Positions 1 through 64,000 of a stretch of 64,000 nucleotides of DNA are shown here, one piece after another. Position 1 is the stretch's first letter; the number at the start of each line of letters is the position of its first letter. The translations under genes were made by a program, and so were the position numbers. Origin of the DNA: Chamaelirium japonicum (lineage: Eukaryota; Streptophyta; Magnoliopsida; Liliales; Melanthiaceae); contig CANTAL010000024.1 of the NCBI GenBank assembly GCA_947650365.1, forward strand, positions 248,001-312,000. The letters run 5' to 3'. The notes beneath the pieces are model-generated. The model was not told the DNA's origin and did no database searches. It worked only from the letters and a program-made list of their open reading frames with translations.

Positions 1-689
1 TTCATTCATATGATCCATTCTAATTCCTTCGTATGATCCATTCTATTTCATTCGTACGATCCATTCTAATTCATTCATACGATCCTTTCGTATCCATTCT
101 AATTCATTCGTACGATCCATTCTAATTCATTCGTATGATCCATTCTAATTCCTTTGTACGATCCATTCTAATTCATTCGTACGATCCATTCTAATTCATT
201 CGCACGATCCATTCTAATTCATTCATACGATCTATTCTAATTCATTCGTACGATCTATTCTATTTCATTCGTACAATCAATTCTTACTCAATCGTATGAT
301 CCATTCTAATCCATTCGCACAATCTATTCTAATTTATTCGTACGATCCATTCTATTTCATTCGTACGATCCATTCTAATTCATTCGTACAATCCATTCTA
401 ATTCATTCGTACGATCCATTCTAATTCATTCATACGATCCATTCTATTTCATTCGTACGATCCATTCTTACTCATTCGTACGATCCATCCTAATTCATTT
501 CAACGAAGGTATCCATTCTAATTCATCCGTACGATCCATTCTAATTCATTCATACGATCCAATCTAATTCAATCATACGATCCATTCTAATTCATTCGCA
601 CGAATATATCCATTCTAATTCATTCGCACGATCCATTCTAATTCATTCATACAATCCATTCTAATTCTTTTGCACGAATGTATCCATTA
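1..689 (+). repeat. Satellite block F1
   Basis: Open at the window edge. Contains 28-bp units near 505, 604 and 674. Leaves through TATCCATTAGAATG. Confidence 0.93.
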
Positions 690-1274
690 GAATGAATTAG
701 AATGGATCGTACGAATGAATTAGAATGGATCGTACGAATGAATTAGAATGGATTGAATTAGAATGAATCGTACGAATGAATTAGAGTTGATACATTCGTG
801 TGAATGAATTAAAATGGATAATACGAATGAATTAGAATGGATTGTATGAATGAATTAGAATGGATCGTGCGAATGAATTAGAATGGATACATTCGTGCGA
901 ATGAATTAGAATGGATCGTATGAACGAATTAGATTGGATCGTATGCATGAATTAGAATGGATCGTGCGAATGAATTAGAATGGATCGTGCGAATGAATTA
1001 GAATGGATCGTACGAATGAATTAGAATGGATCGAACGAATGAATTAGAATGGATCGTACGAATAAGTAAGAATGGATCGTACGAATGAATTAGAATGGAT
1101 CGTACGAATAAATTAGAATGGATACATTCGTGCGAATGAATTAGAATGGATCATATGAATGAATTAGAATGGATCGTTTGAGTGAATGCGAATGGATCGT
1201 GCGAATGAATTAGAATGGATTGTACGAATGAATTAGAATCGATCGTACGAATGAATTAGAATGGATACATTCGT
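690..1274 (-). repeat. Satellite block R1
   Basis: Has a 38-bp unit near 745, the GAGTTGATACATTCGTGTG marker near 784 and GTTTGAGTGAATGCG near 1186. Confidence 0.93.
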
Positions 1275-1885
1275 GCGAATCCATTCTTTTTCATTCGTAC
1301 GATCCATTCTAATTCATTCGCATGATCCCTTCTAATTCATTCATACGATCCATTCTAATTCATTCGTACAATCCATTCTAATTCATTCGTACGATCCATT
1401 CTAATTTATTCGCACAATCTATTCTAATTCATTCGTACGATCCATTCTAATTCATTCGCACGATCCATTCTAATTCATTCATACGATCCATTCTAGTTCA
1501 TTCGCACGAATGTATCCATTCCAATTCATACGTACGATCCATTCTAATTCATTCGCACAATCTATTCTAATTCTTCGTACGATCAATTCTAATTCATTCG
1601 CACGTATCCATTCTAATTCATTCATACGATCCATTCTATTTCTTTCGTACGATCCATTCTTACTCATTCGTACGATCCATTCTAATTCATTCGTACGATC
1701 CATTCTAATTCATTTGCACGATCCATTCTAATTCATTCATACGATCCATTCTAATTCATTCGCACGATCCATTCTAATTCATTCGCACGATCCATTCTAA
1801 TTCATTCATACAATCCATTCTAATTCTTTTGCACGACTGTATCCATTCTAATTCATTCGTACGATCCATTCTAATTCATTCGTAT
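1275..1885 (+). repeat. Satellite block F2
   Basis: Entered through CATTCGTGCGAATCC at 1268. Holds the rare GCACGACTGTATCC unit near 1831. A spurious open frame with a 23-residue period spans 1510-1731. Confidence 0.93.
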
Positions 1886-2408
1886 GGAGGAATTAGAACG
1901 GATCGTACGAAGGAATTAGAATGGATAGTACGAATGAATTAGAATGGATACCTTCGTGCAAATGAATTAGAATGGATCGTACGAATGAGTAAGAATGGAT
2001 CGTACGAATGAAATAGAATGGATCGTACGAATGAATTAGAATATGAAATAGAATGAATTAGAATGGATTAGAATGGATCGTATGAGTGTGAATAAATTAG
2101 AATGGATTGTGCGAATGAATTAGAATGGATCATACGAAGGAATTAGAATGGATCGTACGAATGAATTAGAATGGATCGTACGAATGAATTAGAATGGATT
2201 GAATGGATACATTCGTGCGAATGAATTAGAATGGATCGTACGAATGATTTAGAATGGATAGTACGGATGAATTAGAATGGATACCTTCGTGCAAATGAAT
2301 TAGAATGGATCGTACGATAAGAATGGAACGTACGAATGAATTAGAATGGATCGTAGAATGGATCGTATGATTGAATTAGAATGGATCGTACGAATGAAAT
2401 AGAATGGA
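1886..2408 (-). repeat. Satellite block R2
   Basis: Entered through GTATGGAGGAATTAG. Units are broken at 2041-2085 (GAATATGAAATAG, GGATTAGAATGG), which is where the inverted-duplication arm ends. Confidence 0.92.
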
Positions 2409-2558
2409 TTCGCACGAATGTATCCATTCTAATTCATTCGTACGATCCATTCTAATTCATTCGTACAATCTATTCTAACTCATTCGTACGATCCATTCTA
2501 ATTCATTCGCACGATCCATTCTAATTCATTAATATGATCCATTCTAATTCATTCGTAC
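2409..2558 (+). repeat. Satellite block F3
   Basis: Short island. Entered through TTCGCACGAATGTATCC at 2409, left through CATTCGTACGAAGG. Confidence 0.92.
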
Positions 2559-2940
2559 GAAGGAATTAGAATGTATAGTTCGAATGAATTAGAATGGATA
2601 CCTTCGTGCAAATGAATTAGAATGGATCGTACGAATGAGTAAGAATGGATCGTACGAATGAAATAGAATGGATCGTACGAATGGATTAGAATGGATCGTA
2701 CGAATGAGTAAGAATGGATCGTACGAATGAATTAGAACGGATTGAATTAGAATGAATCATTGAATGAATTAGAATGGATCGTACGAATGAATTAGAATGG
2801 ATCGTGCGAATGAATTAGAATGGATCGTACGAATGAATTAGAATGGATCGTACGAATGAAATAGAATGGATCGTGTGAATGAATTAGAATGGATCGTGCG
2901 AATGAATTAGAATGGATCGTACGAATGAAATAGAATGGAT
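2559..2940 (-). repeat. Satellite block R3
   Basis: Begins with the AAGG, TAGTTCG and ACCTTCGTGC (2599) series of the 374-bp repeat, then a 38-bp unit near 2735. Confidence 0.92.
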
Positions 2941-3571
2941 TCGCACGAATGTATCCATTCTAATTCATTCGTACAATCCATTCTAATTCATTCGTACAAT
3001 CCTTTCTAATTCATTCGCACGATCCATTCTTACTCATTCGTACGATCCATTCTAATTCATTTGCACGAAGGTATCCATTCTAATTCATACAATCCATTCT
3101 AATTCATTCATACGATCCAATCTAATTCATTCATACGATCCATTCTAATTCATTCGCACGAATGTATCCATTCTAATTCATTCGTACGATCCATTATAAT
3201 TCATTCGCACAATCTATTCTAATTCATTCATACGATCCATTCTAATTCATTCGTACGATCTATATTCTAATTCATTCGCACGATCCATTCTAATTCATTC
3301 ATACGATCCATTCTAATTTATTCGCACGATCCATTCTAATTCATTCGTACGATCCATTCTATTTCATTCGTACAATTCGTTCTAATTCATTCGCACGATC
3401 CATTCGTATTCACTCAAACGATCCATTCTAATTCATTCATACAATCCATTCTAATTCTTTTGCACGAATGTATCCTTTCTAATTCATTCGTACGATCCAA
3501 ATTCATTTATCCGTACGATCTATTCTATTTCATTCGTACGATCCATTCTTATCGTACGATCCATTCTAACG
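2941..3571 (+). repeat. Satellite block F4
   Basis: Entered through TTCGCACGAATG at 2940. Irregular CCAAATTCATTTATCCG at 3497 and CTTATCGTACG near 3548 are shared with 48227. Leaves through CATTCTAACGAATG. Confidence 0.92.
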
Positions 3572-4260
3572 AATGAATTAGAATGGATCATGCAAATGAA
3601 TTAGAATGGATCGTGCGAATGAATTAGAATGGATCGTATAAATGAATTCGAATGGATCGTATGAATGAAATAGAATGGATCGTACGAATGAATTAGAATG
3701 GATCGTGCGAATGAATTAGAATGGATCGTACGAATGAATTAGAATGGATCGTATGAATGAATTAGAATGGATCATGCGAATGTATTAGAATGGATCGTAC
3801 GAATGAATTTGAATGGATACATTCGTGCGAATGAATTAGAATGGATCATACGAAGGAATTAGAATGGATCGTACGAATGAATTAGAATGGATCGTACGAA
3901 TGAACTAGAATGGATACATTCTTGCGAATGAATTAGAATGGATCATACGAATGAGTAAGAATGGATCGTGCGAATGAATTAGAATGGATCATATGAATGA
4001 ATTAGAATGGATCGTATGAATGAATTAGAATGGATCGTGCGAATAAATTAGAATGGATCGGATGAATGAATTAGAATAGATTGTGCGAATGAATTAGAAT
4101 GGATCGTACGAATGAATTAGAATGGATACATTCGTGCGAATGAATTAGAATGGATCGTATGAATGAATTAGAATCGATCGTACGAATGAATTAGAATGGA
4201 TCATGCGAATGAATTAGAATGGATTGAATTAGAATGAATCGTACGAATGAGTAAGAATGG
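3572..4260 (-). repeat. Satellite block R4
   Basis: Mixed CGTGCG, CGTATG and CATACG units. Ends with GAGTAAGAATGG into GGATCC at 4259. Confidence 0.93.
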
Positions 4261-4326
4261 ATCCATTCTATTTCATTCGTACGATCCATTCTAATTCATT
4301 CATACGATCCTTTCTAATTCCTTCGT
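4261..4326 (+). repeat. Satellite block F5 (island)
   Basis: About three units between GGATCC and CTTCGTACGAATG. Duplicated at 52153. Confidence 0.9.
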
Positions 4327-4391
4327 ACGAATGAATTAGAATGGATTGCATGAATGAATTAGAATAGATCGTACGAATGAATTAGAATGGA
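4327..4391 (-). repeat. Satellite block R5 (island)
   Basis: About three units including TGCATGAATG. Leaves through CGTACGAAATGTATCC. Confidence 0.9.
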
Positions 4392-4779
4392 TCGTACGAA
4401 ATGTATCCATTCTAATTCATTCGTACGGTCCATTCTAATTCATTCGTATGATCCATTCGTACTCATTCGTACGATCCAATCTAATTCATTCATACGATCC
4501 ATTCTACGATCCATTCTAATTCATTCGTACGTTCCATTCTAATTCATTCGTACGATCCATTCAAATTCATTAATACGATCCATTCTAATTCATTCGCATG
4601 ATTCATTCTAATTCATTCATACGATCCATTCTAATTCATTCGTACGATCCATTCTAATTCATTCGTACGATCCACTCTAATTTATTCACACTAATGAATC
4701 CATTCTAATTCATTCGTACGATCGATTCTAATTCATTCAAACGATCCATTCTAATTCATTTGCACGAATGTATCAATTC
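4392..4779 (+). repeat. Satellite block F6
   Basis: Contains the CTACGATCC joint near 4505, the CGTACGTTCC unit and CACACTAATGAATCC near 4687. Leaves through TCAATTCTAAATGAATTAG. Confidence 0.92.
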
Positions 4780-5737
4780 TAAATGAATTAGAATGGATCG
4801 TACGAATGATTAAGAATGGATCGTGCGAATGAATTAGAATGGATCATATGAATGAATTAGAATGGATCGTATGAATGAATTAGAATGGATCGTGCGAGTA
4901 AATTAGAATGGATCGTACGAATGAATTAGAATGGATCATGCGAATGAATTAGAATGGATCATACGATTGAGTAAGAATGGATTGTATGAATGAAATAGAC
5001 TAGATCGTACGAATGAATTAGAATGGATCGTATGAATGAATTAGAATCGATCGTACGAATGAGTAAGAATGAATCGTACGAATGAATTAGAATGGATCGT
5101 ACGAATGAATTAGAATGGATCGTACGAATGAATTAGAATGGATCGTACGAATGAATTAGAATGGATCGTGCGAATAAATTAGAATGGATCGTATGAGTGT
5201 GAATGAATTAGAATGGATCATGCGAATGAATTAGAATGGATCGTATTAATGAATTAGAATGGATCGTGCGAATGAATTAGAATGGATCGTACAAATGAAT
5301 TAGAATGGATACATTCGTGCGAATGAATTAGAATGGATCGTATGAATGAATTAGAATCAATCATACGAATGAATTAGAATGGATCGTGCGAATGAATTAG
5401 AATGGATACATTCGTGCGAATGAATTAGAATGAATCGTATGAATGAATTAGAGTGGATACATTCGTACAAATGAATTAGAATGGATCGTACGAATGAATT
5501 AGAATGGATACATTCGTGCGAATGAATTAGAATGGATCATATGAATGAATTAGAATGGATCGTTTGAGTGAATTAGAATAGATTGTGCGAATGAATTAGA
5601 ATGGATCGTACGAATGAATTAGAATGGATCGTGCGAATAAATTAGAATGGATCATATGAATGAATTAGAATGGATCGTGCGAATGAATTAGAATATAGAT
5701 CGTACGAATGAATTAGAATGGATCGTACGAATGAATT
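4780..5737 (-). repeat. Satellite block R6
   Basis: Nearly 1 kb of R units with 28-bp ACATTCGTGCG units near 5308, 5408 and 5508. Leaves through GAATTCGAATGTATCC. Confidence 0.93.
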
Positions 5738-6170
5738 CGAATGTATCCTTTCTAATTCATTCGTACGATCCATTCTAATTCATTCGTACGATCAATTCTA
5801 ATTCATTCGTACGATCCATTCTAATTCATTCGCACGATCCATTCTAATTCATTCGTACGATTCATTCTAATTCAATCCATTCTAATTCATTCGTACGATC
5901 CATTCTTACTCATTCGTTCGATCCATTCTAATTCATTCGCACGATCCATTCTAATTCATTAATACGATCCATTCTAACTCATTCGCACGATCCATTCTAA
6001 TTCATTCACACAATCCATTCTATTTCATTCGTATGATCCATTCTAATTCATTCGCACGATCCATTCTAATTCATTCATACGATCCATTCTAATTCATTCA
6101 TACGATCCATTCTAATTCATTCGCACGATCCATTCTAATTCATTCGCACGATCCATTCTAATTCATTCGT
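5738..6170 (+). repeat. Satellite block F7
   Basis: Has a 38-bp unit near 5860. Ends at the perfect palindrome centred at 6170/6171. Confidence 0.93.
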
Positions 6171-6190
6171 ACGAATGAATTAGAATGGAT
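6151..6190. repeat. 40-bp perfect palindrome at an F-to-R switch
   Basis: Centre ATTCATTCGTACGAATGAAT (6161-6180), extended perfectly by 10 bp on each side. The axis falls between 6170 and 6171, inside CGTACG. Confidence 0.97.
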
Positions 6191-6640
6191 TCATTCGTGC
6201 GAATGAATCAGAATGGATCGTACGAATGAATAAGAATGGATCGTACGAATGAATAAGAATGGATCGTACGAATGAATTAGAATGGATTGAATTAGAATGA
6301 ATCGTACGAATGAATTAGAATGGATCGTACGAATGAATTAGAATGGATCGTACGAATGAATAGAATGGATTGAATTAGAATGAATCGTACGAATGAATAA
6401 GAATGAATCATACCATACGAATGAATTAGAATGGATCATACGAAGGAATTAGAATGGATCGTGCGAATAAATTAGAATGGATCGTACGAATGAATTAGAA
6501 TAGATTGTGCGAATGAATTAGAATGGATCGTACGAATGAATTAGAATGGATCTTACGAATGAATTAGAATGGATCGTATGAATGAATTAGAATGGATCGT
6601 GCGAATGAATTAGAATGGATCGTACGAATGAAATAGAATG
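6171..6640 (-). repeat. Satellite block R7
   Basis: Two 38-bp units (near 6280 and 6365), then GAATCATACCATACGAATG near 6404. Confidence 0.92.
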
Positions 6641-7023
6641 GATTCGCACAAATGTATCCATTCTAATTCATTCGTACGATCCATTCTAATTCATTCGTAT
6701 AATCCATTCTAATTCATTCGCATGATCCATTCGCAATCACTCAAACGATCCATTCTAATTCATTCATATGATCCATTCTAATTCATTCGTTCGATCCATA
6801 CTAATTCATTCGTACGATCCATTCTAATTCATTCGCACAATCTATTCTAATTCATTCGTACGATCCACTCTAATTCATTAATACGATCCATTCTAATTCA
6901 TTCGTACAATCCATTCTAATTCATTCGCACGTCCATTCTAATTCATTCGTACGATCCATTCTAATTCATTCGCACGATCCAATCTAATTCATTCGTACGA
7001 TCCATTCTAATTCATTTATACAT
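6641..7023 (+). repeat. Satellite block F8
   Basis: Entered through TTCGCACAAATGTATCC at 6643. Contains CGCAATCACTCAAACG near 6730. Leaves through TATACATGTACGAATG. Confidence 0.92.
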
Positions 7024-7949
7024 GTACGAATGAATTAGAATGGATACATTCGTGCGAATGAATTTGAATGGATCGTATGAATGAATTAGATTGGATCGTA
7101 TGCATGAATTAGAATGGATCGTGCGAATGAATGAGAATGGATCGTACGAATGAATTAGAATGGATTGAACGAATGAATTAGAATGGATACATTCGTGCAA
7201 AATAATTAGAATGGATTGTATGAATGAATTAGAATGGATCGTACGAATGAATTAGAATGGATCGAACGAATGAATTAGAATGGTTCGAATTAGAATGGAT
7301 CGTGCGAATGAATTAGAATATGGATCGTACGAATGAATTAGAATGGATCGTGCGAATGAATTAGAATGGATCGTACGAATGAATTAGAATAGACTGTGCG
7401 AATGAATGAGAATGGATCGTACGAATGAATTAGAATGGATCGTACGAATGAATTAGAATGGATCATACGAATGAATTGGAATGGATACATTCGTGCGAAT
7501 GAATTAGAATGGATCGTATGAATGAATTAGATTGGATCGTATTAATGAATTAGAATGGATCGTGCGAATGAATTAGAATGGATCGTACGAATGAATTAGA
7601 ATGGATAGATTTGTGGGAATGAATTTGAATGGATCATACGAAGGAATTAGAATGGATCGTACGAATGAATTAGAATGGATCGTAAGAATGAATTAGAATG
7701 GATCGTACGAAGGAATTAGAATGGATAGTACGAATGAATTAGAATGGATACCTTCGTGCAAATGAATTAGAATGGATCGTACGATTGAGTAAGAATGGAT
7801 CGTACGAATGAAATAGAATGGATCGTATGAATGAATTAGAATGGATCGTGCGAATGAATTAGAATGGATCGTACGAATGAATTAGAATAGATTGTGCGAA
7901 TGAATTAGAATGGATCGTGCGAATGAATTAGAATGGATCATACGAATGA
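7024..7949 (-). repeat. Satellite block R8
   Basis: Starts at the ACATGTACG switch shared with 31852 and 60354. Contains a short GGTTCGAATTAG unit near 7282 and the AAGG/ACCTTCGTGC series at 7705-7790. Confidence 0.93.
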
Positions 7950-9900
7950 GTTCATTTGCACGAAGGTATCCATTCTAATTCATTTGTACTATCCATTCTA
8001 ATTCCTTCGTACGATCCATTCTAATTCCTTCGTACGATCCATTCGGATACATTCGTGCGAATCCATTCTATTTCATTCAAACGATCCATTCTAATTCATT
8101 CGCACGATCCATTCTAATTCATTCATACGATCCATTCTAATTCATTCATACGATCCATTCTAATTCATTCATACGATCCATCCTAATTCATTCGCACGAA
8201 TGTATCCATTCTTATTCATTCGTACAATCCATTCTATTTCATTCGTACGATCCATTCTTACTCATTCGCACAATTTATTCTAATTCATTCGTACGATCCA
8301 TTCTAAGTCATTCGCACGATCCATTCTAATTCATTCATACGATCCATTCTATTTCATTCGTACGATCCATTCTTACTCAATCGTACGATCCATTCTAATT
8401 CATTTGCACGAAGGTATCCATTCTAATTCATTCGTACTATCCATTCTAATTCCTTCGTACGATCTATTCTAATTCCTTCGTACGATCCATTCTAATTCAT
8501 TCGTACGATCCATTCTAATTCATTCATACGATCCATTCTAATTCATTCGTATGATCCATTCAAATTCATTCGCATGAATCTATCCATTCTAATTCATTCG
8601 TACGATCCATTCTAATTCATTCGCACGATCCATTCTAATTCATTAATACGATCCAATCTAATTCATTAATACGATCCAATCTAATTCATTCATACGATCC
8701 ATTCTAATTCATTCGCACGAATGTATCCATTCCAATTCATTCGTACGATCCATTCTAATTTATTCGTTCGATCCATTCTAATTCATTCGTACGATCCATT
8801 CTCATTCATTCGCACAATCTATTCTAATTCATTCGTACGATCCATTCTAATTCATTCGCACGATCCATTCTAATTCATTCGTACGATCTATATTCTAATT
8901 CATTCGCACGATCCATTCTAATTCGAACCATTCTAATTCATTCGTACGATCCATTCTAATTCATTCGTACGATCCATTCTAATTCATGCATACGATCCAT
9001 TCTAATTCATTACTACGATCCATTCTAATTCATTCGTACGATCCATTCTAATTCCTTCGTATGATCCATCCTAATTTATTCGCACAATCCATTCTAATTC
9101 ATTCGCACGATCCATTCTAATTCATTCGTACGATCCATTCTATTTCATTCGTATGACCCATTCTAATTCATAAGTACGATCCATTCTAATTCATTCGCAC
9201 GATCCATTCTAATTCATTCATATGAATCCATTCTTTTTCATTCGTACGATCTATTCTATTTCATTCGTACAATCTATTCTAATTCATTCAAACGATCCAT
9301 TCTAATTCATTCATACGATCCTTTCTAATTCATACGATCTATTCTAATTCATTCGTACGATCCATTCTAATTCATTCGCACAATCTATTCTAGTTCATTC
9401 TAATTCACTCGCACGATCCATTCTAATTCATTCATACGATCCATTCTAATTCATTCGCACGAATGTATCCATTCTAATTCATTCGCACGATCCATTCTAA
9501 TTCATTCATACAATCCATTCTTACTCATTCGTATTATCCATTTTAATTCATTCACACGAATGTATCAACTCTAATTCATTCGTACGATTCATTCTAATTC
9601 AATCCATTCTAATTCATTCGTACGATCCATTCTAATTCATTCGTACGATCCATTCTAATTTATTCATACGATCCATTCTAATTCATTCGTACGATCCATT
9701 CTAATTTATTCGTACAATCCATTCTAATTCATTCGCACGATCCATTCGCATTCACTCAAACGATCCATTCTAATTCATTCATATGATCCATTCATTCGTA
9801 CGATCCATTCTTACTCATTCGTACGATCCATTCTAATTCATTTGCACGAAGGTATCCATTCTAATTCATTCGTACTATTCGTGCGATCCATTCATTCGTA
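7950..9900 (+). repeat. Satellite block F9
   Basis: About 1.95 kb in F. One embedded fold-back unit, CGGATACATTCGTGCGAATCC, at 8044 does not change the overall sense. GTATGACCC and CATAAGTACG markers lie near 9151-9178. Confidence 0.92.
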
Positions 9901-10031
9901 CGAAAGAATTAGAATGGATTGTATGAATGAATTAGAATGGATCGTGCGAATGAATTAGAATACGAATGAATTAGAATGGATCGTACGAATGAATTAGAAT
10001 AGATTGTGCGAATGAATTAGAATGGATCTGG
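9901..10031 (-). repeat. Satellite block R9
   Basis: Entered through CATTCGTACGAAAGAATTAG. Leaves through the CTGGATCGTGTATCC joint. Confidence 0.9.
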
Positions 10032-10042
10032 ATCGTGTATCC
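10028..10042. repeat. CTGGATCGTGTATCC switch motif
   Basis: Irregular 15-bp joint at an R-to-F switch. Identical copies lie at 22482, 35311, 46741 and 54532, and a reverse-complement copy at 34666-34680, each also at an R-to-F switch. A truncated relative without the flip, CTGGATCGAATGG, lies near 51983. Confidence 0.9.
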
Positions 10043-10082
10043 ATTCTAATTCATTCGTACGACCCATTCTAATTCATTCGTA
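10032..10082 (+). repeat. Satellite block F10 (island)
   Basis: About two F units with a CGACCC change, ending CATTCGTACGAATTAG. Confidence 0.88.
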
Positions 10083-10256
10083 CGAATTAGAATGGATACA
10101 TTCGTGCGAATGAATTAGAATGGATACATTCGTGCGAATGAATTAGAATGGATCGTGCGATTGAATTAGAATGGATCGTGCGATTGAATTAGAATAGATT
10201 GTGCTAATGAATTAGAATGGATCGTATGAATGAATTAGAATGGATACATTCGTGCG
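10083..10256 (-). repeat. Satellite block R10
   Basis: Two 28-bp ACATTCGTGCG units in succession, then TGTGCTAATG. Leaves through CATTCGTGCGAATCC at 10247. Confidence 0.9.
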
Positions 10257-11128
10257 AATCCATTCTATTTCATTCGTACGATCTATTCTAATTCATTCGC
10301 ACGATCCATTCTAATTCATTCATACGATCCATTCTAATTCCTTCGTACGATCCATTCTAATTCATTCGTACGATCCATTCTAATTCCTTCATATGATCCA
10401 TTCTAATTCATTCGTACGGTATGATTCATTCTAATTCATTCGTACAATTCATTCTAATTCAATCCATTCTAATTCATTCGTACGATCCATTCTAATTTCT
10501 TCGTATGATCTATTCTAATTCCTTCGTACGATCTATTCTATTTCATTCGTACGATCCATTCTAATTCATTCGTACGATCCATTCTAATTCATTCGTACGA
10601 TCCATTCTAATTCATTCGTACGATTCATTCTAATTCAATCCATTCTAATTCATTCCATTCTAATTCATTCGCACGATCCATTCGCATTAACTCAAACGAT
10701 CCATTCTAATTCAGTCATACAATCCATTCTAATTCTTTTGCACGAATGTATCCATTCTAATTCATTCGTACGATCCATTCTAATTCATTCGTATGATCTA
10801 TTCTAATTCATTCGCATGATCCATTGTAATTCCTTCGTACGATCTATTTTAATTCATTCGCACGATCCATTCTAATTCATTCATACAATCCATTCTAATT
10901 CATTCGTACGATCCATTCTAATTTCTTCGTATGATCTATTCTAATTCCTTCGTACGATCCATTCTAATTCATTCGCACGATCCATTCTAATTCATTCATA
11001 CGATCCATTCTAATTCATTCGTACGATCCATTCTAATTCCTTCGTATGATCCATTCTAACTCATTCGCACGATCCATTCTAATTCATTCGCACAATCTAT
11101 TCTAATTCATTCGTACGATCCATTCTAA
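10257..11128 (+). repeat. Satellite block F11
   Basis: GTACGGTATGATTC marker near 10416, 38-bp units near 10448 and 10624. Ends in the 60-bp palindrome. Confidence 0.93.
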
Positions 11129-11158
11129 TTAGAATGGATCGTATGAATGAATTAGAAT
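11099..11158. repeat. 60-bp palindrome with one mismatch at an F-to-R switch
   Basis: Axis between 11128 and 11129, in TCTAATTAGA. The central 30 bp are perfect, and the only mismatched pair is 11113/11144. A second switch of the same TCTAATTAGAATG type lies near 25758. Confidence 0.95.
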
Positions 11159-13015
11159 GGATCGTGCGAATGAATTAGAATGGATCGTACGAATGAAATA
11201 GAATGGATACATTCGTGCGAATGAATTAGAATGGATCATATGAATGAATTAGAATGGATCGTTTGAGTGAATGCGAATGGATCGTGCGAATGAATTAGAA
11301 TGGATTGTACGAATGAATTAGAATGGATCGTACGAATGAATTAGAATGGATACATTCGTGCGAATGAATTAGAATGGATCGTATGAATGAATTAGATTGG
11401 ATCGTATGAATGAATTAGAATGGATTGTATGAATTAGAATGGATACCTTCGTGCAAATGAAATAGAATGGATCGTACGAATGAATTAGAGTAGATTGTGC
11501 GAATGGATTAGAATGGATCATACGATTGAGTAAGAATGGATTGTACGAATGAAATAGAATAGATCGTACGAATGAATTAGAATGGATCATACAAATGAAT
11601 TAGAATGGATCGTTCGAATGAATTAGAATAGATTGTGCGAATGAATTAGAATGGATCGTACGAATGAATTAGAATGGATCGTACGAATGAATTAGAATGG
11701 ATCGTACGAATGAATTAGAATGGATCGTATGAATGAATTAGAATGGATCGTGTGAATGAATTAGAATGGATCGTGTGAATGAATTAGAATGGATCGTACG
11801 AATGAATTAGAATGGATCGTACGAATGAATTAGAATGGATACATTCGTGCGAATGAATTAGAATGGATCGTATGAATGAATTAGAATCGATCGTACGAAT
11901 GAATTAGAATGGATCATGCGAATGAATTAGAATGGATCGGGTGAATGAATTAGAATGGATCGTACGAATGAAATAGAATGGATTGTACGAATGAGATAGA
12001 ATGGATCGTACGAATGAATTAGAATGGATCGTATGAATGAATTAGAATGGATCGTGCGAATGAATTAGAATGGATCGTACGAATGAATTAGAATGCATCG
12101 TACGAAGGAATTAGAATGGATCGTACGAATGAATTAGAATGGATCGTATGAAGGAATTAGAATGGATCGTACGAAGGAATTAGAATGGATAGCACGAATG
12201 AATTAGAATGGATACCTTCCTGCAAATGAATTAGGATGGATCGTACGAATGAGTAAGAATGGATCGTACGAATGAAATAGAATGGATCGTGTGAATGAAT
12301 TAGAATGGATCGTGCGAATGAATTAGAATGGATCGTACGAATGAATTAGAATGGATACATTCGTGCGAATGAATTAGAATGGATCGTATGAATGAATTAG
12401 AATCGATCGTACGAATGAATTAGAATGGATCCTGTGAATGAATTAGAATGGATCGTGCGAATGAAGTAGAGTAGATTGTGCGAATGGATTAGAATGGATC
12501 ATACGATTGAGTAAGAAAGGATTGTACGACTGAATTAGAATGAATTAGAATGGATTCATTCGTGCGAATGAATTAGAATGGACCATACGGTTGAGTAAGA
12601 ATGGATTGTACGAATGAAATAGAATAGATCGTACGAATGAATTAGAATGGATCATGCTATTGAATTTGAATTGATCGTACGAATGAATTAGAACAGATTG
12701 TGCGAATGAATTAAAATGGATCGTATAAATGAATTAGAATGTATCGTATGAATGAATTAGAATGGATCGTGCGAATGAATTAAAATGGATCGTATGAATG
12801 AAATAGAATGGATCGTATGAATTAGAATGGATCGTACGAATGAAATAGAATGGATCGTATGAATGAATTAGAATGGATCGTGCGAATGAATTAGAATGGA
12901 TTGTACGAAGGAATTAGAATGGATCGTACGAAGGAATTAGAATGGATAGTACGAATGAATTAGAATGGATTGTACGAATGAATTAGAATGGATCGTATGA
13001 ATAAATTAGAATAGA
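11129..13015 (-). repeat. Satellite block R11
   Basis: About 1.9 kb of R units, with ACCTTCGTGC units at 11442 and ACCTTCCTGC near 12212. The ACGGTTGAG marker at 12587 begins a segment repeated at 40578. Leaves through AATAGATCCATTC. Confidence 0.93.
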
Positions 13016-14641
13016 TCCATTCTTACTCATTCGTACGATCCATTCGTATCCATTCTCCATTCTATTTCATTCGTACGATCCATTCTAATTCATTCGCACG
13101 ATCCATTCTAATTCATTCATACGATCCATTCTAATTCCTTCGTACGATCCATTCTAATTCATTCGTACGATCCATTCTAATTCATTCGCACGATCCATTC
13201 TAATTCATTCATACGATCCATTCTAATTCATTCGTACGATCCATTCTAATTCATTCGCACGATCCATTCTTACTCATTCGCACGATCCATTCTAATTCAT
13301 TCATACGATCCATTCTAATTCATTCTAATTCATTCGTACGATCTATTCTAATTCATTCGTACGATCCAATCTAATTCATGCGCACAATCTATTCTAATTC
13401 ATTCGCACAATCTATTCTAATTCATTCGTACGATCCATTCTATTTCATTCGTACGATCCATTCTAATTCATTCGTACAATCCATTCTAATTCATTCGCAC
13501 GATCCATTCTTACTCATTCGTACGATCCATTCTAATTCATTCGCACGATCCATTCTAATTCATTAATACGATCCATTCTAATTCATTCGCACGATCCATT
13601 CTAATTCATTCACACTCATACAATCCATTCTAATTCATTCGCACGAATGTATCCTTTCTAATTCATTCGTACGATCCATTCTAATTCATTCGCACAATCT
13701 ATTCTAATTCATTCGAACGATCCATTCTAAGTCATTCGTACGATCCATTCTAATTAATTCGCACAATCCATTCTAATTCATTAGCACGATCCATTCTAAT
13801 TCCTTCGTATGATCCATTCTAATTCATTCGTACGATCCATTCTAATTCATTCGCACAATCTATTCTAATTCATTCGTACGATCAATTCTAATTCATTCGC
13901 ACGTATCCATTCTAATTCATTCATACGATCTATTCTATTTCATTCTTACGATCCATTCTTACTCATTCGTACGATCCATTCTAATTCATTCGTATGATCC
14001 ATTCTAATTCATTCGTACGATCCATTCTAATTCATTCATATGACCCATTCTATTTCATTCGTACGATCCATTCTTACTTATTCGTACGATCCATCCTAAT
14101 TCATTTGCAGGAAGGTATCCATTCTAATTCATTCGCACGAATGTATCCTTTCTAATTCATTCATACGATCCATTCTACTTCATTCGCACAATCTATTCTA
14201 ATTCATTCGAACGATCCATTCTAAGTCATTCGTACGATCCATTCTAATTCATTCGTACGATCCATTCTAATTCATTCGTACGATCCATTCTAATTCATTC
14301 GCACGAATGTATCCATTCCAATTCATTCGTACGATCCATTCTAATTCATTCGCATAATCTATTCTAATTCATTCGCACGATCCATTCTAATTCATTCATA
14401 CGATCCATTCTATTTCATTCGTTCATTCGTACGATCCATTCTAATTCATTCGTACGATCCATTCTAATTCATTCGTACGATACATTCTAATTCATTCGCA
14501 CAATCTATTTTAATTCATTCGTACGATCCATTCTAATTCATTCGCACGATCCATTCTAATTCATTCATACGATCCATTCTATTTCATTCGTACGATCCAT
14601 TCTTACTCATTCGCACGATCCATTCTAATTCATTCACACGA
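13016..14641 (+). repeat. Satellite block F12
   Basis: Begins irregularly (CGTATCCATTCTCCATTC near 13043). Later has the CACACTCATAC series near 13609 and ACGAAGG unit near 14111. Leaves through CACACGAATGGATCG. Confidence 0.93.
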
Positions 14642-15427
14642 ATGGATCGTTCGAATAAATTAGAATAGATTGTGCGAATGAATTAGAATGGATCGTACGA
14701 ATGAATTAGAATGGATACATTCATGCGAATGAATTAGAATGGATCGTATGAGTGTGAATGAATTAGAATGGATTGTGCGAATGAATTAGAGTGGATACAT
14801 TCGTACGAATGAATTAGAATAGATTGTGCGAATGAATTAGAATGGATCGTACGAAGGAATTAGAATGGATAGTACGAATGAATTAGAATGGATACCTTCG
14901 TGCAAATGAATTAGAATGGATCGTACGAATGAGTAAGAATGGATCGTACGAATGAAATAGAATGGATCGTATGAATGAATTAGAATGGATCGTGCGAATG
15001 AATTAGAATGGATCATACGAATGAATTAGAATAGATTGTGCGAATGAATTAGAATGGATCGTACGAATGAATTAGAATGGATCGTACGAATGAATTAGAA
15101 TGGATCGTATGCATGAATTAGAATTGATCGTGCGAATGAATTAGAATGGATCGTACGAATGAATTAGAATGTATCGTACGAAGGAATTAGAATGGATCGT
15201 TCGAATGAATTAGAATGGATCATGCAAATGAATTAGAATGGATCGTGCGAATGAATTAGAATGGATCGTACGAATGAATTAGAATGGATCGTACGAATGA
15301 ATTAGAATCGATCGTACGAATGAATTAGAATGGATCATGCGAATGAATTAGAATGGATCGTATGAATGAATTAGAATGGATCGTGCGAATGAATTAGAAT
15401 GGATCGTACGAATGAAATAGAATGGAT
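14642..15427 (-). repeat. Satellite block R12
   Basis: Carries the AAGG, AGTACG, ACCTTCGTGC series at 14847-14905 and closes with GAAATAG then TTCGCACGAATG at 15427. Confidence 0.93.
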
Positions 15428-15536
15428 TCGCACGAATGTATCCATTCTAATTCATTCGTACGATCCATTCTAATTCATTCGTACAATCTATTCTAACTCA
15501 TTCGTACGATCCATTCTAATTCATTCGTACGATCCA
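15428..15536 (+). repeat. Satellite block F13 (island)
   Basis: About four units including TAACTC. Leaves abruptly through GATCCAGCGAATG, a non-palindromic joint. Confidence 0.9.
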
Positions 15537-15830
15537 GCGAATGAATTAGAATGGATCGTATGAGTGTGAATGAATTAGAATGGATCGTGCGAATGAATTA
15601 GAATGGATCATATTAATGAATTAGAATGGATCGTGCGAATGAATTAGAATGGATCGTACGAATGAGTAAGAATGGATTGTGCGAATGAATTAGAATGGAT
15701 CATATGAATGAATTAGAATGGATCGTATGAATGAATTAGAATGGATCGTGCGAATAAATTAGAATGGATCGTATGAATGAATTAGAATAGATTGTGTGAA
15801 TGAATTAGAATGGATCGTACGAATGAATTC
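15537..15830 (-). repeat. Satellite block R13
   Basis: Has a GTATGAGTGTGAATG unit near 15558. Leaves through GAATTCGGATGTATCC. Confidence 0.91.
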
Positions 15831-16448
15831 GGATGTATCCATTCTAATTCATTCGTAAGATCCATTCTAATTCATTCGCACAATCCATTCTAATTCATTT
15901 GCACAATCTATTCTAATTCATTCGTACGATCAATTCTAATTCATTAGCATGATCCATTCTAATTCATTCGTACGATCTATTCTATTTCATTCGTACAATC
16001 CATTCTTACTCAATCGTACGATCCATTCTAATTCATACGATCCATTCTAATTCATTCGCACGAATGTATCCATTCCAATTCATTCGTATGATCCATTCTA
16101 ATTCATTCGCACAATCTATTCTAATTCATTCGTACGATCAATTCTAATTCATTAGCATGATCGATTCTAATTCATTCGTACGATCTATTCTATTTCATTC
16201 GTACAATCCATTCTTACTCAATCGTATGATCCATTCTAATCCATTCGCACAATCTACTCTAATTCATTCGTACGATCCATTCTATTTCATTCGTACGATC
16301 CATTCTAATTCATACGATCCATTCTATTTCATTCATACGATCCATTTTAATTCATTCGCACGATCCATTCTATCGTACGATCTATTCTATTTCATTCGTA
16401 CAATCCATTCTTACTCAACCGTATGATCCATTCTAATTCATTCGCACG
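15831..16448 (+). repeat. Satellite block F14
   Basis: Holds three CGTACAATCC + CTTACTCAA series, and AATTCATACG units shortened by five bases near 16032 and 16307, the second shared with 59416. Leaves through CGCACGAATAGTACG. Confidence 0.92.
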
Positions 16449-16850
16449 AATAGTACGAATGAATTAGAATGGATACCTTCGTGCAAATGAATTAGAATGG
16501 ATCGTACGAATGAGTAAGAATGGATCGTACGAATGAATGGATCATATGAATGAATTAGAATGGATCGTTTGAGTGAATGCGAATGGATCGTGCGAATGAA
16601 TTAGAATGGATTGTACGAATGAATTAGAATGGATCGTACGAATGAATTAGAATGGATCGTATGAATGAATTAGAATGGATCGTACGAATGAATTAGAATG
16701 GATCGTACGAATGAATTAGAATGAATCGTACGAATGAATTAGAGTTGATACATTCGAGTGAATGAATTAAAATGGATAATACGAATGAGTAAGAATGGAT
16801 CGTAGAATTAGAATGGATCGTACGAATGAATTAGAATGGATCGTACGAAT
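16381..16850. repeat. Long-range direct duplication, copy 1 (partner at 46.0 kb)
   Basis: Contains CTTACTCAACCGTATGATCC, the F-to-R joint CGCACGAATAGTACGAATG at 16443, GTTTGAGTGAATGCG, the GAGTTGATACATTCGAGTG unit near 16742 and the short CGTAGAATTAG unit at 16801. The same series occurs in the same order at 46.05-46.51 kb. Confidence 0.88.
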
Positions 16851-17427
16851 GAATTAGAATGGATACATTCGTGCAAATGAATTAGAATGGATCGTATGAA
16901 TGAATTAGAATGGATCGTACGAAGGAATTAGAATGGATAGAACGAATGAATTAGAATGGATTGTACGAATGAAATAGAATAGATCGTACGAATGAATTAG
17001 AATGGATCATGCTAATGAATTAGAATTGATCGTTCGAATGAATTAGAATAGATTGTGCGAATGAATTAGAATGGATCGTACGAATGAATTGGAATGGATA
17101 CATTCGTGCGAATGAATTAGAATGGATCGTATGAATGAATTAGAGTGGATACATTTGTACAAATGGATTAGAATGGATCGTACGAATGAATTAGAATAGA
17201 TACATTCGTGCGAATGAATTAGAATGGATCGTATGAATTAATTAGATTGGATCGTATGAATGAATTAGAATGGATTGTATGAATTAGAATGGATACCTTC
17301 GTGCATATGAATTAGAATGGATCGTACGAATGAGTAAGAATGGATCGTGCGAATGAATTAGAATGGATTGTACGAATGAATTAGAATGGATCGTACGAAT
17401 GAATTAGAATGGATACATTCGTGCGAA
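16449..17427 (-). repeat. Satellite block R14
   Basis: Short units GAATGAATGGATC near 16533 and CGTAGAATTAG at 16801. GAGTGGATACATTTGTAC near 17141. Leaves through CATTCGTGCGAATCT at 17417. Confidence 0.92.
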
Positions 17428-17742
17428 TCTATTCTATTTCATTCGTACGATCCATTCTAATTCATTCGCACGATCCATTCTAATTCATTCGTACGATCCA
17501 TTCTAATTCATTCGTATGATCCATTCTAATTCATTCGTACGATTCATTCTAATTCAATCCGTTCTAATTCATTCGCACGATCCATTCTTACTCATTCGTA
17601 CGATCCATTCTAATTCATTCGTACGATCCATTCTATTTCATTCGTACGATCCATTCTTACTCATTCGTACGATCCATTATAATTCATTTGCAGGAAGGTA
17701 TCCATTCTAATTCATTCGTACTATCCATTCTAATTCCTTCGT
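17428..17742 (+). repeat. Satellite block F15
   Basis: A 38-bp unit near 17540 and a GCAGGAAGG unit near 17690. Leaves through CCTTCGTATGAATG. Confidence 0.91.
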
Positions 17743-17889
17743 ATGAATGAATTAGAATGGATCGTATTAATGAATTAGAATGGATCATGCGAATGAATTA
17801 GAATGGATCGTACGAATGAGTTAGAATAGATTGTACGAATGAATTAGAATGGATCGTACGAATGAATTAGAATGGATACATTCATGCGA
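17743..17889 (-). repeat. Satellite block R15
   Basis: About six units. Leaves through CATTCATGCGAATCC at 17879. Confidence 0.9.
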
Positions 17890-18335
17890 ATCCATTCTAT
17901 TTCATTCGTACGATCCATTCTAATTCATTCATACGATCCATTCTACGATCCATTCTAATTAATACGTACGTTCCATTCTAATTCATTAGCACAATCTATT
18001 CTAATTCATTCGTACGATCCATTCTAATTCATTCGCACGATCCATTCTAATTCATTTGCACGAATGTATCCATTCTAATTCATTTGTACGAATGTATCCA
18101 CTCTAATTCATTCGTACGATCCATTCTAATTCATTAGCACGATCCATTCTAATTCATTCGTACGATCCATTCTAATTCATTTATACGATCCAATCTATTT
18201 CATTCATACGATCCATTCTAATTCATTCGCACGAATGTATCCATTCTAATTCATTCGTACGATCCATTCTAATTCATTCGCACGATCCATTCTAATTTAT
18301 TCGTACGATCCGTTCTATTTCATTCAAACGATCCA
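17890..18335 (+). repeat. Satellite block F16
   Basis: CTACGATCC joint near 17943 with a CGTACGTTCC unit, as at 4505-4531. Leaves through GATCCATTAGAATGG. Confidence 0.91.
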
Positions 18336-18479
18336 TTAGAATGGATACCTTCGTGCAAATGAATTAGAATGGATCGTATGAATGAGTAAGAATGGATCGT
18401 ACGAATTAAATAGAATGGATCGTATGAATGAAATAGAATGGATCGTATGAATGAATTAGAATGGATACATTCGTGCGAA
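18336..18479 (-). repeat. Satellite block R16
   Basis: Begins ACCTTCGTGC directly after CCATTAGAATGG, as also at 24157. Leaves through CATTCGTGCGAATCC at 18468. Confidence 0.91.
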
Positions 18480-19953
18480 TCCATTCTATTTCATTCGTAC
18501 GATCCATTCTAATTCATTCGCACGATCCATTCTAATTCATTCATACGATCCATTCTAATTCCTTCGTACGATCCATTCTAATTCATTCGTACGATCCATT
18601 CTAATTCATTCGCACGATCCATTCTAATTCATGCATACGATCCATTCTAATTCATTCGTACGATCCATTCTAATTCATTCGTACGATCCATTCTAATTCA
18701 TTCGCACAATCTATTCTAATTCATTCGTACGATCCATTCTAATTCATTCGCACGATCCATTCTAATTCATTCATACGATCCATTCTATTTCATTCGTGCG
18801 ATCCATTCTTACTCATTCGTACGATCCATTCTAATTCATTTGCACGAAGGTATCCATTTTAATTTATTCGTACTATACATTCTAATTCCTTCGTACGATC
18901 CATTCTAATCCCTTCGTACGATCCATTCGGATACATTCGTGCGAATCCATTCTATTTCATTCGTACGATCCATTCTAATTCATTCGCACGATCCATTCTA
19001 ATTCATTCATACGATCCATTCTAATTCATTCGTACGATCCATTCTAATTCATTCGCACGATCCATTCTAATTCATTCGCACAATCTATTCTAATTCATTC
19101 GTACGATCCATTCTAACTCATTCGCACGATCCATTCTAATTCATTCATACGATCCATTCTATTTCATTCGTACGATCCATTATTACTCATTCGTATGATC
19201 CATTCTAATTCATTTGCACGAAGGTATCCATTCTAATTCCTTCGTACGATCCATTCTAATTCCTTCGTACGATCCATTCTAATTCATTCGTACGATCCAT
19301 TCTAATTCATTCGTACGATCCATTCTAATTCCTTCGTATGATCCATTCTAATTCATTCGTACGGTATGATTCATTCTAATTTATTCGTACGATTCATTCT
19401 AATTCAATCCATTCTAATTCATTCGTACGATCCATTCTAATTCATTCGCACGATCCATTCTAAATCATTCATACGATCCATTCTATTTCATTCGCACGAT
19501 CCATTCTTACTCATTCATACGATCCATTCTAATTCATTCGTACGATCCATTCTAATTCATTAGTACGATTCATTCTAATTCATTCGCACGATCCATTCTA
19601 ATTTATTCGTACGATCAAATCTAATTCATTCGTACGATCCATTCTAATTCATTCGTACGATTCATTCTAATTCAATCCATTCTAATTCATTCGTACGATC
19701 CATTCTTACTCATTCGTACGATCCATTCTAATTCATTCGCACGAATGAATCCATTCTAATTCATTCGTATGATCCATTCTAATTCATTCGCGCGAATGAA
19801 TCCATTCTAATTAATTCGTACGATCCATTCTAATTCATTTGTACGAATGTATCCATTCTAATTCATTCATACGATCCATTCTAATTCATTCGCATGATCC
19901 ATTCTAATTCATTCGCATGATCCATTCTAATTCATGCATACGATCCATTCTAA
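18480..19953 (+). repeat. Satellite block F17
   Basis: Fold-back unit CGGATACATTCGTGCGAATCC at 18928 in a segment repeated from 8044 (offset 10,884). GTACGGTATG marker near 19361. Several CGCACGAATGAATCC units near 19739-19803. Confidence 0.92.
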
Positions 19954-20797
19954 TGAAATAGAATAGATTATACGAATGAGTAAGAATGGATCGTATGAAT
20001 GAATTAGAATGAATTAGAATGAATCATACCGTACGAATGAATTAGAATGGATCATACGAAGGAATTAGAATGGATCGTGCGAATAAATTAGAATGGATCG
20101 TATGAATGAATTAGAATAGATCGTACGAATAAATTAGAATGGATCGTAAGAATGAATTAGAATGGATACATTCGTGCGAATGAATTAGAATGGATCGTAT
20201 GAATGAATTAGAATGGATCGTACGAATGAATTAGAATGGATATATTCGTACAAATGAATTAGAATGGATCGTACGAATGAATTAGAATGGATACATTCGT
20301 GCGAATAAATTAGAATGGATCATACGAATGAATTAGAATGGATTCATTCGTGCGAATGAATTAGAATGGATCGTACGAATGAGTAAGAATGGATCATACG
20401 AATGAATTAGAATGGATTGAATTAGAATGAATCGTATGAATGAATTAGAATGGATCGTACGAATGAATTAGATTGGATCGTACGAATGAATTAGAATGGA
20501 TCGTGCGAATGAATTAGAATGAATCGTACGAATGAATTAGAATGGATCGTACGAATGAATTAGAATGGATCGTACGAATGAGTAAGAATGGATCGTGCGA
20601 ATGAATTAGAATGGATCGTATGAATGAATTAGAATGGATCGTGCGAATGAATTAGAATGGATCATACGAATGAATTAGAATGGATTGAATTAGAATGAAT
20701 CGTACGAATGAATTAGAATGAATCATACCGTACGAATGAATTTGAATGGATCATACGAAGGAATTAGAATGGATCGTACGAATGAATTAGAATGGAT

Positions 20798-21171
20798 CGT
20801 ACGAAGGAATTAGAATGGATCGTACGAAGGAATTAGAATGGATAGTACGAATGAATTAGAATGGATACCTTCGTGCAAATGAATTAGAATGGATCGTACG
20901 AATGAGTAAGAATGGATCGTACGAATGAAATAGAATGGATTGTATGAATGAATTAGAATGGATCGTGCGAATGAATTAGAATGGATCGTACGAATGAATT
21001 AGAATAGATTGTGCGAATGAATTAGAATGGATCGTACGAATGAATTAGAATGGATCGTACGAATGAATTAGAATGGATCGTATGAATGAATTAGAATGGA
21101 TCGTGCGAATGAATTAGAATGGATCGTACGAATGAAATAGAATGGATTCGCACGAATGTATCCGAATGGAT
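20798..21171 (-). repeat. 374-bp higher-order repeat, copy 1
   Basis: Sixteen subunits in the R sense: two CGTACGAAGG units, AGTACGAATG, the 28-bp ACCTTCGTGCAAATG unit, GAGTAAG, GAAATAG, CGTATG, CGTGCG, CGTACG ending AATAGAT, TGTGCG, two CGTACG, CGTATG, CGTGCG, GAAATAG, and a 24-bp fold-back unit TTCGCACGAATGTATCCGAA. The sum 14x23 + 28 + 24 gives 374. Confidence 0.93.
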
Positions 21172-21612
21172 CGTACGAAGGAATTAGAATGGATCGTACG
21201 AAGGAATTAGAATGGATAGTACGAATGAATTAGAATGGATACCTTCATGCAAATGAATTAGAATGGATCGTACGAATGAATAAGAATGGATCGTACGAAT
21301 GAAATAGAATGGATCGTATGAATGAATTAGAATGGATCGTGCGAATGAATTAGAATGGATCGTACGAATGAATTAGAATAGATTGTGCGAATGAATTAGA
21401 ATGGATCGTACGAATGAATTAGAATGGATCGTACGAATGAATTAGAATGGATCGTATGCATGAATTAGAATAGATCGTGCGAGTGAATTAGAATGGATCG
21501 TACGAATGAATTAGAATGGATCGTACGAAGGAATTAGAATGGATCGTATGAATGAATTAGAATGGGTCGTGCGAATGAATTAGAATGGATCGTACGAATG
21601 AAATAGAATGGA
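21172..21612 (-). repeat. 374-bp higher-order repeat, copy 2 (expanded to about 441 bp)
   Basis: Follows copy 1 directly and repeats the same subunit order, but four extra monomers lie before the closing joint. These include a CGTATGCATG unit near 21451 and another CGTACGAAGG unit near 21520. The closing joint, TTCACACGAATG at 21613, completes the flip into F rather than folding back. Confidence 0.9.
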
Positions 21613-21754
21613 TTCACACGAATGTATCCATTCTAATTCATTCATACGATCCATTCTATTTCATTCATACGATCCATTCTATTTCATTCGTACGATCCAT
21701 TCTTACTCATTCGTACGATCCATTCTAATTCATTTGCACGAAGGTATCCATTTT
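21613..21754 (+). repeat. Satellite block F18 (island)
   Basis: About six units ending in GCACGAAGGTATCC. Leaves through TTTTAATGGATCG. Confidence 0.9.
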
Positions 21755-22484
21755 AATGGATCGTATGAATGAAATAGAATGGATCGTACGAATGAATTAG
21801 AATGGATCGTGCGAATGAATTAGAATGGATCGTACGAATGAATTAGAATGGATCGTACGAATGAATTAGAATGGATACATTCGTGCGAATGAATTAGAAT
21901 AGATCGTATGAATGAATTAGATTAGATTATATAAATGAATTAGAATGGATCGTACGAATGAATTAGAATGGATCGTGCTAATGAATTAGAATGGATCGTA
22001 CAAATGAATTAGAGTGGATACATTCGTACAAATGAATTAGAATGGATACATTCGTGCGAATGAATTAGAATGGATCGTGCGAATGAATTAGAATGGATCG
22101 TACGAATGAATTAGAATAGATTGTGCTAATGAATTAGAATGAAACGTACGAATGAATTAGAATGGATCGTATGAATGAATTAGAATGGATCGTACGAATG
22201 AGTAAGAATGGATCGTACGGATGAATTAGAATGGATTTAATTAGAATGAATCGTACGAATGAATTAGAATGGATCGTACGAATGAATTAGAATGGATCGT
22301 ATGAATGAATTAGAATGGATCGTATGAATGAATTAGAATGGATCGTGCGAATGAATTAGAATGGATCGTACGAATGAATTAGAATGGATCGTACGGATGA
22401 ATTAGAATGGATCGTAGTAATGAATTAGAATGGATCCTACGAATGAATTAGAATAGATTGTGCGAATGAATTAGAATGGATCTG
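21755..22484 (-). repeat. Satellite block R18
   Basis: GAGTGGATACATTCGTAC near 22012 and a GGATTTAATTAG 38-bp unit near 22232. Leaves through CTGGATCGTGTATCC. Confidence 0.92.
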
Positions 22485-23277
22485 GATCGTGTATCCATTC
22501 TAATTCATTCGTACGACCCATTCTAATTCATTCTTACGATCCATTCTAATTCATTCGCACGATCCATTCTAATTCATTCATACGATCCATTCTAATTCAT
22601 TCATACAATCCATTCTAATTCTTTTGCACGAATGTATCCATTCTAATTCATTCGTTCGATCCATTCTAATTCATTCATACGATCCATTCGAATTCATTCT
22701 AATCCATTCTAATTCATTCGTACGATCCATTCTAATTCATTCGCACAATCTATTCTAATTCATTCATACGATCCATTCTAATTCATTCGTACGATCCATT
22801 CTATTTCATTCGTACGATCCTTTCTAATTCCTTCGCACAATCTATTCTAATTCATTCGTACGATCCATTCTAATTCATTCGTACGATCCATTCTAATTCA
22901 TTCGTACGATCCATTCTAATTCCTTCGTATGATCCATTCTAATTCATTCGTACGGTATGATTCATTCTAATTCATTCGTACGATTCATTCTAATTCAATC
23001 CATTCTAATTCATTCGTACGATCCATTCTAATTCATTCGTACGATCCATTCTAATTCATTCGTACGATTCATTCTAATTCAATCCATTCTAATTCATTCG
23101 TACGATCCATTCTAATTCATTCGTACGATTCATTATAATTCATTCGCACGATCCATTCTAATTCATTCGTACGATCCAATCTAATTCATTCGTACGATCC
23201 ATTCTAATTCATTCGTACGATTCATTCTAATTCAATCCATTCTAATTCATTCGTACGATCCATTCTTACTCATTCGT
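22485..23277 (+). repeat. Satellite block F19
   Basis: GTACGGTATG near 22949 followed by three 38-bp units (near 22980, 23062, 23217). Confidence 0.92.
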
Positions 23278-23910
23278 ACGAATAAATTAGAATGGATTGA
23301 ATTAGAATGAATCGTACAAATGAATTAGAATGGATCGTACGAATGACTTAGAATGGATCGTACGAATGAATTAGAATGGATTGAATTAGAATGAATCGTA
23401 CGAATGAATTAGAATGAATCATACCGTACGAATGAATTAGAATGGATCATACGAAGGAATTAGAATGGATCGTGCGAAAAAATTAGAATGGATCGTATGA
23501 ATGAATTAGAATAGATTGTGCGAATGGATTAGAATGGATCATACGATTGAGTAAGAATGGATTGTACGAATAAAATAGAATAGATCGTACGAATGAATTA
23601 GAATGGATCGTGCGAATAAATTCGAATGGATCGTATGAATGAATTAGAATGGATCGTGCGAACGAATTAGAATATAGATCGTACGAATGAATTAGAATGG
23701 ATCGTACGAATGAATTAGAATGGATCGTGCGAATGAATTAGAATGGATCGTACGAATGAATTAGAATAGATTGTGCGCATGAATTAGAATGGATCGTACG
23801 AATGAATTAGAATGGATCATACGAATGAATTAGAATGGATCGTATGAATGAATTAGAATGGATCGTGCAAATGAATTAGAATGGATCGTACGAATGAAAT
23901 AGAATGGATT
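23278..23910 (-). repeat. Satellite block R19
   Basis: Entered through CATTCGTACGAATAAATTAG. Mirrors F19 in carrying 38-bp units and CATACCGTACG near 23422. Has a 25-bp GAATATAGATCG unit near 23662. Confidence 0.92.
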
Positions 23911-24156
23911 CGCACGAATGTATCCATTCTAATTCATTCGTACGATCCATTCTAATTCATTCATACAATCCATTCTAATTCATTCGCACGATCCATTCGC
24001 ATTCACTCAAACGATCCATTCTAATTCATTCATATGATCCATTTTAATTCATTCGTACGATCCATTCTAATTCATTCGTACGATCCATTCTAATTCATTC
24101 GCACAATCCATTCTAATTCATTCGTACGATCCATTCTATTTCATTCATACGATCCA
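23911..24156 (+). repeat. Satellite block F20
   Basis: Entered through TTCGCACGAATG at 23909. CGCATTCACTCAAACG near 23998. Leaves through GATCCATTAGAATGG. Confidence 0.91.
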
Positions 24157-24299
24157 TTAGAATGGATACCTTCGTGCAAATGAATTAGGATGGATCGTAC
24201 AAATGAGTAAGAACGGATCGTACGAATGAAATAGAATGGATCGTATGAATGAAATAGAATGGATCGTATGAATGAATTAGAATGGATACATTCGTGCGA
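24157..24299 (-). repeat. Satellite block R20
   Basis: Near-copy of block R16: ACCTTCGTGC, GAGTAAG, two GAAATAG, then CATTCGTGCGAATCC at 24289. Confidence 0.91.
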
Positions 24300-24345
24300 A
24301 TCCATTCTATTTCATTCGTACGATCCATTCTAATTCATTCGCACG
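24300..24345 (+). repeat. Satellite block F21 (island)
   Basis: Two F units only. Leaves through CATTCGCACGAATG. Confidence 0.88.
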
Positions 24346-25329
24346 AATGAATTAGAATGGATCGTATGAATCAATTAGAATGGATCGTGCGAATGAATTA
24401 GAATGGATCGTACGAATGAAATAGAATGGACTCGCACGAATGTATCCGAATGGATCGTACGAAGGAATTAGAATGGATCGTACGAAGGAATTAGAATGGA
24501 TAGTACGAATGAATTAGAATGGATACCTTCGTGCAAATGAATTAGAATGGATCATACGAATGAGTAAGAATGGATCGTACGAATGAAATAGAATGGATCA
24601 TATGAATGAATTAGAATGGATCGTGCGAATGAATTAGAATGAATCGTACGAATGAATTAGAATAGATCGTACGAATGAATTAGAATGGATCGTACGAATG
24701 AATTAGAATGGATCGTACGAATGAATTAGAATGGATCGTATGCATGAATTAGAATGGATCGTGTGAATGAATTAGAATGGATCGTACGAATGAATTAGAA
24801 TGGATCGTACGAAGGAATTAGAATGGATCGTATGAATGAATTAGAATGGATACATACGAATGAATTAGAATGGATCGTATGAATGAATTAGAATGGATTT
24901 AATTAGAATGAATCGTACGAATGAATTAGAATGAATCATACCGTACGAATGAATTAGAATGGATCATACAAATGAATTAGAATGGATCGTACGAATGAAT
25001 TAGAACGGATCGTACGAAGGAATTAGAATGGATCGTACGAAGGAATTAGAATGGATAGTACAAATGAAGTAGAATGGATACCTTCGTGCAAATGAATTAG
25101 AATGGATCGTACAAATGAGTAAGAATGGATCGTACGAATGAATTAGAATGGATCGTACGAATGAAATAGAATGGATACATTCGTGCGAATGAATTAGAAT
25201 GGATCATATGAATGAATTAGAATGGATCGTTTGAGTGAACGCGAATGGATCGTGCGAATGAATTAGAATGGATTGTACGAATGAATTAGAATGGATCGTA
25301 CGAACGAATTAGAATGGATACATTCGTGC
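24346..25329 (-). repeat. Satellite block R21
   Basis: Fold-back unit at 24430, a 374-bp-type repeat at 24456, CATACCGTACG near 24938, a second AAGG/ACCTTCGTGC series near 25015-25090, then GTTTGAGTGAACGCG. Confidence 0.92.
24456..24850 (-). repeat. 374-bp-type higher-order repeat, dispersed copy
   Basis: Starts right after a fold-back unit CTCGCACGAATGTATCC at 24430. It has two CGTACGAAGG units, AGTACG, ACCTTCGTGC, GAGTAAG, GAAATAG, then CGTATGCATG near 24737 and a later CGTACGAAGG, as in the copy at 21172. It ends into an ACATACGAATG unit. Confidence 0.85.
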
Positions 25330-25758
25330 GAATCCATTCTATTTCATTCGTACGATCCATTCTAATTCATTCGCACGATCCATTCTAATTCATTCATACG
25401 ATCCATTGTAATTCATTCGTACGATCCATTCTAATTCATTCGTACGATCCATTCTAATTCATTCGCACAATCTATTCTAATTCATTCGTACGATCCATTC
25501 TAATTCATTCGTACGATCCATTCTAATTCATTCGCACGATCTATTCTAATTCATTCATACGATCCATTCTAATTCATTAATACGATCCAATCTAATTCAT
25601 TCGCACGATCCATTCTAATTCATTCGCACGATCCATTCTAATTCATTCGCACGATCCATTCTAATTCATTCACACGATCCATTCTAATTCATTAGCACGA
25701 TCCATTCTAATTCATTCGTACGATCCATTCTAATTTATTTATACGATCCATTCTAATT
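25330..25758 (+). repeat. Satellite block F22
   Basis: Entered through CATTCGTGCGAATCC at 25321. Rich in CGCACG units. Leaves through TCTAATTAGAATG. Confidence 0.92.
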
Positions 25759-26104
25759 AGAATGAATTAGAATGGATCGTACGAAGGAATTAGAATGGAT
25801 AGTACGAATGAATTAGAATGGATACCTTCATGCAAATGAATTAGAATGGATCGTACGAATGAGTAAGAATGGATCGTACGAATGAAATAGAATGGATCGT
25901 ATGAATGAATTAGAATGGATCATGCGAATGAATTAGAATGGATCGTACGAATGAATTAGAATAGATTGTGCGAATGAATTAGAATGGATCGTACGAATGA
26001 ATTAGAATGGATCGTACGAATGAATTAGAATGGATCGTATGAATGAATTAGAATGGATCGTGCGAATGAATTAGAATGGATCGTACGAATGAAATAGAAT
26101 GGAT
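25759..26104 (-). repeat. Satellite block R22
   Basis: Near-complete 374-bp-type order: AAGG, AGTACG, ACCTTCATGC, GAGTAAG, GAAATAG and onward to TTCGCACGAATG at 26104. Confidence 0.92.
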
Positions 26105-26467
26105 TCGCACGAATGTATCCATTCTAATTCATTCGTACGATCCATTCTAATTCATTCGTACAATCCATTCTAATTCATTCGCACGATCCATTCGCATTCA
26201 CTCAAACAATCCATTCAAATTCATTCATATGATCCATTCTAATTCAATCGCACGAATGTATCCATTCTATTTCATTCGTACGATCCATTCTAATTCATTC
26301 GTATGATCCATTCTAATTCATTCATACGATTCATTCTAATTCATTCGTACGATTCATTCTAATTCAATCCATTCTAATTCATTCGTACGATCCATTCTAA
26401 TTCATCCGTACGATCCATTCTAATTCATTCATACGATCCATTCTAATTCATTCGTACGATCCACTCT
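26105..26467 (+). repeat. Satellite block F23
   Basis: CGCATTCACTCAAAC near 26192, 38-bp unit near 26355. Leaves through CCACTCTAGATTGTGCG, where the switch axis is TCTAGA. Confidence 0.92.
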
Positions 26468-27414
26468 AGATTGTGCGAATGAATTAGAATGGATCGTACG
26501 AATGAATTAGAATGGATAGTACGAAGGAATTAGAATGGATTGTACGAATGAATTAGAATGGATCGTACGAATGAATTAGAATGGATCGTACGAATGAATT
26601 AGAATGGATAGTACGAATGAATTAGAATGGATACCTTCGTGCAAATGAATTAGAATGGATCGTACGAATGAGTAAGAATAGATCGTACGAATGAAATAGA
26701 ATGGATCGTATGAATGAATTAGAAGGGATCGTGCGAATGAATTAGAATGGATCGTACGAATGAATTAGAATAGATCGTACGAATGAATTAGAATAGATTG
26801 TGCGCATGAAATAGAATGGATCGTACGAATGAATTAGAATGGATCGTACGAATGAATTAGAATAGATTGTGCGAATGAATTAGAATGGATCGTACGAATG
26901 AATTAGAATGAATTAGAATGGATACATTCATGCTAATGAATTAGAATGGATCATACGAATGAATTAGAATGGATTAATTCGTGCGAATGAATTAGAATGG
27001 ATCGTACGAATGAGTAAGAATGGATCGTACAAATGAATTAGAATGGATTGAATTAGAATGAATCGTACGAATGAATTAGAATGGATCGTACGAATGAATT
27101 AGAATGGTTCGAATTAGAATGGATCGTGCGAATGAATTAGAATATGGATCGTACGAATGAATTAGAATGGATCGTGCGAATGAATTAGAATGGATCGTAC
27201 GAATGAATTAGAATAGATTGTGCGAATGAATTAGAATGGATCGTACGAATGAATTAGAATGGATCGTACGAATAAATTAGAGTGGATCATATGAATGAAT
27301 TAGAATGGATCGTTTGAGTGAATGCGAATGGATCGTGCGAATGAATTAGAATGGATTGTACGAATGAATTAGAATGGATCGTACGAATGAATTAGAATGG
27401 ATACATTCGTGCGA
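26468..27414 (-). repeat. Satellite block R23
   Basis: ACCTTCGTGC near 26632, a short GGTTCGAATTAG unit near 27107 like that at 7282, and GTTTGAGTGAATGCG near 27313. Confidence 0.92.
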
Positions 27415-28047
27415 ATCAATTCTATTTCATTCGTACGATCCATTCTAATTCATTCGCACGATCCATTCTAATTCATTCATACGATCCATTCTAATTCATT
27501 CGTACGATCCATTCTAATTCATTCGTACGATCCATTCTAATTCATGCGCACAATCTATTCTAATTCATTCGTACGATCCATTCTAATTCATTTGCACGAT
27601 CCATTCTAATTCATTCATACGATCCATTCTAATTCATTCGTACGATCTATATTCTAATTCATTCGCACGATCCATTCTAATTCATTCATACGATCCATTT
27701 TAATTTATTCGCACGATCCATTCTAATTCATTCGTACGATCTATTCTATTTCATTCGTACAATCCATTCTTACTCAATCGTATGATCCATTCTAATCCAT
27801 TCGCACAATCTATTCTAATTCATTCATACGATCCATTCTAATTTATTCGCACGATCCATTCTAATTCCTTCGTATGATCCATTCTAATTCATTCGTACGG
27901 TATGATTCATTCTAATTCATTCGTACGATTCATTCTAATTCAATCCATTCTAATTCATTTGTACGATCCATTCTAATTCATTCGTATGATCCATTCTAAT
28001 TCATTCGTACGATTCATTCTAATTCAATCCATTCTAATTTATTCGTA
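27415..28047 (+). repeat. Satellite block F24
   Basis: CGATCTATATTC unit near 27643, GTACGGTATG near 27895 with two following 38-bp units. Confidence 0.92.
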
Positions 28048-28327
28048 CGAATGAGTAAGAATGGATCGTACGAATGAATTAGAATGGATTGAATTAGAAT
28101 GAATCGTACGAATGAATTAGAATGGATCGTACGAATGAATTAGATTGGATCGTACGAATGAATTAGAATGGATCGTGCGAATGAATTAGAATGAATCGTA
28201 CGAATGAATTAGAATGGATCGTACGAATGAATTAGAATGGATTGAATTAGAATGAATCGTACGAATGAATTAGAATGGATCGTACGAATGAATTAGAATG
28301 GATCGTACGAATGAATTAGAATGGATT
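28048..28327 (-). repeat. Satellite block R24
   Basis: Entered through TATTCGTACGAATGAG. Two 38-bp units near 28088 and 28240. Confidence 0.92.
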
Positions 28328-31300
28328 CGCACGAATGTATCCATTCTAATTCATTCGTACGATCCATTCTAATTCATTCGTACGATCCATTCTAATTCAT
28401 TCGCACAATCCATTTTAATTCATTAACACTAATACGATCCATTCTAATTCATTCGCACGAATGTATCCTTTCTAATTCATTCGTACGAGCCATTCTAATT
28501 CATTCGCACAATCTATTCTAATTCATTCGAACGATCCATTCTAAGTCATTCGTACGATCCATTCTAATTCATTCGTACGATCCATTCTAATTCATTCGCA
28601 CGATCCATTCTATTTCATTCGTACGATCCATTCTAATTCATTCGCACGAATGTATCTATTCCAATTCATTCGTGTGATCCATTCTAATTCATTCGCACAA
28701 TCTATTCTAATTCATTCGTACGATCAATTCTAATTCATTCGCACGTATCCATTCTAATTCATTCATACGATCCATTCAATTTCATTCGTACGATCCATTC
28801 TTACTCATTCGTATGATCCATTCTAATTCATTTGTACGATCCATTCTAATTCATTCGCACGATCCATCTAATTCATTCATACGATCCATTCTAATTTATT
28901 CGCACGATCCATTCTAATTTATTCGTACGATCCATTCTAATTCATTCGCACAATCTATTCTAATTCATTCGAACGATCCATTCTAATTCATTTGTACGAT
29001 CCATTCTAATTCATTCGTACGATCTATTCTATTTCATTCGTACAATCTATTCTTACTCAATCGTATGATCCATTCTAATCCATTCGCACAATCTACTCTA
29101 ATTCATTCGTACGATCCATTCTAATTCATTCGTACGATCCATTCTAATTCATTCGCACGATCCATTCTATTTCATTCGTACGATCCATTCTAATTCATTC
29201 GCACGAATGTATCCATTCCAATTCATTCGTACGATCCATTCTAATTCATTCGCACAATCTATTCTAATTCATTCGTACGATCAATTCTAATTCATTCGCT
29301 CGTATCCATTCTAATTCATTCATACGATCCATTCTATTTCATTCGTACGATCCATTCTTACTCATTCGTACGATCCATTCTAATTCATTCGTACGATCCA
29401 TTCTAATTCATTCGTACGATCCATTCTAATTCATTTGCACGATCCATTCTAATTCATTCATACGATCCATTCTAATTTATTCGCACGATCCATTCTAATT
29501 CATTCGTATGATCCATTCTAATTCATTCGCACAATCTATTCTAATTCATTCGAACGATCCATTCTAATTCATTCGTACGATCCATTCTAATTCATTCGTA
29601 CGATCTATTCTATTTCATTCGTACAATCCATTCTTACTCAATCGTATGATCCATTCTAATCCATTCGCACGATCCATTCTAATTCATTCGCACGATCCAT
29701 TCTAATTCATTCGCACGATCCATTCTAATTCATTCGTACGATCCATTCTAATTCATTCTAATTCATTCGCACGATCCATTCGCATTCACTCAAACGATCC
29801 ATTCTAATTTATTCATATGATCCATTCTAATTCATTCGCACGAATGTATCCATTCTATTTCATTCATACGATCCATTCTAATTCATTCACACGATCCATT
29901 CTAATTCATTCATACGATCCATTCTAATTCATTCATACGATCCATTCAAATTTATTCGCACGATCCATTCTAATTCATTCATACGATCCATTCTAATTCA
30001 TTCATATGATCCATTCTAATTCCTTCGTACGATCCATTCTATTTCATTCGTATGATCCATTCTAATTCATTCATATGATCCATTCGTATCCATTCTAATT
30101 CATTCGTACGATCCATTCTTATTCATTCGTACGATCTATTCTAATTCCTTCGTACGATCCATTCTAATTCATTCGTACGATCCATTCTAATTCATTCGCA
30201 CGATCCATTCTAATTCATTCATACGATCCATTCTAATTCATTCGTACGATCTATTCTATTTCATTCGTACAATCCATTCTTACTCAATCGTATGATCCAT
30301 TCTAATCCATTCGCACAATCTATTCTAATTCATTCGTACGATCTATTTTATTTCATTCATACGATCCATTCTATTTCATTCGTACGATCCATTCTAATTC
30401 ATTCGTACAATCCATTCTAATTAATTCGTACGATCCATTCTAATTCATTCATACGATCCATTCTATTTCATTCTTACGATCCATTCTTACTCATTTGTAC
30501 GATCCATCCTAATTCATTTGCACGAAGGTATCCATTCTAATTCATTCGTACTATCCATTCTAATTCCTTCGTATGATCCATTCTAATTCCTTCGTACGAT
30601 CCATTCTAATTCATTCGTACGATCCATTCTAATTCATTCGTACGATCCATTCAATTTCATTCATACGATCTATTTTAATTCATTCGTACGATCCATTCTA
30701 ATTCATTCGCACGATCCATTCTAATTCATTCGTACGATCCATTCTAATTCATTCGTACGATCCATTCTAATTCATTCGTACGATCCATTCTAATTCCTTC
30801 GTACGATCCATTCTAATTCATTCGTACGATCCATTCTAATTCATTCGTACGATTCATTCTAATTCAATCCATTCTAATTCATTCGTATGATCTATTCTTA
30901 CTCATTCGTACGATCCATTCTAATTCATTCGCACGAATGAATCCATTCTAATTCATTCGTATGATCCATTCTAATTCATTCGCATGAATGTATTCATTCT
31001 AATTCATTCGTACGATCCATTCTATCTCATTCGTACAATCCATTCTATTTCATTCGTACGAATGTATCCATTCTAATTCATTCGTACGATCCATTCTAAT
31101 TCCTTCGTACGATCCATTCTAATTGCTTCGTACGATCCATTCTAATTCATTCCCATGAATGTATCCATTCTAATTGATACGTATGATCCATTCTATTTCA
31201 TTCCTACGATCCATTCTTACTCATTCGTACGATCCATTCTAATTCTAATTCATTCATATGATCCATTCTAATTCATTCGCACGATCCATTCTAATTCATT

Positions 31301-31857
31301 CGCACGATCCATTCTAATTCATTCGTACGATCCATTCTAATTCATTCGTATGATTCATTCTAATTCAATCCATTCTAATTCATTCGTACGATCCATTCTT
31401 ACTCATTCGTACGATCCATTCTAATTCATTCGCACGAATGAATCCATTCTAATTCATTCGTATGATCCATTCTAATTCATTTGCATGAATGTATCTATTC
31501 TAATTTATTCGTACGATCCATTCTATCTCATTCGTACAATCCATTCTATTTCATTCGTACGATCCATTCTAATTCATTCGCACGATCCATTCTAATTCAT
31601 TCATACGATCTATTCTAATTCTTTCGCACGAATGTATCCATTCTAATTCATTCGTACGATCCATTCTAATTCATTCGCACGATCCATTCTAATTCATTCA
31701 TACAATCCATTCTAATTCTTTTGCACGAATGTATCCATTCTAATTCATTCGTTCGATCCATTCTAATTCATTCGTACGATCCATTCTAATTCATTTGCAC
31801 GATCCAATCTAATTCATTCGTACGATCCATTCTAATTCATTCATACATGTACGAATG
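28328..31857 (+). repeat. Satellite block F25 (longest one-way run)
   Basis: About 3.5 kb with no flip. The series from CGAACGATCC + TAAGTCATTCG near 28530 is partly repeated in order near 28970 and 29545 (CGAACGATCC), followed by CTTACTCAATCGTATG. 38-bp units lie near 30858 and 31358. Confidence 0.94.
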
Positions 31858-32517
31858 AATTAGAATGGATACATTCGTGCGAATGAATTAGAATGGATCG
31901 TATGAATGAATTAGATTGGATCGTATGCATGAATTAGAATGGATCATGCGAATGAATGAGAATGGATCGTACGAATGAATTAGAATGGATCGAACGAATG
32001 AATTAGAATGGATACATTCGTGCAAAAGAATTAGAATGGATTGTATGAATGAATTAGAATGGATCATGCGAATGAATTAGAATGGATCGTACAAATGAAT
32101 TAGAATGGATACATTCGTGCGAAAGAATTAGAATAGATCGTGTGAATGAATTAGAATGGATCGTATGAATGAAATAGAATGGATCGTACGAATGAATTAG
32201 AATGGATCGTGCGAATGAATTAGAATGGATCGTACGAATGAATTGGAATGGATACATTCGTGCGAATGAATTAGAATGGATCGTACGAATGAAATAGAAT
32301 GGATCGTTTGAGTGAATAAGAATAGATTGTGCGAATGAATTAGAATGGATCGTACGAATGAATTAGAATGGATCGTGCGAATAAATTAGAATGGACCGTA
32401 TGAATGAATTAGAATGGATCGTGCGAATGAATTAGAATATAGATCGTACGAATGAATTAGAATAGATTGTGCGAATGAATTAGAATGGATCGTATGAATG
32501 AATTAGAATGGATCGTA
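31858..32517 (-). repeat. Satellite block R25
   Basis: Starts at the ACATGTACG switch. The first 200 bp parallel 7024-7220, including TATGCATG and ACATTCGTGCAAAAG. Confidence 0.92.
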
Positions 32518-32566
32518 CGATCTATTCTAATTCATTCATGCAATCCATTCTAATTCATTCGTACAA
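32518..32566 (+). repeat. Satellite block F26 (island)
   Basis: Two units, entered at GGATCGTACGATCT near 32511 and left through CGTACAAAGG. Confidence 0.88.
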
Positions 32567-32720
32567 AGGAATTAGAAAGGATCGTACGAATGAATTAGAA
32601 TGGATCGTACAAATGAATTAGAAAGGATACATTCGAATTCATTCGTACGATCCATTCTAATTCATTCGTACGATCTATATTCTAATTCATTCGCACGATC
32701 CATTCTAATTCATTCGTATG
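32562..32720. repeat. Direct duplication around a GAAAGG joint, copy 1
   Basis: Contains two GAATTAGAAAGG units, the R-to-F joint AGAAAGGATACATTCGAATT at 32620 and a 25-bp CGATCTATATTC unit. The whole segment recurs 6,274 bp to the right. Confidence 0.87.
32567..32636 (-). repeat. Satellite block R26 (island)
   Basis: Three units carrying GAAAGG. Leaves through ATACATTCGAATTCATTCG. Confidence 0.88.
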
Positions 32721-33707
32721 ATCCATTCTAATTCATTCGCACAATCCATTCTAATTCATTCGCACGATTCATTCTAATTCATTCATACAATCCATTCTAA
32801 TTCTTTTGCACGAATGTATCTATTCTAATTCATTCGTAAGATCCATTCTAATTCATTCGTACGATCCATTCTAATTCATTCGCACAATCCATTCTAATTC
32901 ATTCACACTCATACGATCCATTCTAATTCATTCGCACGAATGTATCCGTTCTAATTCATTCGTACGATCCATTCTAATTCATTCGCACAATCTATTCTAA
33001 TTCATTCGAACGATCCATTCTAAGTCATTCGTACGATCCATTCTAATTCATTCGTACGATCCATTCTAATTCATTCGCACGATCCATTCTATTTCATTCG
33101 TACGATCCATTCTAATTCATTCGCACGAATGTATCCATTCCAATTCATTCGTACGATCCATTCTAATTCATTCGCACAATCTATCCTAATTCATTCGTTC
33201 GATCAATTCTAATTCATTCGCACGTATCCATTCTAATTCATTCATACGATCTATTCTATTTCATTCGTACGATCCATTCTTACTCATTCGTACGATCCAT
33301 TCTAATTCATTCATACGATTCATTCTAATTCATTCGTACGATCCATTCTAATTCATTCGTACGATCCATTCTAATTCATTCGCAGAATCTATTCTAATTC
33401 ATTCGTACGATCCATTCTAATTTATTCGTACGATCCATTCTAATTCATTCATACGGTCCATTCTATTTCATTCGTACGATCCATTCTTACTCATTCGTAC
33501 GATCCATTCTAATTCATTTGCACGAAGGTATCCATTCTAATTCATTCGTACGATCGATTCTAATTCATTCATACGATCCAGTCTAATTCATTCGTATGAA
33601 TGTATCAACTCTAATTCATTCGTACGATCCATTCTATTTCATTCGTACGATCCATTCTAATTCATTCGCAAGATCCATTCTAATTCATTCGCACGATCCA
33701 TTCGATC
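32637..33707 (+). repeat. Satellite block F27
   Basis: CACACTCATAC series near 32903 with CGAACGATCC and TAAGTCATTCG, and GTATGAATGTATCAACTC near 33595. Leaves through CATTCGATCCTACAAATG. Confidence 0.92.
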
Positions 33708-33794
33708 CTACAAATGAATTAGAATAGCGTGCGAATGAATTAGAATGGATCGTACGAATGAATTAGAATTGATCGTATGAATGAATTAGAATAG
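33708..33794 (-). repeat. Satellite block R27 (island)
   Basis: About four units, one shortened to AGAATAGCGTGCG. Leaves through AATAGATCCATTC. Confidence 0.88.
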
Positions 33795-34175
33795 ATCCAT
33801 TCTTACTCATTTGTACGATCCATTCGTATCCATTCTAATTCATTCGTACGATCTATTCTAATTCATTCGTACGATCAATTCTAATTCATTAATATGATCC
33901 AATCTAATTCATTCATACGATCCATTCTAATTCATTCGTACGATCCATTCTAATTCATTCGTATGATCCATTCTAATTCATTCGTACGATCCATTCTAAT
34001 TCCTTCGTACGATCCATTCTAATTCATTCGTACGATCCATTCTAATTCCTTCGTATGATCCATTCTAATTCATTCATACGATCCATCCTAATTCATTCGC
34101 ACGAATGTATCCTTTCTAATTCATTCGTACAATCCATTCTATTTCATTTGTACGATCCATTCTTACTCATTCGTA
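33795..34175 (+). repeat. Satellite block F28
   Basis: Irregular CGTATCCATTC near 33824. Leaves through CATTCGTACAAATG. Confidence 0.91.
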
Positions 34176-34324
34176 CAAATGAATTAGAATGGATCGTATA
34201 AATGAATTAGAATGGATCGTGCGAATGAATTAGAATGGATCGTACGAATGAATTAGAATAGATTGTGCGCATGAATTAGAATGGATCGTACGAATGAATT
34301 AGAATGGATCGTACGAATGAATTA

Positions 34325-34393
34325 GACTAGATTGTGCGAATGGATTAGAATGGATCATACGATTGAGTAAGAATGGATTGTACGAATGAATTA
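34325..34393 (-). repeat. 69-bp trimer tandem duplication, copy 1
   Basis: Three 23-bp units read GACTAGATTGTGCGAATGG, ATCATACGATTGAGTAAG and ATTGTACGAATGAATTA. The same trio follows at once, exactly 69 bp later. Confidence 0.92.
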
Positions 34394-34462
34394 GACTAGA
34401 TTGTGCGAATGGATTAGAATGGATCATACGATTGAGTAAGAATGGATTGTACGAATGAAATA
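34394..34462 (-). repeat. 69-bp trimer tandem duplication, copy 2
   Basis: Repeats the preceding trimer; its last unit instead carries GAAATAG. A related single trimer lies near 50443 (GACTAGATTGTGCGAATGG). The duplication shows growth by whole-monomer steps. Confidence 0.9.
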
Positions 34463-34675
34463 GAATAGATCGTACGAATGAATTAGAATGAATCGTATGA
34501 ATGAATTAGAATCGATCGTACGAATGAGTAAGAATGGATCGTACGAATGAATTAGAATGGATTGAATTATAATGAATCGTACGAATGAATTAGAATGGAT
34601 TGTACGAATGAATTAGAATGGATCGTGCGAATGAATTAGAATGGGTCGTACGAATGAATTAGAATGGATACACGA

Positions 34676-35152
34676 TCCAGATCCATTCTAATTCATTCGC
34701 ACAATCTATTCTAATTCATTCGTAGGATCCATTCTAATTCATTACTACGATCCATTCTAATTCATTCTACGATCCATTCTAATTCATTCGTACGATCCAT
34801 TCTAATTCATTCATACGATCCATTCTAATTCATTCGTATGTATCCATTCTAATTCATTCATACGATCCATTCTAATTCTACGATCCATTCATACTCATTT
34901 GTATTATCCATTTTAATTCATTCACACGAATGTATCAACTCTAATTCATTCGTATGATCCATTCTAATTCATTTGCACGAATGTATCTATTCTAATTCAT
35001 TCGTACGATCCATTCTAATTCATTCGTACGATCCATTCTAATTCATTCGTACGATCCATTCTAATTTATTCGCACGATCCATTCTAATTCATTCATACGA
35101 TCCATTCTAATTCATTCATATGATCCATTCTAATTCATTCGTACGGTATGAA
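34676..35152 (+). repeat. Satellite block F29
   Basis: CGTAGGATCC near 34721, short CTACGATCC joints near 34766 and 34876, GAATGTATCAACTC near 34928. Leaves through GTACGGTATGAATTCTAATGG. Confidence 0.91.
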
Positions 35153-35317
35153 TTCTAATGGATCGTACGAATGAATTAGAATGGATCGTATGAATGAATT
35201 AGAATGGATCGTGCGAATGAATTAGAAAGGATTGTACGCATGAATTAGAATGAATCGTACGAATGAATTAGAATGGATATATTCGTGCGAGCGAATGAAT
35301 TAGAATGGATCTGGATC
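35153..35317 (-). repeat. Satellite block R29
   Basis: About seven units with an irregular GTGCGAGCGAATG near 35285. Leaves through CTGGATCGTGTATCC. Confidence 0.9.
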
Positions 35318-38300
35318 GTGTATCCATTCTAATTCATTCGTACGACCCATTCTAATTCATTCGTACGATCCATTCTAATTCATTCGCACGATCCATTCTA
35401 ATTCATTCGCACGATCCATTCTAATTCATTCATACGATCCATTCTAATTCATTCATATGATCCACTCTAATTCATTCATACGATCCATTCTAATTAATTC
35501 GTACGATCCATTCTAATTTATTCGCACGATCCATTCTAATTCATTCGTACGATCTATTCTATTTCATTCGTACAATCAATTCTTACCCAATCGTATGATC
35601 CATTCTAATCCATTCGCACAATCTACTCTAATTCATTCGTACGATCCATTCTAATTCATTCGTATGATCCATTCTAATTCATTCGCACAATATATTCTAA
35701 TTCATTCATACGATCCATTCTAATTTATTCGCACGATCCATTCTAATTCATTCATACGATCCATTCTAATTCATTCATATGATCCATTCTAATTCATTCG
35801 CACGATCCATTCTTACTCATTCGTACGATCCATTCTAATTCATTTGCACGAAGGTATCCATTCTAATTCCTTCGTACGATCCATTCTAATTCCTTCGTAC
35901 GATCCATTCTAATTCATTCGTACGATCCATTCTAATTTCTTCGTATGATCCATTCTAATTCATTCGTACGGTATGATTCATTCTAATTCATTCGTACGAT
36001 TCATTCTAATTCAATCCATTCTAATTCATTCGTACGATCCATTCTAATTCATTCGTACGATCCATTCTAATTCATTCATACGATCCATTCTTATTCATTC
36101 ATACGATCCATTCTAATTCTTTTGCACGAATGTATCCAGTCTAAATCATTCATACGATCCATTCTAATTTCTCATTCGTACGATCCATTCTATTTCATTC
36201 GTACGATCCATTCTTACTCATTCGTACGATCCATTCGTATCCATTCTAATTCATTCGCACGTATCCATTCTAATTCATTCATACGATCCATTCTATTTCA
36301 TTCGTATGATCCATTCTTACTCATTCGTACGATCCATTCTAATTCATTCGTACGATACATTCTAATTCATTCGTACGATCCATTCTAATTCATTCGTACG
36401 ATCCATTCTAATTCATTCATACGATCCATTCTATTTCATTCGTACGATCCATTCTTACTCATTCGTACGATCTATCCTAATTCATTTGCACGAAGGTATC
36501 CATTCTAATTCATTCGCACGAATGTATCCTTTCTCATTCATTCGTACGATCCATTCTAATTCATTCGCACAATCTATTCTAATTCATTCGAACGATCCAT
36601 TTTAAGTCATTCGTACGATCCATTCTAATTCATTCGTACGATCCATTCTAATTCATTCGTACGATCCATTCTAATTCATTCGTACGATCCATTCTAATTC
36701 ATTCGCACAATCTATTCTAATTCATTCGTACGATCCATTCTATCTCATTCGTACAATCCATTCTATTTCATTCGTACGATCCATTCTAATTCATTCGCAC
36801 GATCCATTCTAATTCATTCGCACGATCCATTCTAATTCATTCATACGATCCATTCTATTTCATTCGGACGATCCATTCTTATTCATTCGTACGATCCATT
36901 CTAATTCATTTGCACGAAGGTATCCAATCTAATTCATTCATACTATCAATTCTAATTCCTTCGTACGATCCATTCTAATTCATTCGCACGATCCATTCTA
37001 ATTCATTCGTACGATCCATTCTAATTCATTCATACGATCCATTCTAATTTATTCGCACGATCCATTCTAATTCATTCATACGATCCATTCTAATTCATTC
37101 ATACGATCCATTCTATTTCATTCGTACGATCCATTCTAATTCATTCATACGATCCATTCGTATCCATTCTAATTCATTCGTACGATCCATTCTAATTCCT
37201 TCGTACGATCCATTCTAATTCATTCGTACGATCCATTCTAATTCATTCGCACGATCCATTCTAATTCATTCATACGATCCATTCTAATTCATTCGTACGA
37301 TCTATTCTATTTCATTCGTACAATCCATTCTTACTCAATCGTATGATCCATTCTAATCCATTCGCACAATCTATTCTAATTCATTCGTACGATCCATTCT
37401 ATTTCATTCGTACGATCCATTCTATTTCATTCGTACGATCCATTCTAATTCATTCGTACAATCCATTCTAATTCATTCGTACGATCCATTCTAATTCATT
37501 CATACGATCCATTCTATTTCATTCGTACGATCCATTCTTACTCATTCGTACGATCCATCCTAATTCATTTGCATGAAGGTATCCATTCTAATTCGTTCGC
37601 ACGAATGTATCCTTTCTAATTCATTCGTACGATCCATTCTAATTCATTCGCACAATCTATTCTAATTCATTCGAAAGATCCATTCTAAGTCATTCGTACG
37701 ATCCATTCTAATTCATTCGTACGATCCATTCTAATTCATTCGTACGATCCATTCTAATTCATTCGCACGAATGTATCCATTCCAATTCATTCGTACGATC
37801 CATTCTAATTTATTCGCACAATCTAATCTAATTCATTCGTACGATCAATTCTAATTCATTCGCACGTATCCATTTTAATTCATTCATACGATCCATTCTA
37901 TTTCATTCGTACGATCCATTCTTACTCATTCGTACGATCCATTCTAATTCATTCGTACGATCCATTATAATTCATTCGCACGAATGTATCCATTCCAATT
38001 CATTCGTACGATCCATTCTAATTCATTCGCACAATCTATTCTAATTCATTCGTACGATCTATTCTAATTCATTCGCACGTATCCTTTCTAATTCATTCGT
38101 ACGATCCATTCTAATTCATTCGCACAATCTATTCTAATTCATTCGAACGATCCATTCTAAGTCATTCGTACGATCCATTCTAATTCATTCGTACGATCCA
38201 TTCTAATTCGTTCGCACGAATGTATCCTTTCCAATTCATTGGTACGATCCATTCTAATTCATTCGCACAATCTATTCTAATTCATTCGTACGATCAATTC

Positions 38301-38382
38301 TAATTCATTCGCACGTATCCATTCTAATTCATTCATACGATCAATTCTATTTCATTCGTACGATCCATTCTTACTCATTCGT
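35318..38382 (+). repeat. Satellite block F30
   Basis: Second-longest one-way run, about 3.1 kb. Parallels F25 in order of marker units. The CGAACGATCC + TAAGTCATTCG pair recurs near 36590, 37670 (as CGAAAGATCC) and 38150. GTACGGTATG near 35967. Confidence 0.94.
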
Positions 38383-38593
38383 ACGAATAAATTAGAATGG
38401 ATCGTACGAAGGAATTAGAATGGATCGTACGAAGGAATTAGAATAGATAGTACGAATGAATTAGATTGGATCGTACGAATGAATTAGAATGGATCGTGCG
38501 AATGAATTAGAATGGATCGTACGAATGAATTAGAATGGATCGTACGAAGGAATTAGAATGGATCGTACGAATGAATTAGAAAGGATACATTCG
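38383..38593 (-). repeat. Satellite block R30
   Basis: Entered through CATTCGTACGAATAAATTAG. AAGG units near 38410. Leaves through ATACATTCGAATTCATTCG. Confidence 0.9.
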
Positions 38594-38838
38594 AATTCAT
38601 TCGTACGATCCATTCTAATTCCTTCGTACGATCCATATTCTAATTCATTCGCACGATCTATTCTAATTCATTCATACGATCCATTCTAATTTATTCGCAC
38701 GATCCATTCTAATTCATTCGTACGATCCATTCTAATTCATTCGCACAATCTATTCTAATTCATTCGAACGATCCATTCTAATTCATTCGCACGATCCATT
38801 CTAATTCATTCATACGATCCATTCTATTTCATTCATAC
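38594..38838 (+). repeat. Satellite block F31
   Basis: CGATCCATATTC unit near 38630. Leaves through CATTCATACGAAGG. Confidence 0.9.
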
Positions 38839-38994
38839 GAAGGAATTAGAAAGGATCATACGAATGAATTAGAATGGATCGTACGAATGAATTAGAAAGG
38901 ATACATTCGAATTCATTCGTACGATCCATTCTAATTCATTCGTACGATCTATATTCTAATTCATTCGGACGATCCATTCTAATTCATTCGTACG
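38836..38994. repeat. Direct duplication around a GAAAGG joint, copy 2
   Basis: Joint AGAAAGGATACATTCGAATT at 38894, then the CGATCTATATTC unit, as at 32.6 kb. A third copy of the joint alone lies at 38578, within the preceding block, followed by a CGATCCATATTC unit. Confidence 0.87.
38839..38911 (-). repeat. Satellite block R31 (island)
   Basis: Three GAAAGG-type units, copy of R26. Confidence 0.88.
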
Positions 38995-39014
38995 ATCCTT
39001 TCTAATTCCTTCGT
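38912..39014 (+). repeat. Satellite block F32 (island)
   Basis: About four units ending CCTTTCTAATTCCTTCG, then CGTACGAATG. Confidence 0.89.
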
Positions 39015-39892
39015 ACGAATGAAATAGAATGGATCATATGAATGAATTAGAATGGATCGTGCGAATGAATTAGAATGGATCGTTCGAATGAATTAGAATA
39101 GATTGTGCGAATGAATTAGAATGGATCGTACGAATGAATTAGAATGGATCGTGCGAATAAATTAGAATGGATTGTATGAATGAATTAGAATGGATCGCAC
39201 GAATGAATTAGAATAGATTGTGCGAATGAATTAGAATGGATCGTACGAATGAATTAGAATGGATCGTACGAATGAATTAGAATAGATTGTGCGAATGAAT
39301 TAGAATGGATCGTACGAATGAATTAGAATGGATCGTACGAATGAATTAGAATGGATCGTATGAATGAATTAGAATAGATCGTGCGAATGAATTAGAATGG
39401 ATCGTACGAGTGAAATAGAATGGATTCGCACGAATGTATCCGAATGGATCGTCCAAAGGAATTAGAATGGATCGTACGAAGGAATTAGAATGGATAGTAC
39501 GAATGAATTAGAATGGATACCTTCGTGCAAATGAATTAGAATGGATCGTACGAATGAGTAAGAATGGATCGTACGAATGAAATAGAATGGATCGTATGAA
39601 TGAATTAGAATGGATCGTGCGAATGAATTAGAATGGATCGTACGAATGAATTAGAATAGATTGTGCGAATCAATTAGAATGGATCGTACGAATGAATTAG
39701 AATGGATCGTACGAATGAATTAGAATGGATCGTATGCATGAATTAGAATGGATCGTGCGAATGAATTAGAATGGATCGTACGAATGAATTAGAATGGATC
39801 GTACGAAGGAATTAGAATGGATCGTACGAATGAATTAGAATGGATCGTGCGAATGAATTAGAATGGATCGTACGAATGAAATAGAATGGATT
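39015..39892 (-). repeat. Satellite block R32
   Basis: Part of one and a full second 374-bp-type repeat, separated by a fold-back unit at 39425. Confidence 0.92.
39450..39892 (-). repeat. 374-bp-type higher-order repeat, dispersed copy
   Basis: Preceded by the fold-back unit TTCGCACGAATGTATCCGAA at 39425, so part of a second tandem copy lies to its left. The order is CGTCCAAAGG, CGTACGAAGG, AGTACG, ACCTTCGTGC, GAGTAAG, GAAATAG, then CGTATGCATG near 39732 and CGTACGAAGG near 39812. It closes with TTCGCACGAATG at 39891. Confidence 0.88.
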
Positions 39893-40552
39893 CGCACGAA
39901 TGTATCCATTCTAATTCATTCATACGATCCATTCTAATTCATTCATACGATCCATTCTATTTCATTCGTACGATCCATTCTTACTCATTCGTACGATCCA
40001 TTCTAATTCATTTGCACGAAGGTATCCATTCTAATTCATTCATACTATCCATTCTAATTCCTTCGTACGATCCATTCTAATTCATTCATACGATCCATTC
40101 TAATTCATTCGCACGAATGTATCCATTCTAATTCATTCGTACGATCCATTCTAATTCATTCATACGATCCATTCTAATTCTACGATCCATTCTTACTCAT
40201 TCGTATTATCCATTTTAATTCATTCACACGAATGTATCAACTCTAATTCATTCGTACGATTCATTCTAATTCAATCCATTCTAATTCATTCGTACGATCC
40301 ATTCTAATTCATTCGTACGATCCATTCTAATTCATTCATACGATCCATTCTAATTCATTCGTACGATCCATTCTAATTCATTCGTACAATCCATTCTAAT
40401 TCATTCGCACGATCCATTCACATTCACTCAAACGATCCATTCTAATTCATTCATATGATCCATTCATTCGTATGATCCATTCTTACTCATTCGTACGATC
40501 CGTTCTAATTCATTTGCACGAAGGTATCTATTCTAATTCATTCGTACTATTC
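39893..40552 (+). repeat. Satellite block F33
   Basis: GCACGAAGG near 40013 and 40517, CTACGATCC near 40180, GAATGTATCAACTC near 40230. Leaves through CTATTCGTGCGAATG. Confidence 0.92.
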
Positions 40553-41221
40553 GTGCGAATGAATTAGAATGGATCATACGGTTGAGTAAGAATGGATTGT
40601 ACGAATGAAATAGAATAGATCGTACAAATGAATTAGAATGGATCATGCTAATGAATTAGAATTGATCGTACGAATGAATTAGAATAGATTATGCGAATGA
40701 ATTAAAATGGATACATTCGTGCGAATGGATTAGAATGGATCGTATGAATGAATTAGAATGGATCGTATGAATTAGAATGGATCGTATGAATAAATTAGAA
40801 TGGATCGTATGAATGAAATAGAATGGATCGTACGATTGAATTAGAATGGATCATGCGAATGAATTAGAATGGATCGTGCGAATGAGTAAGAATGGATCGT
40901 ACGAATGAAATAGAATGGATCGTATGAATGAATTAGATTGGATCGTAATAATGAATTAGAATGGATCGTACGAATGAATTAGAATAGATCGTACGAATGA
41001 ATTAGAATGGATACGAATGGATCGTATGAATGAATTAGAATGGATCGTACGAATGTATTAGAATGGATCGTACGAATGAATTAGAATGGATTGAATTAGA
41101 ATGAATCGTACGAATGAATTAGAATGAATCATACCGTACGAATGAATTAGAATGGATCATATGAATGAATTAGAATGGATCGTATGAATGAATTAGAATG
41201 GATCGTACGAATGAATTAGAA
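40553..41221 (-). repeat. Satellite block R33
   Basis: ACGGTTGAG series at 40578, repeated from 12587 (offset 27,991). Short GTATGAATTAG unit near 40767. CATACCGTACG near 41130. Confidence 0.92.
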
Positions 41222-42055
41222 TATATCCATTCTAATTCATTCGTACGATCCATTCTAATTCATTCGTATGAACTATTCTAATTCATTCGCATGATCCATT
41301 CTAATTCCTTCATACGATCCATTTTAATTCATTCGCACGATCCATTCTAATTCATTCATACGATCCATTCTAATTCATTCGTACGATCCATTTTAATTTC
41401 ATCGTATGATCTATTCTAATTCCTTCGTACGATCCATTCTAATTCATTCGCACGATCCATTCTAATTCATTCATACGATCCATTCTAATTCATTCGTACG
41501 ATCCATTCTAATTCATTCGTACGATCCATTCTAATTCATTCGTACAATCTATTCTAATTCATTCGTACGATCCATTCTAATTCATTCGCACGATCCATTC
41601 TAATTCATTCGCACAATCTATTCTAATTCATTCGCACAATCCATTCTAATTCATTCGTACGATCCATTCTAATTCATTCGTACGATCCATTCGAATTCAT
41701 TCGCACGATCCATTCTAATTCATTCGCACAATCTATTCTAATTCATTCGTATGATCCATTCTAATTCATTCGCACGATCCATTCTAATTCATTCGTACGA
41801 TCCATTCTAATTCATTCGTACGATCCATTCTAATTCATTCGCACAATCTATTCTAATTCATTCGTACGATCCATTCTAATTCATTCGCACGATCCATTCT
41901 AATTCATTCATACGATCCATTCTATTTCATTCGTACGATCCATTCTTACTCATTCGTACGATCCATTCTAATTCATTTGCACGAAGGTATCCATTCTAAT
42001 TCATTCGTACTATCCATTCTAATTCCTTCGTACGATCCGTTCTAATTCCTCTGTA
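41222..42055 (+). repeat. Satellite block F34
   Basis: Entered through AATATATCCATTC. The last 160 bp lie in the inverted-duplication arm and carry the 374-bp-type order in reverse complement. Confidence 0.92.
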
Positions 42056-42659
42056 CGAATGAATTAGAATGGATCGTACGAATGAATTAGAATGGATACA
42101 GTCGTGCAAAAGAATTAGAATGGATTGTATGAATGAATTAGAATGGATCGTGCGAATGAATTAGAATGGATCGTGTGAATGAATTAGAATGGATCGTATG
42201 AATGAATTAGAATGGATCGTGCAAATGAATTAGAATGGATCGTACGAATGAATTAGAATGGATCGTACGAATGAGTAAGAATGGATCGTACGAAAGAAAT
42301 AGAATGGATCGTATGAATGAATTAGAATGGATACGTGCGAATGAATTAGAATTGATCGTACGAAGAATTAGAATAGATTGTGCGAATGAATTAGAATGGA
42401 TCGTACGTATGAATTGGAATGGATACATTCGTGCGAATGAATTAGAATGGATCGTATGAATGAATTAGAATGGATCGTGCGAATGAATTAGAATGGATCG
42501 TACGAATGAATTAGAATAGATTGTGCGAATAAATTAGAATGGATCGTACGAATGAATTAGAATGGATCGTACGAATGAATTAGAATGGATCGTATGAATG
42601 AATTAGAAAGGATCGTGCGAATGAATTAGAATGGATCGTACGAATGAAATAGAATGGAT
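42056..42659 (-). repeat. Satellite block R34
   Basis: Inverted copy of block F2. Entered through CCTCTGTACGAATG. Has the rare ACAGTCGTGC unit near 42098. Confidence 0.93.
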
Positions 42660-43249
42660 TCGCACGAATGTATCCATTCTAATTCATTCGTACGATCGAT
42701 TCTAATTCATTCGTACAATCCATTCTAATTCATTCGCATGATCCATTCGCATTCACTCAAACGATCCATTCTAATTCATTCATATGATCCATTCTAATTC
42801 ATTCGCATGAATGTATCCATTCTAATTTATTCGTACGATCCATTCTAATTCATTCGTACGATCCATTCTTACTTATTCGTACGATCCATTGTAATTCATT
42901 CGTTCGATCCATTCTAATTCATTCGTACGATCCATTCTAATTCATTCGCACGATCCATTCTAATTCATTCGCACGATCCATTCTAATTCATGCATACGAT
43001 CCAATCTAATTCGTTCATACGATCCATTCTAATTCATTCGCACGAATGTATCCATTCTAATTCATTCGCACGATCCATTCTAATTCATTCATACAATCCA
43101 TTCTAATTCATTCGTATTATCCATTTTAATTCATTCACACGAATGTATCAACTCTAATTCATTCGTACGATTCATTCTAATTCAATCCATTCTAATTCAT
43201 TCGTACGATCCATTCTAATTCATTCGTACGATCCATTCTAATTCATTCT
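42660..43249 (+). repeat. Satellite block F35
   Basis: Inverted copy of block R1: CGCATTCACTCAAACG, TGCATACGATCC, GAATGTATCAACTC, 38-bp unit. Leaves through CATTCTAATGGATAC. Confidence 0.93.
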
Positions 43250-44120
43250 AATGGATACATTCATGCAAAAGAATTAGAATGGATTGTATGAATGAATTAG
43301 AATGGATCGTGCGAATGAATTAGAATGGATATATTCGTGCGAATGAATTAGAATGGATCGTATGAATGAATTAGATTGGATCGTATGAATGAATTAGAAT
43401 GGATCGTATGGATGAATTAGAATGGATACCTTCGTGCAAATGAATTAGGATGGATCGTACGAATGAGTAAGAATGGATCGTACGAATGAAATAGAATGGA
43501 TCGTATGAATGAATTAGAATGGATCGTACGAATGAATTAGAATGGATTGTACGAATGAATTAGAATGGATCGTACGAATGAAATAGAATGGATCGTACGA
43601 ATGAATTAGAATAGATTGTGCGAATGGATTAGAATGGATCATACGATTGAGTAAGAATTGATTGTACGAATGAAATAGAATAGATCGTACGAATGAATTA
43701 GAATAGATCGTATGAATGAATTAGAATGGATCGTGCGAATGAATTAGAATGGATCGTACGAATGAATTAGAATGGATCGTAGAAAGGAATTAGAATGGAT
43801 CATACGAATGAATTAGAATGGATCGTACGAATGAATTAGAATGGATACGAAAGGATCGTATGAATGAATTAGAATGGATCGTACGAATGAAATAGAATGG
43901 ATCATACGAAGGAATTAGAATGGATCATATGAATGAATTAGAATGGATCGTATGAATGAATTAAAATGGATCGTGTGAATAAATTAGAATGGATCGTATG
44001 AATGAATTAGAATGGATCATACGAATGAATTAGAATGGATCGGGCGAATGAATTAGAATGGATCGTACGAAGGAATTCGAATGGATAGTACGAATGAATT
44101 AGAATGGATCTGAATCGAAT
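43250..44120 (-). repeat. Satellite block R35
   Basis: Up to 43937 an inverted copy of block F1, including the joint GGATACGAAAGGATCG near 43844. Ends irregularly (GGATCTGAATCGAATGG) into GGATCC near 44121. Confidence 0.92.
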
Positions 44121-44348
44121 GGATCCATTCTAATTCATTCGTACGATCCATTCTAATTCATAAGTACGATCCATTCTAATTCATTCGCACGATCCATTCT
44201 AATTCATTCATACGAATCCATTCTATTTCATTCGTACGATCTATTCTATTTCATTCGTACGATCCATTCTAATTCCTTCGTATGATCCATTCTAATTCAT
44301 TCGCACAATCTATTCTAATTCATTCGTACGATCCATTCTAATTCATTG
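44121..44348 (+). repeat. Satellite block F36
   Basis: CATAAGTACG at 44159 and CATACGAATCC, the series also found at 9170 and 53870. Leaves through AATTCATTGTGCGAATG. Confidence 0.9.
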
Positions 44349-45443
44349 TGCGAATGAATTAGAATGGATCATACGAATGAATTGGAATGGATACATTCGT
44401 GCGAATGAATTAGAATGGATCTTATGAATGAATTAGAGTGGATACATTCGTATAAATGAATTAGAATGGATCGTACGAATGAATTAGAATGGATACATTC
44501 GTACGAATGAATTAGCATCGATCGTACGAATGAAATAGAATGGATCGTACGAATGAATTAGAATGGATCGTGCGAATAAATTAGAATGGATCATACGAAG
44601 GAATTAGAATGGATCGTCCGAATGAATTAGAATAGATCATAGTAATGAATTAGAATGGATCGTACGAATGAATTAGAATGGATCGTACGAATGAAATAGA
44701 ATGGATCGTATGAATGAATTAGAATGGATCGTGCGAATGAATTAGAATGGATCATACGAATGAATTAGAATAGATTGTGCGAATGAATTAGAATGGATCG
44801 TGCGAATGAATTAGAATGGATCGTACGAATGAATTAGAATAGATTGTGCGAATGAATTAGAATGGATCGTACGAATGAATTAGAATGGATCGTACGAATG
44901 AATTAGACTGGATCGTATGAATGAATTAGAATGGATCGTGCGAATGAATTAGAATGGATCATACGAAGGAATTAGAAAAGATCATACGAAGAAATTAGAA
45001 TGGATCGTACGAATGAATTAAAATGGATCGTATGCATGAATTAGAATGGATCGTGCGAATGAATTAAAATGGATCGTACGAAGGAATTAGAATGGATCAT
45101 ACGAATGAATTAGAATAGATCATACGAAAGAATTAGAATGGATCGTACGAATGAATTAGAATGGATCGTACGAATGAATTAGAATGGATCGTATCAATGA
45201 GTTAGAATGGATCGTGTGAATGAATTAGAATGGATCGTACGAAGGAATTAGAATAGATCATACGAAAAAATTAGAATGGATCGTACGAATGAATTAGAAT
45301 GGATCGTATGAATGAATTAGAATGGATCGTGCGAATGAATTAAAATGGATCGTACGAAGGAATTAGTATGGATCATGCGAATGAATTAGAATAGATCATA
45401 CGAATGAATTAGAATGGATCGTACGAATGAATTAGAATGGATA
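44349..45443 (-). repeat. Satellite block R36
   Basis: About 1.1 kb. GAGTGGATACATTCGTAT near 44433. Repeated AAGG + CATACG pairs with AAATTAG at 44960-45400 form a local series of about 250-bp spacing. Confidence 0.92.
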
Positions 45444-46118
45444 CATTCTAATTCATTCGTACGATCCATTCTAATTCATTCATACGATCCATTCTAATTC
45501 ATTCATATGATCCATTCTAATTCATTCGTACGGTATGATTCATTCTAATTCATTCGTACGATTCATTCTAATTCAATCCATTCTAATTCATTCGTACGAT
45601 CCATTCTAATACATTCGTACGATCCATTCTAATTCATTCATACGATTCATTCGTATCCATTCTAATTCATTCGTACGATCTATTCTAATTCATTCGTACG
45701 ATCCATTCTAATTCATTAATACGATCCAATCTAATTCATTCATACGATCCATTCTATTTCATTCGTACGATCCATTCTTACTCATTCGCACGATCCATTT
45801 TAATTCATTCGCATGATCCATTTTTATTCATTCGTACGATCCATTCTATTTCATTCATACGATCCATTCTAATTCATTCATACGATCCATTCTAATTCAT
45901 ACGATCCATTCTAATTCATTCATACGATCCATTCTAATCCATTCGCACAAATGTAACCATTTTAATTCATTCGCACTATCTATTCTAATTCATTCATACG
46001 ATCAATTCTAATTAATTAGCATGATCCATTCTAATTCATTCGTACGATCTATTCTATTTCATTCGTACAATCCATTCTTACTCAACCGTATGATCCATTC
46101 TAATTCATTCGCACGAAT
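45444..46118 (+). repeat. Satellite block F37
   Basis: GTACGGTATG near 45530 with a following 38-bp unit. Ends CTTACTCAACCGTATG, then CGCACGAATAGTACG. Confidence 0.92.
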
Positions 46119-46510
46119 AGTACGAATGAATTAGAATGGATACCTTCGTGCAAATGAATTAGAATGGATCGTACGAATGAATCGATCATATGAATGAATT
46201 AGAATGGATCGTTTGAGTGAATGCGAATGGATCGTGCGAATGAATTAGAATGGATTGTACGAATGAATTAGAATGGATCGTACGAATGAATTAGAATGGA
46301 TCGTATGAATGAATTAGAATGGATCGTACGAATGAATTAGAATGGATCGTACGAATGAATTAGAATGGATTGAATTAGAATGAATCGTACGAATGAATTA
46401 GAGATGATACATTCGTGTGAATGAATTAAAATGGATAATACGAATGAGTAAGAATGGATCGTAGAATTAGAATGGATCGTATGAATGAATTAGAATGGAT
46501 CGTACGAATG
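46050..46510. repeat. Long-range direct duplication, copy 2 (partner at 16.4 kb)
   Basis: The CGCACGAATAGTACG joint at 46110 is 29,667 bp from its partner, and the CGTAGAATTAG unit at 46460 is 29,659 bp from its own. The 8-bp change is explained by loss of one 23-bp unit near 46175 and a 15-bp gain (GGATTGAATTAGAAT-type 38-bp unit) near 46366. Confidence 0.87.
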
Positions 46511-46748
46511 AATTAGAATGGATACATTCGTGCGAATGAATTAGAATGGATCGTATGAATGAATTAGAATGGATCGTACGAAGGAATTAGAATGGATAGT
46601 ACGAATGAATTAGAATGGATACCTTCGTGCAAATGAATTAGAATGGATCGTACGAATGAGTAAGAATGGATCGTACGAATGAAATAGAATGGATCGTATG
46701 AATGAATTAGAATGGATTGTGCGAATGGATTAGAATGGATCTGGATCG
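46119..46748 (-). repeat. Satellite block R37
   Basis: GAGATGATACATTCGTGTG near 46401, CGTAGAATTAG at 46460. Leaves through CTGGATCGTGTATCC. Confidence 0.92.
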
Positions 46749-46824
46749 TGTATCCATTCTAACTCATTCGTACGATCCAGATCCATTCTAATTCATTCGC
46801 ACAATCTATTCTAATTCATTCATA
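46749..46824 (+). repeat. Satellite block F38 (island)
   Basis: About three units with an internal CGATCCAGATCC joint. Leaves through CATAGGATCGTGCG. Confidence 0.88.
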
Positions 46825-47161
46825 GGATCGTGCGAATGAATTAGAATGGATCGTGCGAATGAGTTAGAATGGATCGTACGAATGAATTAGAATGGATCGT
46901 ACGAATGAATTAGAATGGATCGTACGAATGAATTAGAAAGGATACATTCGTACAAATGAATTAGAATGGATCGTACGAATGAATTAGAGTGGATACATTC
47001 GTACAAATGAATTAGAATGGATCGTACGAATGAATTAGAATGGATACATTCGTGCAAATGAATTAGAATGGATCATATGAATGAATTAGAATGGATCATG
47101 CGAATGAATTAGAATGGATCGTACGAATGAGTAAGAATGGATCGTAAGAATAAAATAGAAT
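46825..47161 (-). repeat. Satellite block R38
   Basis: Two GTACAAATG 28-bp series near 46940-46995. Leaves through AAATAGAATTTCGCACG, a joint that lost part of a unit. Confidence 0.9.
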
Positions 47162-48467
47162 TTCGCACGAATGTATCCATTATAATTCATTCATACGATC
47201 CATTCTAATTCATTCATACGATCCATTCTATTTCATTCGTACGATCCATTCTTACTCAATCGTACGATCCATTCTAATTCATTTGCACGAAGGTATCCAT
47301 TCTAATTCAATCGTACTATCCATTCTAATTCCTTCGTACGATCCATTCTAATTCATTCATACGATCCATTCTAATTCATTCGCACGATCCATTCTAATTC
47401 ATTCATATGATCCATTCTATTTCATTCGTACGATCCATTCTTACTCATTCGTACGATCCATTCTAATTCATTTGCACGAATGATCCATTCTACTTCATTC
47501 GTACTATCCATTCTAATTCCTTCGTACGATCCATTCTAATTCATTCGAACGATCCATTCTAAGTCATACGTACGATCCATTCTAATTCATTCGTACGATC
47601 CATTCTAATTCATTCGTACGATCCATTCTTACTCATTCGTACGATCCATTCGTATCCATTCGAATTCATTCGTACGATCTATTCTAATTCATTCGTACGA
47701 TCCATTCTAATTCATTATTACGATCCAATCTAATTCATTCATACGATCCATTCTAATTCATTCGTACAATCCATTCTAATTCATTACTACGATCCATTCT
47801 AATTCATTCATACGATCCATTCTAATTCATTCGTACGATCCATTCTAATTCATTCGCACGATCTATTCTAATTCATTCATACGATCCACTGTATCCATTC
47901 TAATTCATTCATACGATCCATTCTAATTCTACGATCCATTCTTACTCATTCGTATTATCCATTTTAATTCATTCACACGAATGTATCAACTCTAATTCAT
48001 TCGTATGATCCATTCTAATTCATTCGCACGAATGTATCCATTCTAATTCATTCGTACGATCCATTCTAATTCATTCGCACAATCTATTCTAATTCATTCA
48101 TACGATCCATTCTAATTTATTCGCACGATCCATTCTAATTCATTCATACGATCCATTCTAATTCATTCATATGATCCATTCTAATTCATTCGCACGAATA
48201 TATCCTTTCTAATTCATTCGTACGATCCAAATTCATTTATCCGTACGATCTATTCTATTTCATTCGTACGATCCATTCTTATCGTACGATCCATTCTAAT
48301 TCATTCGTACGATCCATTCTAATTCATTCGTACGATCCATTCTAATTCATTCGTACGATTCATTCTAATTCAATCCATTCTAATTCATTCGTACGATCTA
48401 TTCTATTTCATTCGTACGATCCATTCTTACTCATTCGTACGATCCATTCGTATCCATTCTAATTCAA
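47162..48467 (+). repeat. Satellite block F39
   Basis: GCACGAAGG near 47285, CTACGATCC near 47931, GAATGTATCAACTC near 47979, CCAAATTCATTTATCCG at 48227. Leaves through AATTCAATGGATCG. Confidence 0.92.
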
Positions 48468-48710
48468 TGGATCGTACGAATGAGTAAGAATGGATCGTAT
48501 GAATGAATTAGAATGGATCGTATGAATGAATTAGAATCGATCGTACGAATGAATTAGAATGGATAAGGCGAATGAATTAGAATGGATCGTACGAATGAAT
48601 TAGAATGGATCGTATGAATGAATTAGAATGGATCGTAGTAATGAATTAGAATAGATCGTACGAATGAATTAGAATGGATACGAATGGATTGTACGAATGA
48701 GTAAGAATGG
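48468..48710 (-). repeat. Satellite block R39
   Basis: Irregular GGATAAGGCG near 48560 and GGATACGAATGGATTG near 48675. Leaves through AATGGATCTATTC. Confidence 0.9.
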
Positions 48711-49034
48711 ATCTATTCTAATTCATTCATACGATCCATTCTAATTCATTCGTACGATCCATTTTAATTCCTTCATATGATCCATTCTAATTCATTCGTA
48801 CGGTATGATTCATTCTAATTCATTCGTACGATTCATTCTAATTCAATCCATGCTAATTCATTCGTACGATCCATTCTAATTCATTCATACGATCCATTCT
48901 AATTCATTCGCATGATCCATTCTAATTCATTCATACGATCCATTCTATTTCATTCGTATGATCCATTCTAATTCATTCGTACGGTATGATTCATTCTAAT
49001 TCATTCGTACGATTCATTCTAATTCATTCGTACG
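48711..49034 (+). repeat. Satellite block F40
   Basis: GTACGGTATG near 48798 and 48981, about 183 bp apart, so this marker is locally duplicated. Leaves through CGTACGATCGTACG. Confidence 0.91.
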
Positions 49035-49150
49035 ATCGTACGAATGAAATAGAATGGATCGTACGAATGAATTAGAATGGATCGTATGAATGAATTAGAA
49101 TGGATCGTGCGAATGAATTAGAATGGATCGTACGAATGAAATAGAATGGA
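49035..49150 (-). repeat. Satellite block R40 (island)
   Basis: Five units. Leaves through TTCACACGAATG at 49151, as at 21613. Confidence 0.9.
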
Positions 49151-49440
49151 TTCACACGAATGTATCCATTCTAATTCATTCGTACGATCCATTCTATCTC
49201 ATTCGTACAATCCATTCTATTTCATTCGTACGATCCATTCTAATTCATTCATACGATCCATTCTAATTTATTCGCACGATTCATTCTAATTCATTCATAC
49301 GATCCATTCTAATTCATTCATATGATCCATTCTAATTCATTCGCACGATCCATTCTAATTCATTCGTACGATCCATTCTAATTCATGCATACGATCCATT
49401 CTAATTCATTCGTACGATCCATTCTAATTCTTTTGCACGA
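49151..49440 (+). repeat. Satellite block F41
   Basis: CGTACAATCC with TATCTC near 49195. Leaves through TTTTGCACGAATGAATC. Confidence 0.91.
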
Positions 49441-49955
49441 ATGAATCAGAATGGATCCTATGAATGAATTAGAATAGCGTGCGAATGAATTAGAATGGAT
49501 CGTACGAATTAATTAGAATGGATCGTACGAATGAATTAGAATAGATTGTGCGAATGAATTAGAATAGATTGTGCGCATGAATTAGAATGGATCGTACGAA
49601 TGAATTAGCATGGATCGTACGAATGAATTAGAATGGATCGTACGAATGAATTAGAATGGATCGTATGAATGAATTAGAATGGATCGTAGTAATGAATTAG
49701 AATGGATCCTACGAATGAATTAGAATAGCGTGCGAATGAATTAGAATGGATCGTACGAATGAATTAGAATGGATCGTATGAATGAATTAGAATAGATTGT
49801 ACGAATGAAATAGAATAGATCGTACGAATGAAATAGAATGGATTCGTATGAATGAATTAGAATGGATCGTGCGAATGAATTAGAATGGATCGTACAAAAG
49901 AATTAGAATAGCGTGCGAATGAATTAGAATGGATCGTATGAATGAATTAGAATAG
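49441..49955 (-). repeat. Satellite block R41
   Basis: Three shortened AGAATAGCGTGCG units near 49474, 49725 and 49905, each following CCTA or ACAAAAG units. Leaves through AATAGATCCATTC. Confidence 0.91.
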
Positions 49956-50290
49956 ATCCATTCTTACTCATTCGTACGATCCATTCGTATCCATTCTAAT
50001 TCATTCGTACGATCTATTCTAATTCATTCGTACGATCCATTCTAATTCATTAATACGATCCAATCTAATTCATTCATACGATCCATTCTAATTCATTCGT
50101 ACGATCCATTCTAATTCATTCATATGATCCATTCTAATTCATTCGTACGATCCATTCTAATTCCTTCGTACGATCCATTCTAATTCATTCACACGATCCA
50201 TCCTAATTCATTCGCACGAATGTATCCATTTTAATTCATTCGTACAATCCATTCTATTTCATTCGTATGATCCATTCTTACTTCATTCGT
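49956..50290 (+). repeat. Satellite block F42
   Basis: Parallels block F28, including irregular CGTATCCATTC near 49986. Ends CTTCATTCGTACGAATG. Confidence 0.91.
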
Positions 50291-52152
50291 ACGAATGAAT
50301 TAGAATGGATCGTATGAATGAATTAGAATGGATCGTGCGAATGAATTAGAATGGATCGTACGAATGAATTAGAATAGATTGTGCGAATGAATTAGAATGG
50401 ATCGTACGAATGAATTAGAATGGATCGTACGAATGAATTAGACTAGATTGTGCGAATGGATTTGAATAGATCATACGATTGAGTAAGAATGGATTGTACG
50501 AATGAAATAGAATAGATCGTACGAATGAATTAGAATGGATCGTATGAATGAATTAGAATGGATTGAATTAGAATGAATCGTACGAATGAATTAGAATGGA
50601 TCGTACGAATGAATTAGAATGGATCGTACGAATGAATTAGAATGGATTGAATTAGAATGAATCATACGAATGAATTAGAATGAATCATACCGTACGAATG
50701 AATTAGAATAGATCATACGAAGGAATTAGAATGGATCGTGCGAATAAATTAGAATGGATCGTATGAATGAATAAGAATAGATCGTGCGAATAAATTAGAA
50801 TGGATCGTACGAATAAGTAAGAATGGATCGTGCGAATGAATTAGAATGGATCGTAAGAATGAATTAGAATGGATCGAACGAATGAATTAGAATGGATACA
50901 TTCGTGCAAAAGAATTAGAATGGATTGTATGAATGAATTAGAATGGATCGTGCGAATGAATTAGAATGAATCGTACGAATGAATTAGAATGGATACATTC
51001 GTGCGAAAGAATTAGAATAGATCGTATGAATGAATTAGAATGGATCGTATGAATGAAATAGAATGGATCGTACGAATGAATTAGAATGGATCGTGCGAAT
51101 GAATTAGAATGGATCGTACGAATGAATTAGAATGGATCGTACGAAGGAATTAGAATGGATCGTACAAATGAATTAAAATAGATCGTACGAATGAATTAGA
51201 ATGGATACGAATGGATCGTACGAATGAGTAAGAATGGATCGTACGAATGAAATAGAATGGATCGTACGAATGAATTAGAATGGATTGAATTAGAATGAAT
51301 CGTACGATTGAATTAGAATGGATCGTACGAATGAATTAGAATGGATCGTACGAATGAATTAGAATGGATTGAATTAGAATGGATCGTACGATAAGAATGG
51401 ATCGTACGAATGAAATACAATAGGTCATACGGATAAATAAATTTGGATCGTACGAATGAATTAGAAAGGATATTTTCGTGCAAATGAATTAGAATAGATC
51501 GTATGAATGAATTAGATCGGATCGTATTAATGAATTAGAATGGATCGTGCGAATGAATTAGAATGGATCATATGAAGAAATTAGAATGGATCGTACGAAT
51601 GAATTAGAATGGATCGTATGAATGAATTAGAATGGATCGTGCGAATGAATTAAAATGGATCGTGCGAATGAATTAGAATCGATCGTACGAATGAATTAGA
51701 GTTGATACATTCGTGTGAATGAATTAAAATGGATAATACGAATGAGTAAGAATGGATCGTAGAATTAGAATGGATCGTATGAATGAATTAGAATGGACAC
51801 ATACGAATGAATTAGAATGGATCGTATGAATGAATTAGAATGGATCGTGCGAATGAATTAGAATGGATCGGACGAATGAATTTGAATGGATCGTATGAAT
51901 GAATTAGAATGGATCGTAGTAATGAATTAGAATGGATCCTACGAATGAATTAGAATAGATTGTGCGAATGAATTAGAATGGATCTGGATCGAATGGATCG
52001 TACTAATTAATTAGAATGAATCGTACGAATGAATTAGAAGAGTGGATCGTATGAATGAATTAGAATCGATCGTACAAATGAATTAGAATGGATCATGCGA
52101 ATGAATTAGAATGGATTGAATTAGAATGAATCGTACGAATGAGTAAGAATGG
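50291..52152 (-). repeat. Satellite block R42
   Basis: About 1.9 kb. CATACCGTACG near 50689, a degraded segment at 51390-51450 (AATACAATAGGTCATACGG), GAGTTGATACATTCGTGTG near 51697, CGTAGAATTAG near 51761, GTAGTAATG near 51905. Confidence 0.92.
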
Positions 52153-52218
52153 ATCCATTCTATTTCATTCGTACGATCCATTCTAATTCATTCATACGAT
52201 CCTTTCTAATTCCTTCGT
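52153..52218 (+). repeat. Satellite block F43 (island)
   Basis: Copy of F5 between GGATCC at 52151 and CCTTCGTACGAATG. Confidence 0.9.
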
Positions 52219-52292
52219 ACGAATGAATTAGACTGGATTGCATGAATGAATTAGAATAGATCATACGAATGAATTAGAATGGATCGTACGAA
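52219..52292 (-). repeat. Satellite block R43 (island)
   Basis: Copy of R5, with TGCATGAATG. Leaves through CGTACGAAATGTATCC. Confidence 0.9.
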
Positions 52293-52775
52293 ATGTATCC
52301 ATTCTAATTCATTCGTACGATCCATTCTAATTCATTCGTATGATCCATTCTTACTCATTCGTACGATCCAATCTAATTCATTCATACGATCCATTCTACG
52401 ATCCATTCTAATTCATTCGTACGTTCCATTCTAATTCATTCGTACGATCCATTCAAATTCATTAATACGATCCATTCTAATTCATTCGCACGATCCATTC
52501 TAATTCATTCATACGATCCATTCTAATTCATTTGTACGATCCATTCTAATTCATTCGTACGATCCATTCTAATTCATTCGTACGAATGAATCCATTCTAA
52601 TTCATTCGTATGATCCATTCTAATTCATTCGCATGAATGTATCCATTCTAATTCATTCGCACGATCCATTCTAATTCATTCGCACGATCCATTCTAATTC
52701 ATTCATACAATCCATTCTACTTCTTTTGCACGAATGTATCCATTCTAATTCATTCGTACGATCTATTCTAATTCA

Positions 52776-53170
52776 TTCGTATGATCCATTCTAATTCATT
52801 CACACAATCCATTCTAATTCATTCACACTCATACGATTTATTCTAATTCATTCGCACGAATGTATCCGTTCTAATTCATTCGTACGATCCATTCTAATTC
52901 ATTCTCACAATCTATTCTAATTCATTCGAACAATCCATTCTAAGTCATTCGTATGATCCATTCTAATTCATTCGCACGATCCATTCGCATTCACTCAAAC
53001 GATCCATTCTAATTCATTCATATGATCCATTCTAATTCATTCGCACGAATGTATCCATTCTAATTCATTCGTACGATCCATTCTAATTCATTCGTACGAT
53101 CCATTCTAATTCATTCGCACGATCCATTCTAATCCATTCTAATTCATTCGTATGTATCCATTCTAATTCA
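52776..53170 (+). repeat. 395-bp tandem duplication, copy 1
   Basis: Carries a distinctive series: CACACTCATACGATTTATTC (52824), CGCACGAATGTATCCGTTC, CTCACAATCTATTC, CGAACAATCC, TAAGTCATTCG, then CGCATTCACTCAAACG. The ATACGATTTA marker at 52831 recurs at 53226. The left limit is approximate. Confidence 0.9.
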
Positions 53171-53500
53171 TTCGTACGATCCATTCTAATTCATTCGCAC
53201 AATCCATTCTAATTCATTCACACTCATACGATTTATTCTAATTCATTCGCACGAATGTATCCGTTCTAATTCATTCGTACGATCCATTCTAATTCATTCT
53301 CACAATCTATTCTAATTCATTCGAACAATCCATTCTAAGTCATTCGTATGATCCATTCTAATTCATTCGCACGATCCATTCGCATTCACTCAAACGATCC
53401 ATTCTAATTCATTCATATGATCCATTCTAATTCATTCGCACGAATGTATCCATTCTAATTCATTCGTACGATCCATTCTAATTCATTCGTACGATCCATT
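53171..53500 (+). repeat. 395-bp tandem duplication, copy 2
   Basis: Repeats the rare combination of copy 1, including ATTTATTC, CTCACAATC and CGAACAATCC, so it is a recent tandem copy. A more diverged relative follows with its ATACGATCC marker at 53661, without the ATTTATTC and CTCACAATC changes. Older relatives with CACTCATAC lie near 13614, 32906 and 54482. Confidence 0.88.
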
Positions 53501-54511
53501 CTTACTCATTCGTACGATCCATTCTAATTCATTCGCACGATCCATTCTAATTCATTCATATAATCCATTCTACTTCTTTTGCACGAATGTATCCATTCTA
53601 ATTCATTCGTACGATCCATTCTAATTCATTCGCACAATCCATTCTAATTCATTCACACTCATACGATCCATTCTAATTCATTCGCACGAATGTATCCGTT
53701 CTAATTCATTCGTACGACCCATTCTAATTCATTCGCACAATCTATTCTAATTCATTCGAACGATCCAATGTAAGTCATTCGTATGATCCATTCTAATTCA
53801 TTCACACGATCCATTCTAATTCATTCGTACGATCCATTCTATTTCATTCGTATGACCCATTCTAATTCATAAGTACGATCCATTCTAATTCATTCGCACG
53901 ATCCATTCTAATTCATTCATACGAATCCATTCTATTTCATTCGTACGATCTATTCTATTTCATTCGTACAATCTATTCTAATTCATTCATACGATCCATT
54001 CTAATTCATTCGTACGATTCATTCTAATTCATTCGCACGCTATTCTAATTCATTCGTAGGATCCATTCTAATTCATTATTACGATCCATTCTAATTCATC
54101 CATACGATCCATTCTAATTCATTCGTACGATCCATTCTAATTCATTCGTACGATCCATGCTAATTCATTCGTACGATCCATTCTAATTCATGCGCACAAT
54201 CTATTCTAATTCATTCGCACAATCCATTCTAATTCATTCGCACGAATGTATCCATTTTAATTCATTCGTACGATCCATTCTAATTCATTCGTACGATCCA
54301 TTCTTACTCATTCGTACGATCCATTCTAATTCATTCGCACGATCCATTCTAATTCATTCATACAATCCATTCTACTTCTTTTGCACGAATGTATCCATTC
54401 TAATTCATTCGTACGATCCATTCTAATTCATTCGTACGATCCATTCTAATTCATTCGCACAATCCATTCTAATTCATTCACACTCATACGATCCATTCTA
54501 ATTCATACCGT

Positions 54512-54538
54512 ACGAATGAATTAGAATGGATCTGGATC
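54512..54538 (-). repeat. Satellite block R44 (shortest island)
   Basis: A single R unit between CATACCGTACG and CTGGATCGTGTATCC. Confidence 0.85.
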
Positions 54539-54710
54539 GTGTATCCATTCTAATTCATTCGTACGATCCATTCTAATTCCTTCGTATGATCCATTCTAAT
54601 TCATTCGCACGAATGTATCCATTCTAATTCATTCCTACGATCCATTCTAATTCATTCGTACGGTATGATTCATTCTAAACGATCCATTCTAATTCATTCG
54701 CACAATCATT
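54539..54710 (+). repeat. Satellite block F45
   Basis: GTACGGTATGATTC near 54658, followed by a broken CTAAACGATCC joint. Leaves through CACAATCATTCGTGCG. Confidence 0.89.
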
Positions 54711-55097
54711 CGTGCGAATGAATTAGAATGGATCGTATGAATGAATTAGAGTGGATACATTCGTACAAATGAATTAGAATGGATCGTACGAATGAATTAG
54801 AATGGATACATTCGTGCGAATGAATTAGAATGGATCGTATGAATGAATTAGATTGGATCGTATGAATGAATTAGAATGGATTGTATGAATTAGAATGGAT
54901 ACCTTCGTGCAAATGAAATAGAATGGATCGTACGAATGAATTAGAGTAGATTGTGCGAATGGATTAGAATGGATTATAGGATCGTACGAATGAATTAGAA
55001 TGGATCGTACGAATGAATTAGAATGGATCGTATGAATGAATTAGAATGGATCGTGCGAATGAATTAGAATGGATCGTACGAATGAAATAGAATGGAT
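54711..55097 (-). repeat. Satellite block R45
   Basis: First part of compound-repeat copy A, with GAGTGGATAC and GATTGTATGAATTAG. Confidence 0.92.
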
Positions 55098-55166
55098 TCG
55101 CACGAATGTATCCATTGTAATTCATTCGTATGATCCATTCTAATTCATTCGTACAATCCATTCTAA
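55098..55166 (+). repeat. Satellite block F46 (island)
   Basis: Three F units between TTCGCACGAATG and CTAATACGAACAAATTAG. Confidence 0.9.
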
Positions 55167-55708
55167 TACGAACAAATTAGAATGGATCGTACGAATGAAT
55201 TAGAATGGATCGTATGAATGAATTAGAATGGATCGTGCGAATGAATTAGAATGGATCGTACGAATGAATTAGAATGGATTGTATAAATGAATTAGAATGG
55301 ATCGTGCGAATGAATTAGAATGGATCGTACGAATGAAGTAGAATGGATCGTATGAATGAATTAGAATGGATCGTGCGAATGAATTAGAATGGATAGTATG
55401 AATGAATTAGAATGGATACCTTCGTGCAAATGAATTAGAATGGATCGTACGAATGAGTAAGAATGGATCGGACGAATGAAATAGAATGGATCGTATGAAT
55501 GAATTTGAATGGATCGTGCGAATGAATTAGAATGGATCGTATGAATGAATTAGAATAGATTGTGCGAATGAATTAGAATGGATCATACGAATGAATTAGA
55601 ATGGATCGTACGAATGAATTAGAATGGATCGTATGAATGAATTAGAATGGATCGTGCGAATGAATTAGAATGGATCGTACGAATGAATTAGAATGGATAC
55701 ATTCGTGC
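55167..55708 (-). repeat. Satellite block R46
   Basis: GGATAGTATG at 55391, ACCTTCGTGC, GAGTAAG. Leaves through CATTCGTGCGAATCC at 55700. Confidence 0.92.
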
Positions 55709-56243
55709 GAATCCATTCTATTTCATTCGTACGATCCATTCTAATTCATTCGTACGATCCATTCTAATTCATTCGTACGATCCATTCTAATTCATTCGTA
55801 CGATCCATGCTAATTTATTCGCACAATCTATTCTAATTCATTCATACGATCCTTTCTAATTCATTCGCACGATCCATTCTAATTCATTCGTACGATCCAT
55901 TCTTACTCATTCGTACGATCCATTCTAATTCATTTGCACGAAGGTATCCATTCTAATTCATTCGTACTATCCATTCTAATTCCTTCGTACGATCCATTCT
56001 AATTCCTTCGTACGATCCATTCTTATCGTACGATCCATTCTAATTCAATCCATTCTAATTCATTCGTACGATCCATTCTAATTCATTCGTACGATCCATT
56101 CTAATTTATTCGTACGATTCATTCTAATTCAATCCATTCTAATTCATTCGTACGATCCATTCTATTTCATTCGAACGATCCATTCTAATTCATTCGCACG
56201 ATCCATTCTAATTCATTCATACGATCCATTCTAATTCATTCGT
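55709..56243 (+). repeat. Satellite block F47
   Basis: GCACGAAGG near 55936, CTTATCGTACG at 56022, 38-bp units. Ends at a CGTACG-centred palindrome at 56243. Confidence 0.92.
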
Positions 56244-56737
56244 ACGAATGAATTAGATTGGATCGTATGAATGAATTAGAATGGATTGAATTAGAATGAA
56301 TCGTACGAATGAATTAGAATGAATCATACCGTACGAATGAATTAGAATGGATCATACGAAGAAATTAGAATGGATCGTATGAATGAATTAGAGTGGATAC
56401 ATTCGTACAAATGAATTAGAATAGATCGTACGAATGAATTAGAATGGATACATTCGTGCGAATGAATTAGAATGGATCGTATGAATGAATTAGATTGGAT
56501 CGTATGAATGAATTAGAATGGATTGTATGAATTAGAATGGATACCTTCGTGCAAATGAAATAGAATGGATCATACGAATGAATTAGAGTAGATTGTGCGA
56601 ATGGATTAGAATGGATCATAGGATCGTACGAATGAATTAGAATGGATCGTACGAATGAATTAAAATGGATCGTATGAATGAATTAGAATGGATCGTGCGA
56701 ATGAATTAGAATGGATCGTATGAATGAAATAGAATGG
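56244..56737 (-). repeat. Satellite block R47
   Basis: 38-bp unit at 56284, CATACCGTACG near 56326, then compound-repeat copy B from 56393. Confidence 0.92.
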
Positions 56738-56808
56738 ATTCGCACGAATGTATCCATTCTAATTTATTCGTACGATCCATTCTAATTCATTCGTACAATC
56801 CATTCTAA
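56738..56808 (+). repeat. Satellite block F48 (island)
   Basis: Second copy of the three-unit island ending CTAATACGAATAAATTAG. Confidence 0.9.
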
Positions 56809-57139
56809 TACGAATAAATTAGAATGGATCGTACGAAAGAATTAGAATGGATCGTATGAATGAATTAGAATGGATGGTGCGAATGAATTAGAATGGATCG
56901 TACGAATGAATTAGAATTGATTGTGCGAATGAATTAGAATGGATTGTACGAATGAATTAGAATGGATCGTACTAATGAATTAGAATGGATCGTATGAATG
57001 AATTAGAATGGATCGTGCGAACGAATTAGAATGGATCGTACGAATGAAATAGAATGGATCGTATGAATGAATGAGAATGGATCGTGCGAATGAATTAGAA
57101 TGGATAGTATGAATGAATTAGAATGGATACCTTCGTGCA
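56809..57139 (-). repeat. Satellite block R48
   Basis: GGATGGTGCG near 56874, then GGATAGTATG at 57102. Leaves through CTTCGTGCAAGTACGATCC. Confidence 0.91.
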
Positions 57140-57663
57140 AGTACGATCCATTCTAATTCATTCATACGATCCATTCTAATTCATTCGTACGATCCATTCT
57201 AATTCATTCGTACGATCCATTCTAATTTATTCGCAAAATCTATTCTAATTCATTCATACGATCCATTCTAATTCATTCGCACGATCCATTCTAATTCATT
57301 CATACGATCCATTCTATTTCATTCGTACGATCCATTCTTACTCATTCGTACGATCCATTCTAATTCATTTGCACGAAGGTTTCCATTCTAATTCATTCGT
57401 ACTATCCATTCTAATTCCTTCGTACGATCCATTCTAATTCCTTCGTACGATCCATTCTTATCGTACGATCCATTCTAATTCATTCGTACGATCCATTCTA
57501 ATTCATTCGTACGATCAATTCTAATTCATTCGTACGATTCATTCTAATTCAATCCATTCTAATTCATTCGTACGATCCATTCTATTTCATTCGCACGATC
57601 CATTCTAATTCATTCGCACGATCCATTCTAATTCATTCATACGATCTATTCTAATTCATTCGT
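57140..57663 (+). repeat. Satellite block F49
   Basis: GCACGAAGGTTTCC near 57370, CTTATCGTACG at 57457. Ends at a CGTACG-centred palindrome at 57663. Confidence 0.92.
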
Positions 57664-58158
57664 ACGAATGAATTAGAATGGATCGTATGAACGAATTAGA
57701 ATGGATTGAATTAGAATGAATCGTACGAATGAATTAGAATGAATCATACCGTACGAATGAATTAGAATGGATCATACGAAGGAATTAGAATGGATCGTAT
57801 GAATGAATTAGAGTGGATACATTCGTACAAATGAATTAGAATGGATCGTACGAATGAATTAGAATGGATACATTCGTGCGAATGAATTAGAATGGATCGT
57901 ATGAATGAATTAGATTGGATCGTATGAATGAATTAGAATGGATTGTATGAATTATAATGGATACCTTCGTGCAAATGAAATAGAATGGATCGTACAAATG
58001 AATTAGAGTAGATTGTGCGAATGGATTAGAATGGATCATAGGATCGTACGAATGAATTAGAATGGATCGTACGAATGAATTAGAATGGATCGTATGAATG
58101 AATTAGAATGGATCGTGCGAATGAATTAGAATGGATCGTACGAATGAAATAGAATGGA
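57664..58158 (-). repeat. Satellite block R49
   Basis: Third copy of the 38-bp unit + CATACCGTACG + GAGTGGATAC series. Confidence 0.92.
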
Positions 58159-58640
58159 TTCGCACGAATGTATCCATTCTAATTCATTCGTACGATCCAT
58201 TCTAATTCATTCGTACAATCCATTCTAATACGAATGAATTAGAATGGATCGTACGAATGAATTAGTATGGATCGTATGAATGAATTAGAATGGATCGTGC
58301 GAATGAATTAGAATGGATCGTACGAATGAATTAGAATGGATCGTACGAATGAATTAGAATGGATCGTACGAATGAATTAGAATGGATCGTGTGAATGAAT
58401 TAGAATGGATCGTACGAATAAAATAGAATGGATCGTATGAATGAATTAGAATGGATCGTGCGAATGAATTAGAATGGATAGTACGAATGAATTAGAATGG
58501 ATACCTTCGTGCAAATGAATTAGAATGGATCGTACGAATGAGTAAGAATGGATCGTACGAATGAAATAGAATGGATCGTATGAATGAATTAGAATGGATC
58601 GTGCGAATGAATTAGAATGAATCGTACGAATGAATTAGAA
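57813..58640. repeat. Compound higher-order repeat, copy C (partial, about 0.83 kb)
   Basis: Begins with the same GAGTGGATACATTCGTAC unit, carries the ATCATAGGATCG joint at 58036 and the F island 58159-58228 ending CTAATACGAA, and has two monomers fewer than copy B before GGATAGTACG (58476). The match ends near the GGATCC switch at 58651, so this is the truncated edge of the tandem series. Confidence 0.9.
58159..58228 (+). repeat. Satellite block F50 (island)
   Basis: Third copy of the three-unit island ending CTAATACGAATG. Confidence 0.9.
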
Positions 58641-58650
58641 TGAATTAGAA
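58229..58650 (-). repeat. Satellite block R50
   Basis: GGATAGTACG at 58476, ACCTTCGTGC, GAGTAAG. Ends GAATTAGAATGAATTAG into GGATCC. Confidence 0.92.
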
Positions 58651-60361
58651 TGGATCCATTCTAATTCCTTCGTACGATCCATTCTAATTCATTCGTAAGA
58701 TCCATTCTAATTCATTCGTACGATCCATTCTACTTCCTTCGTATGATTCATTATAATTCATTCGTACGGTATGATTCATTCGTACGATTCATTCTAATTC
58801 AATCCATTCTAATTCATTCGTACGATCCATTCTAATTCATTCGTACGATCCATTCTAATTCATTCGTACGATTCATTCTAATTCAATCCATTCTAATTCA
58901 TTCATACGATCCATTCTTACTCATTCGTACGATCCATTCTAATTCATTCGCAGGAATGAATCCATTATAATTCATTCGTATGATCCATTCTAATTCATTC
59001 GCATGAATGTATCCATTCTAATTCATTCGTACGATCCATTCTATCTCATTCGTACAATCCATTCTATTTCATTCGTGCGATCCATTCTAATTCATTCGCA
59101 TGATCCATTCTAATTCATTTGCATGATCCATTCTAATTCATTCGTACGATCGATTCTAATTCATTCATACGATCCATTCTAATTCATTCACACGAATGTA
59201 TCCATTCTAATTCATTCGTACGATCCATTCTAATTCATTTGTAGGATCCATTCTAATTCATTCATACGATCCATTCCAATTCATTCGTACGATCTATTCT
59301 ATTTCATTCGTACAATCCTTTCTTAGTCAATCGTATGATCCATTCTAATCCATTCGCACAATCTATTCTAATTCATTCGTACGATCCATTCTATTTCATT
59401 CGTACGATCCATTCTAATTCATACGATCCATTCTATTTCATTCATACGATCCATTTTAATTCATTCGCACGATCCATTCTAATTCATTCATACAATCCAT
59501 TCTAATTCATTTATACGATCCATTTTAATTCATTCGCACAATCTATTCTAATTCATTCGTACGATCAATTCTAATTCATTAGCTTGATCCATTCTAATTC
59601 ATTCGTACGATCTATTCTATTTCATTCGTACAATCCATTCTTACTCAAGCGTATGATCGATTCTAATTCATTCATATGATCCATTCTAATTCATTCGCAC
59701 GAATGTATCCATTCTAATTCATTCGTACGATCCATTCTAATTCATTCGCACGATCAATTCTAATTCATTCATACGATCCATTCTATTTCATTCGTATGAT
59801 CCATTCTTACTCATTCGTACGATCCATCCTAATTCATTTGCACGAAGGTATCCATTCTAATTCATTCGTACTATCCATTCTAATTCCTTCGTACAATCCA
59901 TTCTAATTCCTTCGTACGATCCATTCTAATTCATTCGTACGATCCATTCTAATTCCTTCGTACGATCCATTCTAATTCATTCGTACGATCCATTCTAATT
60001 CATTCGTACGATCCATTCTAATTCCTTCGTACGATCCATTCTAATTCATTCGCACGATCCATTCTTACTCATTCGTACGATCCATTCTAATTCATTCGTA
60101 CGATCCATTCTAATTCATTCGTACGATCCATTCTAATTCCTTCGTATGATCCATTCTAATTCATTCGCACGATCCATTCTCCATTCTAATTCCTTCGTAC
60201 GATCCATTCTAATTCCTTTGTATCCATTCTAATTCACTCATACGATCCATTCTAATTTATTCATACGATCCATTCTAATTCATTCGCACGATCCATTCTA
60301 ATTCATTCATACAATCCATTCTAATTCATTCGTACGATCCATTCAAATTCATTCATACATG
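58651..60361 (+). repeat. Satellite block F51
   Basis: About 1.7 kb. GTACGGTATG near 58765, two CTTAGTCAATCG/CTTACTCAAGCG series near 59322 and 59640, a GCACGAAGG unit near 59839, and an unusually dense run of CCTTCG units at 59880-60220. Confidence 0.93.
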
Positions 60362-61218
60362 TACGAATGAATTAGAATGGATACATTCGTGCGAATGAAT
60401 TAGAATGGATCGTATGAATGAATTAGATTGGATCGTATGCATGAATTAGAATGAATCGTGCGAATGAATTAGAATGGATCAAACGAATGAATTAGAATGG
60501 ATCGTACGAATGAATTAGAATGGATTGTACGAATGAATTAGAATGGATCGAACGAAGGAATTAGAATAGATCGTACGAAGAAATTAGAATGGATAGTACG
60601 AATGAATTAGAATGGATAGTACGAATGAATTAGAATGGATACCTTCGTGCAAATGAATTAGAATGGATCGTGCGAATAAATTAGAATGGATCGTGCGAAT
60701 GAATTAGAATGGATCATGCGAATGAATTAGAATGGATCGTACGAATGAATTAGAATGGATACATTCGTGCAAAAGAATTAGAATGGATTGTATGAATGAA
60801 TTAGAATGGATCGTGCGAATGAATTAGAATGGATCGTGCGAAAGAATTAGAATGGATCGTACGAATGAATTAGAATGGATCGTAAGAATGAATTAGAATG
60901 GATCGTACGAATGAATTAGAAAGGATCTTATGAATGAATTAGAATGGATCGTACGAATGAATTAAAATGGATCGTACGAAGAAATTAGAATGGATCATGC
61001 GAATGAATTAGAATAGATCATACGAATGAATTAGAATGGATCGTACGAATGAATTAGAATGGATCCATTCGTCCAAAAGAATTAGAATGGATTGTATGAA
61101 TGAATTAGAATGGATCGTTTGAGTGAATGCGAATGGATCGTGCGAATGAATTAGAATGGATTGTACGAATGAATTAGAATGGATCGTAAGAATGAATTAG
61201 AATGGATACATTCGTGCG
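60362..61218 (-). repeat. Satellite block R51
   Basis: Starts at the third ACATGTACG switch. ACCTTCGTGC near 60640, GTTTGAGTGAATGCG near 61118. Leaves through CATTCGTGCGAATCC at 61209. Confidence 0.92.
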
Positions 61219-61658
61219 AATCCATTCTATTTCATTCGTACGATCCATTCTAATTCATTCGCACGATCCATTCTAATTCATTCTTACGATCCATTCTAAT
61301 TCATTCGTATGATCCATTCTAATTCATTCGTACGATCCATTCTAATTCATTCGTACGATCCATTCTAATTCATTCGCACAATCTATTCTAATTCATTTTA
61401 ACGATCCATTCTAATTCATTCGTACGATCCATTCTAATTCATTCGCACGATCCATTCTAATTCATTCATACGATCCATTCTAATTCCTTCGTACGATCCA
61501 TTCTAATTCCTTCGTACGATCCATTCTAATTCATTCGTACGATCCATTCTAATTCATTCATACGATCCATTCTAATTCATTCGTATGATCCATTCTAATT
61601 CATTCGCACGAATGTATCCATTCTAATTCATTCGTACAATCCATTCTTACTCATTCGT
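61219..61658 (+). repeat. Satellite block F52
   Basis: Two CCTTCG units near 61486 and 61509. Leaves through CATTCGTAATGAATTAG, a joint lacking the second half of CGTACG. Confidence 0.91.
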
Positions 61659-62217
61659 AATGAATTAGAATGGATACATTCATGCAAAAGAATTAGAATG
61701 GATTGTATGAATGAATTAGAATTGATCGTGCAAATGAATTAGAATGGATTGTGCGAATGAATTAGAATGGATAACACGAATGAATTAGAATAGATCGTAC
61801 GTATGAATTAGAATGGATACATTCGTGCGAATGAATTAGAATGGATTGTATGAATGAATTAGATTGGATCGTACGAATGAATTAGAATAGATTGTATGAA
61901 TTAGAATGGATACCTTCGTGCAAATGAAATAGAATGGATCGTACGAATAAATTAGAGTAGATTGTGCGAATGGATTAGAATGGATCATACGATTGAGTAA
62001 GAATGGATTGTACGAATGAAATAGAATAGATCGTACGAATGAATTAGAATGGATCGTACGAATGAATTAGAATGGATCGTTCGAATGAATTAGAATAGAT
62101 TGTGCGAATGAATTAGAATGGATCGTACGAATGAATTAGAATGGATCGTACGAATGAATTAGAATGGATCGTGCGAATGAATTAGAATGGATCATACGAA
62201 TGAAATAGAATGGATTC
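61659..62217 (-). repeat. Satellite block R52
   Basis: GATTGTATGAATTAG near 61887, ACCTTCGTGC near 61911, GATTGAGTAAG near 61991. Leaves through TTCGTATGAATG at 62215. Confidence 0.92.
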
Positions 62218-62784
62218 GTATGAATGTATCCATTCTACTTCATTCGTACGATCCATTCTAATTCATTCGTACAATCCATTCTAATTCATTCGCTCGATCC
62301 ATTCGCATTCACTCAAACGATCCATTCTAATTCATTCATACAATCCATTCGAATTCTTTTGCACGAATGTATCCATTCTAATTCATTCGTACGATCCATT
62401 CTAATTCATTCGTATGATCTATTCTAATTCACTCGCATGATCCATTCTAATTCCTTCGTACGATCCATTTTAATTCATTCGCACGATCCATTCTAATTCA
62501 TTCATACGATCCATTCAAATTCATTCGTACGATCCATTCTAATTTCTTCGTATGATCTATTCTAATTCCTTCGTACGATCCATTCCAATTCATTCATACG
62601 ATCTATTCTAATTCTTTTCGCACGAATGTATCCATTCTAATTCATTCGTACGATCCATTCTAATTCCTTCGTACGATCCATATTCTAATTCATTCGTACG
62701 ATCCATTCTAATTTATTCGTACAATCCATTCTAATTCATTCGCACGAATGTATCCATTCTAATTCATTCGTACGATCAATTCTA
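62218..62784 (+). repeat. Satellite block F53
   Basis: CGCATTCACTCAAACG near 62303, CGATCCATATTC near 62666. Leaves through CAATTCTACGAATTAG. Confidence 0.91.
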
Positions 62785-63496
62785 CGAATTAGAATGGATC
62801 GTATGAATGAATTAGAATGGATCGTGCGAATAAATTAGAATGGATCGTATGAATGAATTAGAATAGATTGTGCGAATGAATTAGAATGGATCGTATGAAT
62901 GAATTAGAATGGATACATTCGTGCGAATGAATTAAAATGGATCATACGAATGAATTAGAATGGATCATATGAATGAATTAGAATGGATCGTACGAATGAA
63001 TTAGAATGGATACATTCATGCGAATGAATTAGAATGGATCATACGAATGAATTAGAATGGATTCATTCGTGCGAATGAATTAGAGTGGATCGTACGAATG
63101 AGTAAGAATGGATCGTACGAATGAATTAGAATGGATTGAATTAGAATGAATCGTACGAATGAATTAGAATAAATCGTACGAATGAATTAGAATGGATCGT
63201 ACGAATGAAATAGAATGGATCGTATGAATGAATTAGAATGGATCGTGCGAATGAATTAGAATGGATCGTACGAATGAATTAGAATAGATTGTGCAAATGA
63301 ATTAGAATGGATCGTGCAAATGAATTAGACTGGATCGTACGAATGAATTACAATTAATTGTGCGAATGAATTAGAATGGATCGTACGAATGAATTAGAAT
63401 GGATCATACGAATGAATTAGAATGGATCGTATGAATGAATTAGAATGGATCGTGCGAATGAATTAGAATGGATCGTACGAATGAAATAGAATGGAT
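62785..63496 (-). repeat. Satellite block R53
   Basis: 38-bp unit near 63133. A damaged unit ACAATTAATTGTGCG near 63350. Leaves through TTCGCACGAATG at 63496. Confidence 0.92.
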
Positions 63497-63870
63497 TCGC
63501 ACGAATGTATCCATTCTAATTCATTCGTAAGATCCATTCTAATTCATTCGTACAATCCATTATAATTCATTCGCACGATCCATTCTAATTCATTCATACG
63601 ATCCATTCTATTTCATTCGTACGATCCATTCTTACTCATTCGTACTATCCATTCTTACTCATTCGTACGATCCATTCTAATTCATTCGTACAACCCATTC
63701 TAATTCATTCATACGATCCATTCTAATTCATTCGCATGATCCATTCTAATTCATTCGCACGATCCATTCTAATTCATTCATACGATCCATTCTAATCCAT
63801 TCATATGATCCACTCTAATTCATTCATACGATCCATTCTAATTCATTCGTACGATCTATTCTAATTCATT
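63497..63870 (+). repeat. Satellite block F54
   Basis: CGTACTATCC and CGTACAACCC variants near 63643 and 63687. Leaves through CATTCGGATCGTGCG. Confidence 0.92.
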
Positions 63871-64000
63871 CGGATCGTGCGAATGAATTAGAATGGATCT
63901 TACGAATGAATTATAATGGAACGTATAGATTGTGCGAATGAATTAGAATGGATCGTACGAATGAATTAGAATGGATTGTACGAATGAATTAGAATGGATC
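63871..64000 (-). repeat. Satellite block R54
   Basis: Short run of R units with one irregular GGAACGTATAGATTG joint near 63918. Continues past the window edge. Confidence 0.9.

Follow-up and report, generated by a model that had tools for sequence, protein, structure and literature searches.

Alternating orientation in a Chio1/Chio2 holocentromere array, and junctions that look inherited

The question raised by this locus is how a short tandem repeat comes to change direction more than a hundred times within 64 kb, and whether each change records an inversion of its own or an old breakpoint copied with the DNA around it. The window analysed here, a stretch of 64,000 bp (C36:248001-312000), lies in a contig of 2,067,022 bp outside the 12 chromosome-sized ones. 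Our preferred reading, to which we give a probability of roughly 0.8, is that of a holocentromere Chio array in which few founding strand-switches were followed by orientation-blind copying of flip-bearing segments. Many flips look inherited, old breakpoints having been copied with DNA segments, and not the products of separate inversions.

A known satellite in both senses

The whole window is made up of a 23-bp repeat in either sense, with the cyclic consensus ATCCATTCTAATTCATTCGTACG. Stretches of 23 bp matching it at at least 16 of 23 positions cover 99.997% of the window, as against 82 of 63,978 such stretches at 16/23 in a single base-shuffled control, and the autocorrelation has a period of 23 with a value of 0.756. 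Mixed among the 23-mers is a 28-bp variant carrying a 5-bp insertion, which the preliminary description, right about the 23-bp unit, had missed. A scan of the window at Rfam gathering scores returned no families. The human (CATTC)n satellites HSat2 and HSat3 have CATTC-like words and a simple short unit, as here, and identity with these is ruled out by the 23-bp unit with its TCGTACGA and by the plant assembly.

The preliminary description could not name the family, which can now be named. Chio1 and Chio2, of 23 and 28 bp, are the CENH3-bound satellite of the Chionographis japonica holocentromere according to ChIP (Kuo et al. 2023, PMC10264360); the same paper describes their arrays as a mixture of forward and reverse and PMC12722358 calls them 'frequently alternating', so that neither the repeat nor its alternation of sense is new to the literature. 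The window resembles Chio as described in PMC10264360 in its monomer lengths (23 bp dominant, 28 bp minor), in the relation of the two forms (TTCGTACGATCC against TTCGCACGAATGTATCC, Chio1 being Chio2 minus 5 bp plus one substitution), in its mixed orientation and in a similar genome share, and no contradiction to its membership was found. The fit is to this description and to a 9-mer, TTCGTACGA, present at the monomer junction in the window and stated also in PMC12722358. The window is a stretch of one Chio1/Chio2 holocentromere array of Chionographis japonica. The 8 bp of the monomer common to both senses, TCGTACGA, is probably the 8-bp dyad of PMC10264360. The 60-bp Chama satellite from the macro-monocentromeres of Chamaelirium luteum, in the sister genus, shares the 9-mer and dyad symmetries, but differs from Chio in its monomer and in its consistent orientation over hundreds of kb (PMC12722358).

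Exact copies in the genome number 2,218,412 for the Chio1-like 23-mer and 459,215 for the Chio2-like 25-mer; scaled by the former the satellite makes up 18.3% of the assembly (published, about 16-17%) and by the latter 377.5 Mb (about 25%), a difference that makes the estimate of genome share rough. The assembly totals 1,518.7 Mb in 3,253 contigs, as compared with a published 1,526.1 Mb in 3,786 primary contigs. Its chromosome-sized contigs (C1-C12) sum to 1,090,673,439 bp, the 12 published chromosomes to 1090.73 Mb, and its N50 contig, C8, has 81,106,678 bp, the published N50 being 81.11 Mb (all published values from PMC10264360). The next contig after the 12 large ones, C13, has 3.89 Mb. Frames of 532 aa for cox1 without internal stops are, as a separate observation, many in this genome. 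Such frames are plant-like, and with a genome of 1.52 Gb they led to the rejection of a prokaryotic origin; the assembly statistics, which match those published for Chionographis japonica, then decided the matter.

A cyclic HMM with two orientations, run at several switch penalties, divides the window into 108 blocks with 107 flips at penalties of 1e-5 and 1e-7, and into 110 and 116 blocks at 1e-4 and 1e-3. Forward (F) blocks total 34,557 bp and reverse (R) blocks 29,443 bp, and block size ranges from 32 to 3,511 bp (median 476.5); the commonest phase jump, that of the 28-bp variant, is of 5 bases (215 cases). Simulated one-orientation arrays, built with the base frequencies of the window and with phase jumps, gave 0 flips in 10/10 runs. 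The direction flips in the window are real. The preliminary description had counted about 107 of them, with near-balanced senses (some 34.5 and 29.5 kb) and blocks from one unit to 3.5 kb, all of which the HMM bears out, and the GC-skew plot that it proposed as a check gives the expected sign in 54/54 F and 54/54 R blocks.

Recurrent junctions and the dyad

Features of the window (positions in the window)
Feature	Position	Strand	Basis or remark
Satellite array, Chio1 (23 bp)/Chio2 (28 bp), 108 blocks of alternating orientation	1..64000		unbroken
Right end of arm 1, inverted duplication of ~16.8 kb	1..2040	+	exact shared 60-mers
RF-A junction, example (flip at 2421)	2390..2450		GGATACATTCGTGCGAATCC on other strand
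RF-C, R>F junction class (GGATCTGGATCGTGTATCC), example	10015..10065		6 window copies
Arm 2 of inverted duplication	41898..58641	-	alignment to arm 1
Rare R>F junction (GAATGGATCTGAATCGAATGGATCCATTC)	44102..44130		11 exact copies in genome
Local higher-order repetition of flip pattern	55109..58652		HMM blocks and junction classes
F>R junction via TTCGTACGAA dyad, example	56239..56248		sequence

Junctions recur, in either orientation and across several contigs. Clustered at a threshold of 0.9, the 53 R>F flips of the window fall into 10 classes and the 54 F>R flips into 24. The dominant class, RF-A, accounts for 26/53 R>F flips, split 10 to 16 between the two orientations, and has 11,954 exact copies genome-wide where the reversed control has 0. 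The 27-mer of RF-C, found in the window also at 22491, 34670 (inverted), 35320, 46750 and 54541, has 2,104 + 2,164 exact copies in the genome. In the local higher-order repetition one F>R class returns at 55168, 56810 and 58230, together with three F blocks of 59 bp and two R blocks of 503 bp.

The principal alternative is that every flip is its own inversion at a hairpin or dyad hotspot, recurrence then reflecting use of the hotspot and not descent. The phase pair of the TCGTACGA dyad, present in 19/54 F>R flips of the window, favours such a process, as do the diverse flanks of the F>R dyad junctions (pairwise identity 0.68, 0.64 and 0.55 with distance; n=29 pooled, one perhaps a Chio2 variant), which are compatible with repeated formation of F>R junctions at the dyad. 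Perfect 24-bp dyad palindromes of both kinds also occur genome-wide, 4,361 of the F>R and 3,509 of the R>F kind; against this, the sum of about 7,900 compares with an extrapolated 420,000 flips. These strict 24-mers imply that a strong asymmetry between F>R and R>F is absent. An apparent 5:1 excess of F>R dyad junctions (53,392 vs 10,710 exact matches) was rejected, the count being inflated by the Chio2 variant: CATTCGTACGAATG arises from Chio2 by one substitution too, as in 14/32 pooled matches (8 were true junctions and 10 other). A one-mismatch search for F>R dyads, mixed with the same variant, was left out of the results.

RF-A itself argues against separate inversions. A neighbouring non-consensus base (TATTTC) hitchhikes with the junction in 29/31 matches, the other two having one the consensus and one another base, as compared with a background of 148/1,849 monomers (8%; Fisher p 3e-32 for 29 vs 1, leaving out the 'other' copy). 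Likewise, its flanks grow less alike away from the junction, with identities of 0.89, 0.82 and 0.74 against a background of 0.77, 0.60 and 0.52. In the pooled samples, at a threshold of 0.92, F>R flips are more diverse than R>F flips (48 vs 24 classes, 27 vs 14 singletons), so that a fair share of flips, though less than half, may have arisen independently. These counts draw mostly on C36 (114 of the 194 kb), and they are not independent since sample L019 and the window share one duplication.

Segments copied with their flips

The window holds much of an inverted duplication of about 16.8 kb. Its first arm extends from about -14,776 to 2,040 relative to the window (C36:233,224-250,040), the right limit being the edge of the query slice, with exact shared 60-mers ending at ~2,027. 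The arms have 98.8% identity over 16,836 aligned columns, with 91 mismatches and 111 gap letters. Each carries 33 flips, and 33/33 are mirrored, as against a mean of 10.8 and a maximum of 22 in slid controls, a result that the separate-inversion reading does not lead one to expect. Taken with the behaviour of RF-A, this leaves that reading already strained, and we regard it as improbable, if still the strongest of the rivals.

Copying appears in both senses on smaller scales also. Pairs within the window of at least 250 bp at at least 95% identity number 23 direct and 26 inverted, of which 7 and 10 hold flips. Exact matches of at least 120 bp number 98 direct and 78 inverted within pieces, and 95 and 116 between pieces of C36 or C1; at at least 180 bp on the same contig inverted matches outnumber direct ones (29 vs 10), largely from the 16.8-kb duplication. 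Since the strand of a contig is arbitrary, orientation balance between contigs is uninformative, and only within-contig counts were used. Runs of matches that seemed to lie on a single strand of C2 were set aside, since they look like a product of the way in which positions are listed.

The two arms flanking a flip are, by comparison, no closer to each other than unrelated arms. Arm-to-arm likeness in the window is 0.823 for own and 0.824 for unrelated arms at F>R flips (32 junctions) and 0.833 and 0.842 at R>F flips (31 junctions), a result that speaks against chimeric reads and against foldbacks of recent date; a model of recent foldback inversion was rejected, its identity test being without signal. 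The array had been described as inversion-prone and foldback-rich. The foldback-rich geometry and the flips stand, whereas 107 separate events are probably an overstatement, given recurrent junction classes and segments copied whole.

The course of events under the inherited-breakpoint reading can be outlined as follows. A limited set of founding strand-switches would have brought both orientations into the arrays, probably as microhomology joins and in some cases at the self-complementary TCGTACGA dyad. Each block finds homology in either sense, so that recombination would thereafter be blind to orientation, and later homologous recombination within or between arrays, whether gene conversion, break-induced copying or crossing-over, could have copied segments of some 0.1 to 17 kb together with their flips, either directly or inverted. 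What we infer here are the pathway of recombination, the initiating role of the dyad and whatever part the flips may play in centromere function. Interlocus gene conversion, microhomology and eccDNA have each been put forward in published holocentromere work, and the present data do not separate these.

Selection, assembly and the spread of arrays

A functional explanation would have selection keep the flips, the foldback geometry of inter-monomer hairpins aiding CENH3 loading or centromere identity. For Chio, a hairpin has been predicted and dyad symmetries are reported, although the authors state that the role of the hairpin is unknown (PMC10264360), and flips are present in 13/13 further satellite samples (187 flips in 130 kb). 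The Chama arrays of the sister species are, however, consistently oriented and still CENH3-bound (PMC12722358), and block lengths in the window are near exponential (CV 0.996) and hence give no sign of spacing control, making selection a quite unlikely cause. That missed-adapter palindromic reads or hifiasm misjoins made the flips is very improbable and appears to have no support: although the contig lies outside the chromosome-sized scaffolds and arrays of this kind challenge assembly, missed adapters predict near-identical arms where those here are ~82-83% alike, as unrelated arms are, the junctions are found again on other contigs and have exact copies by the thousand, and the published assembly combines HiFi at 58.5x with Hi-C (PMC10264360).

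If flips have been inherited by copying, each junction is a recognisable join, and joins shared between units on different chromosomes would trace that copying. Junction classes, mirrored segmental copies and two sequence groups do not appear in main-text passages of PMC10264360. The sampled arrays split into two such groups, that of the window comprising 7/12 samples near chromosome ends and 0/10 interior samples, a small number of samples in all. A classifier trained without L019, which repeats part of the held-out window in inverted form, made 25/25 correct held-out calls at 1.2 kb and 120/123 at 250 bp; the group of one sample, at 134.91 Mb on C1, is unclear. Tentatively, and at a little under even odds, there may be at least two recombining pools, one so far only near ends and including, by likeness of sequence, the window's contig, the other interstitial, with flip-bearing segments spreading between chromosomes within a pool regardless of orientation and junctions serving as pedigree markers. 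Such markers could, if this is true, show how a holocentromere is seeded and spreads, and junction genealogies on public data would make it possible to test whether holocentromeres built of repeats expand by interlocus gene conversion, eccDNA or inversions. The split between ends and interior, if it holds, would suggest that arrays could exchange sequence where chromosome ends associate physically. Of the copies of the rare junction GAATGGATCTGAATCGAATGGATCCATTC, 5/11 lie on chromosome-sized contigs, at distances of 0.5-2.1 Mb from the end of the contig.

The satellite and its orientation blocks

The whole of the window is filled, in one sense or the other, by a 23-bp tandem repeat, ATCCATTCTAATTCATTCGTACG (cyclic), with a 28-bp variant mixed in among the 23-bp units. 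A two-orientation cyclic HMM divides it into 108 blocks of 32-3,511 bp separated by 107 flips, with 34,557 bp in the F and 29,443 bp in the R sense, and the preliminary description of about 107 flips, some 34.5 kb F and 29.5 kb R, and blocks of up to 3.5 kb is thus accurate. The block count rises only from 108 to 116 across a 10,000-fold range of the switch penalty, 10 of 10 simulated one-orientation arrays yield no flips, and GC skew, the strand check which that description proposed, has the expected sign in 108/108 blocks. The family, left without a name there, can be placed as the Chio1/Chio2 satellite of Chionographis japonica. The monomer contains the 9-mer TTCGTACGA, given in text passages of PMC12722358 as common to that satellite and the Chama satellite of the sister genus. 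Passages of the same paper term the satellite's orientation 'frequently alternating'. Not only the repeat but also what it does and the mixing of its orientations have thus been published before. The text passages of PMC10264360 and PMC12722358 contain neither quantified junction classes nor groups distinguishing ends from interior, which their figures or supplements may hold.

The assembly comprises 1,518,659,071 bp in 3,253 contigs, the window lying at C36:248001-312000. The chromosome-sized contigs C1-C12 total 1,090,673,439 bp, C13 measures 3.89 Mb, and the N50 contig across the whole assembly is C8 (81,106,678 bp); these values match the published assembly of Chionographis japonica, given in passages of PMC10264360 as 12 scaffolds, 1090.73 Mb and an N50 of 81.11 Mb. 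One exact 23-mer has 1,115,993 forward and 1,102,419 reverse copies genome-wide. As a side observation, cox1 has at least 100 matches or fragments among the matches listed, on contigs C514 to C3216 and others, many with equal top score; the copies are free of internal stops, as fits a plant, and mitochondrial DNA apparently occupies many separate contigs of the assembly.

Twenty 10-kb samples were taken, of which the 13 with at least 95% satellite were used and seven excluded (five with 0-4% satellite, L020 from the right flank with 15% and L025 with 54%). Each of the 13 has 9-27 called flips, and after removal of blocks <20 bp their 130 kb contain 187 junctions (1.44/kb) vs 107 in the 64 kb of the window. 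Scaling from exact copies of Chio1, the published 23-bp unit, suggests that satellite makes up ~278 Mb of the genome and carries some 420,000 flips, an order of magnitude only, because scaling by the 28-bp Chio2 gives 378 Mb instead.

Copied segments and recurrent junctions

Matching arms would be expected about a flip that arose from a recent hairpin inversion or from a read with a missed adapter. Where both blocks are at least 160 bp (44 of the 107 junctions, with shorter blocks, being left out), own-arm identity is 0.823 vs 0.824 for unrelated arms at F>R flips (32 junctions) and 0.833 vs 0.842 at R>F flips (31 junctions), which argues against recent foldbacks or chimeras. Within the window, pairs of at least 250 bp at ≥95% identity number 23 direct and 26 inverted, and flips lie inside 7 and 10 of these, respectively. 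The largest inverted pair extends into the left flank (samples L019 and L051) as an inverted duplication (see table). For each of the 33 flips of its arm 1 a counterpart lies no more than 100 bp from the mirrored coordinate, while mirrors slid by 150-700 bp pair a mean of 10.8 and a maximum of 22. Segments, flips included, are copied in either sense.

Strand-symmetric clustering at a threshold of 0.9 places the 53 R>F flips of the window in 10 classes (26, 13, 6, 2 and six singletons), the class of 13 linking three or more sequences in a looser chain, and the 54 F>R flips in 24 (19, five of 3, two of 2 and 16 singletons), the class of 19 being likewise heterogeneous. At six thresholds tried, in the window and in pooled samples, R>F classes were about half as many as F>R classes, or fewer. 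The largest R>F class, RF-A, is one precise join, whose 26 copies divide 10 to 16 between the two senses. With at most 2 mismatches allowed, RF-A matches the window at 31 places. TATTTC stands beside the join in 29 of these, the consensus TAATTC in one and a different word in one, against 148 TATTTC vs 1,701 TAATTC among all monomers. Flank identity among RF-A copies falls with distance from 0.894 through 0.817 to 0.744 (n=55), the background being 0.774, 0.600 and 0.519 (n=120). The exact RF-A 30-mer has 5,984 + 5,970 copies genome-wide (reversed control, 0), including on C1 at least 21 among the matches listed, spread over 1.75-134.9 Mb. In a pooled set of 293 junctions from 194 kb, RF-A comprises 52 (C36 43, C16 7, C1 1, C40 1), and another R>F class, RF-G2, comprises 18 (C1 7, C20 2, C40 2, C60 3, C100 1, C150 3; none in C36 or C16), with flanks 95-98% identical over six contigs (n=17) and 7,650 + 7,562 exact genome-wide copies of its 26-mer. 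In contrast to both, a rare junction that the window contains once is present in the whole genome as just 11 exact copies. Many flips thus look inherited. The five chromosomal sites of the rare junction each lie 0.5-2.1 Mb from a contig end.

Coordinates of the duplication, the rare junction and the classified samples
Feature	Location	Sense	Basis or extent
Inverted duplication	arm 1 about window -14,776..2,040; arm 2 41,898..58,641	inverted	16,836 aligned columns, 98.8%
Rare junction sites	C2:2.10, C3:1.75, C4:92.83, C11:0.48, C12:67.99 Mb; also C14, C36, C62		exact genome-wide search
Group 1 end samples	C2, C3, C8, C11 left; C4, C11 (69.0 Mb), C12 right		25-mer classifier
Group 2 end samples	C1 left, C5 left, C7 left, C11 at 68.0 Mb		25-mer classifier
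Interior samples	6 C1 + 3 C11, group 2; C1 at 114.58 Mb, unclear		25-mer classifier

Two sequence pools

Sharing of 31-mers parts 19 ten-kb pieces cleanly into two groups, with 23-38% shared within C36 and C16 (group 1; 51-66% where the inverted duplication overlaps), 29-38% within C1, C20, C40, C60, C100 and C150 (group 2) and 12-18% between the groups. A 25-mer classifier trained without the duplicated stretch of the window is correct for held-out window chunks in 25/25 (1.2 kb) and 120/123 (250 bp) cases and for C16 in 8/8; for group 2, leaving one piece out under an earlier training, the figures are 49/49 (1.2 kb) and 255/273 (250 bp). Group 1 is found in 7 of 12 chromosome-end samples (at most 2.5 Mb from a contig end) and in 0 of 10 interior samples, the latter representing two chromosomes only (C1 and C11). 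Among the end samples, C2, C3, C4, C11 left and C12 were picked for proximity of the rare junction and are thus biased, and C8, C5, C7 and the C11 sites at 68.0 and 69.0 Mb were chosen blind. The C4 assignment is weak (159 vs 104 words), the C1 right end was group 2 under the first classifier and unclear after retraining, and C1 left is not an independent test, because its pieces served as training; the C1 samples were drawn from match lists. Satellite was present at 5 of 40 probed C11 positions. RF-A occurs in three C1 samples (75.60, 114.58 and 134.91 Mb), and so is not limited to group 1.

A possible origin of the flips and a neighbouring element

From the class counts we infer that founding strand-switches, fewer of the R>F and more of the F>R type, would have brought both orientations into the arrays, the 8-bp palindrome TCGTACGA, common to both senses, offering a probable natural switch point; at F>R junctions on this dyad the flanks are diverse. 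Later, orientation-blind recombination would have copied segments together with their flips, inside an array and from one array to another, with gene conversion, break-induced replication and eccDNA as candidate pathways. As routes of spreading, passages of PMC10264360 on Chionographis japonica consider interlocus conversion, microhomology and eccDNA. The imbalance between R>F and F>R classes could be a matter of chance as to which founders spread.

About 1.4 kb beyond the right end of the window the satellite array is broken, in sample L020 (C36:312001-322000), by an LTR retrotransposon whose gag-pol-like frame of 1,178 aa reads on the minus strand; positions 1471 and 9330 of L020 mark two copies of one stretch, 99% alike. 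Judging from its protein, we take this element to be Ty1/copia-like.
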